Made by a program: the position numbers and the translations under genes. The notes under the pieces are model-generated. The model made no database searches. It had not been told where the DNA came from and saw only the letters and a program-made list of their open reading frames with translations. From positions 62,001 through 126,000 of the forward strand of contig CANAWG010000005.1 in assembly GCA_947365245.1 (NCBI GenBank): DNA of 64,000 nucleotides. The letters are read 5' to 3'. Every line of letters starts with the position of its first letter. The first letter of the stretch is position 1. Below, one piece after another: positions 1 to 64,000 of the stretch. This stretch comes from an uncultured Oscillibacter sp. Its GTDB lineage: Bacteria > Bacillota > Clostridia > Oscillospirales > Oscillospiraceae.

Positions 1-118
1 CGTTGCGCTCGGTGTAGATATAGGGGGCCATCTTGGGGTTCCACCGGCGGGTCTGGTGACCGAAGTGGACGCCCGCCTCCAGCAGGGCTTTCATGGATAC
101 GACGCTAGAATTTGCCAT
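1..118 (-). CDS. rpsB: 30S ribosomal protein S2, N-terminal part (cut by window edge)
   Basis: Structural protein of the small ribosomal subunit. Only the first 39 codons are in the window; the gene runs off the left edge. The start is ATG at 118, and the peptide contains the family's N-terminal motif [19 protein letters not shown], with the invariant HFGHQ. A GGAGG ribosome binding site lies about ten bases upstream (129-134). In most Firmicutes rpsB is followed by tsf, which would be beyond the window. Confidence 0.95.
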
Positions 119-231
119 AGTGTTTGTTTCCTCCAAATCTGATTTAGTTTGACCTCCGGCGGCTTCAGCCTCCCCGCCAACCCATGTCGGGCACAGACGA
201 AGAGTCCACGCGCCGTGCGGAATGCTGAAAT

Positions 232-260
232 ATAATACCACAGCAAAATACAGAATGCAA
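232..260 (-). promoter_or_regulatory. Promoter of rpsB with an approximately 100-nt leader
   Basis: On the minus strand TTGCAT and TATTAT are separated by exactly 17 bases. Transcription would begin near 225 and leave a leader of about 105 nt before the rpsB start. The leader (119-225) holds GC-rich self-complementary segments and could be an autoregulatory S2 leader, but no known motif was recognised. Confidence 0.7.
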
Positions 261-307
261 GTATTTTTTCCCAAAACTCCAGGAAAATATGCCATATATT
301 CAGCGTC

Positions 308-592
308 TCAGCACCTTCTCCTGCGCTTTTTCTCCAAATTGGGGTCCCGGCGCTGGAAGGGCTTGTCGATCAGGATGATGTCGTCTCCGATCCGCTGGAT
401 GCAATCCCAGGGGACGTAGAACTCCTCCCCCCTGCCGAATAGACCGAAAAACAGCCCCGGTCCGCTGACCACGATGGCCACCACCTGCCCCTCCGGCACC
501 TTGATGTCCACGTCGGACACATAGCCCAGCCGGCAGCCGTCGCAGATGTTGATGACCTCCTTGCGCCGCAGGCCGCGAATCCTGCACTGCAT
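308..592 (-). CDS. YlmC/YmxH-family PRC-barrel protein
   Basis: A 94-residue protein of the YlmC/YmxH sporulation-associated family, a single PRC-barrel-like domain. The start MQCRIRGLRRKEVINICDG, the GYVSDVDI segment and the late FYVPWDCIQRIGDDIIL segment are typical. The ATG at 592 is preferred over an in-frame ATG at 658 because a strong AGGAGGTGA site sits just before it. The role is unknown even in model species; family members are often expressed in sporulation and lie near sporulation or cell-division genes. It ends in a very basic KKRRRRC tail, and it is divergent from sigG. Confidence 0.85.
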   Translation of the reverse strand: MQCRIRGLRRKEVINICDGCRLGYVSDVDIKVPEGQVVAIVVSGPGLFFGLFGRGEEFYVPWDCIQRIGDDIILIDKPFQRRDPNLEKKRRRRC

Positions 593-675
593 AACGCTCA
601 CCTCCTGAATGAGCCTATGCTGCGGCTGGAATGTCCCATGCCCGCCGCCGGCCCACAAAGCGACAAAACCTCCCA

Positions 676-705
676 GTATAGGAAAAATCGCCGGAGGAAA
701 TACTG
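676..705 (+). promoter_or_regulatory. Candidate SigF/SigG-type promoter of sigG
   Basis: GTATA at 676-680 and GGAAATACTG at 696-705 fit the remembered Bacillus SigF pattern (GYATA, about 15-16 bases, GGnnAnAHTR) in all defined positions, with a 15-base spacer. Transcription would start near 712, some 44 nt before the sigG ATG. Caution: the complementary TATACT of 675-680 could instead be a housekeeping -10 for the divergent ylmC-type gene. Confidence 0.45.
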
Positions 706-755
706 TGTCCAGGCTGTTTCACCACACAAAAAGAACAGTGGAGGAATCCAGTTTG

Positions 756-1529
756 ATGCAGGGAAAAGTGGAGATTGCGGGGGTCAACACCTCCAAGCTG
801 AAAGTCCTGAAAAATGAGGAGACCATGGCGCTGCTGCGCCGGACAAAGGAGGGGGACCAGGAGGCCCGCCGGCAGCTGATCGAGGGGAACCTCCGGCTGG
901 TGCTGTCCGTGATCCAGCGGTTCTCCGGCCGGGGGGAGAACGCCGACGACCTCTTCCAGGTGGGCTGCGTGGGCCTCATCAAGGCCATTGACAATTTCGA
1001 CATCAACCAGCCGGTGCGCTTTTCCACCTACGGCGTGCCCATGATTATCGGCGAGATCCGCCGCTACCTCCGGGACAACAGCGCCATCCGGGTTACCCGC
1101 AGCATGCGGGACACGGCCTACCGGGTGCTCCAGGTCCGGGACCGCCTGGTGGCGGAGACCCAGCGGGAGCCCACGGTGGAGCAGATCGCCAAGGAGCTGG
1201 ACATCCCCCGGGAGGACGTGGTGTTCGCCATGGACGCCATCATGGACCCGGTGTCCCTCTACGACCCGGTATACTCCGACGGCGGCGGGGACACCCTCTG
1301 CGTCATGGACCAGGTGCGGGACACCAAGAACACCGACGAGAACTGGACGGACCGCATCGCCCTGAAAGAGGCCATGAAGCGGCTGGACCCGCGGGAGCGG
1401 AGGATCTTGTCCCTGCGGTTCTACGAGGGCAAGACCCAGATGGAGGTCTCCGCGGAGGTGGGCATCTCCCAGGCCCAGGTCTCCCGGCTGGAAAAGGGCG
1501 CTATCAACACAATTAAAAAAAATATATGA
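756..1529 (+). CDS. sigG: RNA polymerase sporulation sigma factor SigG
   Basis: Late forespore sigma factor directing core RNA polymerase to forespore genes after engulfment. The 257 residues contain the SigG signature VEIAGVNTSKLKVLKNEE at the N-terminus (the anti-sigma gate region), the region 2 core NLRLVLSVIQRF...DDLFQVGCVGLIKAIDNFD, FSTYGVPMIIGEIRRYLRD, and the region 4 helix-turn-helix QMEVSAEVGISQAQVSRLEK. ATG 756 is chosen because the peptide from there matches SigG end to end and GGAGGAA precedes it; the frame stays open to 609. The gene is alone, not in a spoIIGA-sigE-sigG cluster as in Bacillus. Confidence 0.95.
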   Translation: MQGKVEIAGVNTSKLKVLKNEETMALLRRTKEGDQEARRQLIEGNLRLVLSVIQRFSGRGENADDLFQVGCVGLIKAIDNFDINQPVRFSTYGVPMIIGEIRRYLRDNSAIRVTRSMRDTAYRVLQVRDRLVAETQREPTVEQIAKELDIPREDVVFAMDAIMDPVSLYDPVYSDGGGDTLCVMDQVRDTKNTDENWTDRIALKEAMKRLDPRERRILSLRFYEGKTQMEVSAEVGISQAQVSRLEKGAINTIKKNI

Positions 1530-1534
1530 CGTGC

Positions 1535-1567
1535 AAAACGGCGCGGGCCAGCGGCCCGCGCCGTTTA
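1535..1567. terminator. Bidirectional terminator between sigG and the DUF368 gene
   Basis: A perfect 13-bp GC-rich stem (1537-1549 with 1553-1565) and AGC loop, flanked by A and T residues on both sides. It lies where the two genes converge, and the stop codon of the DUF368 gene overlaps the stem edge. Confidence 0.8.
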
Positions 1568-2404
1568 TCCGTCCACATTGATCCGCTGGTCCAGCCGGGC
1601 CAGGAAGAACGCCAGGAAAAAGCCCCCCGCACAGCAAAGAGCCGACAACACCATCTCCCCCGCGCCCCGGTAGGAGGTGGGAACAATCACCAGCGTGGAG
1701 GCCAGCACGATGCCGAAGATCCCGTGGAACGCCACGGAGTACCACCGGCGAAAGCACCAGCTCACCAGGCGCGCCAGCAGCGCCACCGTCAGCACCAGCC
1801 CCGGCAGCGAGGCGGAGAGCACCAGAAAGTCCAGGTTCGCCAGTCCCTCCAGCACCGGCTGGTACAGGTCCAGGGCCATCATCACCGAGGAGGAGGTCAT
1901 GCCGGGAATCACGATGCCCATGCCCCACAGCACGCCGCAGAAGTTGTACCACCAGAAGCTGGGCTCCGCCGAAAAGCGGGCGATGCGGCTGACGTAGAAC
2001 AGCCCCGCGAACACGCCGCCGGCGCATAAAAGCAGGCTCACCCAGGATGCGGCGGAGCGCCCCTCCTTTCCCGCCTCCCGGAAGAGGGCGGGCACCGTGC
2101 CCACAATGAGCCCAATGAAGAGCCAGGTGGTCACCGTGCCGGAGAAATCAATGGCCGCGCTGATTCCCTTGGCAAAGCCCATAAAGCCGACGCACCAGCC
2201 CAGCCCCAGGGGCGGGAGCCACTTCCAGTACTTCGGAAGCGCCTGTCTGGGATGGGTGAGGAGCTCCATAAAGGGGCGGTAGATGTCAAACACCACCGCC
2301 AGCACGCCGCCGGACACCCCGGGCAGAATCGCTCCCGCCCCGATGAGGGCGCCGCACAGCAGATTCCGCAGCCAGTGGATCGTCCGGTTTCCTCCTCCGC
2401 TCAT
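1565..2404 (-). CDS. DUF368 membrane protein, PopT-like undecaprenyl-phosphate translocase
   Basis: A 279-residue polytopic membrane protein. The N-terminal LLCGALIGAGAILPGVSGG and the later GMGIVIPGMTSSSVMMALD are the two related ALIGxxxxxPGVSGG-type motifs that define the family. DUF368 members (PopT) were shown in other bacteria to return undecaprenyl phosphate to the cytoplasmic face, recycling the carrier used for peptidoglycan and teichoic acid. Roughly eight hydrophobic helices are visible. Start at ATG 2404 behind a GGGGAGG site; an in-frame upstream TTG/ATG extension is rejected because it lies in the promoter region. Transport activity is inferred from the family. Confidence 0.88.
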   Translation of the reverse strand: MSGGGNRTIHWLRNLLCGALIGAGAILPGVSGGVLAVVFDIYRPFMELLTHPRQALPKYWKWLPPLGLGWCVGFMGFAKGISAAIDFSGTVTTWLFIGLIVGTVPALFREAGKEGRSAASWVSLLLCAGGVFAGLFYVSRIARFSAEPSFWWYNFCGVLWGMGIVIPGMTSSSVMMALDLYQPVLEGLANLDFLVLSASLPGLVLTVALLARLVSWCFRRWYSVAFHGIFGIVLASTLVIVPTSYRGAGEMVLSALCCAGGFFLAFFLARLDQRINVDG

Positions 2405-2441
2405 GTCCGCGCCGCCTCCCCTCTTTCTTGTATTCAAACCG

Positions 2442-2470
2442 ATGATAGCAGTTTTGCCCTCCCTTTTCAA
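2442..2470 (-). promoter_or_regulatory. Promoter of the DUF368 gene
   Basis: Minus strand TTGAAA, 17 bases, TATCAT, placing the start of transcription about 30 nt before the ATG at 2404. Confidence 0.65.
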
Positions 2471-2601
2471 TCCAATCCCGGCCCGCGGCATGAAAAATTT
2501 TCCCGGACGACAGGGACGGAATTTGACGCTCTTGTCTAAATATCATAAATTGTCCGGCGGAATTTTCGCATAATATGGCCGTTTCTCCCGTTGACAGCCG
2601 C

Positions 2602-2630
2602 TTGACTTTTGTGTAGACTACGAGATAAAT
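2602..2630 (+). promoter_or_regulatory. Promoter of the metNIQ T-box transcript
   Basis: TTGACT at 2602-2607, a 17-base gap and ATAAAT at 2625-2630 give a start near 2637, the expected 5' end of the T-box. A second overlapping candidate is TTGACA (2591-2596), 17 bases, TAGACT (2614-2619). Confidence 0.6.
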
Positions 2631-2636
2631 AATTGC

Positions 2637-2908
2637 ATACCGCAAAGACGATGAAGAGAAGAGTAAGCGGGCAGATACGCTGCAGAGAGCCCCGGTTGGT
2701 GCAAAGGGGTGCGGAAGGGCCCGCCGAACATGGTCTTGGAGTCGCGTGGCCGACCGCGTCAGCGCAGGTCACGACGGGAGCCGCCCGTCACAGCGCAGAA
2801 GTGTTTTCGCACTTCCAAAGGCCGTCTCCGCGAGGAGGCGCGCGAACCAAGGTGGTACCACGGCGTTTGAACGTCCGTCCTTGAAGCAGGCGCTTCAAGG
2901 ATTTTTTT
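2637..2908 (+). ncRNA. T-box leader, probable methionine specifier
   Basis: A tRNA-sensing leader that lets transcription into metNIQ continue when uncharged tRNA binds. The near-invariant T-box core AAGGTGGTACCACGG is at 2849-2863, followed by a perfect terminator hairpin. The upstream half holds the usual Stem I elements, including AGAGAGCC and a purine-rich opening. The likely specifier is ATG at 2730-2732 in the context CGAACATGGTC, matching tRNA-Met and the downstream methionine transporter. The structural call is firm; the specifier codon is an inference from context. Confidence 0.9.
2878..2908 (+). terminator. T-box regulated terminator
   Basis: Ten-base stem TCCTTGAAGC with GCTTCAAGGA and a four-base loop, then seven T residues. 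The 5' half competes with the T-box antiterminator. Confidence 0.9.
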
Positions 2909-2949
2909 ATTGCTTTCACCGCAAATGAACCGGAAAGGAGTTCGCTGCT

Positions 2950-3969
2950 GTGCGTGATTCTATCATTCAGATCCAGCATCTGAGCAAGACTTTCGGCGGC
3001 GGGACGGAGGCCGTCCACGCCCTGGAGGACATCAATCTGGACATCCGCCAGGGGGAGATTTTCGGCATTATCGGCCTCTCCGGCGCGGGCAAGTCCACCC
3101 TGGTGCGGTGCATGAACCTGCTGGAGCGCCCCACCTCCGGCACGGTGGTGGTGGACGGCCAGAACTTGACGGAGCTCAGCGAAAAGGAGCTGCGGCTGGC
3201 CCGGCGGAAGATCACCATGATCTTCCAGAGCTTCAACCTCTTGATGCAGCGCACGTGTTTGAAAAACGTGTGCTTCCCCATGGAGATCAGCGGCGTGCCC
3301 GCCGCCCAGGCGCGGCAGCGGGCGGCGGAGCTGCTGGAGCTCGTGGGCCTGGGGGACAAGGCGGAGGCCTACCCCGCCCAGCTCTCCGGCGGGCAGAAGC
3401 AGCGGGTGGCCATCGCCCGGGCCCTGGCCACGGACCCCAAGGTGCTCCTCTGTGACGAGGCCACCTCCGCCCTGGACCCCACCACCACCGCCTCCATCCT
3501 GGCCCTTTTGAAGGACCTGAATGAGAAGCTGGGGGTCACGGTGGTGGTTATCACCCACCAGATGAGCGTCATCGAGGACATCTGCGCCCGGGTGGCCATT
3601 CTGGACGGCGGCGTGGTGGCGGAGCAGGGCGACGTGCAGGAGATCTTCTCCAACCCCACCACCGACGCGGCCCGGCGGCTGGTGTACCCCGGCGGCGTGG
3701 TCCCGGCCCAGTTCCCCGCCAGCGCCCGTGTCATCCGGATCTCCTTCAACGGCGGCACCGCCTACGACCCGCTGATCGCGTCTCTGGCCATCGACTGCGG
3801 CGTCAAGGTGAACATCCTGGGGGCCGACACCCGCAACGTGGGCGGCAAGGCCATCGGCACCATGCTGCTGGGTCTGCCGGAAAATCCCAACGACGCCGCC
3901 AAGGCCCTGAGCTACATCCGCGCGCAGAAGAACATCACCGTTGAGGAGGTGCCGGACTACCATGAGTGA
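2950..3969 (+). CDS. metN: Methionine ABC transporter, ATP-binding protein
   Basis: ATPase of the MetNIQ importer for methionine. The 339 residues show Walker A GLSGAGKS at 42-49, the ABC signature LSGGQKQR, Walker B VLLCDEATSALD and the H-loop ITHQM. The C-terminal 75 or so residues are a NIL domain, the allosteric methionine-sensing part of MetN that closes the transporter when internal methionine is high. The start is GTG at 2950, with GGAG nine bases upstream. First gene of metNIQ behind a T-box; its last 8 nt overlap metI. Confidence 0.95.
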   Translation: MRDSIIQIQHLSKTFGGGTEAVHALEDINLDIRQGEIFGIIGLSGAGKSTLVRCMNLLERPTSGTVVVDGQNLTELSEKELRLARRKITMIFQSFNLLMQRTCLKNVCFPMEISGVPAAQARQRAAELLELVGLGDKAEAYPAQLSGGQKQRVAIARALATDPKVLLCDEATSALDPTTTASILALLKDLNEKLGVTVVVITHQMSVIEDICARVAILDGGVVAEQGDVQEIFSNPTTDAARRLVYPGGVVPAQFPASARVIRISFNGGTAYDPLIASLAIDCGVKVNILGADTRNVGGKAIGTMLLGLPENPNDAAKALSYIRAQKNITVEEVPDYHE

Positions 3970-4714
3970 GTTTTTCATCAGCCTCTTTGAGAACTGGGGC
4001 TTTACCAAAGTGCCGGAGCAGATCGCGTATCTCTCCGATTTCGGCGGCATGGCCTTCAATATCTGGGAGACCGTCTACGCCCCCGCCCTGGCGACGCTGT
4101 TCGCCTATGCGATCGGTCTGCCGCTGGGCATTCTTCTGGTCATCGGCGAAGAGGGCGGCATCCGCCCCATGCCGAAGCTCCTGATGCGGATCTTGAACAC
4201 GGTCGTAAACCTGCTGCGTTCCGTGCCGTTTTTGATTCTGATGGTGGTGGTGTTCCCCCTGTCCCGGCTGATCCTGGGCACCAGCGTGGGCACCGCGGCC
4301 ACCATTGTCCCGCTGACTGTGGCGGCCGCGCCCTATGTTGCCCGGATCGTGGAGATCTCCCTGCGGGAGATGGACCGGGGTGTCATCGAGGCGGCCCAGG
4401 CCATGGGCTGCTCCCCCTGGCAGATTGTCACCAAGGTGATGCTGCCGGAGTGCCGCCCCTCCCTCATCAACGGCGCCACAAACGCCGCCATCACCATCCT
4501 GGGCTACGGGGCCATGGCGGGGGCCATCGGCGGCGGGGGCCTGGGCGCGGTGGCCCTCATGCGGGGGCACGGACGGGGCCAGAAGCTCGTCATGTATGCG
4601 GCGGTGATCATTCTGGTCATCCTGGTCCAGATCATTCAATCCATCGGTACCGCCTGGTCGGTGAAGTCCGACCGGCGTATCAATCCAACCGAAAAGAAGA
4701 AAAGGAGAACGTAA
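3962..4714 (+). CDS. metI: Methionine ABC transporter, permease
   Basis: Membrane-spanning subunit of MetNIQ. It is 250 residues with five or more hydrophobic helices and the cytoplasmic coupling motif IEAAQAMGCSPWQI (EAA loop), plus the SVPFLILMVVVFPLSR and GAMAGAIGGGGLG segments conserved in MetI. Start ATG 3962 overlaps the metN stop, indicating translational coupling. metQ begins 2 nt after its stop. Confidence 0.95.
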   Translation: MSEFFISLFENWGFTKVPEQIAYLSDFGGMAFNIWETVYAPALATLFAYAIGLPLGILLVIGEEGGIRPMPKLLMRILNTVVNLLRSVPFLILMVVVFPLSRLILGTSVGTAATIVPLTVAAAPYVARIVEISLREMDRGVIEAAQAMGCSPWQIVTKVMLPECRPSLINGATNAAITILGYGAMAGAIGGGGLGAVALMRGHGRGQKLVMYAAVIILVILVQIIQSIGTAWSVKSDRRINPTEKKKRRT

Positions 4715-4715
4715 C

Positions 4716-5522
4716 ATGAAAAGAAAGCTTGTCTCTCTGATCCTGGCCGCTCTGCTGGTCCTGGGCCTCACCGCCTGCGGCGGCAAGAAGCAAAACGCCA
4801 CGATCAAGGTGGGGGCCACTCCCGCTCCCCACGCCGCCATTCTGGAGGTGGCCAAGGAGATCCTGGCGGAGCAGGGCTACACCCTGGACATCGTGGAGTA
4901 TGACGACTACATCACTCCCAACACCTCCCTGGAGGACGGCTCCCTGGACGCCAACTACTTCCAGCACATCACCTATATGAACGAGTTCAACGCGGAGAAC
5001 GGCACCCACATGGTCAGCGCCGCGGGCATCCACTACGAGCCCTTCGGCCTGTACGCCGGCAAGACGGCGGCCCTGGCGGACCTCCAGGACGGCGCTCAGA
5101 TCGCCGTGCCCAACGATGGCACCAACGAGGCCCGGGCGCTGCTGCTGCTGGAGCAGGAGGGCCTCATCAAGCTCAGGGACGGCGTGGGCCTCTCCGCCAC
5201 CAAGAGCGATATCGCGGAAAACCCCCACAACTACGAGATCATGGAGCTGGAGGCCCGCCTCCTGCCCACCACGCTCCAGGATGTGGACATGGCCGTCATC
5301 AACGGCAACTACGCCATTGACGCGGGGCTGAAGGTCTCCGACGCCGTTGCGGTGGAGGCCGCCGACGGCGCGGCGGCGGAGGCTTATGTGAACGTGCTGG
5401 CCGTGAAGGAGGGCAGCGAGAACAGCGAGGGCATCCAGGCCCTGGTGAAGGCCCTGCAGAGCGACAAGGTGAAAACCTTTATCGAGGAGACTTACGACGG
5501 CGCCGTGGTGCCCCTGTTCTAA
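4716..5522 (+). CDS. metQ: Methionine-binding lipoprotein (NlpA family)
   Basis: Extracytoplasmic binding protein delivering methionine to MetNI. A signal peptide with lipobox LTAC puts the lipidated cysteine at residue 21. The mature part carries NlpA-family motifs (VGATPAPHAAIL, DANYFQH, EPFGLYAGK, VPNDGTNEARALLLL, VINGNYAIDAG). Length 268 is normal. It closes the metNIQ operon and is followed by a strong terminator. Confidence 0.95.
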   Translation: MKRKLVSLILAALLVLGLTACGGKKQNATIKVGATPAPHAAILEVAKEILAEQGYTLDIVEYDDYITPNTSLEDGSLDANYFQHITYMNEFNAENGTHMVSAAGIHYEPFGLYAGKTAALADLQDGAQIAVPNDGTNEARALLLLEQEGLIKLRDGVGLSATKSDIAENPHNYEIMELEARLLPTTLQDVDMAVINGNYAIDAGLKVSDAVAVEAADGAAAEAYVNVLAVKEGSENSEGIQALVKALQSDKVKTFIEETYDGAVVPLF

Positions 5523-5538
5523 GAGATATCCGCAGTTG

Positions 5539-5580
5539 AAAAACCGGGAGAAGCCCTGTGCTTCTCCCGGTTTTTCTTTT
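5539..5580 (+). terminator. Terminator of metNIQ
   Basis: Long stem AAAAACCGGGAGAAG with CTTCTCCCGGTTTTT around a short loop, followed by a T-rich run ending at 5580. Confidence 0.9.
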
Positions 5581-5673
5581 CCCATCGGGGCAAAACGCCG
5601 AAAAGGCGCGTTGTTTTCCCGTCGGATTCGGCGGAAATTTTTGACGATTTCCATGGCTTTTCCCCCGGGGCCG

Positions 5674-5682
5674 TGCTAGAAT
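5674..5682 (+). promoter_or_regulatory. Possible extended -10 promoter of the MATE gene
   Basis: TGCTAGAAT (TGn followed by TAGAAT) lies 88 nt before the MATE start. No good -35 hexamer is seen. The leader between has GC-rich inverted segments of unknown meaning. Confidence 0.35.
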
Positions 5683-5770
5683 GAAAAGGCCGCGCTCCGG
5701 CGGGGCGGCCGTATCCGGCGGGAAGCTCCCGACGGATCAGGCATTTTTTTGACAGGGGGGTGCCGGCGCC

Positions 5771-7165
5771 ATGGCCTGGAACCGCGAAAAAAACTATGAG
5801 ATTGATATGTGCAGCGGGGCCATTCTGCCAAAGCTCCTGCAGTTCACCCTGCCGCTGATGTTCTCCAGCATTCTGCAGCTGCTCTTCAACGCGGCGGACA
5901 TCATCGTGGTGGGCCGCTGGGCCGGGGACAACTCTCTGGTGGCCGTGGGCTCCAACACCTCCCTCATCAGCCTCTTGACCAACCTCTTCATCGGCCTGTC
6001 CGTAGGCGCCAACATTCTGGCCGCCCGGTTCTACGGGGCCCGGGAGGAGGAGAACCTGCGCCAGACCGTCCACACCGCCATATTGCTGAGCCTGATAGGC
6101 GGCGTGCTGCTGACGGTTGTGGGGGGCCTCGGCGCCCGCACCATCCTCACCTGGATGCACTCCCCGGCGGAGGTGCTGGATCTGGCGACGCTGTATCTGC
6201 GCATCTATTTTCTGGGAATGCCCGCCATGATGTTCTACAACTTCGGCGCGGCGCTGCTGCGGGCCGTGGGCGACACCCGCCGCCCCCTGTGGTATCTCTC
6301 TTTCGCCGGCGTTGTCAACGTGCTGTTAAACCTGATCTTCGTCATCGTCTGCCAGCTGGACGTGGCCGGCGTGGCCATTGCCACCGTTGTCTCCCAGTGC
6401 ATCTCCGCGCTGCTGGTGTTCCGCTGTCTCACCCACTCCGGCGGTGCCATCCACCTGGACCCGCATCAGCTTCGGATCTATCCCCTCCGCCTTCGGCAGA
6501 TTCTGAAAGTTGGCGTTCCCGCCGGACTCCAGGGCATCTTGTTCTCCCTCTCCAACACGGTCATCCAGTCCTCCGTCAACTCCTTTGGAAAGACCGTGAT
6601 GGCCGGAAACGCCGCGGCGGACAACATCGATATGTTCATCTACGCCTCCATCAACGCCTTTTACCAGGCCAACATCTCCTTCACCAGCCAAAACCTGGGC
6701 GCCGGGCGGGTAGAGCGCATTCACCCCATCATGCTGCGGTCCATCGGCTGCGCCGTGGTGGTGTCCGGCGTCCTGGGAGGGCTCACCGCCCTCTTCGGCC
6801 CGCACCTGCTGGGCATCTACTCCGACAGCCCCGATGTGATTGCCGCCGGGATGGTCCACATCCGGATGATCTGCATCCCCTACGCCCTCTGCGCGCTGAT
6901 GGATGTGATCGTGGGCTCCATCCGGGGCATGGGGTACGCCGTCATGCCCATGCTGGTCACCCTGATCGGCGCCTGCGGGCTGCGGCTGGTCTGGATCGCC
7001 ACGCTGTTCCAGCTTCCGGAGTTCCACACGATCCAGACCGTCTACCTCTCCTACCCCGTCTCCTGGACCGTGACCTTTCTGGCCCATCTTGTCTGCTACT
7101 GCCTGGTTCTGCGGCGGTTGAAGCACCGCATGGAGCCGCTTGAAAATACGCCGGACGTCGCATGA
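5771..7165 (+). CDS. MATE family efflux transporter
   Basis: Multidrug/toxin or metabolite antiporter in the cytoplasmic membrane, 464 residues with about twelve hydrophobic helices in two similar halves. Family motifs include LPLMFSSILQLLFNAADIIVVGRW near the start and GILFSLSNTVIQSSVNSFG at the second repeat. The charged C-terminus ends RRLKHRMEPLENTPDVA. GGGGGG lies about ten bases before ATG 5771. The stop codon lies inside the terminator hairpin. The substrate cannot be read from the sequence. Confidence 0.92.
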   Translation: MAWNREKNYEIDMCSGAILPKLLQFTLPLMFSSILQLLFNAADIIVVGRWAGDNSLVAVGSNTSLISLLTNLFIGLSVGANILAARFYGAREEENLRQTVHTAILLSLIGGVLLTVVGGLGARTILTWMHSPAEVLDLATLYLRIYFLGMPAMMFYNFGAALLRAVGDTRRPLWYLSFAGVVNVLLNLIFVIVCQLDVAGVAIATVVSQCISALLVFRCLTHSGGAIHLDPHQLRIYPLRLRQILKVGVPAGLQGILFSLSNTVIQSSVNSFGKTVMAGNAAADNIDMFIYASINAFYQANISFTSQNLGAGRVERIHPIMLRSIGCAVVVSGVLGGLTALFGPHLLGIYSDSPDVIAAGMVHIRMICIPYALCALMDVIVGSIRGMGYAVMPMLVTLIGACGLRLVWIATLFQLPEFHTIQTVYLSYPVSWTVTFLAHLVCYCLVLRRLKHRMEPLENTPDVA

Positions 7166-7181
7166 CGTCCGGCGTTTTCTC
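7143..7181. terminator. Bidirectional terminator overlapping the end of the MATE gene
   Basis: Twelve-base stem (7148-7159 with 7164-7175), four-base loop, A-run on one side and T-run on the other. It also serves the convergent minus-strand gene ending at 7197. Confidence 0.85.
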
Positions 7182-7196
7182 TCGATTGATCTCCGC

Positions 7197-7496
7197 TCAC
7201 AGGCCCAGCCAGAGCTTGACGGTCAGTACGGCGCAGCCCCCCATCAAAAGAGCCAGGGCCCCGGTGCCCCAGAGGAGACTGTAGCTCACCGCCTCCTTGT
7301 CCCGGGACCGCCCGGCGGCCACGGAGGCGAAGACATAGACCGACACCAGCCCGAACGCCACGGCGGCGATGTCCGCCGCCGTCTCCGCTTCCAGGGCGGA
7401 CAGCGCCAGATACAGCAAAAAACCAAGACCCGAGACAATGGCCCCGGCGTTCATCTGCCGCACCGTCTGCAAAAGAAACCCCTTTTTCTCTCTCAT
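7197..7496 (-). CDS. Small membrane protein of unknown function
   Basis: A 99-residue protein not recognised as a named family. It has three clear hydrophobic helices: roughly residues 15-35, 42-60 and 73-98. The start is ATG 7496, preceded by AGGAGAG. The frame stays open further upstream, but that extension overlaps the end of the PBP gene and lacks a ribosome binding site. It lies 50 bases downstream of the PBP/SEDS pair on the same strand, so it is probably co-transcribed and may be envelope-related; that is inference. Confidence 0.7.
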   Translation of the reverse strand: MREKKGFLLQTVRQMNAGAIVSGLGFLLYLALSALEAETAADIAAVAFGLVSVYVFASVAAGRSRDKEAVSYSLLWGTGALALLMGGCAVLTVKLWLGL

Positions 7497-7546
7497 TGGT
7501 AGATCTCTCCTATCGTTGAAATCCCAACCCCGGTCTCCCCGGGCCG

Positions 7547-8914
7547 TCAGTAGCCGTTGACCATCACGTCCAGCACTTTCCCCGCCACAGTGCCGGCCAC
7601 GGCGTTTCCGCCGCCGCCGTTCTCCACCAGCACCACAAAGGCGTAGGGCGCGTTTTCGTTCCGCAGAAAGCCCGCGAACCAGGCGTGGGGCGCCTGCCCC
7701 TCTCCCACCTCGGCGGTGCCGGACTTGGCGCACAATTCCATGTTGGGAAACCGTCCAGCGCCGTAGGTCCTCTCCACGTTGGCGGCCATCATGTCCGCCA
7801 GCTTCTCCGCCGTGGCGGCGCTCACCAGCGACCCGGTCTTTCCGGGGATGTGGGGGAGAGACGGCACCCCCAGGGCGTTTTTCGTCCGCAGGATCAGATA
7901 CGGCTCCGCCGCCCGGCCGCCGTTTGCGACGGCCCCCATGTAGACCATCAGGGCGCAGGGATTCACCAGGTCCTGGTCCTGTCCCACGCCGGCCCAGCCA
8001 AGGCGGCCCTCCGTCATGCCCTCCCAGCCAAAGGAGCCCCGGGCGGTGGGCAGGCCGTCCACGCTGTACGCGGCGGTGAGGCCCGCCTTCTCCGTATATT
8101 TCCGCAGGGTGTCCGCCCCCAGCTCAGACGCGATCTGGGCAAAGGCGGCGTTGCAGCTGTTGGCAAAGGCGTCCTCAATGTGCTGCTCCCCGTGGGTCCC
8201 GGAGCAGACAATGGTCTCCTCCCCCACCTGCACGCTGCCGGAGCAGGTCCAGGTGCGCTCCTTCAGGTCCGGGATGTTCTCCAGAGCCGCCGCCAGCGTG
8301 ACGGTCTTGTAGACGGAGCCGGGGGTGAAGACGGAGGAGAGAAAGCGGTTGAGATACGCGCCCTTCCAGCGGTCGCCGGTCTCGATGTCCTCCGGGACGC
8401 GGAGGGGGTCATAGCTGGGGGCGGAGACCATGCAGAGGATCTCCCCGGTCTTGTAGTTGTACACCGCCACCGTGCCGGCATGGCCGTTCAGAGCCCGGTA
8501 GGCCTCGTAGTTGTACCGGGCGTCCAGGGTCAGGTACAGCTCCCCGCCCCGCTTCGCGCCAAAGGCCCCGTTTAAGAGGCTGTAGCCCGTCAGCTTGTCG
8601 GCAAAGGCGTTGAGGGCCCCGGTGCCGATGCTGCCCTGCAAATCCCCCACCGCGTGGAGGGTGGCCTTGCGGACGGTCTCGCCGTCGTAGTAGACCCGCT
8701 TTCCGTCCTCCACCCAGGACAGGGCGTCCCCGTCCCGGTCCAGCACCGTCCCCGCCGCCAGCTGGCCCGCGGAGTTATAGAGGTGGCGGTTAAAGGCCGA
8801 GGAGGCCCAGCTGCCGGCGCTCAGGAAGTACCGGACCAGAAAGAGGACCAGTCCCGCCGCCAGCAGCAGCGCCAGGATCCGGCAGACCAGAGCCCGCTGT
8901 TCAATCTTCTTCAT
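7547..8914 (-). CDS. Penicillin-binding protein, transpeptidase (PbpA/FtsI type)
   Basis: Class B PBP cross-linking peptidoglycan; 455 residues. One N-terminal membrane anchor (about 10-32), a dimerisation/pedestal region, then the transpeptidase domain with SVYK at 200-203 (nucleophile S200), SCN at 253-255 and KSGT at 397-400. It is shorter than classical PBP2/FtsI, resembling actinobacterial PbpA. The start ATG 8914 overlaps the end of the SEDS gene by 14 nt, so the pair is translationally linked as expected for a SEDS polymerase and its partner. GGAGG precedes the start. Confidence 0.92.
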   Translation of the reverse strand: MKKIEQRALVCRILALLLAAGLVLFLVRYFLSAGSWASSAFNRHLYNSAGQLAAGTVLDRDGDALSWVEDGKRVYYDGETVRKATLHAVGDLQGSIGTGALNAFADKLTGYSLLNGAFGAKRGGELYLTLDARYNYEAYRALNGHAGTVAVYNYKTGEILCMVSAPSYDPLRVPEDIETGDRWKGAYLNRFLSSVFTPGSVYKTVTLAAALENIPDLKERTWTCSGSVQVGEETIVCSGTHGEQHIEDAFANSCNAAFAQIASELGADTLRKYTEKAGLTAAYSVDGLPTARGSFGWEGMTEGRLGWAGVGQDQDLVNPCALMVYMGAVANGGRAAEPYLILRTKNALGVPSLPHIPGKTGSLVSAATAEKLADMMAANVERTYGAGRFPNMELCAKSGTAEVGEGQAPHAWFAGFLRNENAPYAFVVLVENGGGGNAVAGTVAGKVLDVMVNGY

Positions 8915-10721
8915 ACGGTTCCTCCGTTTCCCGGGCAAAGGGGTCCCCCACGGGCTCCGCCCGCCGCCTTGCCTCCTCCGTCAGACGGCGGGAGGGCCCT
9001 CGCCGGATGGCGAAGCTGGCGTTTTCCCGGGTGTCCGTCGCCTTCAAAAAGGCCAGAAGCCCCCAGGCGGACATCATGGCGGAGCCGCCGTTGGAGACAA
9101 AGGGGAACGTCACGCCGGTGAGAGGCAGCAGGTCCACGGAGCCAAAGACGTTCAGGCAGGTCTGGAACACCAGCAGCGAAGCGGCGGCGCAGGCGGCGAT
9201 CGTGTAGAAGCTGGACCGCCCCACCCGGACGGCCCGGGCGGCGAAAAAGGCCAGGGTGACAATGGACCCCACCGCCAGCACGGCGATCAGGAGGCCCCAC
9301 TCCTCGCAGAGCATCCCGAAGACCAGGTCCGTGTCCGCCGCGGCGATGCGGTGGAGCCAGCCCTCCCCCGCCCCCATGCCCAGAAGCCCCCCGGAGGCGG
9401 CGGCGGACATGGTGCGGGTCTGCTGGTAGCCGGTGGTGGAGGCGGCCTCCCAGGCGTGGCCCCAGGAGGCGAAGCGGCCCAGAATGTACGGCTTAAAGCG
9501 CAGGATAATCCCCGCGCCGAACACCGCCCCGCCGCAGATCAGCGCCAGGGTGGCAAAGTCCCCGGAGCGGAGATAGGCGATGACCAGGAACGTGACAAAG
9601 AAGATGGCCGCCGTGCCGAAGTCGCTCATCAGCCCCAAAAGGCCGATGCAAACGCCCGTCAGCACGATGAAGAGCGTCAGGTTCCGCCGCCGGAACAGCC
9701 GCTCCAGCGTGGCGGAGCCGGCGAAGATATAGCAGATCTTGGCGATCTCCGAGGGCTGGAAAGAGAGCCCGCCGATGGAGATCCAGTTCACCGCGCCGTA
9801 TTTGGCGCTGCCCAGCACCAGCGTGATCCCCAAAAGGCCGATGGCCGCCGCGGCCATGAGCCAGCGGTTCTTCTGCACCCGGGTGAGGTCCCGGAGGAAG
9901 ATGCCCAGCACCAAAAAGAGCCCCAGTCCCAGCACGATGGCCAGAAACTGCTTGAACAGGCTCCCCGGGGCGCTGGAGGCCGTCACCGCCAGGGAGAGGG
10001 TGGAGAGAAAAAAGGCGATGGTCTCCAGCTCAAAGCCCACACAGCGGGTGGCGCGCAGCACGGCGAAATAGACCCACATCACCGCCGTCAGCCCCAGAAA
10101 GGCCAGGGGGATGGACACCGGCGCCGTCTCCCCCGCCGCCACGATCAGCTGGAGGCAGGATAAGACCTGGAACACCGTCAGCCACAAAAAGGAGGGGAAG
10201 ATGGCGGCGGGACGCTCATTGCGCCGCAGCCGCTCCTGCTCCTCCCGCTGCTGCACCGTCTGTGGCAGGAGCACCAGCGGCACGCCGCCTAAGGTGATGG
10301 TATCCCCCATGGCCACCGGGGCGGAGCCCTCCACAGTGACACCGCCCACCTCCGTGCCGCCCTTGGAGCCCAGGTCGTAGAGGGTCCACCCCTCGTCCTC
10401 CCCCCGGCACAAGGCCGCGTGCTGGCGGGAGACGCTGGGATACCCCAGGCACACGTCGGCGCTCCGGGCCCGGCCGATGATGTTCTCCCAGTGGGTCAGG
10501 GGGATGGCGGCGCCGTTGGGCAGACTCAAGAGCCCCCAGGTCTCCGGCGTGTGGGGGATCTTCAGCAACGAGCGCACCGCCCGCCACAAAATCAGCACCG
10601 CCAGCACCGGGAACAAAAAACGCACGAAAGCGGTGTACCAGACGCCCGCAAGCGGATGCTCCGCCAGCAGTCCGCACACCGCGTCCAAAAGAGCCTGGAG
10701 CGGTGCGGTCAGCTGTTCCAT
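8901..10721 (-). CDS. FHA domain fused to an FtsW/RodA-family SEDS glycosyltransferase
   Basis: 606 residues. After one membrane helix (about 28-48) an FHA domain follows (about 75-155) with IIGRARSADVCL, VSRQHA and LYDLGSKGGTEV. The usual Asn of the SxNGT motif is Gly here. The rest is a polytopic SEDS domain ending in LPLTGVTFPFVSNGGSAMMS, the FtsW/RodA signature, with the CEEWGLL loop before it. SEDS proteins polymerise lipid II into glycan strands; FHA domains bind phosphothreonine, suggesting kinase control. First gene of an operon with the PBP. The C-terminus is long and charged. Confidence 0.9.
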   Translation of the reverse strand: MEQLTAPLQALLDAVCGLLAEHPLAGVWYTAFVRFLFPVLAVLILWRAVRSLLKIPHTPETWGLLSLPNGAAIPLTHWENIIGRARSADVCLGYPSVSRQHAALCRGEDEGWTLYDLGSKGGTEVGGVTVEGSAPVAMGDTITLGGVPLVLLPQTVQQREEQERLRRNERPAAIFPSFLWLTVFQVLSCLQLIVAAGETAPVSIPLAFLGLTAVMWVYFAVLRATRCVGFELETIAFFLSTLSLAVTASSAPGSLFKQFLAIVLGLGLFLVLGIFLRDLTRVQKNRWLMAAAAIGLLGITLVLGSAKYGAVNWISIGGLSFQPSEIAKICYIFAGSATLERLFRRRNLTLFIVLTGVCIGLLGLMSDFGTAAIFFVTFLVIAYLRSGDFATLALICGGAVFGAGIILRFKPYILGRFASWGHAWEAASTTGYQQTRTMSAAASGGLLGMGAGEGWLHRIAAADTDLVFGMLCEEWGLLIAVLAVGSIVTLAFFAARAVRVGRSSFYTIAACAAASLLVFQTCLNVFGSVDLLPLTGVTFPFVSNGGSAMMSAWGLLAFLKATDTRENASFAIRRGPSRRLTEEARRRAEPVGDPFARETEEPYEED

Positions 10722-10753
10722 ATCCTCATCCCCCTCTCGCCAGTTCTATCGGT

Positions 10754-10782
10754 AGTATATCATTTTTCCGGCCCGCTGTACA
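10754..10782 (-). promoter_or_regulatory. Promoter of the FHA-SEDS/PBP operon
   Basis: Minus strand TGTACA, 17 bases, TATACT, about 33 bases before the ATG at 10721. Confidence 0.55.
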
Positions 10783-10841
10783 GTCTCCCTCCGCTTCCTT
10801 TTTATTTTGCCGGGAATTTGAGCGAAATTTTCCTTTCCCTC

Positions 10842-10870
10842 TTGACCTTTTGAGGGAAATCCATTAGAAT
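10842..10870 (+). promoter_or_regulatory. Promoter of the radical SAM gene
   Basis: TTGACC, exactly 17 bases, TAGAAT. Transcription would begin near 10877, giving a leader of about 75 nt. Confidence 0.7.
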
Positions 10871-10952
10871 TATGTACTGCATACGGGCTCCGTGGGGCGG
10901 CGCCCCCCGGTTTCCCCGGCTCCTATCCACACTATGAAAGGCCGATCAAATC

Positions 10953-11840
10953 ATGACACACCCCTACAAGACCCGGGAGGGCGGCGCGACGGTGACGATC
11001 TTCGTTCCCTACGACTGCAAAAACCACTGCCCTTTCTGTATCAATAAAGAGGAATATGCGGATATGACGGGCTTCTCCCTGGAGAAGATCTGCGCCAGCA
11101 TTCGGCGGATGGACGCCATCACCCCCCGGTGCGACTTTGTGTTTACCGGCGGCGAGCCCCTGTCCGACCTAGGCGCGCTCCAGGTGATGCTGGACGAGAT
11201 TCCCACCACCCACAAGGTCTATATCAACACCACCCTCCCTGTGTCCCAGCACCAGTCCGAAGAGGACGTGCTGGCGTTTCTGGAGCGGAACAAGCACAAG
11301 ATCACCTGCGTCAACGTCTCCCGTCACATGCAGAAGTATGTGGTGGAATCCAACGACGGCCTGCTCTCCCGCCTGCCGGTGCGCTTCCGGGTGAACTGCG
11401 TGCTGTACAAGGACTACCCCGCCAAGGATCTCGTCCCCTATCTGGAGCGGTTCCGCAAGATCCCCGGGGCCTCCATCCAGTTCCGGTTCGACTACACCGC
11501 CACCACGCCGGAGAACCTCTACGACGAGGAGCACGACAAGATCCTCCAGGACCTCAAGCAGATCGCCCGGTACACCGGCCTGGACGGCTGCCGGATGCGC
11601 TGCGGCTTCCACTTCGACTATCAGGGCATGGAGCTGACCTACCACAAGACCCTGCCCTACTCCACCATCGTGGAGACCGACCCGGCAGACGGCGTGACCT
11701 ACGACATCCTCTACGACATCCTCATCAAGCAAAACGGCGACATCCACTCCGACTGGACGGGCGTTCTGCTGGATGTGGACGCCTACGAAAAGGTGGTCTA
11801 CGAGCCCTACGACCTCCGGTGGCTTGCGAGGATCGCGTAA
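10953..11840 (+). CDS. Radical SAM protein of unknown substrate
   Basis: 295 residues with the radical SAM cluster motif CKNHCPFC (cysteines 22, 26 and 29) and the glycine-rich SAM-contact FTGGEPLSD. The middle shows NVSRHMQKYV and RFRVNCVLYKD strands typical of the partial TIM barrel. No C-terminal cluster of cysteines for a second iron-sulfur centre, so not a SPASM protein. It stands alone between its own promoter and terminator, which gives no pathway clue. Start ATG 10953 has a weak ribosome binding site (GAAAGG). The reaction is unknown. Confidence 0.85.
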   Translation: MTHPYKTREGGATVTIFVPYDCKNHCPFCINKEEYADMTGFSLEKICASIRRMDAITPRCDFVFTGGEPLSDLGALQVMLDEIPTTHKVYINTTLPVSQHQSEEDVLAFLERNKHKITCVNVSRHMQKYVVESNDGLLSRLPVRFRVNCVLYKDYPAKDLVPYLERFRKIPGASIQFRFDYTATTPENLYDEEHDKILQDLKQIARYTGLDGCRMRCGFHFDYQGMELTYHKTLPYSTIVETDPADGVTYDILYDILIKQNGDIHSDWTGVLLDVDAYEKVVYEPYDLRWLARIA

Positions 11841-11876
11841 GGTCCGCGGCCAAACCTCACCTCCGCGCAGACAGAC

Positions 11877-11908
11877 CAACGGCGCCCCGCCTGGGGGCGC
11901 CGTTTTCC
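11877..11908 (+). terminator. Terminator of the radical SAM gene
   Basis: Eleven-base stem AACGGCGCCCC with GGGGCGCCGTT, five-base loop, then TTTTCC. Confidence 0.8.
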
Positions 11909-12002
11909 TATGCCCCGAACCGCTCACATTTTTCACCGGATGCGCGAAACTTTCTCCCCGGAAATCCGTCTATACAGGTAACGACACAAAGGAGGGACCG
12001 TG

Positions 12003-13241
12003 ATGAAAAGAACTTTCCCGCGCCTATTCTGCCTGGCACTGGCGCTGCTCCTGCTCACCGGCTGCGGCGGGACCGCCGCCCCCAGGAGCCTGACGGCGGA
12101 TTTGAAAGCCCGGACCCCCGACCTCCCGCCTATCACGGAGGCCCAGGCCGAGGCCCTGACCGCCTTCTCCCTGGACTTGCTGCGGGAGAACTGGACCGGG
12201 GAGAACCTTCTCCTCTCCCCTCTCTCCGTCCTCTCCGCCCTGGGCATGGCCGCCAACGGGGCCGGAGGCCGGACCCTGACCCAGATGGAGGCCGTCCTGG
12301 GCCTGCCTGTGGGAGAGCTGAACGGCTCCCTGGCCGCCTGGCGCGCCGGACTGCCCGCCGGGAAGGACTGCCGGGTGGACCTGGCCAACTCCCTCTGGCT
12401 CCGGGACGACGGGAAGCTTGAGGCCGGCCGGGACTTTTTGCAGGCCGCCGCGGACTGGTACGGCGCGGAGGTGTTTCCCGCGGCGTTTGACGGCGGAACG
12501 CTCCGGGACATCAACGGCTGGGTGGAGAAAAACACCCACGGCATGATCCTGGAGATCATCCAAGAAATCCCGGACGAGGCGGTCCTCTATCTCATCAACG
12601 CCCTGGCCCTGGAGGCGGAGTGGGAGACAATCTACAGGGAAGACCAGGTGCGGGAGGACCGGATCTTCACCGCGGAGAACGGCCGGGAACAGCCGGTGAC
12701 GCTGATGTACTCCAGCGAGGGATTCTATCTGGAGGACACCCACGCCCAGGGCTTTCTGAAACCCTACAAAGGCGGTCAATGGGCCTTTGCCGCCCTGCTG
12801 CCGGAGGAGGGCATGGGCCTTGCGGACTACGCCGCCTCCCTCACCGGGGAGGGGCTCTACGAGATATTGGCAAATGCGGAGGCCAGAGAGGTCTACGCCG
12901 CTATCCCTAAATTCCAGAGCGAATACGGCGCGGAATTATCCGACAGCCTGAAAGCCCTGGGCATGACCGACGCCTTTGACTGGGCGGCCGCCGACTTCTC
13001 CCCCATGGGCTCCTCCCCCAACGGCCCGCTGTATATCAGCAAGGTGCTCCACAAGACCTTTCTCTCCGTGGACGAGAAAGGCACCAGGGCCGGAGCCGCC
13101 ACAGCGGTGGCAATGGACGCCGGCGGAGCCGCTCCCGGCATGGTGCCGGAGGTCTATCTGGAGCGCCCCTTCCTCTACATGCTGGTGGACCTGGAGACCA
13201 ATCTGCCCGCTTTCATCGGGGCTGTGACGACCATGGAATAG
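12003..13241 (+). CDS. Serpin-family protease inhibitor, lipoprotein
   Basis: Serine (or cysteine) protease suicide inhibitor on the cell surface. 412 residues; signal peptide with lipobox LTGC, lipidated C21. The body is a full serpin: NLLLSPLSVLSALGMAANGA near the start, NAIYF-like NALALEAEW in the shutter region, the hinge DEKGTRAGAATAVAM, and the C-terminal signature RPFLYMLVDLETNLPAFIG. The reactive loop between hinge and PEV is about 20 residues and rich in Ala, Gly, Met and Val. ATG 12003 is better spaced from GGAGGG than the adjacent GTG 12000. Confidence 0.93.
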   Translation: MKRTFPRLFCLALALLLLTGCGGTAAPRSLTADLKARTPDLPPITEAQAEALTAFSLDLLRENWTGENLLLSPLSVLSALGMAANGAGGRTLTQMEAVLGLPVGELNGSLAAWRAGLPAGKDCRVDLANSLWLRDDGKLEAGRDFLQAAADWYGAEVFPAAFDGGTLRDINGWVEKNTHGMILEIIQEIPDEAVLYLINALALEAEWETIYREDQVREDRIFTAENGREQPVTLMYSSEGFYLEDTHAQGFLKPYKGGQWAFAALLPEEGMGLADYAASLTGEGLYEILANAEAREVYAAIPKFQSEYGAELSDSLKALGMTDAFDWAAADFSPMGSSPNGPLYISKVLHKTFLSVDEKGTRAGAATAVAMDAGGAAPGMVPEVYLERPFLYMLVDLETNLPAFIGAVTTME

Positions 13242-13268
13242 AGAGACCCGGCCGGTCCGCCCGCGGCA

Positions 13269-13329
13269 GACCCCACGGTGAGACGCGATCCCCCGCCGGG
13301 GGATCCGGTCCGCCGTGGGGTCTCTTTTT
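13269..13329 (+). terminator. Terminator of the serpin gene
   Basis: Outer 11-bp stem AGACCCCACGG with CCGTGGGGTCT and an inner hairpin GATCCCCCG/CGGGGGATC, followed by CTTTTTC. Confidence 0.8.
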
Positions 13330-13339
13330 CCATCCGCAC

Positions 13340-13368
13340 TTGACAGCCCCATTTAAAATGGTTATAAT
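13340..13368 (+). promoter_or_regulatory. Consensus SigA promoter of the GntR/ABC operon
   Basis: TTGACA and TATAAT separated by exactly 17 bases, a perfect consensus, implying very strong basal transcription unless repressed. Confidence 0.92.
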
Positions 13369-13388
13369 GTACTTATACAACCAGTACA
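13368..13388 (+). promoter_or_regulatory. Probable GntR (YtrA-type) operator
   Basis: Perfect inverted repeat TGTACT, nine bases, AGTACA. It begins at the last base of the -10 hexamer and covers the transcription start, the ideal place for autorepression by the first gene product. Confidence 0.7.
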
Positions 13389-13415
13389 CTATAGAGGAGA
13401 GGCACAGATGCGGCC

Positions 13416-13793
13416 ATGGAGATTATCATCAGCTGCAGCGCCAACAAGCCGATCTACGAACAGATCACCTCACAGATCAAGGCCATGATTATGAGCGGCC
13501 AGCTGCAAACCGGGAAGTCCATCCCCTCCATGCGCGCCCTGGCCAAATCCCTTCACGTCAGTGTGATTACCGTCCAAAAGGCCTATGAGGAGCTGCAGCG
13601 GGACGGATTCATTGAGACCAGTGTGGGCCGGGGGAGCTTTGTATCCGCGCAGAACAGGGAGTTTTACCAGGAGGAGCAGCAGCGGCTCGCGGAGGAGCAT
13701 CTGCAGGCCGCCGCGGAGATCGGACGGATTCACAATATCCCGCTGGCAAAGCTCACAGAGCTGCTGGCGCTGTTCTACCGGGGGGAGGAATGA
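13416..13793 (+). CDS. GntR-family transcriptional regulator, YtrA subfamily
   Basis: 125 residues: winged helix-turn-helix at about 10-75 (KPIYEQITSQIKAMIMSGQL, SIPSMRALAKSLHVSVITVQKAYEEL, GRGSFV) with only a short helical tail, the hallmark of YtrA-type regulators that control ABC exporters responding to cell-wall or peptide stress. The only usable start in frame is ATG 13416; a GAGGAG site is about 14 bases upstream, longer than usual. The last 4 nt overlap the ABC ATPase gene. Confidence 0.9.
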   Translation: MEIIISCSANKPIYEQITSQIKAMIMSGQLQTGKSIPSMRALAKSLHVSVITVQKAYEELQRDGFIETSVGRGSFVSAQNREFYQEEQQRLAEEHLQAAAEIGRIHNIPLAKLTELLALFYRGEE

Positions 13794-14656
13794 CCGTGGA
13801 ACCCATTTTGCAGATCGAGGACCTGACAAAGCATTTTCCCGGGTTCTGCCTGGACCACCTCTCCCTCTCCCTTCCAAAGGGAACCATTATGGGCCTGATC
13901 GGCGAAAACGGTGCGGGGAAGACCACCGTCATCAACCTGATCCTCCACGCCGTGGAAAAGGACGGCGGCGAGATCCGGGTCTTCGGCAGGGATCATCTCC
14001 GCTGTGAAAAGGAGATCAAGCAGATGATCGGCATCGTGCAGGACCAGTGCAATCTGCCCGCCATGTTCTCCATCCGGGACGTCGAGCAGGTCATGCGGCG
14101 CATCTATACCGGCTGGGACAGCACCCGCTACCGGGCGCTGGCGGAGCAGTTCCGTCTTCCGTCGGAAAGGCCGCTCTCCGCGTTCTCCAGGGGTATGAAG
14201 GCCAAGCTGAGCTTCGCCATCGCCCTGGCCCATGGCGCGAGGCTGCTGATTCTGGACGAGGCCACCAGCAATCTCGACCCCGTCATGCGGGACGACATCC
14301 TGGACCTGCTCCTGGACTTCATGCAAGACGAGGAAAACGGCGTTCTGTTCTCCTCCCACATCACCGGAGACCTGGCCAAAATCTCGGACAACATCGCCTT
14401 TCTCCACCAGGGAAAGCTGCTGCTCTGCAAGCCAAAGGACGAGCTGATCTACCGCTGGGGGCTGCTCCACTGCGGCGAGCGGCTCTTCCGGCGGATGGCC
14501 CCCGGCGACATGCTGGCCTGGTGCCGACAGGACTATGAGTACCAGGTCCTGGTGGCCGACCGGGACGCGGTATCCGGAAAATACGGCAGCTGCGTCATGG
14601 ACCCCGCCTCCCTGGACGACATCATGCGGCTCTATATTCGAGGTGAACGTGCATGA
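13790..14656 (+). CDS. ABC transporter ATP-binding protein (YtrB-like)
   Basis: 288-residue ATPase. Walker A GENGAGKTT, Q-loop IVQDQC, signature-like region SAFSRGMKAKLSFAIALAHG, Walker B LLILDEATSNLDP and switch SSHITGDLA. About 60 residues follow the ATPase core, as in YtrB/BcrA-like exporters. Start ATG overlaps the regulator's stop (ATGA), and its own stop overlaps the permease gene. The substrate is unknown; bacitracin- or lantibiotic-type envelope stress is the common theme of the family. Confidence 0.9.
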   Translation: MTVEPILQIEDLTKHFPGFCLDHLSLSLPKGTIMGLIGENGAGKTTVINLILHAVEKDGGEIRVFGRDHLRCEKEIKQMIGIVQDQCNLPAMFSIRDVEQVMRRIYTGWDSTRYRALAEQFRLPSERPLSAFSRGMKAKLSFAIALAHGARLLILDEATSNLDPVMRDDILDLLLDFMQDEENGVLFSSHITGDLAKISDNIAFLHQGKLLLCKPKDELIYRWGLLHCGERLFRRMAPGDMLAWCRQDYEYQVLVADRDAVSGKYGSCVMDPASLDDIMRLYIRGERA

Positions 14657-15312
14657 CGGGATTGATTACAAAGGACCTTTTGGTCCTCAAACGGTGCTTT
14701 CATCGGCTCTACCGGCTGGCCGGCGGTCTTCTCCTCCTGGGGGCGGTCCTCCTGTTTCCCCAGCAGGGCGCACACTATATCGCGCTCCTGCTGCCGGCAA
14801 TGGGCGCCGCTTTCCTCACGGAGATCGTCAAGGTGGACGAGAAGAGCGATTGGAGAGGCTATCTCCCCGCTCTGCCGGTCACCAGCCGGGAGATCGTCCT
14901 GAGCAAATATCTGTTCTGCGGCCTGCTGCTGACGGCCTGTTCCCTCCTGTCCGCCGCTCTGTGCGCGGCCGCGGCGCTGCTGGGGCATTTTGCGTTGGAG
15001 ACGCTTCTCACCGATTACATCACAGGCGTCCTGTTCGCCCTTTTGATGGTGTGCTTTGCCATCCCCGGCGGCTTCCTCTTCAAAAACGAATCCTGCACGG
15101 GGGCCATGATGATCGCCTGCACCCTCATGGCGGCCGTCCGCGGCGCGGGAGCGGACACGCTCCTGCTCGGCTCCCCGTCTCCTATTTTGTATCTCGCGTT
15201 GGCGGCAATGGCCGCGCTGATGGTGTGCGTCTCCTATCCCATCGCGCTGAGGATCTACTCCGCGAAGCGATACGCATCCGCCGGTGCGGACTGTGGGGAG
15301 GCCCCCCAATGA
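14653..15312 (+). CDS. ABC-2 type permease
   Basis: 219 residues with six hydrophobic helices, the membrane partner of the preceding ATPase. It opens with MTGLITKDLLVLKR, the amphipathic start seen in ABC-2 permeases of YtrA-type operons (ABC2_membrane_5-like). Its ATG overlaps the ATPase stop by 4 nt. A bidirectional terminator follows. Confidence 0.82.
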   Translation: MTGLITKDLLVLKRCFHRLYRLAGGLLLLGAVLLFPQQGAHYIALLLPAMGAAFLTEIVKVDEKSDWRGYLPALPVTSREIVLSKYLFCGLLLTACSLLSAALCAAAALLGHFALETLLTDYITGVLFALLMVCFAIPGGFLFKNESCTGAMMIACTLMAAVRGAGADTLLLGSPSPILYLALAAMAALMVCVSYPIALRIYSAKRYASAGADCGEAPQ

Positions 15313-15338
15313 TGATACGCGGACTTCGCGGGAAAAAT

Positions 15339-15370
15339 GGAAAGCGGACGGCTGCGCCGTCCGCTTTTCT
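15339..15370. terminator. Bidirectional terminator between the ABC operon and selD
   Basis: Ten-base stem AAGCGGACGG with CCGTCCGCTT and a five-base loop, A-rich on the left and TTTTCT on the right. Confidence 0.85.
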
Positions 15371-16411
15371 CTATCTCAGGAAGATGTATTTCCCGCCCCG
15401 GTACTCCCGGACCGCGCCGATCCTCCGGGCGCTGGGCACCGCGCCCTCCAGCTCCGAGAGCAGCGCCTCCGCGTCCGCCGGGTCCACCGCCATCAAAAGT
15501 CCCCCGGCGGTCTGGGGGTCGTAGAGCAGGTCCTGCCTCCACAGGGGCACATCCCCCGCGTCCACGCTGGGCTCGGCAAAGGAGCGGTTGCGGTACATCC
15601 CCTCCGGCAAAATGCCGATCCTCGCCAGCTCCGCCGCCTGGGGGATGAAGTCCACCGCCTCCGTCCAGAGCTCCACCTCCACGCCACTGCCCTGGGCCAT
15701 CTCACAGACGTGGCCCAGCATCCCGAAGCCCGTCACGTCCGTGCAGGCGTGGACGCGGTAGTTTACCATAATATCCCGGGCGGACTTGTTCAGGGTGGTC
15801 ATCAGGCGGTGGGCCTGGTCCACCGCCTCCGGCGAGGCCATTCCCGCCTTGGCGGCGGTGGTCACCACGCCCACGCCCAGGGGCTTGGTGAAGAGCAGCG
15901 CGTCCCCCGGCCTGGCCCCGGAATTGGTCAGCACTTTTTCCGGGTGGACGAACCCCGTCACCGCCAGGCCGTACTTGGGCTCGTCGTCCAGAATGCTGTG
16001 GCCCCCGGTAATCAGCGCCCCGGCCTCGTAGACCTTGTCGTACCCGCCCCGGAGCATCTCGTGGACCGCCTCTTTCGGCATGGCGTCCGGCACCGCCATG
16101 ATGTTCAGGCACAGCTTGGGCTCGCCCCCCATGGCGTACACGTCGGAGAGGGCGTTGGTGGCGGCGATCTGCCCGAAGAGATAGGGGTCGTCGGCGATGG
16201 GCGGGAAGAAGTCCACCGTCTGCACCAGCGCCAGCTCGTCGGAGACCTTGTAGACCGAGGCGTCGTCGCTCTTGTCAAAGCCCACCAGGAGGTTGGGGTC
16301 CTGGTGAACCCGGATGCCCTCCAGCAGCTGGCTTAGAACCCCGGCCCCCACCTTGGCACCGCACCCGGCGCACTTGGCCAGCTTTGTCAGCTTCACTTCA
16401 TTTTCAGCCAT
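15371..16411 (-). CDS. selD: Selenide, water dikinase
   Basis: Makes selenophosphate from selenide and ATP. 346 residues, AIRS/PurM-like fold. The catalytic pair is in KCAGCGAK: Cys17 stands where some clostridial enzymes carry selenocysteine, and Lys20 follows. Other family motifs: GFDKSDDASVY, TVDFFPPIADDPYLFGQIAA, DVYAMGGEPK, ITGGHSILDDEPKYGLAV, TDVTGFGMLGH and YDPQTAGGLL. It is last in the yqeC-yqeB-selD operon, its start overlapping the yqeB end by 8 nt. This company indicates selenium delivery to molybdenum hydroxylases; selA and selB are not in the window. Confidence 0.96.
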   Translation of the reverse strand: MAENEVKLTKLAKCAGCGAKVGAGVLSQLLEGIRVHQDPNLLVGFDKSDDASVYKVSDELALVQTVDFFPPIADDPYLFGQIAATNALSDVYAMGGEPKLCLNIMAVPDAMPKEAVHEMLRGGYDKVYEAGALITGGHSILDDEPKYGLAVTGFVHPEKVLTNSGARPGDALLFTKPLGVGVVTTAAKAGMASPEAVDQAHRLMTTLNKSARDIMVNYRVHACTDVTGFGMLGHVCEMAQGSGVEVELWTEAVDFIPQAAELARIGILPEGMYRNRSFAEPSVDAGDVPLWRQDLLYDPQTAGGLLMAVDPADAEALLSELEGAVPSARRIGAVREYRGGKYIFLR

Positions 16412-17213
16412 GTTCCTCTCCTTTCCGCAGCGCGCCGGACAGCGCCAGAATCGCCTCCAGCACGCCGCCGCCCACCGCCAGCGCCTTGTCGCTGGCGCAG
16501 TAACAGTGTTTTTCCTCGCACCGGGGGTCGACGTCCCCGGCCTTCATCCCCCTGTGGACCGGCGTGCCGTCCTCCAAAATTCCCCGCAGGATCCCGTCCA
16601 GGGTGCACACCATGGGCTTTCCATCCACCGTGGCGGCCACGTCCCCCATCCTCACCTGGGCGCCGATATCCAGAATCCGGCGGAACTCGCCGTCCGCCGG
16701 GGCCCGGAGCACCCGCTCCCCGGCGAAGCCGCCGATGAGGCCCGGGACGCCGGTGTTGGGAATGGGGGAGCCGTCGTAGAGCACCCGGCCCAGGTAGTGG
16801 CCCCGCATGGTCTCCACCGCGGCGTGGCAGTCCTCCCCCGCCGTGAAGCCGGGACCCACGCCGATCACCACCGGGGCATCGGTGATCCTGGTCCCCAGGT
16901 TCCGCTTGGCCAGGATGGCGTCCACCACCGCGTCGGGCCGCAGGTCCCGGATGCAGCGTCCGTCCGGGTCCGCCAGCACCGGGATCACGCCCTCTTGCAG
17001 CAGCTCCAGCGCCTGGGCGGCCGTTTCCGCCCGCCGGGCCGTCACATCCTCCACCTTGGTCTCCCCATGGACCACAGCCTGAGAAAAGCAGACTGTCCGG
17101 CGGATGGCCGTGGGCCGCTCCACATCGGTCATCACCACCCGGATCCCGCTCCGCCAGAGGCGCAGAGCAACGCCGGAGGCCAGGTCCCCGGCCCCCCGAA
17201 TCACCGTGAGCAT
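16404..17213 (-). CDS. yqeB: YqeB, selenium-dependent molybdenum hydroxylase maturation protein
   Basis: 269 residues of the EF2563/YqeB family. The start MLTVIRGAGDLASGVALRLW is a dinucleotide-binding-like motif; further landmarks are VVIGVGPGFTAGEDCHAAVE and the Cys-rich VDPRCEEKHCYCASDKALAVGGG. With selD and yqeC it is a genomic marker for organisms that attach labile selenium to molybdenum hydroxylases; its exact reaction is unknown. ATG 17213 is chosen because GGGGAG is correctly spaced; ATG 17234 is not. Both ends overlap neighbours (8 and 13 nt). Confidence 0.9.
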   Translation of the reverse strand: MLTVIRGAGDLASGVALRLWRSGIRVVMTDVERPTAIRRTVCFSQAVVHGETKVEDVTARRAETAAQALELLQEGVIPVLADPDGRCIRDLRPDAVVDAILAKRNLGTRITDAPVVIGVGPGFTAGEDCHAAVETMRGHYLGRVLYDGSPIPNTGVPGLIGGFAGERVLRAPADGEFRRILDIGAQVRMGDVAATVDGKPMVCTLDGILRGILEDGTPVHRGMKAGDVDPRCEEKHCYCASDKALAVGGGVLEAILALSGALRKGEEHG

Positions 17214-17881
17214 ATTCGATACTCCCCTTTCCATAGAGATCCCGCCGCCAGCGGGCAGTCCAGCAGCCCCGCCAGGGCGGCGGCGTTCTCATAGTCGTTG
17301 TCCGTCTCCGCCTGGTTTACATAAATTCTGTCATGGAGCCCTTCGGCCGCCAGCACCGCCGCGGCGGCCGCCGGCGTTATGAGCGCCGTTGACCGCAGTC
17401 CCGCCAGTCGGGCGTACCGCTCCGGGCGGTGGGCCGCCTCCGAGATGGGCCGTCCGAAGCCTGAGGCCCCCACAACGAGGATGACCTGCTCCGCCTCCGG
17501 CGGAATCACCGGCTCGTGAGGCGCGTGGGCTTTCATAGGCCGCCCCGCGGAGCCGTCCGCCTCCACCAGCACATACTCCGCCAGCGCTGCCAGACGGGCC
17601 ATGGGGATGGACGGGGCGGTGAGCTTTCCGGCGCCGGGCACCGGCGTCCCCGCGCAGACCAGGCGGCTGGCTTTCAGAGCCGCCGCCAGCGCCGGTTCCG
17701 CGGGGTCCATCAGATTGCAAAGGCCCTCAAAGGGCCGGAACTTTGTGGAGGCGCAGAGAATCACCCGGCCCCCGTCCGCCGCCAGCGCCTCCCCCAGCGT
17801 CCGCAGCAGCGTGGTCTTTCCCCCGCCGCCGATGACGGCGGTGACGCCGGGGCGGATCTCCAGCAGCTCCGCCAGTCCCAT
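17201..17881 (-). CDS. yqeC: YqeC, selenium cofactor biosynthesis protein
   Basis: 226 residues with an N-terminal P-loop VIGGGGKTTLLRTLGE, then ILCASTKFRPF and VLVEADGSAGRPMKAHAPHEP, all typical of YqeC. The protein belongs to the selenium-dependent molybdenum hydroxylase maturation set; the NTP-dependent step it carries out is not known. ATG 17881 follows GGAGGAGG. It is first in the minus-strand operon yqeC-yqeB-selD and divergent from moaA, with back-to-back promoters. Confidence 0.9.
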   Translation of the reverse strand: MGLAELLEIRPGVTAVIGGGGKTTLLRTLGEALAADGGRVILCASTKFRPFEGLCNLMDPAEPALAAALKASRLVCAGTPVPGAGKLTAPSIPMARLAALAEYVLVEADGSAGRPMKAHAPHEPVIPPEAEQVILVVGASGFGRPISEAAHRPERYARLAGLRSTALITPAAAAAVLAAEGLHDRIYVNQAETDNDYENAAALAGLLDCPLAAGSLWKGEYRICSR

Positions 17882-17910
17882 GGGCGCTCCTCCTCCGTTG
17901 TGTTTTTCAT

Positions 17911-17940
17911 AGAATAACACCTTTCCCAGGGGGCCGTCAA
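17911..17940 (-). promoter_or_regulatory. Promoter of yqeC-yqeB-selD
   Basis: Minus strand TTGACG, 18 bases, TATTCT. It is only 20 bases from the divergent moaA -35 box, so one regulator could control both. Confidence 0.6.
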
Positions 17941-17960
17941 GGCACTTCCCGGAAAATCCC

Positions 17961-17989
17961 TTGACTTTTCCCGGGAAACCGACTATGAT
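17961..17989 (+). promoter_or_regulatory. Promoter of the moaA operon
   Basis: TTGACT, exactly 17 bases, TATGAT. Start of transcription near 17996, leader about 40 nt, too short for a Moco riboswitch. Confidence 0.75.
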
Positions 17990-18010
17990 ACAAACAGCGT
18001 TAGTCTCAAA

Positions 18011-18021
18011 CGAGTATCACG
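18011..18021 (+). promoter_or_regulatory. CGAGTATCACG box downstream of the moaA promoter
   Basis: Eleven-base sequence repeated identically at 20991-21001 before modA. It lies about +15 in the moaA leader. It could bind a molybdate or oxyanion regulator; the motif is not one that I recognise. Confidence 0.4.
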
Positions 18022-18036
18022 ATTGGAGGGAGCGCC

Positions 18037-18981
18037 TTGCGGGACCAGTATGGCCGGACCGTGGACTATCTGCGGCTGAGCGTGACGGACCTTTGCAACT
18101 ACCGGTGCCGGTACTGCATGGATCCCCAGGGCGTGGAGAAGCGCCCCCACCGGGACATTCTCTCCGTGGAGGAGTGCGTGGAGATCGGGGCGGCGGCGGC
18201 GGCGTGCGGCGTGAGGAAAATCCGCCTCACCGGCGGGGAGCCCCTGGTGCGGCGGGGTCTTCTGGACATCTGCCGGGGACTGCGGGCCCTTCCAGAGCTG
18301 GAGGAGCTGTGTCTCACAACCAACGGCAGCCTCCTGCCCCAACTGGCCGGGCCCCTGCGGGAGGCGGGCGTGGACCGGCTGAACATCAGCCTGGACTCCC
18401 TCCGTCCGGACCGCTTCGCCCAGCTGACCCGGATGGGCCGTTTGGAGGACGTGCTCTCCGGCATCCGGGCGGCGGAGGAGGCGGGATTCTCCGATTTGAA
18501 GCTGGACACCGTTCTGATCGGCGGGTTCAACGACGACGAGGCGGGGGATTTTCTCCGCCTGACCATGGAGCACCCCTGGGAGGTCCGGTTCATCGAGCTG
18601 ATGCCCATGGGCCCCTGCGCCTCCTGGGAGAGATCCCGCTTCCTCTCTGGAGATGAAATTCTGAAAAGGTATCCAGCTTTACAGCAAATTCCCTCTGAGG
18701 GCGTGGCCAGGCGGTACCGTCTGCCCGGGGCGGCGGGAACGGTGGGCCTCATCTCCCCCCTGAGTCACGACTTCTGCGGCGTCTGCCGCCGGATCCGGGT
18801 GACGGCGGACGGAAAGCTGAAGGGCTGCCTCCACAGCGCCGAGGAGCTCCCCCTGCGGGGCCTCCACGGCGAGGCGCTGGAAGCCGCCATCCGGGCGGGC
18901 ATCGCCCAAAAGCCCCCCCGGCACCACCTGACGGAGCGCCCCAGCGACACCCCCAGGACCATGAACCAGATCGGAGGCTGA
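18037..18981 (+). CDS. moaA: GTP 3',8-cyclase MoaA (molybdenum cofactor)
   Basis: First enzyme of molybdopterin synthesis, a radical SAM enzyme acting on GTP. 314 residues. The N-terminal cluster motif CNYRCRYC uses cysteines 20, 24 and 27; KIRLTGGEPLVRRG is the SAM-contact. The C-terminal second cluster is FCGVC with a further Cys 13 residues on (KGC). The start is TTG 18037, supported by GGAGGG six bases upstream and the family-typical DQYGRTVDYLRLSVTDLCN. It leads a long operon moaA-moaC-MOSC-MPT-binding-protein. Confidence 0.95.
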   Translation: MRDQYGRTVDYLRLSVTDLCNYRCRYCMDPQGVEKRPHRDILSVEECVEIGAAAAACGVRKIRLTGGEPLVRRGLLDICRGLRALPELEELCLTTNGSLLPQLAGPLREAGVDRLNISLDSLRPDRFAQLTRMGRLEDVLSGIRAAEEAGFSDLKLDTVLIGGFNDDEAGDFLRLTMEHPWEVRFIELMPMGPCASWERSRFLSGDEILKRYPALQQIPSEGVARRYRLPGAAGTVGLISPLSHDFCGVCRRIRVTADGKLKGCLHSAEELPLRGLHGEALEAAIRAGIAQKPPRHHLTERPSDTPRTMNQIGG

Positions 18982-18984
18982 AGC

Positions 18985-19464
18985 ATGCCGGAGCTGACAC
19001 ATTTTAACGAACAGGGCCGGGCCCGCATGGTGGACGTGACGGAAAAAGCCGTCACCTGCCGCCGGGCCGCGGCCGCCGGGGAGATCCACGTCTCTTCCCA
19101 GACCATGACCCATATCAAAAACGGCACCCTGAAAAAGGGAGACGTGCTGGCGGTGGCCCAGGTGGCGGGCATCCAGGCGGCCAAGCACACCTGGGAGCTG
19201 ATCCCCATGTGCCACCCCCTGCCCCTGACGGGCGTCGACATCGCGTTCTCCCTGTCCGAGGAGCCCTGCATGGTGGAGATCTCCGCCGCCGTCACCTGCA
19301 CCGGTGTCACCGGCGTGGAGATGGAGGCGTTGGCGGCCGTGTCCGCGGCGGCGCTGACGATTTACGATATGTGCAAGGCGGTTCAGAAGGATATGAAGAT
19401 TACCAATATCCGCCTGCTGGCAAAGTCCGGCGGCAAGAGCGGAGACTACCGGGTGGAGGAATGA
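18985..19464 (+). CDS. moaC: Cyclic pyranopterin monophosphate synthase MoaC
   Basis: Second enzyme of molybdopterin synthesis, converting the MoaA product to cPMP. 159 residues with MVDVTEK, KNGTLKKGDVLAVAQVAGI, AAKHTWELIPMCHPLPLTG, TGVEMEALAAVSAAALTIYDMCKA and the catalytic Lys in VQKDMKI. Starts 3 nt after moaA ends and overlaps the MOSC reading frame region at its stop. Confidence 0.96.
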   Translation: MPELTHFNEQGRARMVDVTEKAVTCRRAAAAGEIHVSSQTMTHIKNGTLKKGDVLAVAQVAGIQAAKHTWELIPMCHPLPLTGVDIAFSLSEEPCMVEISAAVTCTGVTGVEMEALAAVSAAALTIYDMCKAVQKDMKITNIRLLAKSGGKSGDYRVEE

Positions 19465-19466
19465 GC

Positions 19467-19910
19467 ATGGCAAAGGTCGTATCAGTCAATATCAGCGAAA
19501 AAAAGGGGGAGCAGAAGCACCCCGTTCCGGAGATCCAGCTGAAGCTCCGCCACGGCATCATCGGAGACGCCCACGCCGGGGACTGGCACCGGCAGATCAG
19601 TCTTCTGGCGGAGGAGAGCGTGGACACCATGCGCGCCGCCTCCCCCCTGCCCCTGGACGCCGGGGTGTTCGCGGAGAACATCAACACCGTGGGCGTCGAC
19701 CTGAAGTCCCTGCCTGTGGGGACCCGGCTCCGAATTGGCGAGACCGAGGTGGAGGTCACCCAGATCGGCAAGGAGTGTCACAGCGACTGTGCCATTAAAA
19801 AGGCCGTGGGCAAGTGCGTCATGCCCACCGAGGGCATCTTCGCTGTGGTGGTCAGAGAGGGCACGGTGCGGCCCGGGGATGAAATTCAACGTCTGGAGGA
19901 TGACAAGTGA
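19467..19910 (+). CDS. MOSC domain protein
   Basis: 147-residue single-domain MOSC protein, a family linked to sulfur or metal transfer to molybdenum enzymes. Family motifs: GIIGDAHAG (the conserved GDxH), HRQISLLAEES, FAENINTVG (FxENI) and the conserved cysteine in IGKECHSDCAIKK. ATG 19467 is favoured over 19461 because GGAGGA is at the right distance. It overlaps the next gene by 4 nt. In clostridia such MOSC proteins regularly sit between moaC and mogA/moaB-type genes. Confidence 0.9.
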   Translation: MAKVVSVNISEKKGEQKHPVPEIQLKLRHGIIGDAHAGDWHRQISLLAEESVDTMRAASPLPLDAGVFAENINTVGVDLKSLPVGTRLRIGETEVEVTQIGKECHSDCAIKKAVGKCVMPTEGIFAVVVREGTVRPGDEIQRLEDDK

Positions 19911-20926
19911 AACTCATTAACACTGTTGACGCCGTGGGCCATGTGCTCTGCCATGACCTGACGCAGATCATCAAGGATACTTACAAGGACGCCCGGTTCC
20001 GCAAGGGCCACGTGGTGACGGAGGAGGACATCCCCGTCCTGCTGTCCATGGGCAAGGAGCACCTCTACGTCTGGGAGATGGTGGAGGGCTGCGTCCATGA
20101 AAACGACGCTGCGGAGCGGCTCTGCGCTCTCTGCATGAACGACCGCATGGAGCGGAGCCAGGTGAAAGAGGGCAAGATCGAGCTGACCGCCGCCTGCGAC
20201 GGATTGTTTCGGGTGGATACGGCGCGGTTGCTGGCGGTCAACTCCATAGAGGACATCATGGTGGCCACCCGCCACGGAAACACCGCCGTCCGCAAGGGCG
20301 ACAAGCTGGCGGGTACCCGGGTCATTCCCCTGGTGATCCCGGAGGATACCCTCCGGGCGGCGGAGGAGGCCGCCGGCTCCGCTCCCTTGCTGGAGCTGCT
20401 GCCCTACGTCAAAAGGACCGCGGCCATTGTGGCCACTGGCAGCGAGGTGAAATCCGGCCTGATCCAGGACACGTTCACGCCGGTGGTGCGGGACAAGCTG
20501 GCCGCTTTCGGCATTGAGACGCTGACCGTCGTCTACTCCGGCGACGGCGTGGAGAACGTGGCAAACACCATCTCCCAGGTGCGGAACACCGGCGCGGACA
20601 TTATCCTCTGCACCGGCGGCATGAGCGTGGACCCGGACGACAACACCCCCGGCGGAATCCGGGCCAGCGGGGCGCGGATCGTCTCCTACGGCGCGCCGGT
20701 GCTCCCAGGGGCCATGCTGCTGGTGGGGTATTACAGTGACGGCACCCCCGTGCTGGGCCTGCCGGGCTGCGTCATGTACGCCGGAGCCACGGTCTTTGAC
20801 CTGGTGCTGCCCCGGATCGCCGCGGGGGTGGAGATCACCCGGGCGGATATCGCCGCCATGGGCGAGGGCGGGCTGTGCCTTGGCTGCAAGCCCTGCCGCT
20901 GGCCTGTCTGCCCCTTTGGAAAATAA
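19907..20926 (+). CDS. Molybdopterin-binding protein with C-terminal four-cysteine tail
   Basis: 339 residues beginning with GTG at 19907 (GTGA overlap with the MOSC stop). The C-terminal half is a MoCF_biosynth fold (MogA/MoeA-like): AIVATGSEVKSG, VVYSGDGVENVANTI, ILCTGGMSVDPDDNTPGG, VLGLPGCVMYAGATVFD. The N-terminal half is unlike MoeA. The protein ends in CLGCKPCRWPVCPFGK, four cysteines in a C-x2-C-x2-C-x4-C pattern that could bind a metal or cluster. Its exact function is unknown; it probably inserts or carries molybdopterin or molybdate. Confidence 0.85.
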   Translation: MKLINTVDAVGHVLCHDLTQIIKDTYKDARFRKGHVVTEEDIPVLLSMGKEHLYVWEMVEGCVHENDAAERLCALCMNDRMERSQVKEGKIELTAACDGLFRVDTARLLAVNSIEDIMVATRHGNTAVRKGDKLAGTRVIPLVIPEDTLRAAEEAAGSAPLLELLPYVKRTAAIVATGSEVKSGLIQDTFTPVVRDKLAAFGIETLTVVYSGDGVENVANTISQVRNTGADIILCTGGMSVDPDDNTPGGIRASGARIVSYGAPVLPGAMLLVGYYSDGTPVLGLPGCVMYAGATVFDLVLPRIAAGVEITRADIAAMGEGGLCLGCKPCRWPVCPFGK

Positions 20927-20935
20927 GAATCCCCC

Positions 20936-20970
20936 GAGAGTGCGGGCGGCAATCTGCCGCCCCTCTCTTT
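20936..20970 (+). terminator. Probable terminator after the moaA operon
   Basis: Stem GGGCGGCA with TGCCGCCC (20944-20951 / 20955-20962), extended outward by GAGAG/CTCTC, then TTT. The mod genes thus have separate transcription, at least in part. Confidence 0.6.
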
Positions 20971-20971
20971 C

Positions 20972-21001
20972 GGTACTCGTTTACCTCGTGCGAGTATCAC
21001 G
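20972..21001 (+). promoter_or_regulatory. Inverted repeat and CGAGTATCACG box upstream of modA
   Basis: GGTACTCG, 11 bases, CGAGTATC is a 7-of-8 palindrome; the right arm continues as CGAGTATCACG, the same eleven bases found before moaA. A plausible operator shared by the molybdenum genes. Confidence 0.45.
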
Positions 21002-21017
21002 CATTTCATTCCCACAC

Positions 21018-21046
21018 TTGCAAAGGGCAAGAAAACATATTAAAAT
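21018..21046 (+). promoter_or_regulatory. Possible promoter of modABC
   Basis: TTGCAA, 17 bases, TAAAAT. The implied start is only about 12 nt before the modA ATG, so the real promoter may lie further upstream. Confidence 0.35.
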
Positions 21047-21064
21047 CAGAAAGAAGGCATCCCT

Positions 21065-21856
21065 ATGAAAAGAAACATCGTTCTGCCGCTGCTCCTCTGC
21101 CTGCTCCTGACCGCCTGCGGTCAGGCAAAGCCCGACGCAGCAAACGCCGTGGAGCTCCGCGTCTTTGCCGCCGCCTCCATGACGGAGACCCTGGATCAGA
21201 TCATTGAGCTGTACAAGGAGGAGGCCCCCGGCGTCACCGTGGTCCCCACCTACGACTCCTCCGGCACTCTTTTGACCCAGATCCAGGAGGGGGCTGAGTG
21301 CGACCTCTTCATCTCCGCCGCTCCCAAGCAGATGAACGCCCTGGAGGAGAGCGGCTCCCTGCTGGAGGGCACCCGGCTGGACCTGCTGGAGAACAAGGTG
21401 GTGCTGGCGGTCCCGGAGGGCGGCTCCGGCGGCGCGGAGACTTTCGACCAATTGGCTGAGCGGCTGGAGAGCGGCGATATCCTCCTGGCCATCGGCAACA
21501 GCGACGTACCGGTTGGACAGTATACCCAGAAAATTTTCGCATACTACGGCCTGGACGAGGCCGCCCTGGCGGCCGCCGGCGTCCTCACTTACGGCTCCAA
21601 CGTCAAGGAGGTCACCACCCAGGTGTCTGAGGGCACAGTGGACTGCGGCATCATCTACGCCACCGACGCTTTCTCCGCGGGGCTCACCGTGGTGGACGAG
21701 GCCGCGGCGGAGATGTGCGGCCAGGTGATCTACCCCGCCGCCGTCCTCCAGGACACGGCCCACGAGAGCGAGGCCAAGGACTTTCTGGCGTTCCTCTCCT
21801 CCGGCGAGGCCGGGGACGTCTTCGCGGGCGTGGGCTTTACGCCCCTGACAAAATAA
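21065..21856 (+). CDS. modA: Molybdate ABC transporter, substrate-binding lipoprotein
   Basis: Binds molybdate (or tungstate) outside the membrane. 263 residues; lipobox LTAC with lipidated C18. ModA motifs: VFAAASMTETLDQI, PTYDSSGTLLTQIQEGAECDLFISA, GSNVKEVTTQVSEGTVDCGIIYATDA and LQDTAHESEAKDFLAFL. First gene of modABC, with AAGAAGG before the ATG. Confidence 0.95.
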   Translation: MKRNIVLPLLLCLLLTACGQAKPDAANAVELRVFAAASMTETLDQIIELYKEEAPGVTVVPTYDSSGTLLTQIQEGAECDLFISAAPKQMNALEESGSLLEGTRLDLLENKVVLAVPEGGSGGAETFDQLAERLESGDILLAIGNSDVPVGQYTQKIFAYYGLDEAALAAAGVLTYGSNVKEVTTQVSEGTVDCGIIYATDAFSAGLTVVDEAAAEMCGQVIYPAAVLQDTAHESEAKDFLAFLSSGEAGDVFAGVGFTPLTK

Positions 21857-21874
21857 AATCCCCGGGAGGTCTCT

Positions 21875-22549
21875 ATGGACTGGTATCCCCTCTGGAACTC
21901 CATTCGGATCGCCGCCATCGCCACCGTCGCGGTGTTCTTTCTGGGTCTTTTGGCCGCCTACTACATCGCCAGACTCCCCCGGCTGGTCAAGGGCCTTTTG
22001 GACGTGGTGCTGACGCTGCCCCTGGTGCTGCCTCCCACCGTGGTGGGCTGGCTGCTCCTCTGCCTGCTGGGGCCCCGCCGGCCCCTGGGGGCCTGGGCGC
22101 AGAGCGTCTTCGGCCTGCGGCTGGTGATGACCTGGTGGTCCGCCGTCTTCGCCTCCGTGGCCGTGGCGTTCCCTCTGATGTACCGCACGGCCCGGGGAGC
22201 CTTTGAGAGCTTTGACGAGACCCTGGCGGAGGCGGGACAGACCCTGGGCCTTTCCAACGCCTACCTCTTCTGGCGGGTGCGGATGCCCTGCTGCCGCCAG
22301 GGGATCCTGGCGGGGACGGTGCTGGCTTTCGCCCGGGCCCTGGGAGAGTATGGGGCCACCTCCATGCTCGCCGGGTACACCCCGGGCCGCACCGCCACCA
22401 TCTCCACCACCGTCTACCAGCTCTGGCGTACCGGCGACGACGCCGGAGCCATGGGCTGGGTGCTGGTGAACGTCGCCCTGTCGGCGGTCTTTCTGCTGGC
22501 GCTGAACCTACTGGAGCGGCGGCGGAGCGGGAGAGGAGGCGGCGCCTGA
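21875..22549 (+). CDS. modB: Molybdate ABC transporter, permease
   Basis: 224 residues, about five membrane helices, with LTLPLVLPPTVVGWLLL and the coupling loop AEAGQTLGLSNAYLFWRVRMP and FARALGEYGATSMLAG, both diagnostic for ModB. GGGAGGT precedes the ATG. The stop overlaps the modC start by one base. Confidence 0.95.
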   Translation: MDWYPLWNSIRIAAIATVAVFFLGLLAAYYIARLPRLVKGLLDVVLTLPLVLPPTVVGWLLLCLLGPRRPLGAWAQSVFGLRLVMTWWSAVFASVAVAFPLMYRTARGAFESFDETLAEAGQTLGLSNAYLFWRVRMPCCRQGILAGTVLAFARALGEYGATSMLAGYTPGRTATISTTVYQLWRTGDDAGAMGWVLVNVALSAVFLLALNLLERRRSGRGGGA

Positions 22550-23607
22550 TGGCTCTCTCGGTGAAGATTCAAAAACGGCTGGGGAACTTTCACCTGGCGG
22601 TCCAGTTTGAGGCCGGGGACGAGACGCTGGCCCTGCTGGGGGCCTCCGGCTGCGGAAAGTCCGTGACGCTGCGGTGCATCGCCGGGATCATGACCCCGGA
22701 CGAGGGGAAAATCGTGCTGGACGGCGTGACCCTCTACGACAGCGCCGCCGGAATCAACCTGCCGCCCCAGCGGCGGCGGGTGGGCTATCTCTTCCAGCAG
22801 TACGCCCTCTTCCCCAACATGACCGTCCGGCAGAACATCGCCGCGGTCATTCGGGACAGGTCAGCAAAGGAGTCCCGGACCCGGGAGCTGCTGCGCCGCT
22901 TCCGCCTGGAGGAGGTCGCGGCCCTGCGCCCCGGCCAGCTCTCCGGCGGGCAGCAGCAGCGGACCGCCCTGGCCCGCATCCTGGCCGCGGAGCCCCGGGC
23001 CATCCTGCTGGACGAGCCTCTCTCCGCCCTGGACAGCTTTCTCCGGCAGCAGCTGGAGCTGGAGCTGGCGGAGACGCTGGGAAGCTTTTCCGGCACGGTG
23101 CTGTGGGTCTCCCACGACCGGGGGGAGGCCTTCCGGAACTGCCGCCGGGTCTGCGTGCTGGACGACGGCCGCTCCCAGGAGGTGCGCACGCTGGAGGAGC
23201 TGTTCCGCAGCCCGGACACCGAGGCCGCCGCCCGCCTCTCCGGGTGTGAAAACTTCCTGGACGTCCTGCCGGCGGGAGAGACCGTGAGCGTCCCCGCCTG
23301 GGGCGTCACGCTGGCGTGTCGGCGGCCCGTTCCGGCGGAGCTTCGGCGGATCGGCATCCGGGCCCGGCACGTGCTTCCGGCGGGGGCAGGGGCGGAGAAC
23401 GCCCTCCCCTGCCGCGTCCTGCGGGTCGTGGAGGACGTGTTCTCCACCGTCGTCCTGCTGGAGCTCCAGGGCGCCGCCTCCGGCGCCCCCCCTCTCCGGA
23501 TGGAGCTGGACCGGACCGCCCGGAAATCCCCCGTGGGGGCATATCTCACCGTCTCCGTCCAGCCGGAGCATATTCTGTTCTTACGAGAACCGCAGCAGGA
23601 GGAGTGA
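22549..23607 (+). CDS. modC: Molybdate ABC transporter, ATP-binding protein
   Basis: 352 residues. Walker A GASGCGKS, Q-loop LFQQYALFPNMTV, signature LSGGQQQR, Walker B ILLDEPLSALD, H-loop WVSHD. After the ATPase core the last 120 or so residues form an MOP/TOBE-like regulatory region (ARHVLPAGAGAENALPCRV) that in related proteins senses molybdate. Overlaps modB and is followed 4 nt later by mogA. Confidence 0.93.
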   Translation: MALSVKIQKRLGNFHLAVQFEAGDETLALLGASGCGKSVTLRCIAGIMTPDEGKIVLDGVTLYDSAAGINLPPQRRRVGYLFQQYALFPNMTVRQNIAAVIRDRSAKESRTRELLRRFRLEEVAALRPGQLSGGQQQRTALARILAAEPRAILLDEPLSALDSFLRQQLELELAETLGSFSGTVLWVSHDRGEAFRNCRRVCVLDDGRSQEVRTLEELFRSPDTEAAARLSGCENFLDVLPAGETVSVPAWGVTLACRRPVPAELRRIGIRARHVLPAGAGAENALPCRVLRVVEDVFSTVVLLELQGAASGAPPLRMELDRTARKSPVGAYLTVSVQPEHILFLREPQQEE

Positions 23608-23611
23608 TCTC

Positions 23612-24118
23612 ATGTTCCACGCAGCCGTTGTGACGGTCAGTGACCGCAGCTTTTCCGGCCAGCGCCCGGACAGCGCCGGCCCCCTGGTGGCGGAGCTGCT
23701 GCAAGAGGCCGGATATCAGGTGGTAAAAACCGCCGTCGTGCCGGACGAGCGGCCCCAAATTGAGCAGATCCTGCGGGAGATCGCGGACGCCGGCTCTGTC
23801 CAGCTGCTGCTCACCACCGGCGGCACCGGCTTCGCCCCCCGGGATGTGACGCCGGAGGCGACGCTTTCGGTCTGTGACCGCCTCACCCCCGGCATCCCGG
23901 AGGCCATGCGCTATGCCTCCATGGCCATCACCCCCAGGGCCATGCTCTCTCGGGCCCAGGCGGGCATCCGGGGCGGGACCCTCATCGTCAACCTCCCCGG
24001 CTCCCCCAGGGCCGCCCGGGAGAATCTGGAGGCCGTCCTCCCCGCCCTGGCCCACGGGCTGGAGATGCTCTCCGGCCGTCCGGCGGACTGCGCCGCCGAA
24101 TTTCAGGCCCAACCGTAA
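23612..24118 (+). CDS. mogA: Molybdopterin adenylyltransferase, MogA/MoaB family
   Basis: Activates molybdopterin by adenylylation before metal insertion. 168 residues, single MoCF domain: AAVVTVSDRSFSGQRPDSAG, LLLTTGGTGFAPRDVTPEAT, AMLSRAQAGIRGGTLIVNLPGSP. The GGTG and TPEAT motifs identify the active site. It terminates the mod gene run and is followed by a strong bidirectional terminator. Confidence 0.93.
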   Translation: MFHAAVVTVSDRSFSGQRPDSAGPLVAELLQEAGYQVVKTAVVPDERPQIEQILREIADAGSVQLLLTTGGTGFAPRDVTPEATLSVCDRLTPGIPEAMRYASMAITPRAMLSRAQAGIRGGTLIVNLPGSPRAARENLEAVLPALAHGLEMLSGRPADCAAEFQAQP

Positions 24119-24132
24119 CGCACGGAAAAAAG

Positions 24133-24166
24133 ACAGCCCCACGGCCGTAAGGCCGTGGGGCTTCTT
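24133..24166. terminator. Bidirectional terminator between mogA and the class A PBP gene
   Basis: Twelve-base stem AGCCCCACGGCC with GGCCGTGGGGCT and GTAA loop, A-run to the left and T-containing sequence to the right. Confidence 0.85.
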
Positions 24167-24170
24167 GACG

Positions 24171-26858
24171 CTATGCCGCCGGAGTGTTGTTCCAGAGGTC
24201 GTCGAACCAGTTCCCTCCGCCGGGATCACCGGTGGAGCCTGGATTCTCCGTGGAACCCGGGTCCGTGACCGGAGGCTCCTGGGGCTCGACGGGCTGCTCC
24301 GGTGTGCCGGTGCCGGGATTTTCAGGCGTGCCGGGATCCACAGGCTCCGCCGGGGGCGCGTAGTTGGGGTCGTAGGGGTCATTGGGATCGTATGGATTGT
24401 TGGGATCGTAGGGGTTGTTGGGGTCCTGAGCCTCGGGGTCGTAGGGCATTCCGCTGCCGCCGTGGGACGGGCATCCGTTCTCCTCCGCCGCTTTCTGCAT
24501 GTTCACCAGCAGATAGACGTCGTCCTCCGCGGAGATATTGGGGCCGTAGTCTTCCCGCTCGTAGTTCAAAACGCCTTTTTCCGCGACGGAGTACACGGGA
24601 CACAGCGCCCCGGCCAGGCATTTGCCCTCGGTGCAGTAATTGGCCATGACGTGGAGATTGCAGGACTCCGTGGGAGCCAGACCCGCGGGAATCTCAAAGG
24701 ACACCGCCCGGTCCCCCCGGATGTCCGCGTGGCAGGCGTCGGTGCACAAAAGGCCGCTGTCGGCGCAGACCGTCACGGTGGTCAGACCGCTCTCCGGCTT
24801 TTCAAAGGGCTTGTTCTCCAGGCCCTCGTGGATCTGCTGCATGACCTTTTTCCACATGGTGACCGCTGGGTTGCCGTTGTAGGAGATGCGCTCGGCGGAC
24901 TTGAAGCCGGTCCACACCGCCGCGCAGTAGTAGGGTGAGTAGCCCGCGAAGTAGCGGTCGTAGTTGTCGTTGGTGGTGCCGGTCTTGCCGGCGATGGTCA
25001 TGCCGCTGAAGCTGGCGGAGGCGCCGGTGCCGGTGGTGGCGGCGGCGCGGAGCATCTTGGTCATGAGGTAGGCCGTGGTCTCCTTCATGGCCACGTGGGA
25101 CTCCGGTTCGTTCTCCAGGATCACATTGCCCCTGGAGTCCTCCACGTAGGTGTAGGTTCGGGGCTTGTTGTAGATGCCCTTGTTGACGAAGCAGGAGTAG
25201 GCCGCCGCCATCTCCACGGTGCTCAGTCCGTAGGTCAGTCCGCCCATCCCCAAGGGGCTGGGGGCCATGTCGTTGGGGTGGAGGTCCAATCCCAGGTTCT
25301 CCGTGGCAAAGGCGTAGGCCTCCACCGTGCCCACCGACTCCAGCGCCTGGACGGCGATGGTGTTGATGGACCGCCGGATGCCCTCCTGCACGGAGGTCCA
25401 GCCGGTGTAGCGGTTGGGGGAGTTCTTGGGCCAGGGGCTGCCGCCCTCCAGCCGGACGGGGTAGTTGTCAAAGGTGGTGGCCGGGGTGATGGTCCCCGCG
25501 TCCAGGGCCGGGGCGTAGGCCGTCAGGGGCTTCATGGAGGAGCCCACCTGCTTTTTCATGGTGGCGTAGTTGCTCATCAGGTTCCCCTCCTTGGGATCCA
25601 TGGCGCCCACGATGGCCACCACGTTGCCGGTGTAGGGGTCCATGACGGTGATGCCCGACTGAAGGGGCTGTCCCTTTTTGGAGGTGACGTCCAGATTGCT
25701 GCGGTCGGCGTAGATGGACTCGGCGATGTCCTGGATCCTGGGGTCCATGGTGGTGTAGATCTTGTAGCCGCTGCGGTACATCAGATCCAGGGCCGCGTCC
25801 TTGTCGATGTCGTACTTCGCGGCCAGGTCCCGGGACACATCCAGGAGCACCTGGTCCACGAACCAGTTGTTGATGTTGCTCCTGCCGGCGCCGGCGGTGG
25901 CCTCGGCCACCAGCTCGTCCGCCTCCACGGAGCCGTCGGTAAAGTTCAGGGGCTCCGCCTTGTACCGGTCCCGCTCCTCCTCGGTGAGGTAGGGCACGCC
26001 GGTATCGGGGTTGATGACCTCCGGATCGGCCATCCGGTCCAGAACCCATCCCTGCCGCTTCTTGTTGGCCGCCCGGGGGGTGGTGGTGGTGCCGTCCTCC
26101 CGGGTGATGGTAATGGTGGACATGGGGCCGTAGAGCTCGGGGTTGTTGGTGATGGCGATGATGCTTGCGCACTCCGCCACGCTGAGGTCCCACACGTCCT
26201 TGCCGAAATAGTACTGGGACGCCGTCTGCACGCCGTAGCAGCCCTTGCCCAGGTAGATGGTGTTGAGATACCGGGTGAGGATCTGCTCCTTGCTGGTGTT
26301 CTTCTCAAACTGCAGCGCCCGGATGATCTCCCGGATCTTGCGGTTGATGGTGACATCCTTGTCCTTGGTGATGTTCCGCAGCACCTGCTGGGTGATGGTG
26401 GACGCGCCGAACGTGTCCCCTCCTGTCAGGAAGCTCCTCACCGCGCTGAGGGTCCGCCGCCAGTCCACGCCGTGGTGCTGGAAGAACCGGTGGTCCTCGA
26501 TGGCCACCGCCGCCTGCCACATGGCGTCGGGGATCTGGTCATAGGTCACCAGGATCCGGTCCTCGACGCCGTGGATGGTCTGGTACTCCACCCACTCCCC
26601 CGTCTCCTGGTCCTGGTAGTAGATGAAAGAGCTGAGGTCCAGCTCGTAGTCGTCCATGGACACCGTCAGGCTGGGGGCCACGGTGGTGTTGATATACTGC
26701 AAAAAGATATAGGCGAAAATCCCGGCGGTCAAAACGCCGATCAGCGCCACGGTAAACACCACAAACACCAATCGTCCGAAAACCCCCGCCGCCGTGCGGG
26801 CCGGGCTTCTCCGCCGTCTCCGCGTCCGGGACGCCTGCGGTCTCTTCTCGTGCTCCAA
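24171..26858 (-). CDS. Class A penicillin-binding protein (PBP1A type)
   Basis: Bifunctional peptidoglycan glycosyltransferase/transpeptidase, 895 residues. Basic cytoplasmic tail, one membrane anchor (about 30-55), GT51 domain with EDHRFFQHHGVD (Glu121 catalytic) and GASTITQQVLRN, then the transpeptidase with SSMK at 430-433, SIN at 487-489 and KTGTT at 615-619. The last 120 residues are a disordered Pro/Gly/Asn tail with repeated PYDPNN-type units. Start is TTG 26858 with GGAGG about ten bases away; no ATG lies near. A CADSGLLCTDAC-type cysteine pair region follows the catalytic domain. Confidence 0.95.
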   Translation of the reverse strand: MEHEKRPQASRTRRRRRSPARTAAGVFGRLVFVVFTVALIGVLTAGIFAYIFLQYINTTVAPSLTVSMDDYELDLSSFIYYQDQETGEWVEYQTIHGVEDRILVTYDQIPDAMWQAAVAIEDHRFFQHHGVDWRRTLSAVRSFLTGGDTFGASTITQQVLRNITKDKDVTINRKIREIIRALQFEKNTSKEQILTRYLNTIYLGKGCYGVQTASQYYFGKDVWDLSVAECASIIAITNNPELYGPMSTITITREDGTTTTPRAANKKRQGWVLDRMADPEVINPDTGVPYLTEEERDRYKAEPLNFTDGSVEADELVAEATAGAGRSNINNWFVDQVLLDVSRDLAAKYDIDKDAALDLMYRSGYKIYTTMDPRIQDIAESIYADRSNLDVTSKKGQPLQSGITVMDPYTGNVVAIVGAMDPKEGNLMSNYATMKKQVGSSMKPLTAYAPALDAGTITPATTFDNYPVRLEGGSPWPKNSPNRYTGWTSVQEGIRRSINTIAVQALESVGTVEAYAFATENLGLDLHPNDMAPSPLGMGGLTYGLSTVEMAAAYSCFVNKGIYNKPRTYTYVEDSRGNVILENEPESHVAMKETTAYLMTKMLRAAATTGTGASASFSGMTIAGKTGTTNDNYDRYFAGYSPYYCAAVWTGFKSAERISYNGNPAVTMWKKVMQQIHEGLENKPFEKPESGLTTVTVCADSGLLCTDACHADIRGDRAVSFEIPAGLAPTESCNLHVMANYCTEGKCLAGALCPVYSVAEKGVLNYEREDYGPNISAEDDVYLLVNMQKAAEENGCPSHGGSGMPYDPEAQDPNNPYDPNNPYDPNDPYDPNYAPPAEPVDPGTPENPGTGTPEQPVEPQEPPVTDPGSTENPGSTGDPGGGNWFDDLWNNTPAA

Positions 26859-26960
26859 AATCAGGGCACCTCCGATCTGAAATCAAAAATTCTGGCAAAA
26901 GTTTCCGCCGGGCCTGTCCCTCTCGGGCGTCTGCCTGCGAAATCCCATAATGCACCATAA

Positions 26961-26988
26961 TATTTACTATTGTATCATCCCCTGTCAA
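26961..26988 (-). promoter_or_regulatory. Promoter of the class A PBP gene
   Basis: Minus strand TTGACA, 16 bases, TAAATA; a second -10-like TACAAT overlaps. Located about 100 nt before the TTG start. Confidence 0.5.
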
Positions 26989-27107
26989 GTTTGAAATTGT
27001 CGTATTTTCCGGAAAAATAGTTTCCGATTTGCATGATTCTCTCTGGTTTGCGCAGAATATGTCCCATCCAAAGGGCCTGCTTTTCCGTATTTTCACAAGT
27101 TCGCCTC

Positions 27108-27136
27108 TTGCAATCCCGGGAAAAGTCATATACAAT
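27108..27136 (+). promoter_or_regulatory. Promoter of the DUF1292 gene
   Basis: TTGCAA, exactly 17 bases, TACAAT. Confidence 0.7.
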
Positions 27137-27174
27137 ACTGCCAGACACCACAAAACAGCAAGGAGGACGGTTCT

Positions 27175-27459
27175 ATGAGCGACGAATTCGGCCCCACTTT
27201 CATCACCGTCACCGATGAGGACGGCAACGAGATCGCCCTGGAGTTTATCGACGCCCTGGAGTACAACGGCCAGATGTACCAGGCTTTCTTCCCCGCTGAG
27301 ACGGAGGACAACGAGGACGACCCGGACAACGGCCTGGTCATTTTGAAGGTCCTCCACGAGGACGGCGAGGACCTCCTCTCCACCCTGGACTCCGACGAGG
27401 AGCTGGAGGCGGTGTACGAGCTGTTTATGGAAAATCTCTTTCAGGACGAGGAGGAATAA
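27175..27459 (+). CDS. DUF1292 (UPF0473) protein
   Basis: 94-residue very acidic cytosolic protein of the DUF1292 family (TVTDEDGNEIALEFIDAL, LKVLHEDGEDLLSTLDSDEELEAVYELF). In other Firmicutes the gene often sits by ruvX/yrrK and alaS; here it stands alone. Function unknown. AAGGAGG site nine bases upstream of ATG 27175. The 6S RNA gene follows directly. Confidence 0.88.
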   Translation: MSDEFGPTFITVTDEDGNEIALEFIDALEYNGQMYQAFFPAETEDNEDDPDNGLVILKVLHEDGEDLLSTLDSDEELEAVYELFMENLFQDEEE

Positions 27460-27463
27460 CCTC

Positions 27464-27492
27464 TTGCGTTCCGCCGGAGAGTGTGATACGAT
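27464..27492 (+). promoter_or_regulatory. Promoter of the 6S RNA gene
   Basis: TTGCGT, exactly 17 bases, TACGAT, giving a start near 27499. Confidence 0.65.
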
Positions 27493-27498
27493 ATGATT

Positions 27499-27700
27499 AC
27501 CCTGCGGGGTTCGTGATAGGTCTTTTTTTAACCCACATTTCGTTATACGGGATGCCGGATCAGCGCGTGGTTCGCAGGCCTCCCGGCTGCCGTCTGCGGC
27601 TGGAAGTTGGAAGCGATAAAGCACGCTGGAGGCAACCCACCTGTCCGTAAAGGTGCAGGTTATAACGGATCTACACGGCCATCGCGGGGTACGTTTTTTT
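27499..27700 (+). ncRNA. ssrS: 6S RNA (SsrS), RNA polymerase regulator
   Basis: A 200-nt non-coding stretch matching what I recall of clostridial 6S RNA: CTGCGGGGTTCGTGATAGG and TTAACCCACATTTCGTTATA in the 5' half, CAGGCCTCCCGGCTGCCGTC, then GGAAGCGATAAAGC, CTGGAGGCAACCCACCTGTC and GGTTATAACGGA in the 3' half, with ends able to pair as a closing stem. 6S RNA mimics an open promoter and binds the SigA holoenzyme. No protein-coding frame in it is convincing. The exact 3' end is uncertain. Confidence 0.8.
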
Positions 27701-27724
27701 CAGGGCAGGCGTCTGCCCTGTTTT
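27701..27724 (+). terminator. Terminator downstream of the 6S RNA
   Basis: CAGGGCAG with CTGCCCTG around a four-base loop, followed by TTTT, and itself preceded by seven T residues. The 169 bases from here to the next gene hold no clear promoter. Confidence 0.65.
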
Positions 27725-27893
27725 GCTGTGCATAGACCATTTCAGCCTGATTTCAGGCGAAGGGGTTAGTCTTAAATGTATGTGCGGAAAGGGGGTCATC
27801 GGATGCGGATTCTGCGTCAAGTGCGGGCGATCGCGTCGGAGGGCCGAAATTCTCTTGGAGGTGATAAAAACAGCTGTAAAAAAGGAGAATATC

Positions 27894-28577
27894 ATGAAAG
27901 ACATTCCGAACCCCAACGCGGTCTTTCCCAACGAGTACAAGACCTCGTGCTTTATTAAAAATGTCGTCAAGGCTCCCAACATCACCATTGGGGACTACAC
28001 CTACTACGACGACCCCGCGGACCCCACGGGCTTTGAGCGGAACAACGTCCTTTTCAACTACCCGGAGTTTGGGGACCGTCTGATCATCGGGAAGTTCTGC
28101 TCCATCGCCAGCGGCGTCCGCTTCATCATGGGCAGCGCCAACCACCGCACCAGCAGCGTCAGCACCTATCCTTTCAGCGTCTTCGGCGGCGCGTGGACGG
28201 AAAACACGCCGCCCCATCTCTCCCAGCTCCCTTTCAAGGGGGATACTGTGGTGGGGAACGACGTCTGGATCGGGCGGGAGAGCGTCATCCTGCCCGGCGT
28301 CCGCATCGGGGACGGTGCCGTCGTGGCGGCCCGCTCCGTGGTGACAAGGGACGTGGAGCCCTACACCGTGGCGGGCGGCAACCCCGCCCGGCCCATCAAA
28401 AAACGGTTCGGCGGAGAGCTGATCTCCCTTCTGCTGGAGCTGCGCTGGTGGGACATGGAGCCGGAGGCCCTGGCGGACTTTCTGCCCGTGCTGTGTGACA
28501 GCGATCTGGAGGCCGCGGAGAGGGAGATCCGGCGGATTTTGGAGGCCCGGAGGCAGATCCCGTCTGAAAATCCATAA
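27894..28577 (+). CDS. Vat-like xenobiotic acetyltransferase (left-handed beta-helix)
   Basis: 227 residues of the XAT group, which includes streptogramin A O-acetyltransferases Vat(A-H) and CatB. Matches along the whole chain: [28 protein letters not shown], the catalytic His in [40 protein letters not shown] and [14 protein letters not shown] (hexapeptide repeats). Start ATG 27894 follows AAAGGAG. Whether it acetylates a streptogramin, chloramphenicol or another acceptor cannot be decided here; many gut genomes carry related genes without proven resistance. Confidence 0.9.
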
Positions 28578-28604
28578 ATACGCCCCAAGGTTTAGAATTT
28601 CCAC

Positions 28605-28633
28605 TTGCACAATGCGTTTGAATCCAGTATAAT
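28605..28633 (+). promoter_or_regulatory. Promoter of the PpiC-type foldase gene
   Basis: TTGCAC, exactly 17 bases, TATAAT; strong near-consensus promoter with a leader of about 65 nt. Confidence 0.8.
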
Positions 28634-28706
28634 AGGCAAGTGCGTAAAATCCCAGCCGCGGAAAAGCGGCGGGAACCACCAATACTTGAGAGGACTGAAA
28701 CAACAA

Positions 28707-30284
28707 ATGAGCGCATCTAGAGAAAAGAAATCCCGGCAGGAACAGAGCAGCGCCGGCTGGACCGACCCCAAGACCGCCCGCGAGGCGCAGCAGCGCAAGG
28801 AGGAAAAGCGCAGCAGCATTCTCTACGGCGTCATCGCCGTGGTGTTCGTGCTGGTGGCCATTACCGTCATCGTCTGGAAGAGCAACATCATCCAGAAGAC
28901 CGCCACCGCCGCCACCATCGACGGGCAGAAGTACACGGCCGCCGAGGTGACTTTCCACTATCAGAACGCCTACCGCAACTTCATCAACAACTACTACGCC
29001 TATCTCTCTTATGGCGTACTGAGCCTGAACACCAGCGCCTCTCTCTCCGACCAGACCATGAGCGAGGGCGACGTGACCATGCTGAATCTGGAGCCCGACG
29101 CCGTGGGACAAACCTGGAAGGATTACTTCACAAACCAGGCCCTGGAACAGATGGCCGCCGTCCAGTCCGTGCTGAAAACCGCCGAGGACGAGGGCTTCCA
29201 GTATCCCGCCAGCGTTCAGGAGAGCTATGACAGCAACATGCAGTCCCTGCACGACAACGCCGCTGCCAGCGGCGTCTCCGCCGACCGCTATCTCCAGGCC
29301 AATCTGGGCAGCATTATGACGGAGAAGGTCTATGGCCAGCGGCTGATGGCCACCCTCCAGTACGAGGCCTACGCCAACGCCAAGCAGGACAGTCTCATCT
29401 ACTCCGACGCGGAGCTGGAGGACGCCTACAAGGCCGACCGCAGCATCTATGACCAGGTGGATTACGAGTATGTCACCGTCTCCGGCACCGCCGATCCCGC
29501 CACTGACGATGAGGGCAACGCGGTGGAACCCAGCGAAGAGGAGACCGCCGCCGCCATGAACGCCGCCAAGACCAAGGCCGAGGAGATCCTGGCCGCCTAC
29601 CGGAGCGGCCAAAGCCTGGAGTCCCTGTCGGACCCGGACAACGGGGTCACCTACACCCACTCAGAGACCGCCTCCTACTCCGCCACCCCTGTTCTGGAGT
29701 GGGCCTTTGACGACGCCCGCCGGGAGGGCGACACCGACGTGATCGAAAGCTCCTCCTCCTACACCGTGGCCCTGTTCCACAGCAAGTCCCGCGCTGAGTA
29801 CAACACAGTGGACGTGCGCCACGTGCTGATCCAGCCCGAGACGACCACCCTCTCCAGCGAGGACGAGGGCTACCAGGCCGACGTGGACGCCAAGCGGGCC
29901 GACGCCAGGGCCAAGGCCGAGGAGCTGTACGCCCAGTGGCAGGCCGGTGAGGCCACCGAGGACTCTTTTGCTCAGCTGGCCCGGGACAACTCCTCCGACG
30001 GCAACGCCGCCGAGGGCGGCATCTACACGGAGGTCTACCAGGGCCAGATGGTCCCCACGTTCAACGACTGGTGCTTCGACGCCAGCCGGAAGCCCGGCGA
30101 CACCGGCATCGTGGAGACAGACTACGGCTACCACATCATGTACTTCGTGGGCCAGAACGAGCCCTACTGGAAAATCCAGGTCCGCGATGACCTGACCAAC
30201 GCCGACATGGACGAGTGGTACAAGACTTTCACCGAGAACCACACCATTGAGACGAATGACTCCGGCATGAAGTACGTCGGCTGA
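28707..30284 (+). CDS. Membrane-anchored parvulin-type peptidyl-prolyl isomerase
   Basis: 525 residues, probably a PrsA/SurA-like foldase acting on exported proteins. A basic N-terminus, one membrane helix (about 38-60), a SurA_N-like helical region, then two PpiC-like regions; the clear one is near the C-terminus: VDVRHVLIQPE, DSFAQLARDNSSDGNAAEGG, MVPTFNDWCFDASRKPGDTG and TDYGYHIMYFVG. No lipobox, unlike PrsA. ATG 28707 is the first start after the promoter; the AGAGGA site is rather far (about 12 bases). Confidence 0.88.
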   Translation: MSASREKKSRQEQSSAGWTDPKTAREAQQRKEEKRSSILYGVIAVVFVLVAITVIVWKSNIIQKTATAATIDGQKYTAAEVTFHYQNAYRNFINNYYAYLSYGVLSLNTSASLSDQTMSEGDVTMLNLEPDAVGQTWKDYFTNQALEQMAAVQSVLKTAEDEGFQYPASVQESYDSNMQSLHDNAAASGVSADRYLQANLGSIMTEKVYGQRLMATLQYEAYANAKQDSLIYSDAELEDAYKADRSIYDQVDYEYVTVSGTADPATDDEGNAVEPSEEETAAAMNAAKTKAEEILAAYRSGQSLESLSDPDNGVTYTHSETASYSATPVLEWAFDDARREGDTDVIESSSSYTVALFHSKSRAEYNTVDVRHVLIQPETTTLSSEDEGYQADVDAKRADARAKAEELYAQWQAGEATEDSFAQLARDNSSDGNAAEGGIYTEVYQGQMVPTFNDWCFDASRKPGDTGIVETDYGYHIMYFVGQNEPYWKIQVRDDLTNADMDEWYKTFTENHTIETNDSGMKYVG

Positions 30285-30307
30285 TCTCCAGCGAATTCTT
30301 CGGATAA

Positions 30308-30337
30308 CGGGACGGCCCAGGGCCGTCCCGTCTCTTT
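30308..30337 (+). terminator. Terminator of the foldase gene
   Basis: Ten-base stem CGGGACGGCC with GGCCGTCCCG, CAG loop, then TCTCTTT. Confidence 0.75.
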
Positions 30338-30349
30338 ATGGAGGCGCCT

Positions 30350-31087
30350 ATGAGGGAGCAGTTTCTGCGCAATGAGATGCTGTGGGGCCGGGAGGGTCAG
30401 AAAAAACTCTCCGCCGCCCATGTCATCGTCTTCGGCCTGGGGGGCGTGGGCAGCTACGCCGCCGAGTGCCTGGCCCGCGCCGGCATCGGGGAGCTGACGC
30501 TGGTGGACAGCGACACGGTGTCCGTCACCAACCTGAACCGCCAGCTGGAGGCGCTGTGGTCCACCGTGGGCCAGCCCAAGGCGGAGGCCGCGGCCCGCCG
30601 CATCCGGGACATCCATCCGGAGGCGGTCCTCCACCCCGTCCACGGCCTCTACGACGCCGCCCACCGGGAGGACTTTTTCCCCGCCGGGTGCCGGTACGAC
30701 TACATTGTGGACGCCATCGACCTGGTGAGCTGCAAGCTGGATCTGGCGGAGACCGCCCGGCGGCTGGACATCCCCCTCATCATGGCCCTGGGCACCGGCA
30801 ACAAGCTGGACCCCACGCTGCTGCGGGCGGCGGACATCTCCGAAACCTACGGCTGCCCCCTGGCCCGGGTGATGCGCAAGGAGCTGCGAAACCGGGGTAT
30901 CCTCCACCAAAAGGTGGTGTTCAGTCCGGAGCAGGCCGCCCCCGCCCGCCAGCTGGAGGCCCCTCCGCCGGGGCGGCGCAGCGTCCCCGCCAGCAATCCC
31001 TGGCTCCCCGCCGCGGCGGGCCTGCTGCTGGGCAGCGTGGTGGTGCGGGATATTCTGGATCAGAAAGAGAGAGACCCATTATGCTGA
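30350..31087 (+). CDS. tcdA: tRNA threonylcarbamoyladenosine dehydratase (TcdA/CsdL, ThiF family)
   Basis: 245-residue E1-like enzyme cyclising t6A37 to ct6A in tRNA. Nucleotide-binding VIVFGLGGVGSYAAECLARAG, then DSDTVSVTNLNRQ, VDAIDLVSCK and the C-terminal Gly/Pro region. It lacks the MoeB zinc cysteines and catalytic cysteine, supporting TcdA over MoeB. GGAGG overlaps an in-frame ATG at 30338, so ATG 30350 is the start. Overlaps the following DUF554 gene. Confidence 0.88.
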   Translation: MREQFLRNEMLWGREGQKKLSAAHVIVFGLGGVGSYAAECLARAGIGELTLVDSDTVSVTNLNRQLEALWSTVGQPKAEAAARRIRDIHPEAVLHPVHGLYDAAHREDFFPAGCRYDYIVDAIDLVSCKLDLAETARRLDIPLIMALGTGNKLDPTLLRAADISETYGCPLARVMRKELRNRGILHQKVVFSPEQAAPARQLEAPPPGRRSVPASNPWLPAAAGLLLGSVVVRDILDQKERDPLC

Positions 31088-31815
31088 CAGGAACCATCAT
31101 CAACGCCCTGGCCATCCTGGCCGGCTCCATTGTGGGGCTGCTGCTGAAGTGGCTGGCCGGCCGCTTCTCCTCCCGCCTCCCCGCGGGCAGCGCCGCCCTG
31201 GGACAGCGGCTTCAGAGCATCATCATGAACGGCGTGGCGCTGTGCGTCCTCTACATCGGCATCAGCGGGGCCCTGAAAGGGACCAACACCCTGGCCGCCA
31301 TCCTCTCCATGGTGGCCGGCGCCATCACCGGCGAGCTGCTGGACCTGGACCGGCGGATGCAGTCTCTGGGGGACTGGGTGCAGAAAAAGACCGCCCATCT
31401 GATCCGGGGTGAGGGCGGCGCCTCCGTGTCCGAGGGCTTCGTCACCGCCAGCCTCCTCTTCTGCGTGGGGGCCATGGCCATCGTGGGGGCCCTGGAGAAC
31501 GGCCTCACGGGGAACTACGAGACCCTCCAGGCCAAGTCCCTGCTGGACGGCATCAGCTCCATCGTCTTCGCCTCCTCTCTGGGACTGGGCGTGGCCTTTT
31601 CCGCCGCGGCGCTGTTTTTGTACCAGGGCAGCATCTCCCTGCTGGCCTCCGTTCTCTCTCCCCTTCTGGGGGACGCCGTTATCGCCGAGATGACCTGTGT
31701 GGGTTCCCTTTTGATCGTGGCCCTGGCCCTGAATATGCTGGGCATGACCAAGATCAAGGTGATGAACCTGGTGCCGGCGATCTTCTTCCCCGTCCTCCTC
31801 TGCCGGATTATGTGA
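31081..31815 (+). CDS. DUF554 membrane protein
   Basis: 244 residues, six to eight hydrophobic helices, family DUF554 (YdfK-like): MLTGTIINALAILAGSIVG at the start, GVALCVLYIGISGALKG, GFVTASLLFCVGAMAIVGALENGL and MTCVGSLLIVALALNMLG. ATG 31081 lies inside the last codons of tcdA, so translation is coupled. Function unknown; some members are suspected transporters. Confidence 0.88.
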   Translation: MLTGTIINALAILAGSIVGLLLKWLAGRFSSRLPAGSAALGQRLQSIIMNGVALCVLYIGISGALKGTNTLAAILSMVAGAITGELLDLDRRMQSLGDWVQKKTAHLIRGEGGASVSEGFVTASLLFCVGAMAIVGALENGLTGNYETLQAKSLLDGISSIVFASSLGLGVAFSAAALFLYQGSISLLASVLSPLLGDAVIAEMTCVGSLLIVALALNMLGMTKIKVMNLVPAIFFPVLLCRIM

Positions 31816-31821
31816 GAGGCA

Positions 31822-31852
31822 GAAAAAAGAGCCGCTTTTGCGGCTCTTTTTT
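31822..31852. terminator. Bidirectional terminator after the DUF554 gene
   Basis: AGAGCCGC with GCGGCTCT and a TTTT loop, flanked by six A and six T. It also ends the minus-strand DUF951 operon. Confidence 0.9.
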
Positions 31853-31867
31853 CTGTCTCTCATGTAC

Positions 31868-31963
31868 TCAGCGGATAAACGGCATCAGCGCCGAGGCCAC
31901 CAGCGCCAGCAGCAGCACCGCCACCAGCACCAGCGCCAGCACGCGCTTCATCTTTCCTCTCAT
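31868..31963 (-). CDS. 31-residue hydrophobic peptide coupled to DUF951
   Basis: A small reading frame: MRGKMKRVLALVL... ending in SALMPFIR, with a single membrane helix (about residues 8-27) behind a basic start. Its ATG overlaps the DUF951 stop (ATGA), and it has its own strong GGAGGGGGAGAGG site. These features argue for real translation. It ends just before the bidirectional terminator. No family was recognised; it could be a small membrane regulator or a subunit. Confidence 0.65.
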   Translation of the reverse strand: MRGKMKRVLALVLVAVLLLALVASALMPFIR

Positions 31964-32151
31964 GTCCTCTCCCCCTCCGTCAGGATTTTTCGGATGCTCT
32001 TTTCCGCCTTGGACCGGGGCACCATCAGCTCATGGCCGCAGCCCAGGCATTTCAGCTTGATGTCCATCCCCACCCGCAGGATCTCCCACTGGGTACTCCC
32101 GCAGGGATGGGGTTTTTTCAGCTCCACTTTGTCGTGCAGACGCAAGTCCAT
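31960..32151 (-). CDS. DUF951 small zinc-ribbon-like protein
   Basis: 63 residues of the DUF951 family: MDLRLHDKVELKKPHPCGS, WEILRVGMDIKLKCLGCGHELMVPR. Conserved cysteines HPCG and CLGCGH suggest a zinc or nucleic-acid-binding ribbon. Widely conserved in Firmicutes near the chromosome origin genes, function unknown. AGGAGG lies before ATG 32151. The stop overlaps the 31-residue peptide start. Confidence 0.9.
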   Translation of the reverse strand: MDLRLHDKVELKKPHPCGSTQWEILRVGMDIKLKCLGCGHELMVPRSKAEKSIRKILTEGERT

Positions 32152-32167
32152 GTGGTTCCTCCTGTCA

Positions 32168-32196
32168 TTGCTCTCGCATATACTGTCTCATAGAAA
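32168..32196 (+). promoter_or_regulatory. Possible promoter of the S1-domain gene
   Basis: TTGCTC, 17 bases, TAGAAA, about 35 bases before the ATG at 32234. Confidence 0.35.
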
Positions 32197-32233
32197 AAAC
32201 GCCGCGCCTGGCGGCAGATAGGATGCGATCAAT

Positions 32234-33163
32234 ATGCCGGAAAATCAACTGTTTCCTCCGGAGGGCCTGCGCCCTCCTGTCCGTTTCACCCCGGAGCGCC
32301 TGCGGGAGGCCATGGAGCGCCGCGACATCCTGGAGGCCCCCGTCCAGCGGTGCGATGCGGAGCACGCCTTACATATCGACCTGGACGGCATCCCGGGGGT
32401 AATCTCCCGGCCGGAGGCCATCGCCCCCTGGATCAATGGGTCCGGCAGGGACATTGCCGTCCTCTCCCGGGTTGGCAAGCCGGTTTGCTTTACTGTCCAA
32501 TGTCTTCAGGCCGACGGCAAGGGGGCCCCCGTGGCCGTCCTCAGCCGCAGGGCCGCCCAGGAGGCCGCCATGGACTGGCTTCTTGAACACCTGGAGCCGG
32601 GGATGGTCCTGGCCTGCCGGGTGACCCGGCTGGAGCCCTACGGGGCCTTTGTGGATATCGGCTGCGGCATCATCGCCATATTGCCCATCGAGCTGATGTC
32701 CGTCTCCCGCATTGCCCACCCCGGCCAGCGTGTGCGGGAGGGGGAAAAAATCCTGGCGGCGGTGCGGTCCTTTGACCGGGAGAGCCGCCGGATCACCATG
32801 ACCATGCGGGAGCTGCTGGGCACCTGGATGGAAAACGCCAGCCGCTTCGCTCCGGGGGAGACGGTGCGGGGCGTCGTCCGCAGCGTCAAGGACTACGGCA
32901 GCTTCATTGAGCTGACCCCCAACCTCTCCGGCCTGGCGGACGCCCGGCTGTCCCCCGGCGACGAGGTGTCGGTCTACATCAAGAGCATCCGGCCGGAGCG
33001 GATGAAGATCAAGCTCCAGGTCATTGAGAAGCTGCCGCCCCGGCAGGAGGTGGAGCCCCTGCGGTATCAGATCACCGACGGAAAGCTGGACCGCTGGGTC
33101 TACTCCCCGCCGGGATACGAGAAAGAGCCGGTGGAGACAATTTTTACAGCTCCCGCCCCTTGA
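32234..33163 (+). CDS. S1-domain RNA-binding protein (short RpsA-like)
   Basis: 309 residues with a degenerate first OB region (about 35-110) and two clear S1 domains: about 120-195 (GMVLACRVTRLEPYGAFVDIGCGIIAILPIELMS, cut here to its core) and about 205-270 (GETVRGVVRSVKDYGSFIEL, LSPGDEVSVYIKSI). Firmicute proteins of this type are annotated as 30S ribosomal protein S1 homologues but are too short for a classical S1; a role in translation or RNA binding is inferred. The last 20 nt overlap convergent rarA. Confidence 0.82.
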   Translation: MPENQLFPPEGLRPPVRFTPERLREAMERRDILEAPVQRCDAEHALHIDLDGIPGVISRPEAIAPWINGSGRDIAVLSRVGKPVCFTVQCLQADGKGAPVAVLSRRAAQEAAMDWLLEHLEPGMVLACRVTRLEPYGAFVDIGCGIIAILPIELMSVSRIAHPGQRVREGEKILAAVRSFDRESRRITMTMRELLGTWMENASRFAPGETVRGVVRSVKDYGSFIELTPNLSGLADARLSPGDEVSVYIKSIRPERMKIKLQVIEKLPPRQEVEPLRYQITDGKLDRWVYSPPGYEKEPVETIFTAPAP

Positions 33164-34412
33164 GCTTCTCCCAGTAGGCCTTGGCCGCCTGCTCCGTCTT
33201 GTTGTCTCCGAACTCGTAGTACTTCACGCCTTTCAGGGCGTCGGGCAGATACTGCTGGTCCACCCAGTGGCCGGCGAAGCTGTGGGGGTACAGGTAGTGC
33301 TGCTGGTTGTCGAAGCCGGTGGTGTCGGCGTGGACGTTCTGGAGCTGCCGGGGCACGTCCCCGGTGCGGCCCGCCTTTACGTCCGCCCGGGCCTTTCCGA
33401 TGCCCTCGACGACGCTGTTGGACTTGGGGGCCGTGGCCAGCAGAATGGCCGCCTGGGCCAGGGGCAGCTGGGCCTCCGGAAGCCCCAGCTGCATGGCGGT
33501 GTCCACGCAGGCCTTGACAATGGCCACGGCCTGGGGATAGGCCATCCCCACATCCTCACTGGCGGAGCACAGGAGGCGGCGGCAGGGGGTCACCAGGTCC
33601 CCCGCCTCCAGGAAGCGGGCCAGATAGTGGAGGGCCGCGTCCGGGTCGCTGCCCCGGAGGGACTTCATCAACGCGGAGGCGATGTCATACATGGCGTCGC
33701 CCCCCTTGTCGTAGCGCATGGCGCTGCGCTGGGAGACCTGGGCGGCGTCGGCCAGAGTCAGGCGGAGCTCTCCGTTCTCCGGCACCGCCGCCTGGCAGAG
33801 GAGCTCCACGGCGTTGATGGCCTTGCGCACGTCGCCGCCGCAGGCGGTGGCGATGTGGAGGGACACCCCCTCCTCCCAGGTCAGGGGCAGAGGGCTGCGC
33901 TCTCTCTCGATCTCCAGCGCCCGCAAAACGGCGCTCTCCGCCTCCGCCGGGGAGACGGACTTGAACTCAAACACCGTGCTGCGGCTGAGGAGGGCGCTGT
34001 ACACATAGAAATAGGGGTTCTCCGTGGTGGAGGCGATCAGGGTCAGCTTGCCGTTCTCCATAAACTCCAGCAGGCTCTGCTGCTGCTTTTTGTTGAAGTA
34101 CTGGATCTCGTCCAGGTACAGCAGCACGCCGCCGGGGGCCAGCAGGGTCCCCACGTCGGCGATGATGTCCTTGATGTCCTGGAGGGATGCCGTGGTGGCG
34201 TTGAGGCGGTACAGGGTCTTCCGTGTCCGCTCCGCGATGATGTTGGCGATGGTGGTCTTGCCGGTGCCGGAGGGGCCGTAGAAGACCATGTTGGCGTCGG
34301 TGCCGCTCTCGATCAAACGGCGGAGCACCGCGCCGGGGGCCAGAATGTGGCGCTGTCCCACCACCTGGTCCAGTGTCTGGGGGCGGATCTCATCCGCCAG
34401 GGGACGCTGCAT
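33144..34412 (-). CDS. rarA: Replication-associated recombination protein RarA (MgsA)
   Basis: AAA+ ATPase of the clamp-loader superfamily acting at stalled replication forks. 422 residues: PLADEIRPQTLDQVVGQRH, Walker A YGPSGTGKTT, Walker B LLYLDEIQYF, sensor STTENPYFYV, arginine-finger region ALLSRSTVFEF, and the C-terminal tetramerisation part with LCSASEDVGMAYPQA and LYPHSFAGHWVDQQYLPD. Stop overlaps the end of the convergent S1 gene by 20 nt with no terminator between. Confidence 0.95.
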   Translation of the reverse strand: MQRPLADEIRPQTLDQVVGQRHILAPGAVLRRLIESGTDANMVFYGPSGTGKTTIANIIAERTRKTLYRLNATTASLQDIKDIIADVGTLLAPGGVLLYLDEIQYFNKKQQQSLLEFMENGKLTLIASTTENPYFYVYSALLSRSTVFEFKSVSPAEAESAVLRALEIERERSPLPLTWEEGVSLHIATACGGDVRKAINAVELLCQAAVPENGELRLTLADAAQVSQRSAMRYDKGGDAMYDIASALMKSLRGSDPDAALHYLARFLEAGDLVTPCRRLLCSASEDVGMAYPQAVAIVKACVDTAMQLGLPEAQLPLAQAAILLATAPKSNSVVEGIGKARADVKAGRTGDVPRQLQNVHADTTGFDNQQHYLYPHSFAGHWVDQQYLPDALKGVKYYEFGDNKTEQAAKAYWEKLKGREL

Positions 34413-34439
34413 AATGAGACCTCCCTCCTCTTTTGGGAA

Positions 34440-34664
34440 TCAATGCTTCCGGTAGGCTTCGATAAAGCAGAGCAGCAGGCCGATACACATCCCCGCCGTC
34501 GAAAGGACAAACGGCAGCAACGTATTCGAGCAAAGGAGTGCGCCCCTCAGTCCGCCGATCCCGTTGTAATTGCCTGGATGCAAAACGGCCTCCATAAAGC
34601 AGAAAGCCGAGTATACCAGTCCGATCACAGCCAGCAGTACGCCGCAAATCATCTTTTTGTTCAT
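34440..34664 (-). CDS. Small two-helix membrane protein of unknown function
   Basis: 74 residues, two hydrophobic helices (about 5-25 and 48-68) around an NYNGIGGLRGALLCSN loop. ATG 34664 is correctly spaced from GGAGG; the upstream ATG 34670 is too close to it. The gene has its own extended -10 promoter. It is not recognised as a named family and has lower GC than its neighbours. Confidence 0.6.
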   Translation of the reverse strand: MNKKMICGVLLAVIGLVYSAFCFMEAVLHPGNYNGIGGLRGALLCSNTLLPFVLSTAGMCIGLLLCFIEAYRKH

Positions 34665-34695
34665 GCACATCCTCCTCGATAAACTGTGATAGAGA

Positions 34696-34704
34696 ATTAT
34701 ACCA
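34696..34704 (-). promoter_or_regulatory. Extended -10 promoter of the two-helix protein gene
   Basis: Minus strand TGGTATAAT (TGn plus a perfect -10); no clear -35 box. Confidence 0.5.
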
Positions 34705-34810
34705 CATTGGCCAGTCAGATTCCACCCTTTTTCACGGACTTTCAATCCGGGGCGAAAAAAATCAAAATTTCCCTCGCCAACCGTCGGATTTTGTGGTATC
34801 CTGTCATATA

Positions 34811-34971
34811 GGGAACCACTGATTCAATCCTAGCACGCATCTTCACGCCATAAATCCCCCCTGGCGGCGTTAAAAAATCTTGAAATTCACAAAGGATTCC
34901 TGCGATTTTTTGCCTTGCCAGAGGAAATTTCTGACGCAAATCTGCGCACTTTGATTGAATCAATACTTCCC
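34811..34971. repeat. MITE-like intergenic repeat, copy 1
   Basis: 161 bp bounded by imperfect terminal inverted repeats: GGGAACCACTGATTCAATC at 34811 and GATTGAATCAATACTTCCC ending 34971. The interior reads, on the minus strand, GGCAAGGCAAAAAATCGC then GGAATCCTTTGTG, shared with copies at 53636 and 54992. It is AT-rich against a GC-rich background, lies between genes and is not coding. It fills most of the gap between the 74-residue protein gene and nth. Confidence 0.85.
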
Positions 34972-34986
34972 TGAGAGGTGACGAAC

Positions 34987-35625
34987 ATGAAATCCAAGGC
35001 CGCGGTCAAGCGCATCATTGAGACATTGAAGGGCGTGTACCCAGACGCCCTGTGTTCCCTGCAGTACGAGAAGGACTATGAGCTGCTCTTCGCCGTGCGG
35101 CTCTCCGCCCAGTGCACCGACGCGCGGGTAAACCAGGTGACTCCCGCCCTGTACGCCCGCTTCCCCACTCTGGAGAGCTTCGCGGAGGCGGACCCGGCGG
35201 AAGTCGGGGAGTACATCCACTCCTGCGGCTTTTACAACGGCAAGGCCCGGGACATTGTGGCCTGCGCCCGGCGGCTCATCGACGACTTCGGCGGCAGGGT
35301 CCCCGGCACCATGGCCGAGCTCACCAGTCTCCCCGGTGTGGGCCGCAAGACCGCCAACCTGATTCTGGGGGACATCTTCGGCCAGGAGGGCTACGTCTGC
35401 GACACCCACTGCATCCGCATCACCGGGCGGCTGGGGATCACCGACGGGTCCAAGGACCCCCTCCAGGTGGAGCGGCAGCTGCGAGCGTCCATCCCGCCCG
35501 TGGAGTCCAACAACTTCTGCCACCGGATGGTGCTCTTCGGCCGGGACACCTGCACCGCCCGGTCCCCCCAGTGCCAGGGCTGCCCTCTGGCGGGGGACTG
35601 CGACACGGCAAGGGGCAAAAAATAG
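34987..35625 (+). CDS. nth: Endonuclease III
   Basis: DNA glycosylase/AP lyase removing oxidised pyrimidines. 212 residues: LSAQCTDARVNQVTPAL, helix-hairpin-helix LPGVGRKTANLIL with the catalytic Lys, the catalytic Asp in VCDTHCIRITGRLG, and a C-terminal 4Fe-4S site with spacing C-x6-C-x2-C-x5-C (CTARSPQCQGCPLAGDC). ATG 34987 is favoured over GTG 34978 because GAGAGGTG is the ribosome binding site. The repeat element ends 15 bases upstream, so the promoter may lie in it. Confidence 0.95.
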   Translation: MKSKAAVKRIIETLKGVYPDALCSLQYEKDYELLFAVRLSAQCTDARVNQVTPALYARFPTLESFAEADPAEVGEYIHSCGFYNGKARDIVACARRLIDDFGGRVPGTMAELTSLPGVGRKTANLILGDIFGQEGYVCDTHCIRITGRLGITDGSKDPLQVERQLRASIPPVESNNFCHRMVLFGRDTCTARSPQCQGCPLAGDCDTARGKK

Positions 35626-35667
35626 GAGCCATTCATACGAGAATCCATTAATCTGAAATTAGAATCA

Positions 35668-35699
35668 AATGTGCCTGCGGAGATCCGCAGGCACATTTT
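35668..35699 (+). terminator. Terminator of nth
   Basis: Eleven-base stem TGTGCCTGCGG with CCGCAGGCACA, AGAT loop, then TTTTC. Confidence 0.85.
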
Positions 35700-35750
35700 C
35701 GCACTCTCCCTCATATACTGGATAAAAACCACCGTTTGGAGGATGCATAT

Positions 35751-36008
35751 ATGGATGACAAGACCACCCGGCTGGTAAACCAGCTGAAAGGAAACCCCGC
35801 CATGCTGCGCTCGCTGATGCAGTCCCGGGACGGGCAGGCGCTGATGCAGATGCTGACCCAGGGGGACCAGGGCGCCGCCTTGCAGCGGGCTGTCCAGTCT
35901 GCCGCCAGGGGAAAGCCCGAGGAGATGGTGCGGATGGTAAACCAGGTGATGCAGAGCCCCGGCGGGGCCGACCTGGTGGAGCGAATCAACAAGGCCGTTC
36001 AGAAATAA
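35751..36008 (+). CDS. Small helical protein of unknown function (cluster gene 1)
   Basis: 85 residues, predicted mostly helical and soluble, Gln/Met-rich: KTTRLVNQLKGNPAMLRSLM, QALMQMLTQGDQG, PEEMVRMVNQVMQSPGG. No family recognised. ATG 35751 follows GGAGG at eight bases. It opens a tight three-gene run (36030 and 36435 follow) that ends at a strong terminator, so the three products likely act together. Confidence 0.7.
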   Translation: MDDKTTRLVNQLKGNPAMLRSLMQSRDGQALMQMLTQGDQGAALQRAVQSAARGKPEEMVRMVNQVMQSPGGADLVERINKAVQK

Positions 36009-36029
36009 GCAGGTAAAGGAGCCGGGGAT

Positions 36030-36431
36030 ATGGCGGAATTCGACGACAAGCTCAACAGCATCCTGGGAAACCCGGACGCCATGTCCCAGATCATGCAGCT
36101 GGCCCAGTCCCTCTCCGGGTCCGGGCCGGAGCCATCGTCCGCGCCCCCGCCGCCTCCACCCCAGCAGACCGCGGCGCCGACTCCCACGGGCGGCGGGGAC
36201 CTGTTCTCCTCCCTCTCCTCCCTGGCCGGAGGGATGGACCCCAAATTCCTCTCCCGGCTCCTGCCCCTGATCCAGGAGCTGGGAGGCCAGCGGGACAGCA
36301 ACGCCCGGGCGCTGCTCTACGCCCTGCGGCCCTACCTGAAAGAGGAGAAGCAGGATAAGGTGGAGCGGGCTCTCCAGCTGGCCCGGCTGTTCCACCTGGG
36401 AAAGAAGTTCCTGTCCGGATGGGAGGGGTGA
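36030..36431 (+). CDS. Protein with Pro-rich linker (cluster gene 2)
   Basis: 133 residues: a helical N-terminus resembling gene 1 (DDKLNSILGNPDAMSQIMQL), a PPPPPPQQTAAPTPTGGG linker, and a conserved-looking helical C-terminus (LYALRPYLKEEKQDKVERAL, LARLFHLGKKFLSGWEG). The repeated NPxAM helix in genes 1 and 2 suggests a shared interaction surface. GGAG-type site before ATG 36030. Function unknown. Confidence 0.7.
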   Translation: MAEFDDKLNSILGNPDAMSQIMQLAQSLSGSGPEPSSAPPPPPPQQTAAPTPTGGGDLFSSLSSLAGGMDPKFLSRLLPLIQELGGQRDSNARALLYALRPYLKEEKQDKVERALQLARLFHLGKKFLSGWEG

Positions 36432-36434
36432 GGG

Positions 36435-36785
36435 ATGTACAACCGCTATATCCGCAACGACAACGGCACCTATACCCGGATGCCGGAGGAGGAGCCCCAC
36501 GCTCCGCCGCCGCCCCGTCCGGAGCCCTCTCCTCCGCCCTCCGGCGGATCTGTCCCGCCGCCAAGAGGAGAAGCCTTCCAGCAATCAGGTCCGGGCAGAC
36601 CCCCGCCGCCCCACCGGCAATCCGCCGATGGGCTCACCGGCTTTCTCCGGCAGATCCTGGACCAGTTTCACCTGAACCACGTGGACACCGGGGACCTGCT
36701 GCTGCTGGGCCTTTTGTTCTTCCTCTCCCGGGAGGAGGCGGACGAGGAGCTGCTGGTGGCCCTGGGGCTGCTGCTGATCCTATAG
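36435..36785 (+). CDS. Pro-rich protein with hydrophobic acidic C-terminus (cluster gene 3)
   Basis: 116 residues. Begins MYNRYIRNDNGTYTRMPEE, has a long Pro-rich disordered centre and ends with DTGDLLLLGLLFFLSREEADEEL and LLVALGLLLIL, two hydrophobic segments split by an acidic patch. The layout recurs, as far as I remember, in other Oscillospiraceae next to genes like 1 and 2, without known function. It starts 3 nt after gene 2 and precedes a terminator. Confidence 0.7.
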   Translation: MYNRYIRNDNGTYTRMPEEEPHAPPPPRPEPSPPPSGGSVPPPRGEAFQQSGPGRPPPPHRQSADGLTGFLRQILDQFHLNHVDTGDLLLLGLLFFLSREEADEELLVALGLLLIL

Positions 36786-36789
36786 AGTA

Positions 36790-36825
36790 AAACCAGCCGG
36801 AGCAAGCGCTCCGGCTGGTCTTTTA
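36790..36825. terminator. Bidirectional terminator after the three-gene cluster
   Basis: Twelve-base stem ACCAGCCGGAGC with GCTCCGGCTGGT and AAGC loop, AAAA left and TTTTA right. Confidence 0.88.
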
Positions 36826-37563
36826 TTCCTCTTCCAGGAGCGGCGTCCCGTCCGGCAGGGTGAAGTCCGCCGCGGTGGGCAGGTCCTGGTCCAGAGACAG
36901 CGCCGCCATGCGGTAGACCGGCTCCCCGTCCAGCAGCCGCTCCGAGACCGTCAGCAGCCCCGTGTCCACGCTGACCCAGTACCGCAGGACGTACCCTGCG
37001 GGATCCTCCGCCGTCTCCACATAGATACAGTTGACGCCGGAGATGGTCCGGTAGTCCGCCGCGGCGATGTCCTCCACAGGCAGCTCCAGAATCTCCTCGT
37101 AGGTGGGGATGGTCTGCTCGTCGTCGGCGGAGATGTCCCCCGCCGGCGCGGTGTACACCGCCGTCTCGCTGTCGTACCAGATATAGGTGATCTCCCCGTC
37201 TGTAATGGCGTGGCGCACCCGGCCTCCACTCAGCGTCCGGTCCGTCCGGGTCCAGCCGCCGCTGACGGCCGCCGCCGTCTCATAGGTGCCGCTGCCGCCC
37301 GCCCAGAGCTGCTCCACCGTCACCGTGCGGCGGTATTCCTGGGGCCGGGACAGGGTGGCGATGGCCGTCTGAACCGTCTCCGGTGTCACCTCCACCACCG
37401 CCAGCGCCTCTCCGGTCCCGGCGGTCTGCCCCGGCGGCTGCTGGCCGGAGGGCAGGGTGATGCGGGAGGTGCGGTGCAGCGTTCCGCTGAGCATCACCGC
37501 GATGACCGCCACGGTAACCGTCAAAAAGGCCACCGTGATCCGGTCCCGCCACCGCTTATCCAT
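36823..37563 (-). CDS. Membrane-anchored exported protein, possibly LolA-like fold
   Basis: 246 residues: short basic tail, one membrane helix (about 9-28), Gly/Pro linker and an extracytoplasmic beta-rich domain (YRRTVTVEQLWAGGSGTYET, ITDGEITYIWYDSETAVYT, YVLRYWVSVDTGLLTVSERL). The strand pattern recalls LolA/outer-membrane-carrier-like domains found in Gram-positive exported proteins; this is a weak call. It is last in the minus-strand run trpS-tagO-wecB and so may work on the surface polymer. Confidence 0.6.
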   Translation of the reverse strand: MDKRWRDRITVAFLTVTVAVIAVMLSGTLHRTSRITLPSGQQPPGQTAGTGEALAVVEVTPETVQTAIATLSRPQEYRRTVTVEQLWAGGSGTYETAAAVSGGWTRTDRTLSGGRVRHAITDGEITYIWYDSETAVYTAPAGDISADDEQTIPTYEEILELPVEDIAAADYRTISGVNCIYVETAEDPAGYVLRYWVSVDTGLLTVSERLLDGEPVYRMAALSLDQDLPTAADFTLPDGTPLLEEE

Positions 37564-37603
37564 AGCGCTCCTCCTCTTGTCCGCTCAGGGCCTGTTCCTT
37601 GTC

Positions 37604-38752
37604 TCAGGCGGAATAATCCTCCGGCCGCTCCAGCCGCAGGCCGAAACGCCACTCGACGGCGTCGGCGATGCGGCGGCAGGCGCGGCCGTCCCCGTAGGGG
37701 TTGACGGCGCGGGCCATCTTCTCGTAGGCGGACTTATCGCAGATCAGCCGCTCCGCCATGGTGACGATGTCGTCCTGCACCACACCGACCAGCTTCACCG
37801 TCCCGGCGGCCACGGCCTCGGGCCGCTCCGTCTCCCGGCGCATCACCAGCACGGGCTTTCCCAGGGCGGGGGCCTCCTCCTGAAGCCCGCCGGAGTCCGT
37901 CAGCACCAGATAGCACCGGGCCATCAGATTGTGCATCTCGTCGGCGGGCAGGGGGTCGATCAGGTGCACCCGGGGCGCGCCCCGGAGGTACTTGTCCACC
38001 GCCTCCCGCACCACCGGGCTCAAATGGACCGGATACACCAGCTCCACGTCCGGGTGCTGCTCCGCGATCTGCCGCAGGGCCAGGCAGATGTTCTTCATGG
38101 GCTCGCCGTAGTTCTCCCGCCGGTGGCAGGTGACCAGGAGGATCTTCTTCTCCCCGTAGGGAAGATGGTTCAGCTCCTCCGTCATAAAGCGGTAGTCCTC
38201 CCGCACGGTGGTTTTCAGCGCGTCGATCACCGTGTTGCCGGTGATAAAGAGATTCTCCGTGTGCCCCTCCCGGCGGAGGTTCTCCCGGTTGCCGGCAGTG
38301 GGGCAGAAGTACAGATCCGCGATGCCGGAGACCAGCAGGCGGTTCATCTCCTCTGGAAAGGGAGAATACTTGTCATAGGTTCGCAGGCCCGCCTCCACAT
38401 GGCCCACGGGAATCTGGTGATAGAACGCGGAGAGGGCCCCGGCAAAGGTGGTGGAGGTATCCCCGTGGACCAGCACCAGGTCCGGCTTCAGCGTCTCCAG
38501 CGCCTCGTCCATGCCGGTGAGGCACTTGCTGGTAATGGTGGAGAGGGTCTGCCGGGGGGTCATGATGTCCAGGTCCCAGTCCGGCTTCAGGTCAAAGACC
38601 TCCAGCACGCTGTCCAGCATCTGCCGGTGCTGGGCGGTGACGCAGCAGAGGCTCTCGATCCCCGGGCGGGAGGCCAGCTCCTTGACCAGGGGACACATCT
38701 TGATGGCCTCCGGCCTAGTGCCGAATACACTCAAAATCCGCAGCTTGTCCAT
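37604..38752 (-). CDS. wecB: UDP-N-acetylglucosamine 2-epimerase
   Basis: Interconverts UDP-GlcNAc and UDP-ManNAc, supplying ManNAc for wall teichoic acid or capsule linkage units. 382 residues with SVFGTRPEAIKMCPLVKEL, TAQHRQMLDSVL, VLVHGDTSTTFAGALSAFY, GHVEAGLRTYDKYSPFPEE(M), HRRENYG and LTDSGGLQEEAPALGKPVL. ATG 38750-38752 follows the tagO stop directly, with GAGGAG in the tagO end. Together with tagO and the TagA-like gene at 51053 it gives the first steps of ManNAc-GlcNAc linkage synthesis. Confidence 0.95.
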   Translation of the reverse strand: MDKLRILSVFGTRPEAIKMCPLVKELASRPGIESLCCVTAQHRQMLDSVLEVFDLKPDWDLDIMTPRQTLSTITSKCLTGMDEALETLKPDLVLVHGDTSTTFAGALSAFYHQIPVGHVEAGLRTYDKYSPFPEEMNRLLVSGIADLYFCPTAGNRENLRREGHTENLFITGNTVIDALKTTVREDYRFMTEELNHLPYGEKKILLVTCHRRENYGEPMKNICLALRQIAEQHPDVELVYPVHLSPVVREAVDKYLRGAPRVHLIDPLPADEMHNLMARCYLVLTDSGGLQEEAPALGKPVLVMRRETERPEAVAAGTVKLVGVVQDDIVTMAERLICDKSAYEKMARAVNPYGDGRACRRIADAVEWRFGLRLERPEDYSA

Positions 38753-39892
38753 TTACGGCTCCTCGTCTTTCTTCTGTTCCCCATCTTTCTTCTCTTCCTC
38801 GTGATGCCCGTGCTCCTTCAGCTCCTCCAGCTCCTCCTGGAGCTCCTCCCGGACCTCCTTGGGGAACACCACCCGGGCGGCCACCACGCCCACGATGCAA
38901 AGCGCGGCGAACAGCAGCATGGCCTTCTGCTCCCCGCCGGTGGTCAGCACCACGGCGGAAAGGCCCAAAATGGCGGAGATCACGTACAGCGTGGCCACCG
39001 CCTGCTTCTGGCTCAGGCCCATGTCGATGAGCCGGTGGTGGATGTGGCCCCGGTCGGCGTGCATGGGGCTCTGGCCGTGGGCGATGCGGCGGATAAAGGC
39101 AAAGGCGGTGTCAAAGATGGGCAGGCCCAGGATCAAAAAGGGCACCGCGAAAGAGATCACCGCGTAAAACTTGAAGAGCCCCTGGATGGACATGGTGGCC
39201 AGGATATAGCCCAGGAACGTGGCCCCGGTGTCCCCCATAAACATCTTGGCGGGGTTGAGGTTGTAAGGCATGAAGCCCACGCAGGCCCCCACCAGCGCCG
39301 CCATGACGATGGCCACCTGCAGCTCCGAGCCCATAAGGGCGATGACCAGCACCGTGGTGGCGGAGATGGCGGACACGCCGTCCGCCAGGCCGTCCAGTCC
39401 GTCGATGAGGTTCACGGCGTTGGTGATGGCCACGATCCACAGCACCGTAAAGGGGATGGAGAGCCACCCCAGCACCCAGTAGAGGTTGTCCGAGAAGATG
39501 TTGGGGTTGGAGAAGGCCTGGATCACCACACCATTGAGGGCGGGGATCAGGGCGGCCGCGATCTGAACCACAAATTTCAGCATGGCGGGCAGGGCGCAGA
39601 TATCGTCCACCACGCCCAGCACCACGATAATCACCGATCCAAGGAGGATGCTGCGCATCTCCGGCGTGATCTCCACAAAGAGCAAAATGCTCACCATGAA
39701 GCCGAAGAAAATGGCCAGGCCCCCCAGGCGGGGGATGGGCTTTTTGTGCATCCGGCGGTCGTCCTTGGGCACGTCGATGGCCCCCACCTTATAGGCAAAG
39801 GACTTCACCACCGGGGTCATCAGGAAGCTCACCACCAGGGCCGTCAGCAGCGCCAGCACCACATAGGCCAGCATCTGTGTTTGAAACGTCAT
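38753..39892 (-). CDS. tagO: Undecaprenyl-phosphate GlcNAc-1-phosphate transferase (TagO/WecA)
   Basis: First, lipid-linked step of wall teichoic acid/linkage unit synthesis. 379 residues, about ten helices, MraY superfamily motifs: DRRMHKKPIPRLGG, VLGVVDDI (Asp pair), NAVNLIDGLDGLADG, FMGDTGATFLGY and ADRGHIHHRL. The last 50 residues form an unusual charged, coiled tail (EELQEELEELKEHGHHEEEKK). Starts 12 nt after trpS ends and abuts wecB. Confidence 0.93.
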   Translation of the reverse strand: MTFQTQMLAYVVLALLTALVVSFLMTPVVKSFAYKVGAIDVPKDDRRMHKKPIPRLGGLAIFFGFMVSILLFVEITPEMRSILLGSVIIVVLGVVDDICALPAMLKFVVQIAAALIPALNGVVIQAFSNPNIFSDNLYWVLGWLSIPFTVLWIVAITNAVNLIDGLDGLADGVSAISATTVLVIALMGSELQVAIVMAALVGACVGFMPYNLNPAKMFMGDTGATFLGYILATMSIQGLFKFYAVISFAVPFLILGLPIFDTAFAFIRRIAHGQSPMHADRGHIHHRLIDMGLSQKQAVATLYVISAILGLSAVVLTTGGEQKAMLLFAALCIVGVVAARVVFPKEVREELQEELEELKEHGHHEEEKKDGEQKKDEEP

Positions 39893-39904
39893 GTCGTCCC
39901 TCTC

Positions 39905-40912
39905 TCAGCGGGCCACGAAGCCCACCTTGCGGTGGACCTTGTCCAGCGTCCGCTGGGCCAGGCGGCCGGCCCGCTGGGCCCCCTCCCGGTAGACGCCCTC
40001 CAGGTACGCCTTGTCCTTCATCATGCGGGCGGCCTCCTCCCGCATGGGGCGCAGCAGCTCGGCCACCGCCTCCCCCACGGCGGGCTTGAACACGCCGTAG
40101 CCCTGTCCGGCGAACTCCGCCTCAGCCTCCTCCAGGCTTTTGCCCGCGGCGGCGCAGTAGATGGTCAGAAGGTTGGAGACGCCGGGCTTGTTCTCCTTGT
40201 CGTAGCGGACGCTGGTCTCGCTGTCGGTGACGGCCCGCTTGAACTTTCGCTGGATCACCTCCGGCGGGTCCATCAGGTACACGCAGCCGTCGGGATCGGA
40301 CTTGCTCATCTTGCTCAGGGGATTGCCCAGACTCATGATCCGGGCCCCCTGGTCCACCCGCTGAATCAGGGCCTCCGGCAGGACAAAGGTCTCGCTGTAC
40401 ACGCCGTTGAACCGCTGGGCGATGTCCCGGCACAGCTCCACATGCTGGCGCTGGTCCTCCCCCACCGGCACATAGTCCGCCTGGTAGAGCAGGATGTCCG
40501 CCGCCATCAGCACCGGGTAGGTGAAAAGGCCGGCGGTGATGTTGTCGGCGTGCTGCTGGGACTTCTGCTTGAACTGGGTCATGCGGCTCAGCTCGCCGAA
40601 CTGGGTGTAGCAGCCCAAAATCCAGCTGAGCTCCGCGTGCTGGGGCACGTGGCTCTGGACGAAGAGAATGCTCTTGGCCGGATCCAGGCCGCAGGCCAGA
40701 TACTGGGCCAGCTGCTCCAGGCAGCGGCGGCGCAGGTCCGCGGGGTTCTGGCGCACGGTGATGGCGTGCATGTCCACGATGCAGTACACACAGTCGTACT
40801 CGTCCTGCATGGTCACCCAGTTTTTGATTGCCCCCATATAGGAGCCCAGGGTCAGGTCGCCGCTGGGCTGAATGCCGCTGAAAACTCTCTTTTTTCGGGT
40901 CTGGTTTTCCAT
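39905..40912 (-). CDS. trpS: Tryptophanyl-tRNA synthetase
   Basis: Class I synthetase charging tRNA-Trp, 335 residues. FSGIQPSGDLTLGSYMGAI holds the HIGH-equivalent, YPVLMAADILLYQADYVPVG(E) the Trp/ATP site, and SKMSKS the second signature. GAGGTG precedes ATG 40912. No T-box leader: the promoter is only about 60 nt upstream. Confidence 0.96.
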   Translation of the reverse strand: MENQTRKKRVFSGIQPSGDLTLGSYMGAIKNWVTMQDEYDCVYCIVDMHAITVRQNPADLRRRCLEQLAQYLACGLDPAKSILFVQSHVPQHAELSWILGCYTQFGELSRMTQFKQKSQQHADNITAGLFTYPVLMAADILLYQADYVPVGEDQRQHVELCRDIAQRFNGVYSETFVLPEALIQRVDQGARIMSLGNPLSKMSKSDPDGCVYLMDPPEVIQRKFKRAVTDSETSVRYDKENKPGVSNLLTIYCAAAGKSLEEAEAEFAGQGYGVFKPAVGEAVAELLRPMREEAARMMKDKAYLEGVYREGAQRAGRLAQRTLDKVHRKVGFVAR

Positions 40913-40977
40913 ATTCGCACCTCGCTGTTTGATGCCGCCGGAGAATTCCTCCGTCGGGCAGACTTACTCGAATTATA

Positions 40978-41006
40978 AGTATACCACCTTTTTCCCCGCC
41001 GCGCAA
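40978..41006 (-). promoter_or_regulatory. Promoter of trpS-tagO-wecB
   Basis: Minus strand TTGCGC, exactly 17 bases, TATACT, with a second TATAAT just downstream. Confidence 0.65.
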
Positions 41007-41092
41007 TCACCTGCCGCCCCTTTCCCCCTCTGATTTTTCTGAAAGCGGAATCTGGGATTTTGTATATATTTTCTCCCTGTGCAATCCAATCC

Positions 41093-41121
41093 TTGACATT
41101 CGCCTCCGAAACGGCCATAAT
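41093..41121 (+). promoter_or_regulatory. Promoter of gltX-spoIIM(-asnA)
   Basis: TTGACA, exactly 17 bases, CATAAT. Confidence 0.8.
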
Positions 41122-41164
41122 GCTATTTGTGAATTTATGCTTATTACCAAGTGGAGGTATTTTT

Positions 41165-42649
41165 ATGGCTCTTGACCACGCTTTTTTTGAGGAGATGGAG
41201 GCCCGGATCCCCAAGGGGAAGGTCCGCACCCGCTTCGCCCCCTCCCCCACCGGCTATATGCACGTGGGCAACCTGCGCACCGCGCTGTACACCTGGCTCA
41301 TCGCCCGCCACGCCGGCGGCACGTTTATCCTCCGCATTGAGGACACGGACCAGGGCCGCCTGGTGGAGGGCGCCACCGACGTCATCTACCGCACCATGCG
41401 CGAGTGCGGCCTGACCCACGACGAGGGCCCCGACGTGGGCGGCCCCGTGGGGCCCTATATCCAGTCGGAGCGGCGGGACCTGTATGGCCGGTACGCCCAC
41501 CTGCTGGTGGAAAAGGGCGCGGCCTACTACTGCTTCTGCGAGAAGACCGAGGAGGACGCCGGCAATTTCGACCGGGCCGACGACCCCTGCCGGAATCTGA
41601 CGGCGGAGGAGGTCCGATCCAGGCTGGACGCGGGGCTCCCCTACGTCATCCGCCAGCGCATCCCCCGGGAGGGAAGCACCACATTCCACGACGTCTCCTT
41701 TGGGGACATCACCGTGGAGAACGGCACCCTGGACGACCAGGTGCTCTTAAAGCGGGACGGCCTGCCCACCTACAACTTCGCCAACGTGGTGGACGACCAC
41801 CTGATGGGCATCACCCATGTGGTGCGGGGCAGCGAATATCTGAGCTCCGCGCCGAAATATAATCTCCTGTACGAGGCCTTCGGCTGGGAGATTCCCACCT
41901 ACGTCCACTGCTCCCCCGTTATGCGGGACCAGCACAACAAGATGAGCAAGCGCCACGGGGATCCCTCCTACGAGGACCTGATCGCCCAAGGCTACCTGAC
42001 CCCCGCTGTGCTGAACTACGTGGCGCTCTTAGGCTGGGCCCCCAAGGGCGAGCGCAGCGAGCAGGAGATCTTCTCGCTTTCTGAGCTGGTGGAGGCCTTT
42101 GACATCGCCGGCATCTCCAAGTCCCCCGCCATCTTTGACATTGAGAAGCTCACCTACTTCAACGCCACCTACCTCCGCGCCCTGCCCCCGGCGGAGTTCG
42201 CCAAACTGGCGGAGCCCTATATCCGGCAGGCGGTGAAGAACCCCGCCATTGACGTCTCGGCGGTGGCGGCCCTGCTCCAGGCCCGGTGCGAGAAGCTGAC
42301 GGACATCCCCGAGAAAGTGGATTTCTTCGACGCGGCGCCGGACTACGGCCTGGACTTCTTCACCAACAAGAAGTCCAAGACCAACCCGGAGGTCTGCAAG
42401 GAGATGCTCCAGGCCGCCGTCCCCGCGCTGGAGGCCCTGCCGGAGTGGACTCAGGAGGGCATCCACGACTGCCTCGTCGCCCTGGCAGAGCGCCTGGGCG
42501 TGAAGAACGCAACGCTGATGTGGCCCGTCCGCATCGCCGCCGCCGGCAAGCTGGTGACCCCCGGCGGGGCGGTGGAGATCTGCCGCATCCTGGGCCGGGA
42601 GGAGGCCCTGCGCCGCCTTCGGGCGGGGCTTGAGAAGCTGACGGCATGA
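41165..42649 (+). CDS. gltX: Glutamyl-tRNA synthetase
   Basis: Class I synthetase, 494 residues. TRFAPSPTGYMHVGNLRTAL (HIGH-type HVGN), LRIEDTDQ, YVIRQRIPREGSTTFHD, GLPTYNFANVVDDHLMGI, HVVRGSEYLSSAPKY and NKMSKRHGD (KMSKS-type). The C-terminal helical anticodon domain is complete. ATG 41165 follows GTGGAGGT. Its stop overlaps the spoIIM-family start (ATGA). Confidence 0.96.
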   Translation: MALDHAFFEEMEARIPKGKVRTRFAPSPTGYMHVGNLRTALYTWLIARHAGGTFILRIEDTDQGRLVEGATDVIYRTMRECGLTHDEGPDVGGPVGPYIQSERRDLYGRYAHLLVEKGAAYYCFCEKTEEDAGNFDRADDPCRNLTAEEVRSRLDAGLPYVIRQRIPREGSTTFHDVSFGDITVENGTLDDQVLLKRDGLPTYNFANVVDDHLMGITHVVRGSEYLSSAPKYNLLYEAFGWEIPTYVHCSPVMRDQHNKMSKRHGDPSYEDLIAQGYLTPAVLNYVALLGWAPKGERSEQEIFSLSELVEAFDIAGISKSPAIFDIEKLTYFNATYLRALPPAEFAKLAEPYIRQAVKNPAIDVSAVAALLQARCEKLTDIPEKVDFFDAAPDYGLDFFTNKKSKTNPEVCKEMLQAAVPALEALPEWTQEGIHDCLVALAERLGVKNATLMWPVRIAAAGKLVTPGGAVEICRILGREEALRRLRAGLEKLTA

Positions 42650-43275
42650 ACGAAAACATCCCCCGCTCCCCCCTGAGCGACCTCCAGGCGGCCTGGGCCG
42701 ACGGCCTGAAAGAGGAGGTCCGGCGCTCCGCCATCGCCTTTGTCACCATCTGGCTCCTGTTTTTCGCCGCCTGTGCGTTCGTTCCCAGCCTGCGGACCGC
42801 CCTTGCCGACATGATGTTCTCCACCCTGCGGGGAATGAACCTCTCCGACGCGGAGGGGAGGATCTCCGTCCTGGCTCTGTTCCTCAACAACCTGGAGGCC
42901 GTCGCTTTCATCATGCTCTATGGGCTGCTGCCCTTTATCCAGCTGCCCGCTTTGGCCCTGGGCGTCAACGCCATGATGCTGGGCGTGATGGCCGCGTGGT
43001 ACGCCGCGGAGGGAATCTCCCCCCTGGCCTACCTGGCGGCGCTCCTCCCCCACGGCGTCCTGGAGCTGCCGGCGCTGTTTCTGGCCTTTGGCACGGGGCT
43101 GTATATCTGCGGCCAGCTGACCCGCCGCTGCCGGAAAGACCAGAGCGCCCGCTCGGTGTGGGCGTGCATGTCCCTGGCCTCCCAGGTGCTGCTGTCGGTA
43201 CTGGTGCCGTTGCTGCTGGTGGCCGCTTTCGTGGAGGCCTACGTCACGCCGGCGGTGGCCGCCCTGTTTCTCTGA
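42646..43275 (+). CDS. SpoIIM/DUF95-family membrane protein
   Basis: 209 residues, five hydrophobic helices. The motif LFLNNLEAVAFIMLYGLLP then QLPALALGVNAMMLG and LLPHGVLELPALFLAFGTGL is the core of the SpoIIM (stage II sporulation protein M) family. In Bacillus SpoIIM belongs to the DMP complex degrading peptidoglycan during engulfment; many clostridial homologues are uncharacterised. The start overlaps the gltX stop, an odd partnership suggesting vegetative expression. Confidence 0.82.
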   Translation: MNENIPRSPLSDLQAAWADGLKEEVRRSAIAFVTIWLLFFAACAFVPSLRTALADMMFSTLRGMNLSDAEGRISVLALFLNNLEAVAFIMLYGLLPFIQLPALALGVNAMMLGVMAAWYAAEGISPLAYLAALLPHGVLELPALFLAFGTGLYICGQLTRRCRKDQSARSVWACMSLASQVLLSVLVPLLLVAAFVEAYVTPAVAALFL

Positions 43276-43312
43276 TCCTGCAAATTCTATTATAAAGGAC
43301 TGGTTTCATCTC

Positions 43313-44320
43313 ATGAGCAAACTCACCATCCCCGCCGGCTACAAGATGCCCCTGAGCAACAACGAGCTCCAGCGGGCCATCGAGCTGATCCACGCGGACT
43401 TCCAGCACAATCTCACCGTGCGGCTAAACCTCCACCGGGTCTCCGCCCCGCTGTTTGTGGACGGCTCCACCGGCCTCAACGACGACCTCAACGGCGTGGA
43501 GCGCCCCGTGTCCTTTGACATCCCCGACGTGGGGACCGAGGGCCAGGTGGTCCACTCCCTGGCCAAGTGGAAGCGCCTGGCCCTGAAGCGGTACGAGTTC
43601 CCGGAGGGCACCGGCCTCTACACCGATATGAACGCCATCCGCCGGGACGAGGAGCTGGACAATCTCCACTCCGTCTACGTGGACCAGTGGGACTGGGAGA
43701 AGCACATCTCCCCCGCCGACCGCACCATCCCCTATCTGAAAGACACCGTGCGGGACATCGTGGGCTGCATCTGCGACACCGCCACCGCCCTGCGGAACGC
43801 CTATCCCGTCCTCACCTGCCGACCGGAGCGAAAGGTGTTCTTCATCACCACCCAGGAGCTGGAGGACCGCTATCCCGACCTCACTCCCTCCCAGCGGGAG
43901 CGGGCCGTCTGCCAGGAGCACCCCACCGTCTTCCTGATGCAGATCGGCAAGACTCTGCTCTCCGGCGCCAAACACGACGGTCGGGCCCCGGACTACGACG
44001 ACTGGGACCTGAACGGCGACATCCTCATGTGGAATCCGGTCCTGGAGCGAGCTTTCGAGGTCTCCTCCATGGGCATCCGGGTGGACGCCGCGGCCCTGGA
44101 CCGCCAGCTCACCGCCGCCGGCTGCGACCACCGCCGCCAGCTTCCTTTCCACCAAATGCTCCTGAGCGGCCAGCTGCCCCAGTCCATGGGCGGCGGCATC
44201 GGCCAGTCCCGCCTCTGCATGCTGCTGCTGGGCACCTGCCACATCGGCGAGGTCCAGGCCAGCCTCTGGGACCGGGAGACCGTGGAGGGCTGTGAAAAAG
44301 CCGGAATCACGCTGCTGTAA
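43313..44320 (+). CDS. asnA: Aspartate-ammonia ligase (asparagine synthetase A)
   Basis: Makes asparagine from aspartate, ammonia and ATP; 335 residues related to class II aspartyl-tRNA synthetases. Motifs: NLHRVSAPLFVDGSTGLNDDLNG, DVGTEGQVVHSLAKWKR, GTGLYTDMNAIRRDE, YVDQWDWEK, FEVSSMGIRVDAA and GGGIGQSRLCMLLLG. Begins 38 bases after the spoIIM-family gene without a visible promoter, so probably in the gltX transcript. The ribosome binding site AAGGA is rather distant. Confidence 0.95.
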   Translation: MSKLTIPAGYKMPLSNNELQRAIELIHADFQHNLTVRLNLHRVSAPLFVDGSTGLNDDLNGVERPVSFDIPDVGTEGQVVHSLAKWKRLALKRYEFPEGTGLYTDMNAIRRDEELDNLHSVYVDQWDWEKHISPADRTIPYLKDTVRDIVGCICDTATALRNAYPVLTCRPERKVFFITTQELEDRYPDLTPSQRERAVCQEHPTVFLMQIGKTLLSGAKHDGRAPDYDDWDLNGDILMWNPVLERAFEVSSMGIRVDAAALDRQLTAAGCDHRRQLPFHQMLLSGQLPQSMGGGIGQSRLCMLLLGTCHIGEVQASLWDRETVEGCEKAGITLL

Positions 44321-44430
44321 AGAATTTCTACTTTTCAGGAAAATATCCCCCCGGGCGGGGAGGGGATCCTGCTCTCCCCTCCCGGCGGGAAATCACAGGA
44401 AAAAGAATATCTCCGAGCCAGCTTGCAGAG

Positions 44431-44465
44431 AAAAAACCGTCGGCCAGGCCGGCGGTTTTTCTGTA
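44431..44465 (+). terminator. Terminator of asnA
   Basis: Stem AAAACCGTCGGCC with GGCCGGCGGTTTT (one G-T pair), followed by TTTTTCTG. Another GC-rich hairpin (about 44351-44389) lies between it and asnA. Confidence 0.75.
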
Positions 44466-44478
44466 CAAAATTTTCCGC

Positions 44479-44525
44479 GCAACCGCGGTTGCACGGACCG
44501 GTTGGTGGACGCAACCGGCGCAACC
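44479..44525 (+). promoter_or_regulatory. GCAACC operator cluster of the XRE regulator gene
   Basis: Perfect 14-bp palindrome GCAACCGCGGTTGC at 44479-44492, then GGTTGG, and two more direct GCAACC copies at 44511-44516 and 44520-44525, running right up to the -10 box. Likely binding sites for the HTH protein encoded next. Confidence 0.55.
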
Positions 44526-44534
44526 TGTTATACT
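44526..44534 (+). promoter_or_regulatory. Extended -10 promoter of the XRE regulator gene
   Basis: TGTTATACT (TGn plus TATACT), directly after the operator repeats; the -35 region is occupied by them. Confidence 0.6.
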
Positions 44535-44576
44535 GGCCTCCAGAGACGCGTTTCAAAACAATCGGAGGAATTGCCT

Positions 44577-45389
44577 ATGAATAATATTGCAGAAACCATC
44601 AAACAGGCCCGGGAGGCCCGGGGCCTGACTCAGGAGGACCTGGCGGAGAAGTGCGGGGTCAGCCGCCAGGCGGTGAGCAAGTGGGAGCTGGGCGTGTCCG
44701 TGCCCACAGAGGAAAATCTGAACATTCTGGAGGAGGTCCTGGGTGTCGTGTTCGAGCCGGAGGCGGACAAAGAGGCCCCTGCCAAACCGCGAAACCCGTG
44801 GAGGACCGCCGCCATCGCCCTGGGGATATTGACACTGACGGCGCTGGTGTCTTTCGGAGTCTACGCTGCCGCGTCCAATGCCCCGGACACACCAGAACCC
44901 CGCGCCGCGGCCCCGGAGCCAACGGAGCCCACTATCACCGGCATCTGGTTCTTCGGCGAGGACGGCACGCCCCTGGAGCCGGACAGAGGGGACGGCTGGA
45001 AGAGCTTCACCGTGGGCCAGCGGGTCTATCTGCTGGTGAGCTTCCAGCAGGGCACGGAGACCGGGGTCCAGGGGGTCTCCCTCTTCGCCACGCCCACGGG
45101 GACGGAAACCTACGACCAGCGGGAGCAATTGGCGGTACAGGCGATTGTAGAACAGCCTTTCGCCCTCTTCCCCCTGGATTTCCCAGAGGAGACCATGGTC
45201 CACCTGGACGTCACACTGGAGTGCGACGGCGGGCGGACAGTCACGGAGACGCTGAACGTAATCGCACTGCCCGTGGAGGAAATTGGCAGTCAGAGCTATG
45301 AATTTGAAAGCTATGAGGAAGCCGCCGGGGATGGATCGGTCATCGGTAAAGTTCTCTATGACGCCTCTACATTTCCAATCAGCGAATGA
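44577..45389 (+). CDS. Membrane-anchored XRE-family regulator
   Basis: 270 residues. HTH_3 domain at about 3-57 (IAETIKQAREARGLTQEDLA, CGVSRQAVSKWELGVSVP), one membrane helix at about 73-93, a Pro-rich stretch, and an extracytoplasmic domain of about 160 residues with ITGIWFFGEDGTPLEPDRG and beta-strand patterns. The topology, cytosolic DNA binding and outside sensing, suggests a one-component membrane sensor. GGAGGAA before ATG 44577. The output gene is not adjacent, so autoregulation is the only visible target. Confidence 0.82.
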   Translation: MNNIAETIKQAREARGLTQEDLAEKCGVSRQAVSKWELGVSVPTEENLNILEEVLGVVFEPEADKEAPAKPRNPWRTAAIALGILTLTALVSFGVYAAASNAPDTPEPRAAAPEPTEPTITGIWFFGEDGTPLEPDRGDGWKSFTVGQRVYLLVSFQQGTETGVQGVSLFATPTGTETYDQREQLAVQAIVEQPFALFPLDFPEETMVHLDVTLECDGGRTVTETLNVIALPVEEIGSQSYEFESYEEAAGDGSVIGKVLYDASTFPISE

Positions 45390-45410
45390 CGGACGCGGCG
45401 AGAGACGAAT

Positions 45411-45448
45411 ACAAAACGGAACGGCCTTTCCAGGCCGTTCCGTTTTCA
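45411..45448. terminator. Bidirectional terminator between the XRE gene and the flavoprotein gene
   Basis: Perfect 15-bp stem (45413-45427 with 45432-45446) with a TTCC loop, A4 and T4 at the two ends. Confidence 0.9.
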
Positions 45449-45505
45449 TCATCAACGAGGGAAAGCCGAATCAAGGGTGCGCCCGGCCAGGGGCGGCCCT
45501 CATCC

Positions 45506-46714
45506 TCAGCCCTTTGCCAGGTCCTCCGCGATGGCGTCCGCCAGGGCCTCCAGGGCCTCCCGCTGGGGCTGCTGCACGGCGGACTTCACCGTGACGCCGC
45601 CCTCCAGCACCGTCATCTCCTTCATGCCGGAGAGGATCTCCCGCGTCAGCTTCCCCGCCTGGGGACCCCAGGAGCCGTTTTCAACCACGGCCGCTGTGCG
45701 GCTTTGCAGGTTATGGGCTTTCAGGTCCAGCAGCAGGTTCTCCATGGGGGTGAAGATGCCGTTGTTGTAGGTGGCGGCGGCGAACACCAGGTGGCTGCAC
45801 CGGAAGCACTCCGCCACCAGTTGGGAGACGTCCGTGTGGGACACGTCGTACTGGACAATGTTCCGCACGCCCTTTTCCGACAGCCGGGCGGCCAGAATGT
45901 CCGCGGCGTTGTCTGTGTTGCCGTAGACGGAGCCGGAGAAGATGGCCACCGCCCGGTCCTCCGGCGTGTAGGCGCTCCAGGTCTGATACTTCTCCACAAA
46001 CCAGGCAATGTTCTCCCGCCAGATGGGCCCGTGGAGGGGGCAGACCATGGCGATGTCCAGTCCGGCGGCCTTTTTCAGCAGGGACTGCACCTGCATCCCG
46101 TACTTGCCCACGATGTTGGTGTAGTAGCGGCGGGCGTCGTCCAGCCAGTCCCGCTCAAAATTCACCTGGTCGGCGAAGAGGTTGCCGCTGAGGGCGCCGA
46201 ACGTGCCGAACGCGTCGGCGGAGTAGAGGATCTTGTCCGTGGTGTCGTAGGTCACCATAACCTCCGGCCAGTGGACCATGGGGGCCATCACAAATGTAAA
46301 GGTATGACGGCCGGAGGAGAACGTATCCCCCTCTTTCACCACCACAGCCCGGCCGGAGAGGTCCTCCCCGGTGAACTGGGCCAGCATGGTGAGGGTCTTG
46401 GCGTTGCCCACCACCCGGGCCGACTGCCAGCGGCGGAGCACTCCCGCCAAAGACGCGCTGTGGTCCGGCTCCATGTGGTTGACCACCACATAGTCCAGGG
46501 GACGGCCTCCCAGGGCGTGCTCCAGATTCTCCTGGAAGCGCACCGCCACGGCCTCCTCCACCGCGTCCATGAGGACCGTCTTCTCGTCCAGCACCAGATA
46601 GGCGTTATAGCTGACGCCCCGGGGGATGGGAAAGACATTTTCAAACAGGGCCAGACGGCGGTCCGAGGCCCCGACATACACCACATCCGAGGTGATATTC
46701 TGCACGCAATACAT
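45506..46714 (-). CDS. A-type flavoprotein (FprA, diiron O2/NO reductase)
   Basis: 402 residues. Metallo-beta-lactamase-like diiron domain with the ligand set HMEPDH, VHWPE, YSADAFG and CPLHGPIW, followed from about residue 255 by a flavodoxin domain (IFSGSVYGNTDNAADIL, FAAATYNNGIFTPMENLL, VVENGSWGPQAG). These enzymes reduce oxygen to water or NO to N2O in anaerobes, a protective role. ATG 46714 is eight bases from AAGGAG; ATG 46720 is too close. Monocistronic, with its own consensus-like promoter. Confidence 0.93.
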   Translation of the reverse strand: MYCVQNITSDVVYVGASDRRLALFENVFPIPRGVSYNAYLVLDEKTVLMDAVEEAVAVRFQENLEHALGGRPLDYVVVNHMEPDHSASLAGVLRRWQSARVVGNAKTLTMLAQFTGEDLSGRAVVVKEGDTFSSGRHTFTFVMAPMVHWPEVMVTYDTTDKILYSADAFGTFGALSGNLFADQVNFERDWLDDARRYYTNIVGKYGMQVQSLLKKAAGLDIAMVCPLHGPIWRENIAWFVEKYQTWSAYTPEDRAVAIFSGSVYGNTDNAADILAARLSEKGVRNIVQYDVSHTDVSQLVAECFRCSHLVFAAATYNNGIFTPMENLLLDLKAHNLQSRTAAVVENGSWGPQAGKLTREILSGMKEMTVLEGGVTVKSAVQQPQREALEALADAIAEDLAKG

Positions 46715-46751
46715 GGTCATCGCTCCTTTATTTCGATGTTTTCCGGGGACC

Positions 46752-46780
46752 ACTTTACGCCGCCTGTCCCCGTTTGTCAA
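46752..46780 (-). promoter_or_regulatory. Promoter of the A-type flavoprotein gene
   Basis: Minus strand TTGACA, exactly 17 bases, TAAAGT. Confidence 0.75.
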
Positions 46781-46808
46781 GGCTCCCGGGGTAAATCCGC
46801 AGGGGGCG

Positions 46809-48206
46809 TCAGCCCTCCTCCGAGATTTTCCTCCCCATCAGCACGCCCATGATGGAGGCCATCATCAGCCCCCGGGTCCAGCCGGAGCTGTCCCCCAGGC
46901 AGTGGAGGCCCTGAAGGCTGGTGTTGAAGTCCGTGTCCATCTTTACCCGGTTGGAGTAGAACTTCAGCTCCGGGGAGTACAGCAGCGTCTCGTATGCGGC
47001 GAAGCCCGGCACCACGTAGTCCATGGCCTGGATGAAGCCGATGATGTTGGTCATGGCCCGGTAGGGCATGGCGGCGGTGATGTCGCCGGCCACGGCGTCC
47101 GGCAGCGTGGGCCGGATGTTGGACTGGGCCAGCTCCTTGTCCCAGGTGCGCTTGCCGTCCAGAATGTCGCCGAACCGCTGGACCAGGATCTGGCCGTTGG
47201 CCAGCATATTGGTCAGCTCGCCCACCTTCTGGGCGTAGGCGATGGGCTGGTTGAAAGGAATGGAGAAGTTGTGGGAGCAGAGGATGGACAGATTCGTGTT
47301 GTCGCTCTTGAGGTCCTTATAGGAGTGGCCGTTGACCACCGCCAGGTTGTTGTCGTAGTTCTCCTGGCTGACAAAGCCGCCGGGATTCTGGCAGAAAGTG
47401 CGGACCTTGTTCTTGAAAGGCTTGGGCCAGCCCACCAGCTTGGACTCGTACAGCACCCGGTTTACCATCTCCATGACCTCGTTGCGGACCTCCACCCGGA
47501 CGCCGATGTCCACAGTGCCGGGGGCGTGGGCGATGTTGTGCTCGGCGCAGAGCCTCTCCAGCCAGTCCGCCCCCCGGCGGCCGGTGGCCACCACGGTGTG
47601 CCTGGCGTAGATCTCCAGGTCCTTTTTCCCGTCGGAGATAGAGACGCCCCTGCAGACGTCCTGCTCCAGAATCAAATTCCTGCACTCGCAGCCGAAATAC
47701 ATCTCCACCCCCTTCTCCTGGAGGTACTTCTCAATGGCTAAGTAGATGGCCTGGGCCTTTTCCGTGCCCATGTGGCGGATGGGGCAGTCCACCAGCTTGA
47801 GTCCCGCGTGGATGGCCCGCTTGCGGATCTCCTTGCGGTCCTCTGTGTACTCCAGGCCCTCGATGTGGGTGTCCGCGCCGAACTCCAGGTAGATCTGGTC
47901 GGCGTAGTGGATGGTCTCCTGGGCCAGGTCCGCGCCGATGAGATTGGGCAGGTCTCCGCCCACCTCGTAGCTCAGCGACAGCTTTCCGTCGGAAAAGGCG
48001 CCGGCGCCGGAAAAGCCGGTGGTGATGTGGCAGTAGGGCTTGCAGTTGACGCACTTGTGGGTCTGGGCCTTGGGGCAGCGGCGGTTTTCCACGCTCTGTC
48101 CCTTCTCCACCATCACGATCTTCTGGCGGCTTCCCCGCTTAATCATCTCCAGGGCCGTAAAGATTCCGGCGGGACCCGCTCCGACGATGACAACGTCTGC
48201 GTTCAT
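46809..48206 (-). CDS. FAD-dependent oxidoreductase (COG2509-like)
   Basis: 465 residues with an N-terminal Rossmann motif VVIVGAGPAGIFTALEM and the segments NRRCPKAQTHKCVNCKPYCH (cysteine-rich), TGFSGAGAFSDGKLSL, VVATGRRGADWL and LHCLGDSSGWTRGLMMASIMG near the end. Proteins of this type are annotated as NAD(P)/FAD-dependent dehydrogenases; the substrate is unknown. Third gene of mltG-U32-oxidoreductase on the minus strand, 26 bases after the U32 gene. Confidence 0.85.
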   Translation of the reverse strand: MNADVVIVGAGPAGIFTALEMIKRGSRQKIVMVEKGQSVENRRCPKAQTHKCVNCKPYCHITTGFSGAGAFSDGKLSLSYEVGGDLPNLIGADLAQETIHYADQIYLEFGADTHIEGLEYTEDRKEIRKRAIHAGLKLVDCPIRHMGTEKAQAIYLAIEKYLQEKGVEMYFGCECRNLILEQDVCRGVSISDGKKDLEIYARHTVVATGRRGADWLERLCAEHNIAHAPGTVDIGVRVEVRNEVMEMVNRVLYESKLVGWPKPFKNKVRTFCQNPGGFVSQENYDNNLAVVNGHSYKDLKSDNTNLSILCSHNFSIPFNQPIAYAQKVGELTNMLANGQILVQRFGDILDGKRTWDKELAQSNIRPTLPDAVAGDITAAMPYRAMTNIIGFIQAMDYVVPGFAAYETLLYSPELKFYSNRVKMDTDFNTSLQGLHCLGDSSGWTRGLMMASIMGVLMGRKISEEG

Positions 48207-48231
48207 GGCAGTCTCTCCTTATTATAATAGG

Positions 48232-49461
48232 TTATTTGGCCGAGAGGTTCACCCCGCGGCGCACCAGCGTCATGGGCGGCACCGCCCGGGGAAGCCTCAT
48301 GCAAAAGAGCATCTGAGGCGTCCGGGGCTCCTCCAGGAGCTCTCCCGCCTCGCTCCGCATCTCCCCCGCCGTCATGGAAAAGGGCCGCAGGTCCGGCCCC
48401 ACCAGCTCCACCTCGTCTCCGGTGCGGAACTTGTTCCGCAGGGACAGCACCGCGTTGCCCTCACTGTCGCAATTCATAACAAGGGCAACCACTTGCCAGT
48501 CCCGGATGTAGCGGGAGGTCTCGTAGTACTGCCCCGGATCGCCGTAGTAGAAGCCGGTGGAGTAGGGCCGGTGGCTGACGTGCTCCACCTCGTCTCTCCA
48601 CACCTCGTCCGCCGGCTCCCCCGCCGCCGCCGCGTCCAGACAGTGGCGGTAGGCGCCGGTGACGATAGCGGCGTAATAGGCGGACTTGGCCCGCCCCTCG
48701 ATCTTCAAACTGCTGAGGCCCGCGGCGCAGAGGTCCTCCAGGTGGTCGATCATGCACATATCCCGGGAGTTCAGAATGTACGCGCCCTGGCCGTCCTCCT
48801 CGATGGGGAAGTACTCGCCGGGGCGCTTCTCCTCCATCAGGGCGTAGTGGTAGCGGCAGGGCTGGGCGCAGGCCCCCCGGCTGGAATCCCGCCCCGTCAT
48901 ATAGTTGCTCAGGAGGCACCGGCCGGAGTAGCTCACGCACATGGCGCCGTGGACAAAGGCCTCCAGCTCCAGTTCGGCGGGCGTCCTGTCCCGGATGGTG
49001 CGGATTTCCGCGAGGCTCAGCTCCCGGGCCAGGATGACCCGGGAGGCCCCCAGGTCGTACCAGGCCCGGGCGGTCTCGTAGTTGCAGACGCTGGCCTGGG
49101 TGGAGACGTGGCGCCGGCACCGGGGAGCGTACCGCCCCGCCAGGGTGAACGTCCCCAGGTCCGCGGCGATCAGGGCGTCCACCCCGGCGTCGTTCAGCCG
49201 CTCCAGGTGCTCCGGAAGACGGGCGATCTCGTCGTTGCGGGGCATGGTGTTGACGGTGCAGTGGACCCGGACGCCGTGGCTGTGGGCGTAGGCCACCGCT
49301 TTGGGCAGCTCCTCCGGGGTGAAGTTCCCGGCGAAAGCCCGCATCCCGAAGTCCGTCCCCGCCAGGTACACGGCGTCCGCGCCGTAGAGAACGGCCATCT
49401 TCAGCCGCTCCATGTCCCCCGCCGGGGCCAGCAACTCCGGTTTTCTCCCCTTATCCGCCAT
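48232..49461 (-). CDS. Peptidase U32 family protein (RlhA/YrrO-like)
   Basis: 409 residues. PELLAPAGDMERLKMAVLYGADAVY at the start (core LLAPAGD), and the U32 signature EAFVHGAMCVSYSGRCLLSN followed by RDSSRGACAQPCR with the iron-sulfur cysteines. Members modify 23S rRNA (RlhA, C2501 hydroxylation) or tRNA (TrhP, ho5U34) rather than act as collagenases. ATG 49461 overlaps the mltG end by 11 nt. The exact RNA target cannot be decided here. Confidence 0.88.
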   Translation of the reverse strand: MADKGRKPELLAPAGDMERLKMAVLYGADAVYLAGTDFGMRAFAGNFTPEELPKAVAYAHSHGVRVHCTVNTMPRNDEIARLPEHLERLNDAGVDALIAADLGTFTLAGRYAPRCRRHVSTQASVCNYETARAWYDLGASRVILARELSLAEIRTIRDRTPAELELEAFVHGAMCVSYSGRCLLSNYMTGRDSSRGACAQPCRYHYALMEEKRPGEYFPIEEDGQGAYILNSRDMCMIDHLEDLCAAGLSSLKIEGRAKSAYYAAIVTGAYRHCLDAAAAGEPADEVWRDEVEHVSHRPYSTGFYYGDPGQYYETSRYIRDWQVVALVMNCDSEGNAVLSLRNKFRTGDEVELVGPDLRPFSMTAGEMRSEAGELLEEPRTPQMLFCMRLPRAVPPMTLVRRGVNLSAK

Positions 49462-50620
49462 ACTGACTGCTGTTGACGAAGCTCAGGAAGCTGTTGTAGT
49501 CGGCGAAGTAGTGGTGCTTCTGGTCCGTCCCCAGGGCGTAGTAGTAGTAGTCGCTGGAGGTGGGGTACAGCGCCGCGTTGATGGCGGCCATGCCGGGGTT
49601 GGCGATGGGCGTGGGGGGCAGTCCCGCGTATTTGCGCAGGTTGTAGGGGCTGTCCGTCTCCAGGTCGGCGCTGGTAATGGCCCCCTCGTGGTCCGGCAGG
49701 GCGTAGAGCAGCGCGGCGTCGATCTGGAGCATTCCGTAGGTGCCCCGCTTGTCCCCGGGGCCGTTGAGGCGGTTGTAGATGACGGAGGCGATCATGGCCT
49801 GGTCGCTGCCGTCGGTCTCCTTTTCAATGAGGGAGGCGATGGTGACAATCTCTTTCATCGTGCGGCCGGAGGACTCCAGCTCCTCCTGGATGTCCTCGCC
49901 CATCATCTTCTGCTCAAAGTTCCGGATCAGCCGCTCCAGAGCGCCCTGGGCGTTGTGGTTCACGTAGAACTCATAGGTGTCCGGGAAGAGATAGCCCTCC
50001 AGGCGGCTGATGTCCTGGGACTCGTTGTCGATAAACTCGTAGTTGAACTCCGCCGTCCTGGCGGCCTCCAGGAGATTTTCCTCCGTGTTGACGCCTTTCT
50101 CCGCCAGCAGGCGGATGGTCTGGGCGACGGTGTAGCCCTCGGGAATGGTGACGGTCACCGTCTCCGCGCTCATGCTGCCGGAGGCGCCGCGCATTCCGGA
50201 GATCAGGGCGTGGTAGTCCATGTCGTTGTTCAGCTGATAGGTGCCGATGCCGATCTCGTCCTCGGCCTTGATGATTTTGGCGAAGAGCTTGAAGAACCAC
50301 TTGTACTGGATCAGCTCCGCCTCCTGGAGCTTGTCCGCCACGGTGTCCAGGTCGTCCTCGGCGGTGATCTCCACCGTCGTCTCCGTCTTCGTGCCGCGGT
50401 TGAACGCGCACAGATCCGACGCCAGCAGCCAGCCCACGCCGGCCATGGTGGCCGAGGCGGCCACCACGATCAGCACGTAGAGAATCACCGCCAGCAGCGG
50501 GTTCATGCGCCGCCGCTTCCGGCGGCGGGTGTTCCTGTTCTCCTGGGGACGTCCCGCCTGGGCGTGGCGCACCTGCTCGGCGTCCCAGCTGGCGGTATCC
50601 CCGTTTTTGAAATCTGCCAT
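49451..50620 (-). CDS. mltG: Endolytic transglycosylase MltG
   Basis: Cleaves nascent peptidoglycan glycan strands near the membrane. 389 residues: cytosolic basic tail (NRNTRRRKRRRM), one membrane helix (about 42-65), a LysM-like region (VTIPEGYTVAQTIRLLAEKG) and the YceG catalytic part with IVTIASLIEKET (catalytic Glu), YNRL, LQIDAALLYAL, SPYNLRKYAGLPPTPIANPG. GGAGG precedes ATG 50620; an in-frame extension to 50731 has no such site. Confidence 0.94.
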   Translation of the reverse strand: MADFKNGDTASWDAEQVRHAQAGRPQENRNTRRRKRRRMNPLLAVILYVLIVVAASATMAGVGWLLASDLCAFNRGTKTETTVEITAEDDLDTVADKLQEAELIQYKWFFKLFAKIIKAEDEIGIGTYQLNNDMDYHALISGMRGASGSMSAETVTVTIPEGYTVAQTIRLLAEKGVNTEENLLEAARTAEFNYEFIDNESQDISRLEGYLFPDTYEFYVNHNAQGALERLIRNFEQKMMGEDIQEELESSGRTMKEIVTIASLIEKETDGSDQAMIASVIYNRLNGPGDKRGTYGMLQIDAALLYALPDHEGAITSADLETDSPYNLRKYAGLPPTPIANPGMAAINAALYPTSSDYYYYALGTDQKHHYFADYNSFLSFVNSSQYGG

Positions 50621-50716
50621 TGAAACCTCCATACCCGGCCCCGCCTTCACCGGGGCCGTCCATTCCTCACGTAAAATTATTTTTTCAATGGCCAGGCTCC
50701 CGCGGGAGCTCCGGCG

Positions 50717-50725
50717 CATAGAATA
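50717..50725 (+). promoter_or_regulatory. Possible sporulation (SigE/SigK-like) -10 element of the Cys-rich gene
   Basis: CATAGAATA fits the mother-cell -10 pattern CATAnnnTA about 30 bases before the ATG at 50755. No convincing -35 element was found, so this is tentative. Confidence 0.35.
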
Positions 50726-50754
50726 TCCCAAAGTCTTTAAGAGAGGTGTTTGAA

Positions 50755-50991
50755 ATGTGCTTTAACAACGGAAACAACAACTCCTGCCTGTGGATCATCA
50801 TCATCCTGGTCCTGTGCTGCTGCTGCGGCAACGGCTCCTGGGGCAATTCCTGGGGCGGCGGAAACTGGGGCGGCTCCTGCGGCTGCGGCAACTGGAACGG
50901 CTGCAACTGCGGCTGTGGCTGCAACTGCGGCTGTGGCTGCAACTGCGGCTGCAACTGCAACTGCAACAACTGCAACGACAACTGCTGCTGA
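50755..50991 (+). CDS. Cysteine-rich mini-protein, 22 Cys in 78 residues
   Basis: A 78-residue protein made almost wholly of Cys, Asn, Gly and Trp, apart from one hydrophobic run WIIIILVL ending in CCCC. The C-terminal half is a near-perfect alternation of Cys with Gly or Asn (C at every second position from 50 to 70). AGAGGTG lies six bases before ATG 50755, and a clean terminator follows. It resembles proteins loosely named chorion-class high-cysteine proteins in clostridial genomes. A structural coat or metal-binding role is inferred. Confidence 0.8.
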   Translation: MCFNNGNNNSCLWIIIILVLCCCCGNGSWGNSWGGGNWGGSCGCGNWNGCNCGCGCNCGCGCNCGCNCNCNNCNDNCC

Positions 50992-51002
50992 ATGCCGGGG
51001 AG

Positions 51003-51027
51003 ACGGGGCGCGAAAGCGCCTCGTTTT
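51003..51027 (+). terminator. Terminator of the Cys-rich gene
   Basis: Nine-base stem ACGGGGCGC with GCGCCTCGT closed by a GAAA tetraloop, followed by TTT. Confidence 0.75.
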
Positions 51028-51052
51028 CCGCCCCGCGGCGGGGACAGGCCCT

Positions 51053-51772
51053 CTACTTCCTCCGGCCGGACTGCCGCACATGGACCAAAAACAGCGGCAG
51101 CTTCATCATGCGGCCCAGCCGCCGGGGATCGCTGCACAGCCGGTAAAACCACTCCAGGCCGTGGTCCCGCCAAAATTTTGGGGCCCGCTTCACCGTGCCG
51201 GCGAATACGTCCAGACTGCCGCCCAGGCCGCAGAGGAGCTTCGCGCCGGTGGCAGGCCCGTTCTTCGCCATCCACAGCTCCTGCTTCGGCGCGCCCAGGC
51301 ACACGAACACCGCGTCTGCGCCGCTTTGGCGGATCTCCTCCACGATGGGCCCGTCCTCCTGGAAGTACCCGTTGTGAACGCCGGCGATCCGCAGTCCGGG
51401 ATACCGCTCTTTCAGACGCTCCGCCGCCGTCTCCGCCACGCCGGGCTTGGCCCCCAGCAGGTAGAGGGACAGCCCCTCCCCCGCCATGCTCTCCAGCAGC
51501 CGGGCGGCAAATTCGATGCCGGGCACCCGCTCCCGCAAGGGCGTGCCCAGCATGGCCGCGCCCTTGATGACGCCGATGCCGTCGGGCAGCACCAGCGCCG
51601 CGCCGTTGACAGCCTCCCGGGCCGCCGGGTTCTCCCGGCAGACCTCCACGATCTCCGGATTGGGCGTCACCACATAGTGGGTCCCCCCAGCGCGAAGCAG
51701 CTCGCGGCCTCGCTCCACGGCCTCGTCCAGCGTCAAATTGTCAAAGCCGACGCCCAGCACGTCCACGCGCAT
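51053..51772 (-). CDS. WecG/TagA/CpsF-family glycosyltransferase
   Basis: 239 residues; TagA-type enzymes add ManNAc from UDP-ManNAc onto undecaprenyl-PP-GlcNAc. Motifs: DVLGVGFDNLTLDEAVE, YVVTPNPEIVEVCRENP, LVLPDGIGVIKGAAMLG, ERVPGIEF, LYLLGAKPGV and VFVCLGAPKQELWM. ATG 51772 follows GAGGTGA. It stands apart from tagO and wecB in the window, but completes that pathway: TagO, WecB and TagA would make the disaccharide linkage unit. Confidence 0.92.
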   Translation of the reverse strand: MRVDVLGVGFDNLTLDEAVERGRELLRAGGTHYVVTPNPEIVEVCRENPAAREAVNGAALVLPDGIGVIKGAAMLGTPLRERVPGIEFAARLLESMAGEGLSLYLLGAKPGVAETAAERLKERYPGLRIAGVHNGYFQEDGPIVEEIRQSGADAVFVCLGAPKQELWMAKNGPATGAKLLCGLGGSLDVFAGTVKRAPKFWRDHGLEWFYRLCSDPRRLGRMMKLPLFLVHVRQSGRRK

Positions 51773-51923
51773 GGGATCACCTCGCATCCATACTCATACA
51801 GTTTGTAAGTATAGCATAGATGCCGGTAAAAAATCAAGAGGAACGCGGTGTACGTCCCTCTTTTTCTTCTCTCTGGCCTCCGGTGTCTCAGCGCACCCCC
51901 AAGCTTCGCAAGGAAAAGGGTGT

Positions 51924-52008
51924 GTGCGGGAAAAACCTCTGCGGGTTTTTCCTGCACGATTGAAATCAGCCCGCCCGAGGCGGCCGCTTTGGCCCGCGGC
52001 CAAAGCGG
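51924..52008. repeat. Two strong hairpins downstream of the tRNA-Cys gene
   Basis: A 14-bp stem at 51924-51937 with 51944-51957 (one G-T pair), and a perfect 11-bp stem CCGCTTTGGCC with GGCCAAAGCGG (51984-51994 / 51998-52008). The second one shares bases with the longer tRNA-end palindrome that follows. The surrounding 51773-52053 stretch holds no gene that I can support. Confidence 0.7.
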
Positions 52009-52066
52009 TGTCACCTCCAAAGAAAAAAGACGCCTCACGGCGTCTTTTTTCTTTGGAGGTGACACC
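52007..52066. repeat. Perfect 28-bp inverted repeat copying the tRNA-Cys 3' end
   Basis: Left arm 52007-52034, TCAC loop, right arm 52039-52066, every base paired. The right arm includes the last 13 nt of tRNA-Cys (acceptor strand, discriminator and CCA); the left arm is an inverted copy. The central AAAAAAGACGCC/GGCGTCTTTTTT part works as the tRNA terminator in either direction. Confidence 0.9.
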
Positions 52067-52128
52067 CGGATTTGAACCGGGGAATCAGGGTTTTGCAGAC
52101 CCTTGCCTTACCACTTGGCTATGTCACC
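52054..52128 (-). tRNA. tRNA-Cys (GCA)
   Basis: 75 nt, cloverleaf folds with acceptor GGTGACA/TGTCACC, anticodon GCA in CTGCAAA, T-loop GGTTTGAATCC, U at the discriminator position and encoded CCA. Separate promoter; the 3' end lies in a 28-bp palindrome. Confidence 0.96.
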
Positions 52129-52142
52129 GTCTCTGTACTATT

Positions 52143-52171
52143 ATTATATGCGTCTTTTCCGAAAAAGTCCA
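52143..52171 (-). promoter_or_regulatory. Promoter of tRNA-Cys
   Basis: Minus strand TGGACT, exactly 17 bases, TATAAT, ending 15 bases before the tRNA 5' end. Confidence 0.65.
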
Positions 52172-52190
52172 CACTTATTTTTTGAAATTG

Positions 52191-52219
52191 CGATTCCCAC
52201 ACAAACTGTGTGGGAATCG
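52191..52219 (-). terminator. Terminator-like hairpin after the tRNA Val-Asp-Phe-Gly array
   Basis: Perfect 13-bp stem with a three-base loop, just 3' of tRNA-Gly on the minus strand; the T tract is weak. Confidence 0.6.
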
Positions 52220-52223
52220 TATA

Positions 52224-52299
52224 TGGAGCGGGCAACGAGGCTCGAACTCGCTACCTCCACCTTGGCAAGGTGGCGCTCTACCAGATGAGCTATGCCCGC
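52224..52299 (-). tRNA. tRNA-Gly (GCC)
   Basis: 76 nt with acceptor GCGGGCA/TTGCCCGC-type pairing, anticodon GCC in CTTGCCAAG, T-arm GAGTTCGAGCCTC and encoded CCA. Last of the four-gene array. Confidence 0.97.
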
Positions 52300-52304
52300 G
52301 TAAA

Positions 52305-52380
52305 TGGTGCCCAGAGCCGGAATCGAACCAGCGACACGTGGATTTTCAGTCCACTGCTCTACCAACTGAGCTATCTGGGC
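52305..52380 (-). tRNA. tRNA-Phe (GAA)
   Basis: 76 nt, anticodon GAA in ACTGAAAAT, T-arm GGTTCGATTCC, encoded CCA; five bases from tRNA-Gly. Confidence 0.97.
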
Positions 52381-52464
52381 GAATCTTTTTCCGCGCCAAA
52401 AAGGCGCGGCGGGGAATTGCAACCCCGGAGGGACCCACGGAATCCTCTCAGATCCCGTGGGATA

Positions 52465-52541
52465 TGGCGACCCGGAACGGGCTCGAACCGTCGACCTCTA
52501 GCGTGACAGGCTAGCGTTCTAACCAACTGAACTACCGGGCC
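52465..52541 (-). tRNA. tRNA-Asp (GTC)
   Basis: 77 nt, acceptor GGCCCGG with CCGGGTC (one G-T pair), anticodon GTC in CTGTCAC, encoded CCA. The 84 bases to tRNA-Phe contain small hairpins, for example CCGCGCC/GGCGCGG. Confidence 0.97.
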
Positions 52542-52551
52542 ATCGAAACCA

Positions 52552-52628
52552 TGGTGGGAACAACTGGACTCGAACCAGTGACCCCCTGCTTGTAAGGCAG
52601 GTGCTCTAACCAGCTGAGCTATGCTCCC
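52552..52628 (-). tRNA. tRNA-Val (TAC)
   Basis: 77 nt, anticodon TAC in CTTACAA, acceptor GGGAGCA/TGTTCCC, T-arm GGTTCGAGTCC, encoded CCA. First gene of the array. Confidence 0.97.
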
Positions 52629-52660
52629 GGCTCGCCGCCTTTTGTCAGACGGCAAGAGTT

Positions 52661-52689
52661 ATTATACGCAAAGGCCCCCATCCTGTCAA
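52661..52689 (-). promoter_or_regulatory. Consensus promoter of the tRNA array
   Basis: Minus strand TTGACA, exactly 17 bases, TATAAT: a perfect consensus, 33 bases ahead of tRNA-Val. Confidence 0.92.
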
Positions 52690-52707
52690 CCCAATTTTAC
52701 GAAATTT

Positions 52708-53598
52708 TCAAAATTTTTTCCGCATCCCCGCCAGCAGTGCCTCCAGCTCCTCTCTGGTAAACGTCTGCACATTGTCGCAGAACCGGCAGGTCAGCTCCGC
52801 GCCGCCCTGCTGGTCGATGATGCCCTTCAGCTCCTCCGGGCCCAGGCTGATCAGCGCCCGCTCCATCCGGTCCCGGCTGCAGTCGCAGCGGTAGGCGATG
52901 GGCGTGCGCTCCAAAATCTCCAGCTCAAAGTCGGACAGCACCCGCCGCAGCATCTCCTCCGGCGCGGCGCTGCCGCTGAGAAGCCCCGTCACGGACCCGG
53001 CGGCCATCACGCCGCCCTCCACCTTGGAGATGACGTCCTCCCCCGCCCCGGGCAGCAGCTGGATCAGGTATCCTCCCGCCGCCAGGACGCTCTGGTCCCG
53101 GTCCACCAGCACCCCCAGGCCGCAGGCCGTGGGAATCTGCTCAGACTCCACAAAGTACGCCGCCAAATCCTCGGCGATCTCGCCCCCCAGCAGCCCCACG
53201 CTGCCCACATAAGGATCCTTCATGTGCAGGTCCCGGATGACGGTCAAGGTGCCCTCACCGCCCACGGCGGCGCCCACGTCCAGCTTCCCGTCGGGCCGCA
53301 GGGGGATATCCACCGCGGGGTTGTCCACGGTGCCCCGGACGTTGCCCTGGTTGTCGGATACCGCCAGCAAAATGCCTAAGGGTCCGCCGCCCTGGATACG
53401 CAGGGTGAGACTGGCCCCGTCCTCTTTCAACGCGTTGCCCATCATGGAAGCCGCCGCCAGCGTCCGCCCCAGGGCCGCCGTGGCCACCGGCAGCGTTCTG
53501 TGGATCTGCCGCGCCCGCTCCGTCAGCTCCCGGGTGGAGACCGCCACGGCCTTTACCATCCCGTCCTTTGTGATTGCCCGTACCAGCTCGTCAGCCAT
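52708..53598 (-). CDS. hslO: Redox-regulated chaperone Hsp33
   Basis: Holdase activated by oxidative unfolding. 296 residues: LVRAITKDGMVKAVAVSTRE, ALGRTLAAASMMG, LRIQGGGPLGILLAVSD, VDNPAVDIPLRPDGKLDVG, and the C-terminal zinc switch CDC and CRFC (C-x-C and C-x2-C about 30 residues apart). AAAGGAG before ATG 53598. The second MITE-like repeat lies directly upstream, between it and the methyltransferase gene. Confidence 0.96.
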   Translation of the reverse strand: MADELVRAITKDGMVKAVAVSTRELTERARQIHRTLPVATAALGRTLAAASMMGNALKEDGASLTLRIQGGGPLGILLAVSDNQGNVRGTVDNPAVDIPLRPDGKLDVGAAVGGEGTLTVIRDLHMKDPYVGSVGLLGGEIAEDLAAYFVESEQIPTACGLGVLVDRDQSVLAAGGYLIQLLPGAGEDVISKVEGGVMAAGSVTGLLSGSAAPEEMLRRVLSDFELEILERTPIAYRCDCSRDRMERALISLGPEELKGIIDQQGGAELTCRFCDNVQTFTREELEALLAGMRKKF

Positions 53599-53635
53599 GA
53601 AGTATAACTCCTTTACAGTTATTGCTGTTCCTCAA

Positions 53636-53795
53636 GGAAGTACTAATTAAATCAGCGTGCGTAGATTTGCGTCAGAAATTGTCGCCGGCAAGGAAGAAAA
53701 CCGCAGGAATCCTTTGTGACTTTCAAGATTTTCCGGCGCTGTCCAGCGGGAATTTATGACGTGAAGATGCGTGCGAGGATTTATTCAGCGGTTCC
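53636..53795. repeat. MITE-like intergenic repeat, copy 2
   Basis: 160 bp. Ends GGAAGTACTAATTAAATC and ATTTATTCAGCGGTTCC are imperfect inverted repeats. The interior (AGATTTGCGTCAGAAATT, GGAATCCTTTGTG, TTCAAGATTTT, GACGTGAAGATGCGTGC) matches the minus strand of copy 1 closely, so the two are in opposite orientation. The element overlaps the last 73 nt of the methyltransferase gene at 53723. Confidence 0.87.
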
Positions 53796-54532
53796 TTAAA
53801 GCACCGCACCGTCCAGCGGTCCTCATCCGCCGCCGGCGGGCGGAGGGAGAGGTCCCCGGTGATGGAGGCCGAGGCGAAGCCGGCCTCCGCCAGATACTGC
53901 CGCAGCTCCTCCGCCTCCCAGGCCCGCTCCCGGTGCTCCTCGAAGTCCCGCTCCCAGGTCCCGTCCGCCCGCAGATGGAACAGATCCACCTGATAGGTGC
54001 AGATCTTCGTCTTTTCGGAGAAGAATGTCCGCCATACACAGAAGCTCTCCTCCGTCTCGTCCATATACATCTGCCCGTCCATTCGCCGCAGCTTGTGGGG
54101 GGTGTTCACGTCAAAGATGAACTGCCCGCCGGGCCGCAGCCAGCGGTACACCCGCCGGAAAGTCTCCCGCAGGTCCCGACTCCTGGTCAAATAGTTCAGA
54201 GAGTCCAGGGTGGAGACCGCCGCGTCCACCGGCTCCATCAGCCGCAGGCGGGGCATGGCCTGGAGGAGAAACAGCGGCGCTGACGCCAGCCCCTCCGCCT
54301 TGGCCGCTGCCTGGGTCAGCATCTCCTCCGAGCCGTCCGCGGCGACGACCTTGTACCCCCGCTCCGCCAGGAGACAGGCGATGGTGCCGGTGCCGCAGGC
54401 CAGATCCAGCACGCTCTCCACCGGAAACGGGCTCTTCCGGAAGAGCCGCTCCAGAAAGTCCGCCCGCCGCCGGTAGGCCCCGTCGGCCATCAGCCCATCG
54501 TAGCTGGAGGCCAGGGCGCCGTAGCCCCTCAC
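53723..54532 (-). CDS. SAM-dependent methyltransferase, C-terminus encoded by the repeat
   Basis: 269-residue class I methyltransferase: VLDLACGTGTIACLLAERG (motif I), VVAADGSEEML (motif II), DAAVSTLDSLNYL, WLRPGGQFIFDVNTP. The substrate is unknown. GTG 54532 overlaps the yerC stop. About the last 24 residues (KSSHASSRHKFPLDSAGKS and stop) are read from repeat copy 2, so the original C-terminus was probably replaced when the element arrived. It belongs to a yerC-methyltransferase pair. Confidence 0.87.
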   Translation of the reverse strand: MRGYGALASSYDGLMADGAYRRRADFLERLFRKSPFPVESVLDLACGTGTIACLLAERGYKVVAADGSEEMLTQAAAKAEGLASAPLFLLQAMPRLRLMEPVDAAVSTLDSLNYLTRSRDLRETFRRVYRWLRPGGQFIFDVNTPHKLRRMDGQMYMDETEESFCVWRTFFSEKTKICTYQVDLFHLRADGTWERDFEEHRERAWEAEELRQYLAEAGFASASITGDLSLRPPAADEDRWTVRCFKEPLNKSSHASSRHKFPLDSAGKS

Positions 54533-54819
54533 CGCTTCTTCATCCGGGCGAACACTTTCTCGTATCCCCCCGCGCCGTAGCTCAAAGAGCGGTTCACCCG
54601 GCTGATGGTGGCGCTGGAGGCCCCGGTGCGCTCCAGAATATCGTTGTAGATCATGCCATCGTCCAGCAGCGACGCCACCTCGAACCGCTGCTCCATGGAC
54701 CGGAGCTCAGACACGGTGCACAGGTCCTGAAAAAAGTCGTAGCACTCCTGTTCGTCCTTCAGCTGCAAAATGGCCTTGTACAGCAGGTCGCTCTTTTCCT
54801 TCTTGCCGATCTTGACCAT
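54529..54819 (-). CDS. YerC/YecD-family TrpR-like DNA-binding protein
   Basis: 96 residues with the TrpR/YerC fold: LYKAILQLKDEQECYDFFQD, LCTVSELRSMEQRFEVASLL and the helix-turn-helix DILERTGASSATISRVNRSL. Members are small regulators of unknown ligand; the Bacillus name is YerC. GGAGGG lies ten bases before ATG 54819. The stop overlaps the methyltransferase GTG start. Confidence 0.92.
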   Translation of the reverse strand: MVKIGKKEKSDLLYKAILQLKDEQECYDFFQDLCTVSELRSMEQRFEVASLLDDGMIYNDILERTGASSATISRVNRSLSYGAGGYEKVFARMKKR

Positions 54820-54894
54820 AGTATGGTACCCTCCACGCCCTTGTTTTCCCGGGGAGCGCGCCGTCCGCCGGCGGCTTTCCCCGCTGTCCGTTAT

Positions 54895-54923
54895 ATTTTA
54901 GCACTTCATTGCGTGAAAGTAAA
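54895..54923 (-). promoter_or_regulatory. Promoter of the yerC-methyltransferase pair
   Basis: Minus strand TTTACT, exactly 17 bases, TAAAAT. Confidence 0.6.
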
Positions 54924-54991
54924 GAGGGAGGGCGTAAAATTTTCCCCGCCGCCGCACCACCCCCTGTCCCCCTCCATAGGCTGGATAAACA

Positions 54992-55155
54992 AGAACCTGT
55001 ATTCACAACCGGGGAATGCCGGATGGACGAGAGATTTTGCTGTCCTGCAAGGCAAAAAATCGCGGAAATACTTTGTGTATTGCAAGATTTTTTAACGTGG
55101 CAGGGCGGCAAAAGATCCGTCCAGACGGTGTTCAACGGCCGTGAATACAGGTTCT
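54992..55155. repeat. MITE-like intergenic repeat, copy 3
   Basis: 164 bp with perfect 15-bp terminal inverted repeats AGAACCTGTATTCAC and GTGAATACAGGTTCT. The interior GGCAAGGCAAAAAATCGCGG, ACTTTGTGTATTGCAAGA and TTTTTTAACG matches copies 1 and 2, but the ends differ in sequence, so it is a subfamily. Same orientation as copy 2. It sits just upstream of the DUF3298 gene. Confidence 0.87.
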
Positions 55156-55185
55156 AACATGAGCGGATGGAAAGGAGCGGCGGAG

Positions 55186-55896
55186 ATGGCGCGAGAGAGC
55201 CTTGCGGAGCTGCGGACGGAGCCCTTTGCGGCGGAGCGGGAGTGGACGGTGGAGGACATCCCCGTGCTGACGGCCTCGGTGGCCGTCCCAAGGCCGGTGC
55301 CGGCGGAGGACCGGGTCTCCCGGCGCATCCACCGGTACTACCAGCTCCAGTGCCGCGCCTACCTCCGCTACTGCGAGCGCTGGCTTTTGCCCCAGGCGCA
55401 GGCGGCCTGCCGGGCGGCCCTGGAGATCAGCGCGCCCATCCCCTGCCTGCGGGCGGAGCTCAAGTACCAGGTGACCTACAATCAGGGCGGTCTGTGGAGC
55501 CTGTACACCCAGTCCCGGGAGACGGCGGTGTCCGGCCCCGCCCTGCTGACCCGCCGGGGGGACACCTGGGACTTAAGCGGCGGCTACCCCGTGGAGCTGT
55601 CCGCCTTTTTCCCGCCCCGCAGCGGCTGGAGAAAGCAGCTGCTGGCCCTGGCGGCGGAGGAGATCGAGCGCCAGGAGCGGGCCGGGATCTCCCAATACCA
55701 CGAGGGCTGGCGGCGGGCCCTGCGCCGGCGGTTCAACCCCCAGAACTACTACCTGACATCGGAGGGGCTGACCTTTTTCTTCCCCATGTACGCCATCGCC
55801 CCCGCCGCGGAGGGGATCCCCGTCTTCACCATGCCCTACGGGGCGGAATCCCTCCGGCTGCCGGAGGGATTTGAAACACCGGCGGAGACAGAGTGA
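55186..55896 (+). CDS. DUF3298 (RsiV-like C-terminal domain) protein
   Basis: 236 residues without signal peptide or membrane segment. The C-terminal part carries DUF3298 motifs as in RsiV, the lysozyme-binding anti-sigma factor: NQGGLWSLYTQSRETAVSG, DTWDLSGGYPVELSAFFPP, NYYLTSEGLTFFFPMYAIAP and GIPVFTMPYGAESLRLP. Since nothing exports it, a cytosolic role is likely, which is odd for the domain. ATG 55186 is eight bases from AAAGGAG; upstream in-frame ATGs (55141, 55159) lie at or beside the end of the repeat and lack such a site. Confidence 0.78.
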   Translation: MARESLAELRTEPFAAEREWTVEDIPVLTASVAVPRPVPAEDRVSRRIHRYYQLQCRAYLRYCERWLLPQAQAACRAALEISAPIPCLRAELKYQVTYNQGGLWSLYTQSRETAVSGPALLTRRGDTWDLSGGYPVELSAFFPPRSGWRKQLLALAAEEIERQERAGISQYHEGWRRALRRRFNPQNYYLTSEGLTFFFPMYAIAPAAEGIPVFTMPYGAESLRLPEGFETPAETE

Positions 55897-55900
55897 ACCA

Positions 55901-55930
55901 AAGGGCCGGGAGCATCAGCTCCCGGCCCCT
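55901..55930. terminator. Hairpin between the DUF3298 gene and upp
   Basis: Perfect 11-bp stem GGGCCGGGAGC with GCTCCCGGCCC and ATCA loop. T tracts are weak on both sides. Confidence 0.6.
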
Positions 55931-55940
55931 TGTCGCTTCT

Positions 55941-56576
55941 TTACTTCGTTCCGAAGATCCGGTCCCCGGCGTCGCCCAGGCCCGGCACGATATAACCCTT
56001 CTCGTTGAGCTTCTCATCCACCGCGCCGCAGTAGATGTCCACGTCCGGATGCTCCTTTTGGATGCGGTCAATGCCCTCCGGGGCGGCCACCAGGACCATG
56101 AGCTTGATGCTGCCGTGACACCCCCGGTTCTTCAGCTCCGTCAGGGCGGCGGAGGCGCTTCCGCCGGTGGCCAGCATGGGGTCCACCACCAGAATATCCC
56201 TGTCCGTCACGTCCTTGGGAAGCTTGCAGAAGTAGACATGAGGCTCCAGTGTCTCCTCGTCCCGGAACATGCCGATGTGGCCCACCCGGGCGGAGGGTAC
56301 CATCCGCAGCACGCCGTCCACCAGCCCAAGACCCGCCCGCAGGATGGGCACCACGGCGAACTTCTTGCCTTTCAGCACGGGAGCGGTGGTCTTGCAGATG
56401 GGGGTCTCCACCTCCCGCTCCGTCAGGGGCAGGTCCCGGGTGGCCTCGTAGGTGATCAGCATCCCGATCTCGCTGACCAGCTCCCGGAAGTCCTTGACGC
56501 TGGTGTTCTTATCCCGCAGAATGGTCAGCTTGTGGGCCACCAGCGGGTGGTCCATGACGTGTACTTTGCCGCTCAT
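55941..56576 (-). CDS. upp: Uracil phosphoribosyltransferase
   Basis: Salvages uracil with PRPP to UMP. 211 residues: [59 protein letters not shown] and the PRPP-binding loop [16 protein letters not shown], then [27 protein letters not shown] precedes ATG 56576. Length and motifs are normal. Confidence 0.97.
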
Positions 56577-56591
56577 ACGAATCTCTCCTTT

Positions 56592-56620
56592 ATTATATCA
56601 GCTTTTGTAAAGATGGAAAG
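56592..56620 (-). promoter_or_regulatory. Promoter of upp
   Basis: Perfect -10 TATAAT on the minus strand (56592-56597) close to the start; the -35 (CTTTCC at 17 bases) is poor. Confidence 0.4.
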
Positions 56621-56664
56621 CGCTTATCAAACAGCGGGGGAGCGAAGCACGCGCAGGGGCATCC

Positions 56665-57366
56665 TCACACGGTCCCCGCCTCCCGCCGCAGCCGCTCCGC
56701 CTGGGGCGGGCGCAGGTAGACGGGCAGCAGCTCCTGGGCGGAGATCAGTCCGCCGTTTTTGGCTGCCTCCTCCGCCTCCAGCGCCACGGTGGCGGCGCTC
56801 TGCATCACAAGATGGGGCGGGGCCAGGCGGCAGGCGATCCCCGCCGCCGTCAGCGCCTCCGCGCAGAGTCTTCCGCCGTCCCCCACCACGGTCTTGGGCC
56901 GGGGATCCCCCCGCAGCTCCTCCGCCAGCTCGTCCAGCCCAATGGCCCGGTCCGGCGTCATCCGGGTCAGCTGGCCGTTTTTTGCCTCAAACAGGGCGTT
57001 GTAGATCTGATTGCGGCGGGCGTCCATGGCGCAGACCACCAGAGCGTCCGCAAAGGCCGCGTTCCGGGCCATGGCCGCCAGGGTGGACACGCCCACCGCG
57101 GGGATGTCCGCCGCAAACGCCAGTCCCTTTGCGGCGGAGACGCCGATGCGGATGCCGGTGAAAGATCCGGGCCCCACGGCCGCCGCCACCGCGTCCATGT
57201 CCGCCATGGTGAGATCCGTGTTCTTCAAAAGATGCTCCACGATGGGCATCAGCGTGCGGCTGTGGGTGAGGCCGGTGTCCTGAAAGCCCAGGGCCAGCAG
57301 CCGCCCGTCCTCCGTCACGGCGGCGGAGACCGCCTTGGCGGAGGTCTCCAGGGCCAGTATCCTCAT
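56665..57366 (-). CDS. tsaB: tRNA t6A biosynthesis protein TsaB
   Basis: Partner of TsaD in threonylcarbamoylation of tRNA A37. 233 residues, ASKHA fold: LALETSAKAVSAAVTEDGRL, LTHSRTLMPIVEHLL, DAVAAAVGPGSFTGIRIGVS and KGLAFAADIPAVGVSTLAAM. ATG 57366 overlaps the tsaE stop (4 nt). The usual downstream rimI and tsaD are not present here; upp follows instead. Confidence 0.95.
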   Translation of the reverse strand: MRILALETSAKAVSAAVTEDGRLLALGFQDTGLTHSRTLMPIVEHLLKNTDLTMADMDAVAAAVGPGSFTGIRIGVSAAKGLAFAADIPAVGVSTLAAMARNAAFADALVVCAMDARRNQIYNALFEAKNGQLTRMTPDRAIGLDELAEELRGDPRPKTVVGDGGRLCAEALTAAGIACRLAPPHLVMQSAATVALEAEEAAKNGGLISAQELLPVYLRPPQAERLRREAGTV

Positions 57367-57794
57367 GTGAGATCCACTCCTTCCACGGTGACGGCCCGCC
57401 AGTTCTCATTCTCCGGGCAGCGGCGCAGGGTGACCTGGATCGTCTCCGGTGGCAGCGCCTCCGCCGCCCGCTCGCTCCACTCCACGGCGCAAACGCCCCC
57501 GCGGTCCAGGTAGTCGTCCCAGCCGATGTCAAAGAGGTCCTCCGCCCCCTCCAGGCGGTAGAGGTCAAAGTGGAACAGGGGCAGCCGCCCGCCCTCGTAC
57601 TCGTTGACGATGGTAAAGGTGGGGCTGGTGACCCGCTCCCGGCACCCCAGGCCCCGGGCCAGGCCCCTGGTAAAGGCGGTCTTGCCCATGCCCAGGTCCC
57701 CCCGGCAGGCCACCACGGCTCCCGGACGCAGCCGCTCCGCCAGGCGGCCGCCCAGCGCCTCCGTCTCCTTTTCGCTGCGGGTGAGAAATTCCAC
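57363..57794 (-). CDS. tsaE: tRNA t6A biosynthesis ATPase TsaE
   Basis: 143 residues. P-loop near RGDLGMGKTAFTRGLARGLG, VTSPTFTIVNEYEGGRLPLFHFDLYRL with the conserved SPTF and HxDxYR, and VCAVEWSERAAEALP. Essential in most bacteria for t6A synthesis. First gene of tsaE-tsaB. The start is ATG 57794. Confidence 0.95.
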   Translation of the reverse strand: MEFLTRSEKETEALGGRLAERLRPGAVVACRGDLGMGKTAFTRGLARGLGCRERVTSPTFTIVNEYEGGRLPLFHFDLYRLEGAEDLFDIGWDDYLDRGGVCAVEWSERAAEALPPETIQVTLRRCPENENWRAVTVEGVDLT

Positions 57795-57825
57795 AGTCCG
57801 CCCCTCCTCGTTTTGGTGTCGATTC

Positions 57826-57854
57826 AGTATAGCACATTTTGAACAGAGTGTAAA
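57826..57854 (-). promoter_or_regulatory. Promoter of tsaE-tsaB
   Basis: Minus strand TTTACA, exactly 17 bases, TATACT. Confidence 0.75.
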
Positions 57855-57869
57855 AACAAATTTCCATCG

Positions 57870-57898
57870 TTTACAGCATTTTTTATTTGTGGTATACT
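57870..57898 (+). promoter_or_regulatory. Promoter of the RodA-type gene
   Basis: TTTACA, exactly 17 bases, TATACT; the same hexamers and spacing as the divergent tsaE promoter 16 bases away. Confidence 0.75.
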
Positions 57899-57930
57899 GC
57901 TCCTGTCAGATTTTTCAGAGGGAGCGTACT

Positions 57931-59121
57931 ATGGCGGAGCGGTTAAAAGGCATTTTGGCGGACTTTTTCCAGCAGGCCGATCTGGTCCTGCTGGGGCTCT
58001 GCTGCGTCTCCACGCTGTACGGCATGGTGCTGATCTTCAGCGCCACCCAGTATATGGGAAACGGCAGATGGCTGCGCTATGTGGGCGTCCAGGGCGCGGG
58101 CATGGTGCTGGGCATCTTCGCGTATATCTTCATCTCCATGCTGGACCTGGAGAACGTGATGAAGCGCTGGAAGTGGCTGGTGGTGTTCAACATCGTCTTC
58201 ATCGGATTGCTGCTGACGCCCCTGGGCGTCGGAAAGGAGACCACCGGCAATCAGGCATGGCTGCAGATTCCCTACATTCCCTTTCAGGTGGGCCCGGCGG
58301 AGGTGGTGAAAATCACGTTCACGCTGCTGCTGGCCAAGCAGCTGGAGTGGCTGCGGGAGGAGAAGCGGGATCTGAAGTCTTTCCGCTCCGCCCTGCTGGT
58401 ATCGGGCCACGCCCTGCTTCTCATGGGCTGGTATGTGGTCATCTCCGGGGACATGGGCAACGCCCTGACCTTTTTTTTCATCTTTTTGTGCATGGCTTTC
58501 GCGGCGGGCTTCGCCCTGCGGTGGTTCGCGCTGCTCTTCGCCGGCATCGGCGCCGCCGGGGCCGCTGTGCTGCTGCTGGATCTCGTCCCCTCATCCATGG
58601 AGTACATGGTCAACCGGTTCCGGGTGCTGTTTGACCACAGCCTGGACCCCCAGGGCGTGGGCTGGCAGCAAACCCGGAGCCTGCTGGCCATCGGCTCCGG
58701 CGGCGTATTCGGCCAGGGCTATCTGAACGGCGCCCAGACCCAGAGCGGCTATCCCCAGAGCCTGCCGGCCCGGCGGACGGACCTGATCTTCTCTGTCTGC
58801 GGCGAGGAGCTGGGGATTATCGGCTGCATCGCGGTGATCCTGCTGCTGGCGTGCATCATCTTCCGGGTGCTGCTGGTGGCCAGAAACAGCCAGACCCCTT
58901 TCCAGTGCTACGTCTGCGTGGGCGTAGCCGCCATGCTGATCTACCAGACCGTTATCAACATCGGCATGTGCCTCTTCGTCATGCCCACCATCGGCGTCAC
59001 CCTCCCCTTTTTCAGCTACGGCGGATCCTCCATCGTCACGCTGTACGCCGCCATGGGAGTGGTCTCCAACATCAAGAAGCGGACCCTTGCCACGGAACGG
59101 CGGGGACATCCCCTCCTGTAG
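57931..59121 (+). CDS. FtsW/RodA/SpoVE-family peptidoglycan glycosyltransferase
   Basis: SEDS protein polymerising lipid II. 396 residues, ten helices. Family landmarks: QVGPAEVVKITFTLLLAKQL, VVISGDMGNAL (RodA-like D-x-G), GVGWQQTRSLLAIGSGGVFGQG, the loop ARRTDLIFSVCGEELGIIG and the C-terminal PTIGVTLPFFSYGGSSIVT. ATG 57931 follows AGGGAGCG. It is the second SEDS protein in the window and lacks an FHA domain. It has no adjacent PBP, and is monocistronic. Confidence 0.92.
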   Translation: MAERLKGILADFFQQADLVLLGLCCVSTLYGMVLIFSATQYMGNGRWLRYVGVQGAGMVLGIFAYIFISMLDLENVMKRWKWLVVFNIVFIGLLLTPLGVGKETTGNQAWLQIPYIPFQVGPAEVVKITFTLLLAKQLEWLREEKRDLKSFRSALLVSGHALLLMGWYVVISGDMGNALTFFFIFLCMAFAAGFALRWFALLFAGIGAAGAAVLLLDLVPSSMEYMVNRFRVLFDHSLDPQGVGWQQTRSLLAIGSGGVFGQGYLNGAQTQSGYPQSLPARRTDLIFSVCGEELGIIGCIAVILLLACIIFRVLLVARNSQTPFQCYVCVGVAAMLIYQTVINIGMCLFVMPTIGVTLPFFSYGGSSIVTLYAAMGVVSNIKKRTLATERRGHPLL

Positions 59122-59133
59122 ATCTCATCCATT

Positions 59134-59176
59134 AAAAAATTCTCCGGCGGCCCCGTGCCGCCGGAGAATAATTTTT
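59134..59176 (+). terminator. Terminator of the RodA-type gene
   Basis: Twelve-base stem ATTCTCCGGCGG with CCGCCGGAGAAT, seven-base loop, then AATTTTTGG. Confidence 0.82.
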
Positions 59177-59301
59177 GGAAAGAGGCGGACACTACCACTA
59201 CATCCCATAAAGCTTCATTTCCGGCTGCCCCAAAGGGGCGGGGAAATGGCGCATTCTAATTCTTGCTATGCTTTTGCACGGCAAAACAGGAGGAAAGCCA
59301 C

Positions 59302-60291
59302 TTGAAAAGCAGTTTCACAAGAAAGACCGTCATCCTGGCCCTGGCGGCGGCCCTGGTTCTGAGCAGCAGCGCCTCGGCGCTGTTCGGAAAGAAGACGGAG
59401 CAGCCTGAGGCGGAGGAGGGCGCCCCCCAGGCCCGGGATCTGGAGATCAAGACCTATCGGAACATCTCCTGTCAGGGCCAGTTCCTGACCGCCGGCGGCG
59501 CCGAGGGCGAGATGACCTTCTCCCTGGCAGGCCAGCCCAAAAAGGGCACGGTGGTCATTGAGGGAGACACTTTCACCTACGCCCCCGACGACGGCATCAC
59601 CGGCGGCGACACCTTCACCTACACCGCGACAGACAGCGCGGGCCGCACATCCCTGCCCGCCGCGGTGACGGTCTCCATCCAGAAGACCCGCTCCGGCGTC
59701 ACCTACTCCGACACCGCCGGCGCCCCCGCGGCGGCCGCCGCCCAGGAGCTGGCGGAGGCGGGGATCTTCACCGGCAGCAAGATCGGAGAGCAGTACTTTT
59801 TCGAGCCGGACCGCCCCGTCTCCCGGGGGGAATTCCTGGCCATGGTGCTGGAGACCTCCGGCAGAGAGGTCACCGCCGTCACCATGACCGGCTTTTGTGA
59901 CGACGAGGCCATCCCCACCTGGGCCAAGGCCTACGCCGCCGCCGGCGTGACGGACGGCGTCATGCAGGGCAGCGTCACGGCGGAGGGTCTGGCTTTCCGC
60001 AGCGGCGACGCCATCACGTTCAACGAGGCCGCCACGGTCCTGGACCGGGTGCTGGACCTGGGCAATGTGGAGCTGGACGTCTGGTATGCGGACCGGGAGG
60101 AAATTCCCTCCTGGGCGGCCCAGGCCGTAGGCAACATGGAGGCCGTCAGCGTGCTGGCGGCGGGCAGTTTCGGCAGTCTCACCATGGAGGAACCGGTGAC
60201 CCGCGGCGACGCGGCTCAAATGCTCTGCGCCGCCAGAACCCTGCTGGAAGGCCAGGAGGAGGACGCAGGCCTCTTCGGCTGGCTGAAATAA
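59302..60291 (+). CDS. Exported SLH-domain surface protein with Ig/cadherin-like domain
   Basis: 329 residues starting with TTG 59302, with AGGAGGAAA eight bases upstream. Signal peptide: KSSFTRKTVILALAAALVL, cleavage near SASA. Residues about 45-130 form a Big_9/cadherin-like domain (YAPDDGITGGDTFTYTATDS). Then three SLH-like repeats (about 135-320) anchor the protein to cell-wall polymer: FFEPDRPVSRGEFLAMVLE, AIPTWAKAYAAAGVTDGV, EEPVTRGDAAQMLCAAR. Non-covalent attachment usually needs pyruvylated ManNAc polymer, fitting tagO/wecB/tagA nearby. Confidence 0.85.
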   Translation: MKSSFTRKTVILALAAALVLSSSASALFGKKTEQPEAEEGAPQARDLEIKTYRNISCQGQFLTAGGAEGEMTFSLAGQPKKGTVVIEGDTFTYAPDDGITGGDTFTYTATDSAGRTSLPAAVTVSIQKTRSGVTYSDTAGAPAAAAAQELAEAGIFTGSKIGEQYFFEPDRPVSRGEFLAMVLETSGREVTAVTMTGFCDDEAIPTWAKAYAAAGVTDGVMQGSVTAEGLAFRSGDAITFNEAATVLDRVLDLGNVELDVWYADREEIPSWAAQAVGNMEAVSVLAAGSFGSLTMEEPVTRGDAAQMLCAARTLLEGQEEDAGLFGWLK

Positions 60292-60296
60292 ACGGC

Positions 60297-60334
60297 GCGT
60301 CCCCGGAGGAAGCCGGTCCTCCGGGGGCGCTTTT
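60297..60334 (+). terminator. Terminator of the SLH protein gene
   Basis: Fourteen-base stem (60297-60310 with 60317-60330, one G-T pair), six-base loop, then TTTT. Confidence 0.85.
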
Positions 60335-60364
60335 CTCCTGCCGCCGGAAATCCGTAAAAAAGAG

Positions 60365-60393
60365 TTGTATCTCCGCCCTGGTGCTGGTATAAT
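60365..60393 (+). promoter_or_regulatory. Promoter of the PAP2 gene
   Basis: TTGTAT, exactly 17 bases, TATAAT. Confidence 0.75.
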
Positions 60394-60434
60394 CTCCCCA
60401 TTGACCCTTTCCGCGCTTCATCGGAGGAGACGCT

Positions 60435-60977
60435 ATGCAAGCCTTGGAATTTGCCGTTCTGGACTGGATACAGTCCCACCTGCGCTGCGGCTTTCTGGAC
60501 GCGGTGCTGCCCCCCATCACCCACCTCTGCGACCACGGGGAGATTTGGATCCTGCTGGCGCTGATCCTGCTGGCCATCCGTCGGACCCGCCGCCAGGGCG
60601 CCGCCGTGGCCTGCGGCCTTGTTTTGGACCTATTGGCCTGCAACCTGCTGCTCAAGCCCCTGGTGGGCCGCGTCCGGCCCTTTGTCCTCCGGCCGGAGAC
60701 GGCGCTGCTGGTGACCCCGCCCCTGGACGCCTCTTTCCCCTCCGGCCACACCGCCGCGTCCTTTGCCGCCGTCCTCGCCCTGAAAGCCTCCGGAAGCCCC
60801 CTGTGGAAGCCGGCGCTGGCCCTGGCCCTGGTGATCGCCTTTTCCCGGCTGTACCTCTGCGTCCACTGGCCCAGCGACGTGCTGGGCGGCGCGCTGGTGG
60901 GCGGTGCCGTCGGCTATCTGGGGGCGAAGCTGACGGAGCGCTTTCTCCGGCGCCCTGGTACGGCGGAGCGGATGTAA
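60435..60977 (+). CDS. PAP2-family membrane phosphatase
   Basis: 180 residues, about five helices, with the three acid-phosphatase motifs: KPLVGRVRP (KxxxxxxRP), PSGH and SRLYLCVHWPSDVLGG (SRxxxxxHxxxD). It probably dephosphorylates undecaprenyl diphosphate (BcrC-like) or another lipid phosphate. This gives the window both sides of carrier recycling, with the DUF368 translocase at 1565. GGAGGAGA precedes ATG 60435. No terminator is seen before the tRNA-Arg promoter. Confidence 0.92.
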   Translation: MQALEFAVLDWIQSHLRCGFLDAVLPPITHLCDHGEIWILLALILLAIRRTRRQGAAVACGLVLDLLACNLLLKPLVGRVRPFVLRPETALLVTPPLDASFPSGHTAASFAAVLALKASGSPLWKPALALALVIAFSRLYLCVHWPSDVLGGALVGGAVGYLGAKLTERFLRRPGTAERM

Positions 60978-61008
60978 AAAATAAGGCTGGAAAATGCAAA
61001 AAAAACTC

Positions 61009-61037
61009 TTGCATTTTGGAAATGTTTGTGGTAGTAT
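61009..61037 (+). promoter_or_regulatory. Promoter of tRNA-Arg
   Basis: TTGCAT, exactly 17 bases, TAGTAT, 28 bases before the tRNA. Confidence 0.65.
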
Positions 61038-61065
61038 AAATGAGCTGTCCGAGAGGACAGGATGT

Positions 61066-61142
61066 GCGCCCTTAGCTCAGCTGGATAGAGCGTCTGGCTA
61101 CGGACCAGAAGGCCGGGGGTTCGAATCCCTCAGGGCGTACCA
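61066..61142 (+). tRNA. tRNA-Arg (ACG)
   Basis: 77 nt, acceptor GCGCCCT/AGGGCGT, anticodon ACG in CTACGGA, T-arm GGTTCGAATCC, encoded CCA. Its 3' end is the probable attachment site of the element that follows. Confidence 0.97.
61120..61142 (+). other. Candidate att site (tRNA-Arg 3' end)
   Basis: Tyrosine integrases commonly recombine in the T-arm/acceptor part of tRNAs, and an integrase gene is oriented toward this tRNA with nothing but an IS between. The other att copy would be outside the window, so the exact core cannot be set. Confidence 0.45.
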
Positions 61143-61180
61143 AAACCGCTGGAATTCTTTGAATTCCAGCGGTTTTGTTC
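61142..61180 (+). terminator. Terminator of tRNA-Arg
   Basis: Sixteen-base perfect stem (61142-61157 with 61161-61176), TTT loop, T-run. Confidence 0.85.
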
Positions 61181-61296
61181 TTACTCTCTGTACTTTTTCG
61201 AGTGGTTGGATTTTGGGATGTCCGTCTGACCCAAGCCGTGACCCACACGGGAACTAAAGTGCTCCCCAAGTCAAGTACAAAATAAGCTGACCCATA

Positions 61297-62229
61297 TCAG
61301 GGGAAGCGGGGATAGGCCCCGGTGGTGAGGTAGATATAGTATTCATTAGGGGACAGCTTGGCCAAGTCCCATTGATACCGGTCGTTGTTGTAATAGTCGA
61401 TCCAGTTCTCAATGGAGCGCTGGGCATCCGCGAAGGAACACCAACCGGGAATTTCACGGGAGAGTTCGTCCTTCATGTGTCCGAAAAAACTCTCCTGGGG
61501 AGCGTTATCCCAGCAGTTGCCTTTCCGTGACATGGACTGCCGCAAGGCGCTGTCTTTCAGGAGTTGGATGAACTTTACGCAGGTGTAATGACAGCCTTGA
61601 TCGCTGTGAAGGATTGTGCTGCCGCTGAGGGATACCCCATGGGTTTTCACCAGTTTCTCCACAGTTTCCAGCACAAAATCCACCTCAAGAGACTGGCTGA
61701 GGGTGTAGGACAACACCTGCTTTGTACAGGCGTCCAAAATCGTAGAGAGAAAACAATGGGCGCTGCCCAGCGGAATATAGGTGATGTCGGTTAACAAGAC
61801 GCTCCGGGGACCATGGGCCTCAAACTCACGGTTTACCAGATTTTCCGCCGTATTGTTTGTCCGGATGGCCCTTTGCAGCCTGCGATACGGATTCGCTTTT
61901 CGAATGGGGCAGAAGAGTTTGTATTTTCTCATGAGCCGCCGGATCTTTTTGGGATTCATCCGAATTCCGATGTGCAGCAGCCGCATATGGATGCCCCGAA
62001 CGCCTTTGTCGTAACCACGAAACCGGTAAGCGTCCAGGATTCGTTGGAAATCCGCCTGGTCCCGTTCTTCCCGCTCTTGCCGGATTCGCTCCGCTTTCAG
62101 CCAGCCGTAGTAACCGGACCGGGAAACTCCGGCCATATCGCACAACTCGGTCACTGTGAGGACATTGTCTTTTTCGGCCAGCGCCGACCGGATGAGTTCA
62201 AAACGAAAGTCTGTACGTTCCATTGTCAC
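61297..62229 (-). CDS. IS3-family transposase, OrfB (DDE catalytic part)
   Basis: 310 residues. An HTH_21-type start (VTELCDMAGVSRSGYYGWLK), GVRGIHMRLLHIGIRMNPKK, then the rve catalytic core with the DDE triad in SVLLTDITYIPLG, ILHSDQGCHY and NAPQESFFGHMKDE; the end WIDYYNNDRYQWDLAKLSPNEY is typical. Complete and apparently intact. It may be made alone from GTG 62229, or as an OrfAB fusion through a -1 frameshift at 62265-62271. Confidence 0.94.
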   Translation of the reverse strand: MTMERTDFRFELIRSALAEKDNVLTVTELCDMAGVSRSGYYGWLKAERIRQEREERDQADFQRILDAYRFRGYDKGVRGIHMRLLHIGIRMNPKKIRRLMRKYKLFCPIRKANPYRRLQRAIRTNNTAENLVNREFEAHGPRSVLLTDITYIPLGSAHCFLSTILDACTKQVLSYTLSQSLEVDFVLETVEKLVKTHGVSLSGSTILHSDQGCHYTCVKFIQLLKDSALRQSMSRKGNCWDNAPQESFFGHMKDELSREIPGWCSFADAQRSIENWIDYYNNDRYQWDLAKLSPNEYYIYLTTGAYPRFP

Positions 62230-62663
62230 CGCTCCGAATCCGGCTCGCCGGGCTGCCGCATAAGCTTTTTTAAAAACGCCATCTGCTGCTGGAGGTACAC
62301 GATTTCGTCCTGAAGGCGCTGCTCACTCTCCCGGCGGGACATTTTTTCCAGCTGGGCACTGCTGAAATTCTCTTTGCTGATGCGCATCCGTGATTTCGCT
62401 TTGCCTTTGAGCCCCTCAGGGGTTTTGGCGGCGCGGCGGATGCGCTTTGTGATGTTATGGACACGCTCGAATCCCAGAACTTCCGGATCATAGCCCAGCT
62501 TTCGGAAGGCCGTGTTTCCAGTGCAGCCCTCTATACTCAGACGCCAGAACTCCTCCTTGAATGTCAGAGTGAAGGAGATCTGCTCCGCCGTCACCCGTTC
62601 GGTGTACGGGTTCGCCCGCAGCATTGCTATTTCATCAGGACTGAAAACCTTTTTTGTACTCAT
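62226..62663 (-). CDS. IS3-family transposase, OrfA
   Basis: 145 residues with a helix-turn-helix part (LTFKEEFWRLSIEGCTGNTAFRKLG, core FKEEFWRL) and a C-terminal coiled coil or leucine zipper (LQDEIVYLQQQMAFLKKLM) used for transposase assembly. GGAGGTGG before ATG 62663. Overlaps OrfB by 4 nt, with OrfB in the -1 frame. Confidence 0.88.
   Translation of the reverse strand: MSTKKVFSPDEIAMLRANPYTERVTAEQISFTLTFKEEFWRLSIEGCTGNTAFRKLGYDPEVLGFERVHNITKRIRRAAKTPEGLKGKAKSRMRISKENFSSAQLEKMSRRESEQRLQDEIVYLQQQMAFLKKLMRQPGEPDSER
62265..62271 (-). promoter_or_regulatory. -1 ribosomal frameshift site of the IS
   Basis: Minus strand A AAA AAG in the OrfA frame, the standard slippery heptamer of IS3 elements. 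After slipping back one base the frame is open through to OrfB. Confidence 0.8.
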
Positions 62664-62759
62664 AGGCCACCTCCATCACGGCAATTTATCATACCACCCA
62701 GGGGTCCTATGGGTCAACTTGCTGTCCGCTTCCTGGGGTACAGTTTAAAATCGGAGCGG

Positions 62760-63905
62760 TTAGGGCTGGAGAGTACCGGAGAGGAAGTTCCCCACCGCGT
62801 TCGCCGCCTGCTTCTGCATGGAGGTCGTGACGTGGGCGTAAGTGTCAAGAGTGAATCCGGCGCTGTAGTGGCCCAGCATGGCGGAGAGGGTTTTCACGTC
62901 TACTCCGTTTTGCAAGGCCAGAACCGAGAACGTGTGACGGAGGTCGTGGAACCGGATCCGTTCCAGTCCTGCTCGTTTCAGCACCCGATGAAGCATATGG
63001 AGAACGCTGTCCGGCGACATCGGGCCGCCGTATGGCGAGGGGAAGACGTACTCGTCTTTCTGCTCCATGCCTTTGAGTACGTCTATCGTGTCAGCTCCTA
63101 TCGCAATATTGCGGTAGGAGTTTTTCGTTTTCAGAGGAGCTTCTACCACTTCCCCGTTCTGCCGAAGGACCTGCCGTCGGACGTGGATGATCCCCTTGTC
63201 CAGATCAATGTCGCTCCATTTCAGACCCAGCAACTCCCCTCGTCGAAGTCCAGTTGCGAGGTCGATGTAATACAGCTCAAACACACCGCTGCGCCGTGCT
63301 TCCTGGAAGAAGGTACCCAAGCTCTCCGGCGGCAGGATTTTCATTTCCTTCCGCTCCAGCTTTGGCAGGACACAGCCTTTTGTAGGATTGTCAAGAATCA
63401 ACCGCTGTTCCACCGCGCAGTTCAGGGCGGAAGAAATCATCTGGTTGATGTTCCGGACCGTTTTGACGCTGAGGCCCCTCGGTCTATTGCGAGATTCCGT
63501 ACACTCCACCCTGCCGCTCTCCAGCAGGTATTTGTATAATCGCTGGAGGTCCATCGAAGTCAGCTTTTCCAACAGCATATCACCGAGGGTGGGCTTGATA
63601 TGGTTGCCGATGAATCCTTGGTAGGTCTTGTAGGACGAGGCCCGAACTTGGAGCTTGGCGTAGTTCTCCATCCAGGTATCCAGCCACTGGCCGAGTGTAT
63701 ACTGCTCTGCCGCCAAGGGCAAGGCGCTGTTCTTCTCAATGGCTGACTTGAGCTTCTCCTTTACCTCCGCCTGGGTTTTACCAAGGACGTTTTTGTAGAT
63801 TGCTTTCCCGGTCACCGGGTCACGCCCCGCAGTGTACCGTCCCTCCCAGCGTCCATCTTTCCGTTTGCGAATACTTCCCTCTCCGTTTGCCCTGCGTTTC
63901 GCCAT
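62760..63905 (-). CDS. int: Tyrosine recombinase, Tn916/phage-type integrase
   Basis: 381 residues. N-terminal arm-binding domain (GEGSIRKRKDGRWEGRYTAG, DPVTGKAIYKNVLGKTQAEV), SAM-like core-binding domain (about 65-165), then the catalytic domain with Arg in ATGLRRGELLGL, HDLRHTFSVLALQNGVD (HxxR), GHYSAGFTLDTYAHV (His and the Tyr nucleophile). Complete. ATG 63905 follows GGAGGTGA. Reads toward tRNA-Arg. Confidence 0.95.
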   Translation of the reverse strand: MAKRRANGEGSIRKRKDGRWEGRYTAGRDPVTGKAIYKNVLGKTQAEVKEKLKSAIEKNSALPLAAEQYTLGQWLDTWMENYAKLQVRASSYKTYQGFIGNHIKPTLGDMLLEKLTSMDLQRLYKYLLESGRVECTESRNRPRGLSVKTVRNINQMISSALNCAVEQRLILDNPTKGCVLPKLERKEMKILPPESLGTFFQEARRSGVFELYYIDLATGLRRGELLGLKWSDIDLDKGIIHVRRQVLRQNGEVVEAPLKTKNSYRNIAIGADTIDVLKGMEQKDEYVFPSPYGGPMSPDSVLHMLHRVLKRAGLERIRFHDLRHTFSVLALQNGVDVKTLSAMLGHYSAGFTLDTYAHVTTSMQKQAANAVGNFLSGTLQP

Positions 63906-63909
63906 CGTC

Positions 63910-64000
63910 TCACCTCCTGTCGGTCAGTTCTCCGTCATCTTCATCCATGCACTCGGTCATCAGTCTGACCCCCAACCGGAAGCCCAAGATAAAATATTCC
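63910..64000 (-). CDS. C-terminal end of an unidentified element protein
   Basis: The last 30 codons of a gene entering from the right edge, ending EYFILGFRLGVRLMTECMD then EDDGELTDRR and stop. The final codons form the ribosome binding site of int (GGAGGTGA), so the two are coupled. The FxxGFRLGxRLM pattern recalls small ICE-encoded proteins of the DUF6809 kind; a tentative call. Confidence 0.6.
   Translation of the reverse strand, partial: EYFILGFRLGVRLMTECMDEDDGELTDRR

Follow-up and report, generated by a model that had tools for sequence, protein, structure and literature searches.

A conserved hairpin core in short mobile elements of an Oscillibacter genome and its match to the Correia elements of Neisseria

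Miniature inverted-repeat transposable elements (MITEs) are commonly regarded as decayed copies of insertion sequences (ISs), with an interior that is only filler. Among the described repeats considered here are the Correia elements of Neisseria (CREE, NEMIS), which are described as short, nonautonomous, bounded by terminal inverted repeats (TIRs), present in more than 100 copies per genome, and transcribed into a stem-loop (PMC2649163). The 26-bp Correia repeat has been described as confined to Neisseria (PMC2649163). RNase III has been reported to act on Correia transcripts, and a review places its cleavage of a Correia-bearing mRNA at the terminal repeats and not at the core (PMC2649163, PMC10969869). 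The window that we analyzed, a stretch of 64,000 nucleotides from an uncultured Oscillibacter sp., contains three elements that, like MITEs generally, are short, noncoding, multicopy, and flanked by TIRs. Here, however, the interior is the conserved and selected part, and it is the ends that vary.

Copy 1 lies at 34811..34971 on the minus strand, while copy 2 (53636..53795) and copy 3 (54992..55155) lie on the plus strand, all at the positions and in the orientations given by the first-pass annotation, which had described a three-copy family from the letters of the window alone. Copy 1 carries ends of family A (GGGAAG..GGTTCCC) and is flanked by minus-strand ORFs and by a plus-strand ORF at 34978-35625, whose product would, by our reading of the translation, be endonuclease III-like. 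Copy 2, also with family A ends, overlaps the 3′ end of a minus-strand ORF at 53723-54532, a putative methyltransferase by the same kind of reading, which extends into the element such that its last codons are element sequence. Copy 3 has ends of family B (AGAACCTGTATTCAC..GTGAATACAGGTTCT), includes the perfect 15-bp terminal repeat that had been noticed earlier, and sits between ORFs at 54529-54819 (minus) and 55141-55896 (plus). The annotation's description of all copies as lying between genes does not strictly hold for copy 2. Its remark that the ends differ between copies applies to copy 3, which has the AGAACCTG... end type, but not to copies 1 and 2, which share the GGAAG... type.

Complementarity is 80% over 124 nt and 86% over 56 nt for copies 1 and 2, and 84% over 62 nt for copies 1 and 3, which far exceeds the short chance matches that might have explained the family away. 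Each copy folds into one long hairpin (-84.1, -56.7, and -94.0 kcal/mol, with z scores of -12.60, -4.09, and -14.30, for copies 1, 2, and 3, respectively). The core hairpins match covariance model R2 at 83.0 bits in copy 1 (34853..34929, minus, the strand reading CAAGG..CGCAG..CAAG..ACGC; E 2.1e-23), 47.3 bits in copy 2 (53678..53753, plus; E 4.6e-12), and 81.4 bits in copy 3 (55036..55112, plus; E 7e-23), and the next match in the window reaches just 12.6 bits. Core G+C content is 43%, 51%, and 43% in copies 1, 2, and 3, and the copy 2 core has mismatches at two of the eight pairs of its central helix.

A search of the genome with two covariance models, a check that the annotation had proposed, returned many further copies of this ~160-bp element, with 36 core matches for model R1 and 37 for R2. 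Of 32 relatives compared at the copy 2 site, 29 have a gap shortened by 100 bp or more, and the gaps of the other three are shorter by 54, 86, and 90 bp; at the copy 3 site, all 25 relatives compared have a gap shortened by 100 bp or more. These denominators comprise those of 37 relatives with both flanking segments on one contig. Empty sites were aligned for copy 2 against four relatives and for copy 3 against seven, and copies 2 and 3 have thus been mobile. Target duplications, which the annotation had also suggested comparing, are evident in the relative G034, where exact 3-bp duplications flank 23 of 30 rows (shuffles gave a mean of 5.6 and a maximum of 15), with rows of doubtful ends (L332 on the plus strand, L333, and L335) scored as misses. 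The duplicated target in G034 is TNA for end families B, C, and E. Exact 3-bp flanks in the Oscillibacter genome overall (6 of 23 copies versus 3.0 expected, with shuffles reaching 9) are no evidence on their own, and none of its six family A copies with a GGAAGC left end has a 3-bp duplication.

Element ends sort into several families, of which family A matches IS5-like ISs. At least four ISs of 1182 to 1183 bp carry family A ends (L284, L287, L294, and L298), and the one examined for domains contains PF01609 and PF05598. In this respect, family A of the window resembles MITEs derived from the IS5 family, as do families B, C, and E in the TNA duplications seen in G034. IS5-family ISs encode their own transposase, whereas the window elements do not, the gene being found only in separate ISs. 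A core search of the family A ISs recovered no hairpin core, and because their similarity to the MITE, judged by eye, ends after ~20 bp, we conclude that the core is not a remnant of these ISs. Identical 4-bp flanks border just two of the four family A IS copies, and the family B end pair, which bounds window copy 3, was not found among 30 PF01609 loci. A candidate autonomous element bearing the core was also sought and set aside: six PF01609 loci gave no core match, and at 11 loci the translated frames were viewed by eye only. Given the many copies, the empty sites for two of the window copies, the target duplications in G034, and ISs with family A ends, the MITE interpretation offered by the annotation stands, and the window copies are nonautonomous mobile elements. 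End families pair with distinct target duplications (TNA and, on thinner evidence, TA and YTAR), and the core is constant among them; the core lineage may have repeatedly acquired ends fitting different transposases by end swapping.

Each side of the core reads CAAG-N9-CGCAG, so that the same AA/GCA internal loop occurs at both ends of an 8-bp helix, in two-fold symmetry. The claim that structure is kept as sequence changes is well supported by covariation. Copies from the Oscillibacter genome score 0.512 for covariation versus 0.170 when shuffled, and 21 of them show compensatory change at 40 of 50 consensus pairs; the underlying alignments hold 22 of 24 full elements (A2; L013 and L041 failed a pattern) and 21 of 24 (A3; without L011, L013, and L050). 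Seventy diverse cores score 0.665, compared with 0.182 for shuffled controls and no more than 0.227 for slid ones, with compensatory change at 22 of 27 core pairs. That alignment (A4) holds 70 of 85 clusters, 12 having been judged chance matches to a pattern allowing up to three mismatches and L009, L088, and L095, which are possibly real, also being omitted; its loop-letter conservation is partly imposed, since the pattern that retrieved many of its rows contained those letters. The AA/GCA loop positions are also retained in 46 model-found matches, which come from 40 loci of 40 genomes, hand-picked from the better part of a 398-genome search in the phylum of Microbulbifer, and score 0.907 versus 0.212; 45 of these matches are new, and one (L438) is identical to a training row. 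Rfam families likewise represent a conserved structured strand, but the elements gave no Rfam match at gathering score, and relaxed E values added only two far subthreshold microRNA-precursor matches overlapping copy 3 (E 0.2 and 3.4). A terminator function was considered and dropped, since a T-run follows the apex in some families only.

We compared G.T with A.C mismatches, which number 174:34 in the 70 diverse cores and 101:20 in the 46 model-found matches. Within 21 elements, the corresponding counts are 51:9 for the core, 45:3 for the middle, and 24:15 for the TIR (core versus TIR, p 0.015), and the TIR bias itself is not significant (p 0.2); all p values are optimistic because the sequences are related. 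Such strongly one-stranded wobble mismatches in the core imply that one single strand folds. It is as a folded single strand that the core acts, and this test upholds the annotation's reasoning that varied ends around a kept interior betray selection on a hairpin. The folding strand is most likely RNA rather than single-stranded DNA. Integron attC sites and the ends of IS200/IS605 elements are recognized in the form of folded strands, and the core might similarly fold and work as single-stranded DNA, for instance during transposition or at the replication fork, a reading that the strand test, being blind to RNA versus DNA, would accommodate. It would also accommodate the random orientation of copies relative to genes, as expected if transcription were irrelevant: both directions occur without clear bias, and an apparent bias in genome G000 (19 to 3 relative to the downstream gene with crude gene calls) was discarded at 16 to 11 with better calls. 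This lack of clear orientation bias does not support a benefit confined to transcripts that read through the element in the sense direction. Nevertheless, we consider a single-stranded DNA role unlikely, given that target duplications and the DDE IS partner of family A indicate ordinary double-strand transposition, that the TIR, which a transposase would read, lacks significant strand bias, and that GC skew reveals no replication-strand bias (11 to 9, 11 to 18, and 11 to 18), albeit in a weak test.

Less likely still is that these are plain MITEs in which a functionless core is shared by descent and the palindrome arms are corrected against each other. Self-correction would also yield compensatory changes, and the young copies compared in G034 (n = 8) are 94 to 100% identical within families. 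However, such correction operates on the DNA duplex and so predicts no G.T excess of the kind that separates core from TIR, and it would remove mismatched loops, whereas the AA/GCA positions persist in the 46 matches.

In 100 kb of Neisseria gonorrhoeae sequence, model R2, whose titled training rows include no Neisseria, matched seven of seven short Correia elements (E 1.5e-11 to 2.2e-5) and neither of two long ones, and the sole further match there had an E value of 0.38. Model R1, built from the Oscillibacter genome alone, matched one Correia element (E 0.012). By model score, then, the core's match to Correia is significant, and common descent of the two seems probable to us. The elements are nonetheless distinct: Correia elements carry the terminal repeat ATAG(T/C)GGATTAA, which has no relation to the window ends GGAAG.. 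and AGAACCTG.., and the window copies therefore cannot be classed as true Correia elements. The latter measure 104 to 108 and 153 to 157 bp, compared with ~160 bp in the window, and their 8-bp helix is degenerate, about half of it being unpaired in the model alignment. This degeneracy, together with the unrelated terminal repeats and the partial match to ERIC described below, would fit convergence on an RNase III-type substrate instead of shared ancestry. We regard convergence as rather improbable, since it would have to produce E values as low as 1.5e-11 as well as the spacing and most loop letters that Correia shares with the core. The core model also matched two of six BLAST-found copies of enterobacterial elements that we presume to be ERIC, weakly (21.1 and 25.5 bits; E 9e-5 and 0.0022). 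ERIC, like the core elements, is an intergenic palindrome, but its apex is longer, its ends differ, and four of its six copies were unmatched; a link between the two is at present a weak lead from sequence comparison.

On balance, we favor the interpretation that the window copies are MITEs of a widespread superfamily, which we call Correia-core elements, with ends served by ISs and a conserved core that folds as a single strand. The TIRs would be used in trans by an IS-encoded DDE transposase, as the empty sites, duplications, and family A ISs partly support, and ends would be swapped to suit transposases while the core between them is kept. Core RNA would arise when the element is transcribed and would then fold, and the symmetry of its loops and their spacing of about one helical turn would suit a double-stranded RNA-binding protein that acts as a homodimer. 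Given the reports of RNase III acting on Correia transcripts, this enzyme is the leading candidate partner, and our best guess is that the core functions as RNA recognized by this or another protein specific for double strands; the core presumably benefits the element. More tentatively, and with less confidence than in the interpretation above, we suggest that a single ancient parasitic module of hairpin RNA, which predates its present ends, persists in several phyla as a bacterial SINE-like element, in which a constant core engages a universal RNA-binding host protein and ends are exchanged per IS transposase, and whose branches include Correia, perhaps ERIC, and many repeat families without a name. 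If true, this would unite repeats that have carried different names for decades, the Correia core would no longer be specific to Neisseria, and the effect of such elements on transcripts could be tested directly. It would also add a structured family missing from Rfam 15.

The core is present across phyla. A search of one open-licence library found no cross-phylum core link in print, and searches for plasmid relatives of a Burkholderiales copy and of window positions 27300-31500 returned none. Genomes with core model matches number 19 of 398 sampled in the phylum of Oscillibacter and 110 of 398 in the large phylum that includes Microbulbifer, and one further breadth set comprises 20 genomes chosen by hand from a pattern-search listing. 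Both the spread of the core across phyla and its match to Correia elements went beyond anything foreseen in the first-pass annotation.

All three terminal-inverted-repeat copies reported by the first-pass annotation were confirmed at window 34811-34971 (copy 1, - strand), 53636-53795 (copy 2, +) and 54992-55155 (copy 3, +), and folding gave one long hairpin apiece, with stability far above that of shuffled sequence. DNA searches of the own genome returned 21 matches with copy 1 as the query and 57 with copy 3, many overlapping or partial. A covariance model built from this genome only (R1) found 36 matches (E up to 0.1), and a broader core model built from 70 diverse cores (R2) found 37 (E up to 0.01). 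The element ends differ from family to family. By inspection of copies, we distinguished in the own genome end families A (GGAAGCACTGATTAAATCA; window copies 1 and 2), B (GAACCTGTATTCACAACCG; window copy 3), C (GAAGCTGTACCATTAGCC) and D (GGCCTTGTTTGATAAATGG), with family E (GAGCCTGTTTAAAATCC) added by a relative. In alignments from three proteobacterial genomes, CTAG or TTAG mostly stood at both termini.

The suggestion that structure is kept while sequence changes held up in 22 own copies collected through DNA similarity, with no motif used: their covariation score was 0.512 versus 0.170 for shuffled alignments, with standard pairs in 89.9% of core pair cells and both sides changed in 16/23 core pairs. 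Across whole elements, compensatory change was seen in 40 of 50 consensus pairs. The core strand reads C[AA]G-G-x-N7-C[GCA]G - 7 bp - apical loop - C[AA]G-N7-y-A-C[GCA]G, so that each side is CAAG-N9-CGCAG and an AA/GCA internal loop occurs twice, the two loops having two-fold symmetry around an 8-bp helix. Among 119 pattern-found cores, x/y was C/A in 104, A/G in 11 and C/C in 4.

We asked which strand selection acts on. G.T and A.C are one change read from opposite strands and should therefore be equally frequent if double-stranded DNA mattered. The G.T:A.C ratio was 170:27 in the 119 pattern-found cores, 174:34 in the 70 diverse cores (113:31 after dropping two columns in which wobble is the norm) and 101:20 in 46 R2-found cores. 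The same lean was displayed by 61 of 70 individual sequences (1 opposite) and 40 of 46 (2 opposite). Within the same 21 elements, the ratio was 24:15 in the terminal repeats (P = 0.2), 45:3 in the middle and 51:9 in the core (P = 0.015 for core versus terminal repeats), P values that are optimistic since the sequences are related. In the middle and core, the selected object is one folded single strand, while the element ends resemble double-stranded transposase sites.

The first-pass annotation had considered a non-autonomous MITE, and copies 2 and 3 are insertions. The gene order flanking both is conserved within the genus. Among relatives with both flanks on one contig, the gap was at least 100 bp shorter in 29/32 for copy 2 (median difference, -167.5; the remaining three shorter by 54, 86 and 90 bp) and in 25/25 for copy 3 (median, -170). 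Empty sites were visible in alignments with four and seven relatives, respectively. One relative, G034, had 77 R1 and 80 R2 matches, its copies being 94 to 100% identical (two families sampled, 8 copies). Exact 3-bp target duplications flanked 23 of 30 rows in G034 (shuffled mean, 5.6; maximum, 15), comprising 8/8 in family C, 11/14 in E and 4/6 in B, and of these 30 rows 23 had a TNA flank at the left end and 27 at the right end. In the own genome, exact 3-bp flank matches were limited to 6 of 23 rows, within the range of shuffled sequence; TA stood on both sides of three family D copies and may belong to the element. Through a PF01609 search we reached IS-like loci, of which at least four had family A ends on both sides, 1182 to 1183 bp apart; ends were likewise seen on both sides of loci L292 and L302. 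The one transposase tested carried PF01609 and PF05598, a pairing that we take to be that of IS5-type enzymes. By eye, the likeness of these loci to the MITE breaks off after ~20 bp, and an R2 search of the six loci found no core.

This conserved fold of a single strand occurs in the core across phyla. A pattern with fixed loop letters and free stems, for which loop-letter conservation is by construction because the pattern holds those letters, found at least 120 stretches in one-per-species genomes. Many of the matches listed were from Oscillospiraceae and kin; other titled matches were from Rhodobacteraceae, Novosphingobium, Saccharospirillum, Microbulbifer, Chromatiaceae, Burkholderiales, Myxococcales and Lutispora. 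Matches were also present in two viral contigs. At E 1e-3, R1 matched 19 of 20 hand-chosen pattern-positive genomes, with 2 to at least 150 copies each (150 being the number scored), and 29 of 60 genomes spread over 10 of 24 genera, own genome included. At E 1e-6, with 12 candidates scored per genome, R2 matched 19/398 genomes of the own phylum (including the own genome) and 110/398 of the phylum of Microbulbifer litoralis (including the previously known G065, M. litoralis itself, and G060). Forty loci refetched from 40 genomes, drawn from the better matches of the latter set, all matched again and gave 46 cores; one core repeated a training row exactly, and the remaining 45 all stayed below 85% likeness by position. 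Covariation in the 46 cores was 0.907, versus 0.212 after shuffling and no more than 0.178 after sliding, in a model-fitted alignment biased towards the model. Loci L440 to L443 and L449 held two cores each, in inverted order and about 105 nt apart, and in L448 some 275 nt separated a second core from the first. A short CCC..GGG hairpin was seen by eye between the two cores of L440, L441, L442 and L449.

We take the loop letters of the core to be reminiscent of the Neisseria Correia repeat. No Neisseria was among the titled R2 training rows, and one row was a viral contig. In two 50-kb stretches of Neisseria gonorrhoeae, where a Correia element was counted if each of its inverted ends had at most one mismatch, R2 found 7/7 short elements, scoring 46.8 to 27.4 bits, and 0/2 long ones, the next match lying at E 0.38. 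On thirteen viral contigs, each bearing a 21-base piece of the Correia repeat, it gave seven matches, six within Correia-type inverted ends. R1 found only a single Correia element (E 0.012), so support for the link comes from the broader model. The negative control, 150 kb of E. coli K-12, yielded one R2 match (21.1 bits) between aceF and lpd, presumably an ERIC repeat; 2 of 6 ERIC-type copies located by BLAST matched, and we regard ERIC kinship as a lead only. In Correia, roughly half of the 8-bp helix lacks pairing. Own copies L014, L016, L045 and L046 carry extra small palindromic repeats in the apex or arm, similar to the 50-bp internal insert of the long Correia form (PMC2229807). The N. 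gonorrhoeae record NZ_CP119140.1 (L429, L430), filed as a plasmid, is 2.17 Mb, the size of a chromosome.

If the core is read as RNA, its loops, related by two-fold symmetry and spaced by about one helical turn, could form a natural site for a homodimeric double-strand-binding protein, and RNase III would be the first candidate partner. A review (PMC10969869) places RNase III cuts in a Correia-bearing mRNA at the terminal repeats. Element orientation relative to genes is random, which makes it less likely that the element simply benefits in cis within host messages.

With the element set as 164 bp around the core and neighbor genes as predicted, the stop codon of such a gene lay within about 6 bp in 14 of 29 gene-called own copies (L002, L005, L006, L008, L009, L011, L025, L026, L029, L041, L048, L050, L073 and L080), as a raw count. 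The TNA target can hold TAA and TGA, and copy 2 lengthened an open frame. Elsewhere in the window are a 6S RNA gene at 27496-27694 (+; Rfam RF00013, 68.1 bits), an inverted repeat at 31806-31869 (30-nt arms, 87% complementary, 4-nt spacer) and, at 50805-50990, nine overlapping 48-nt repeats in which Cys, Gly and Asn codons appear abundant by eye.
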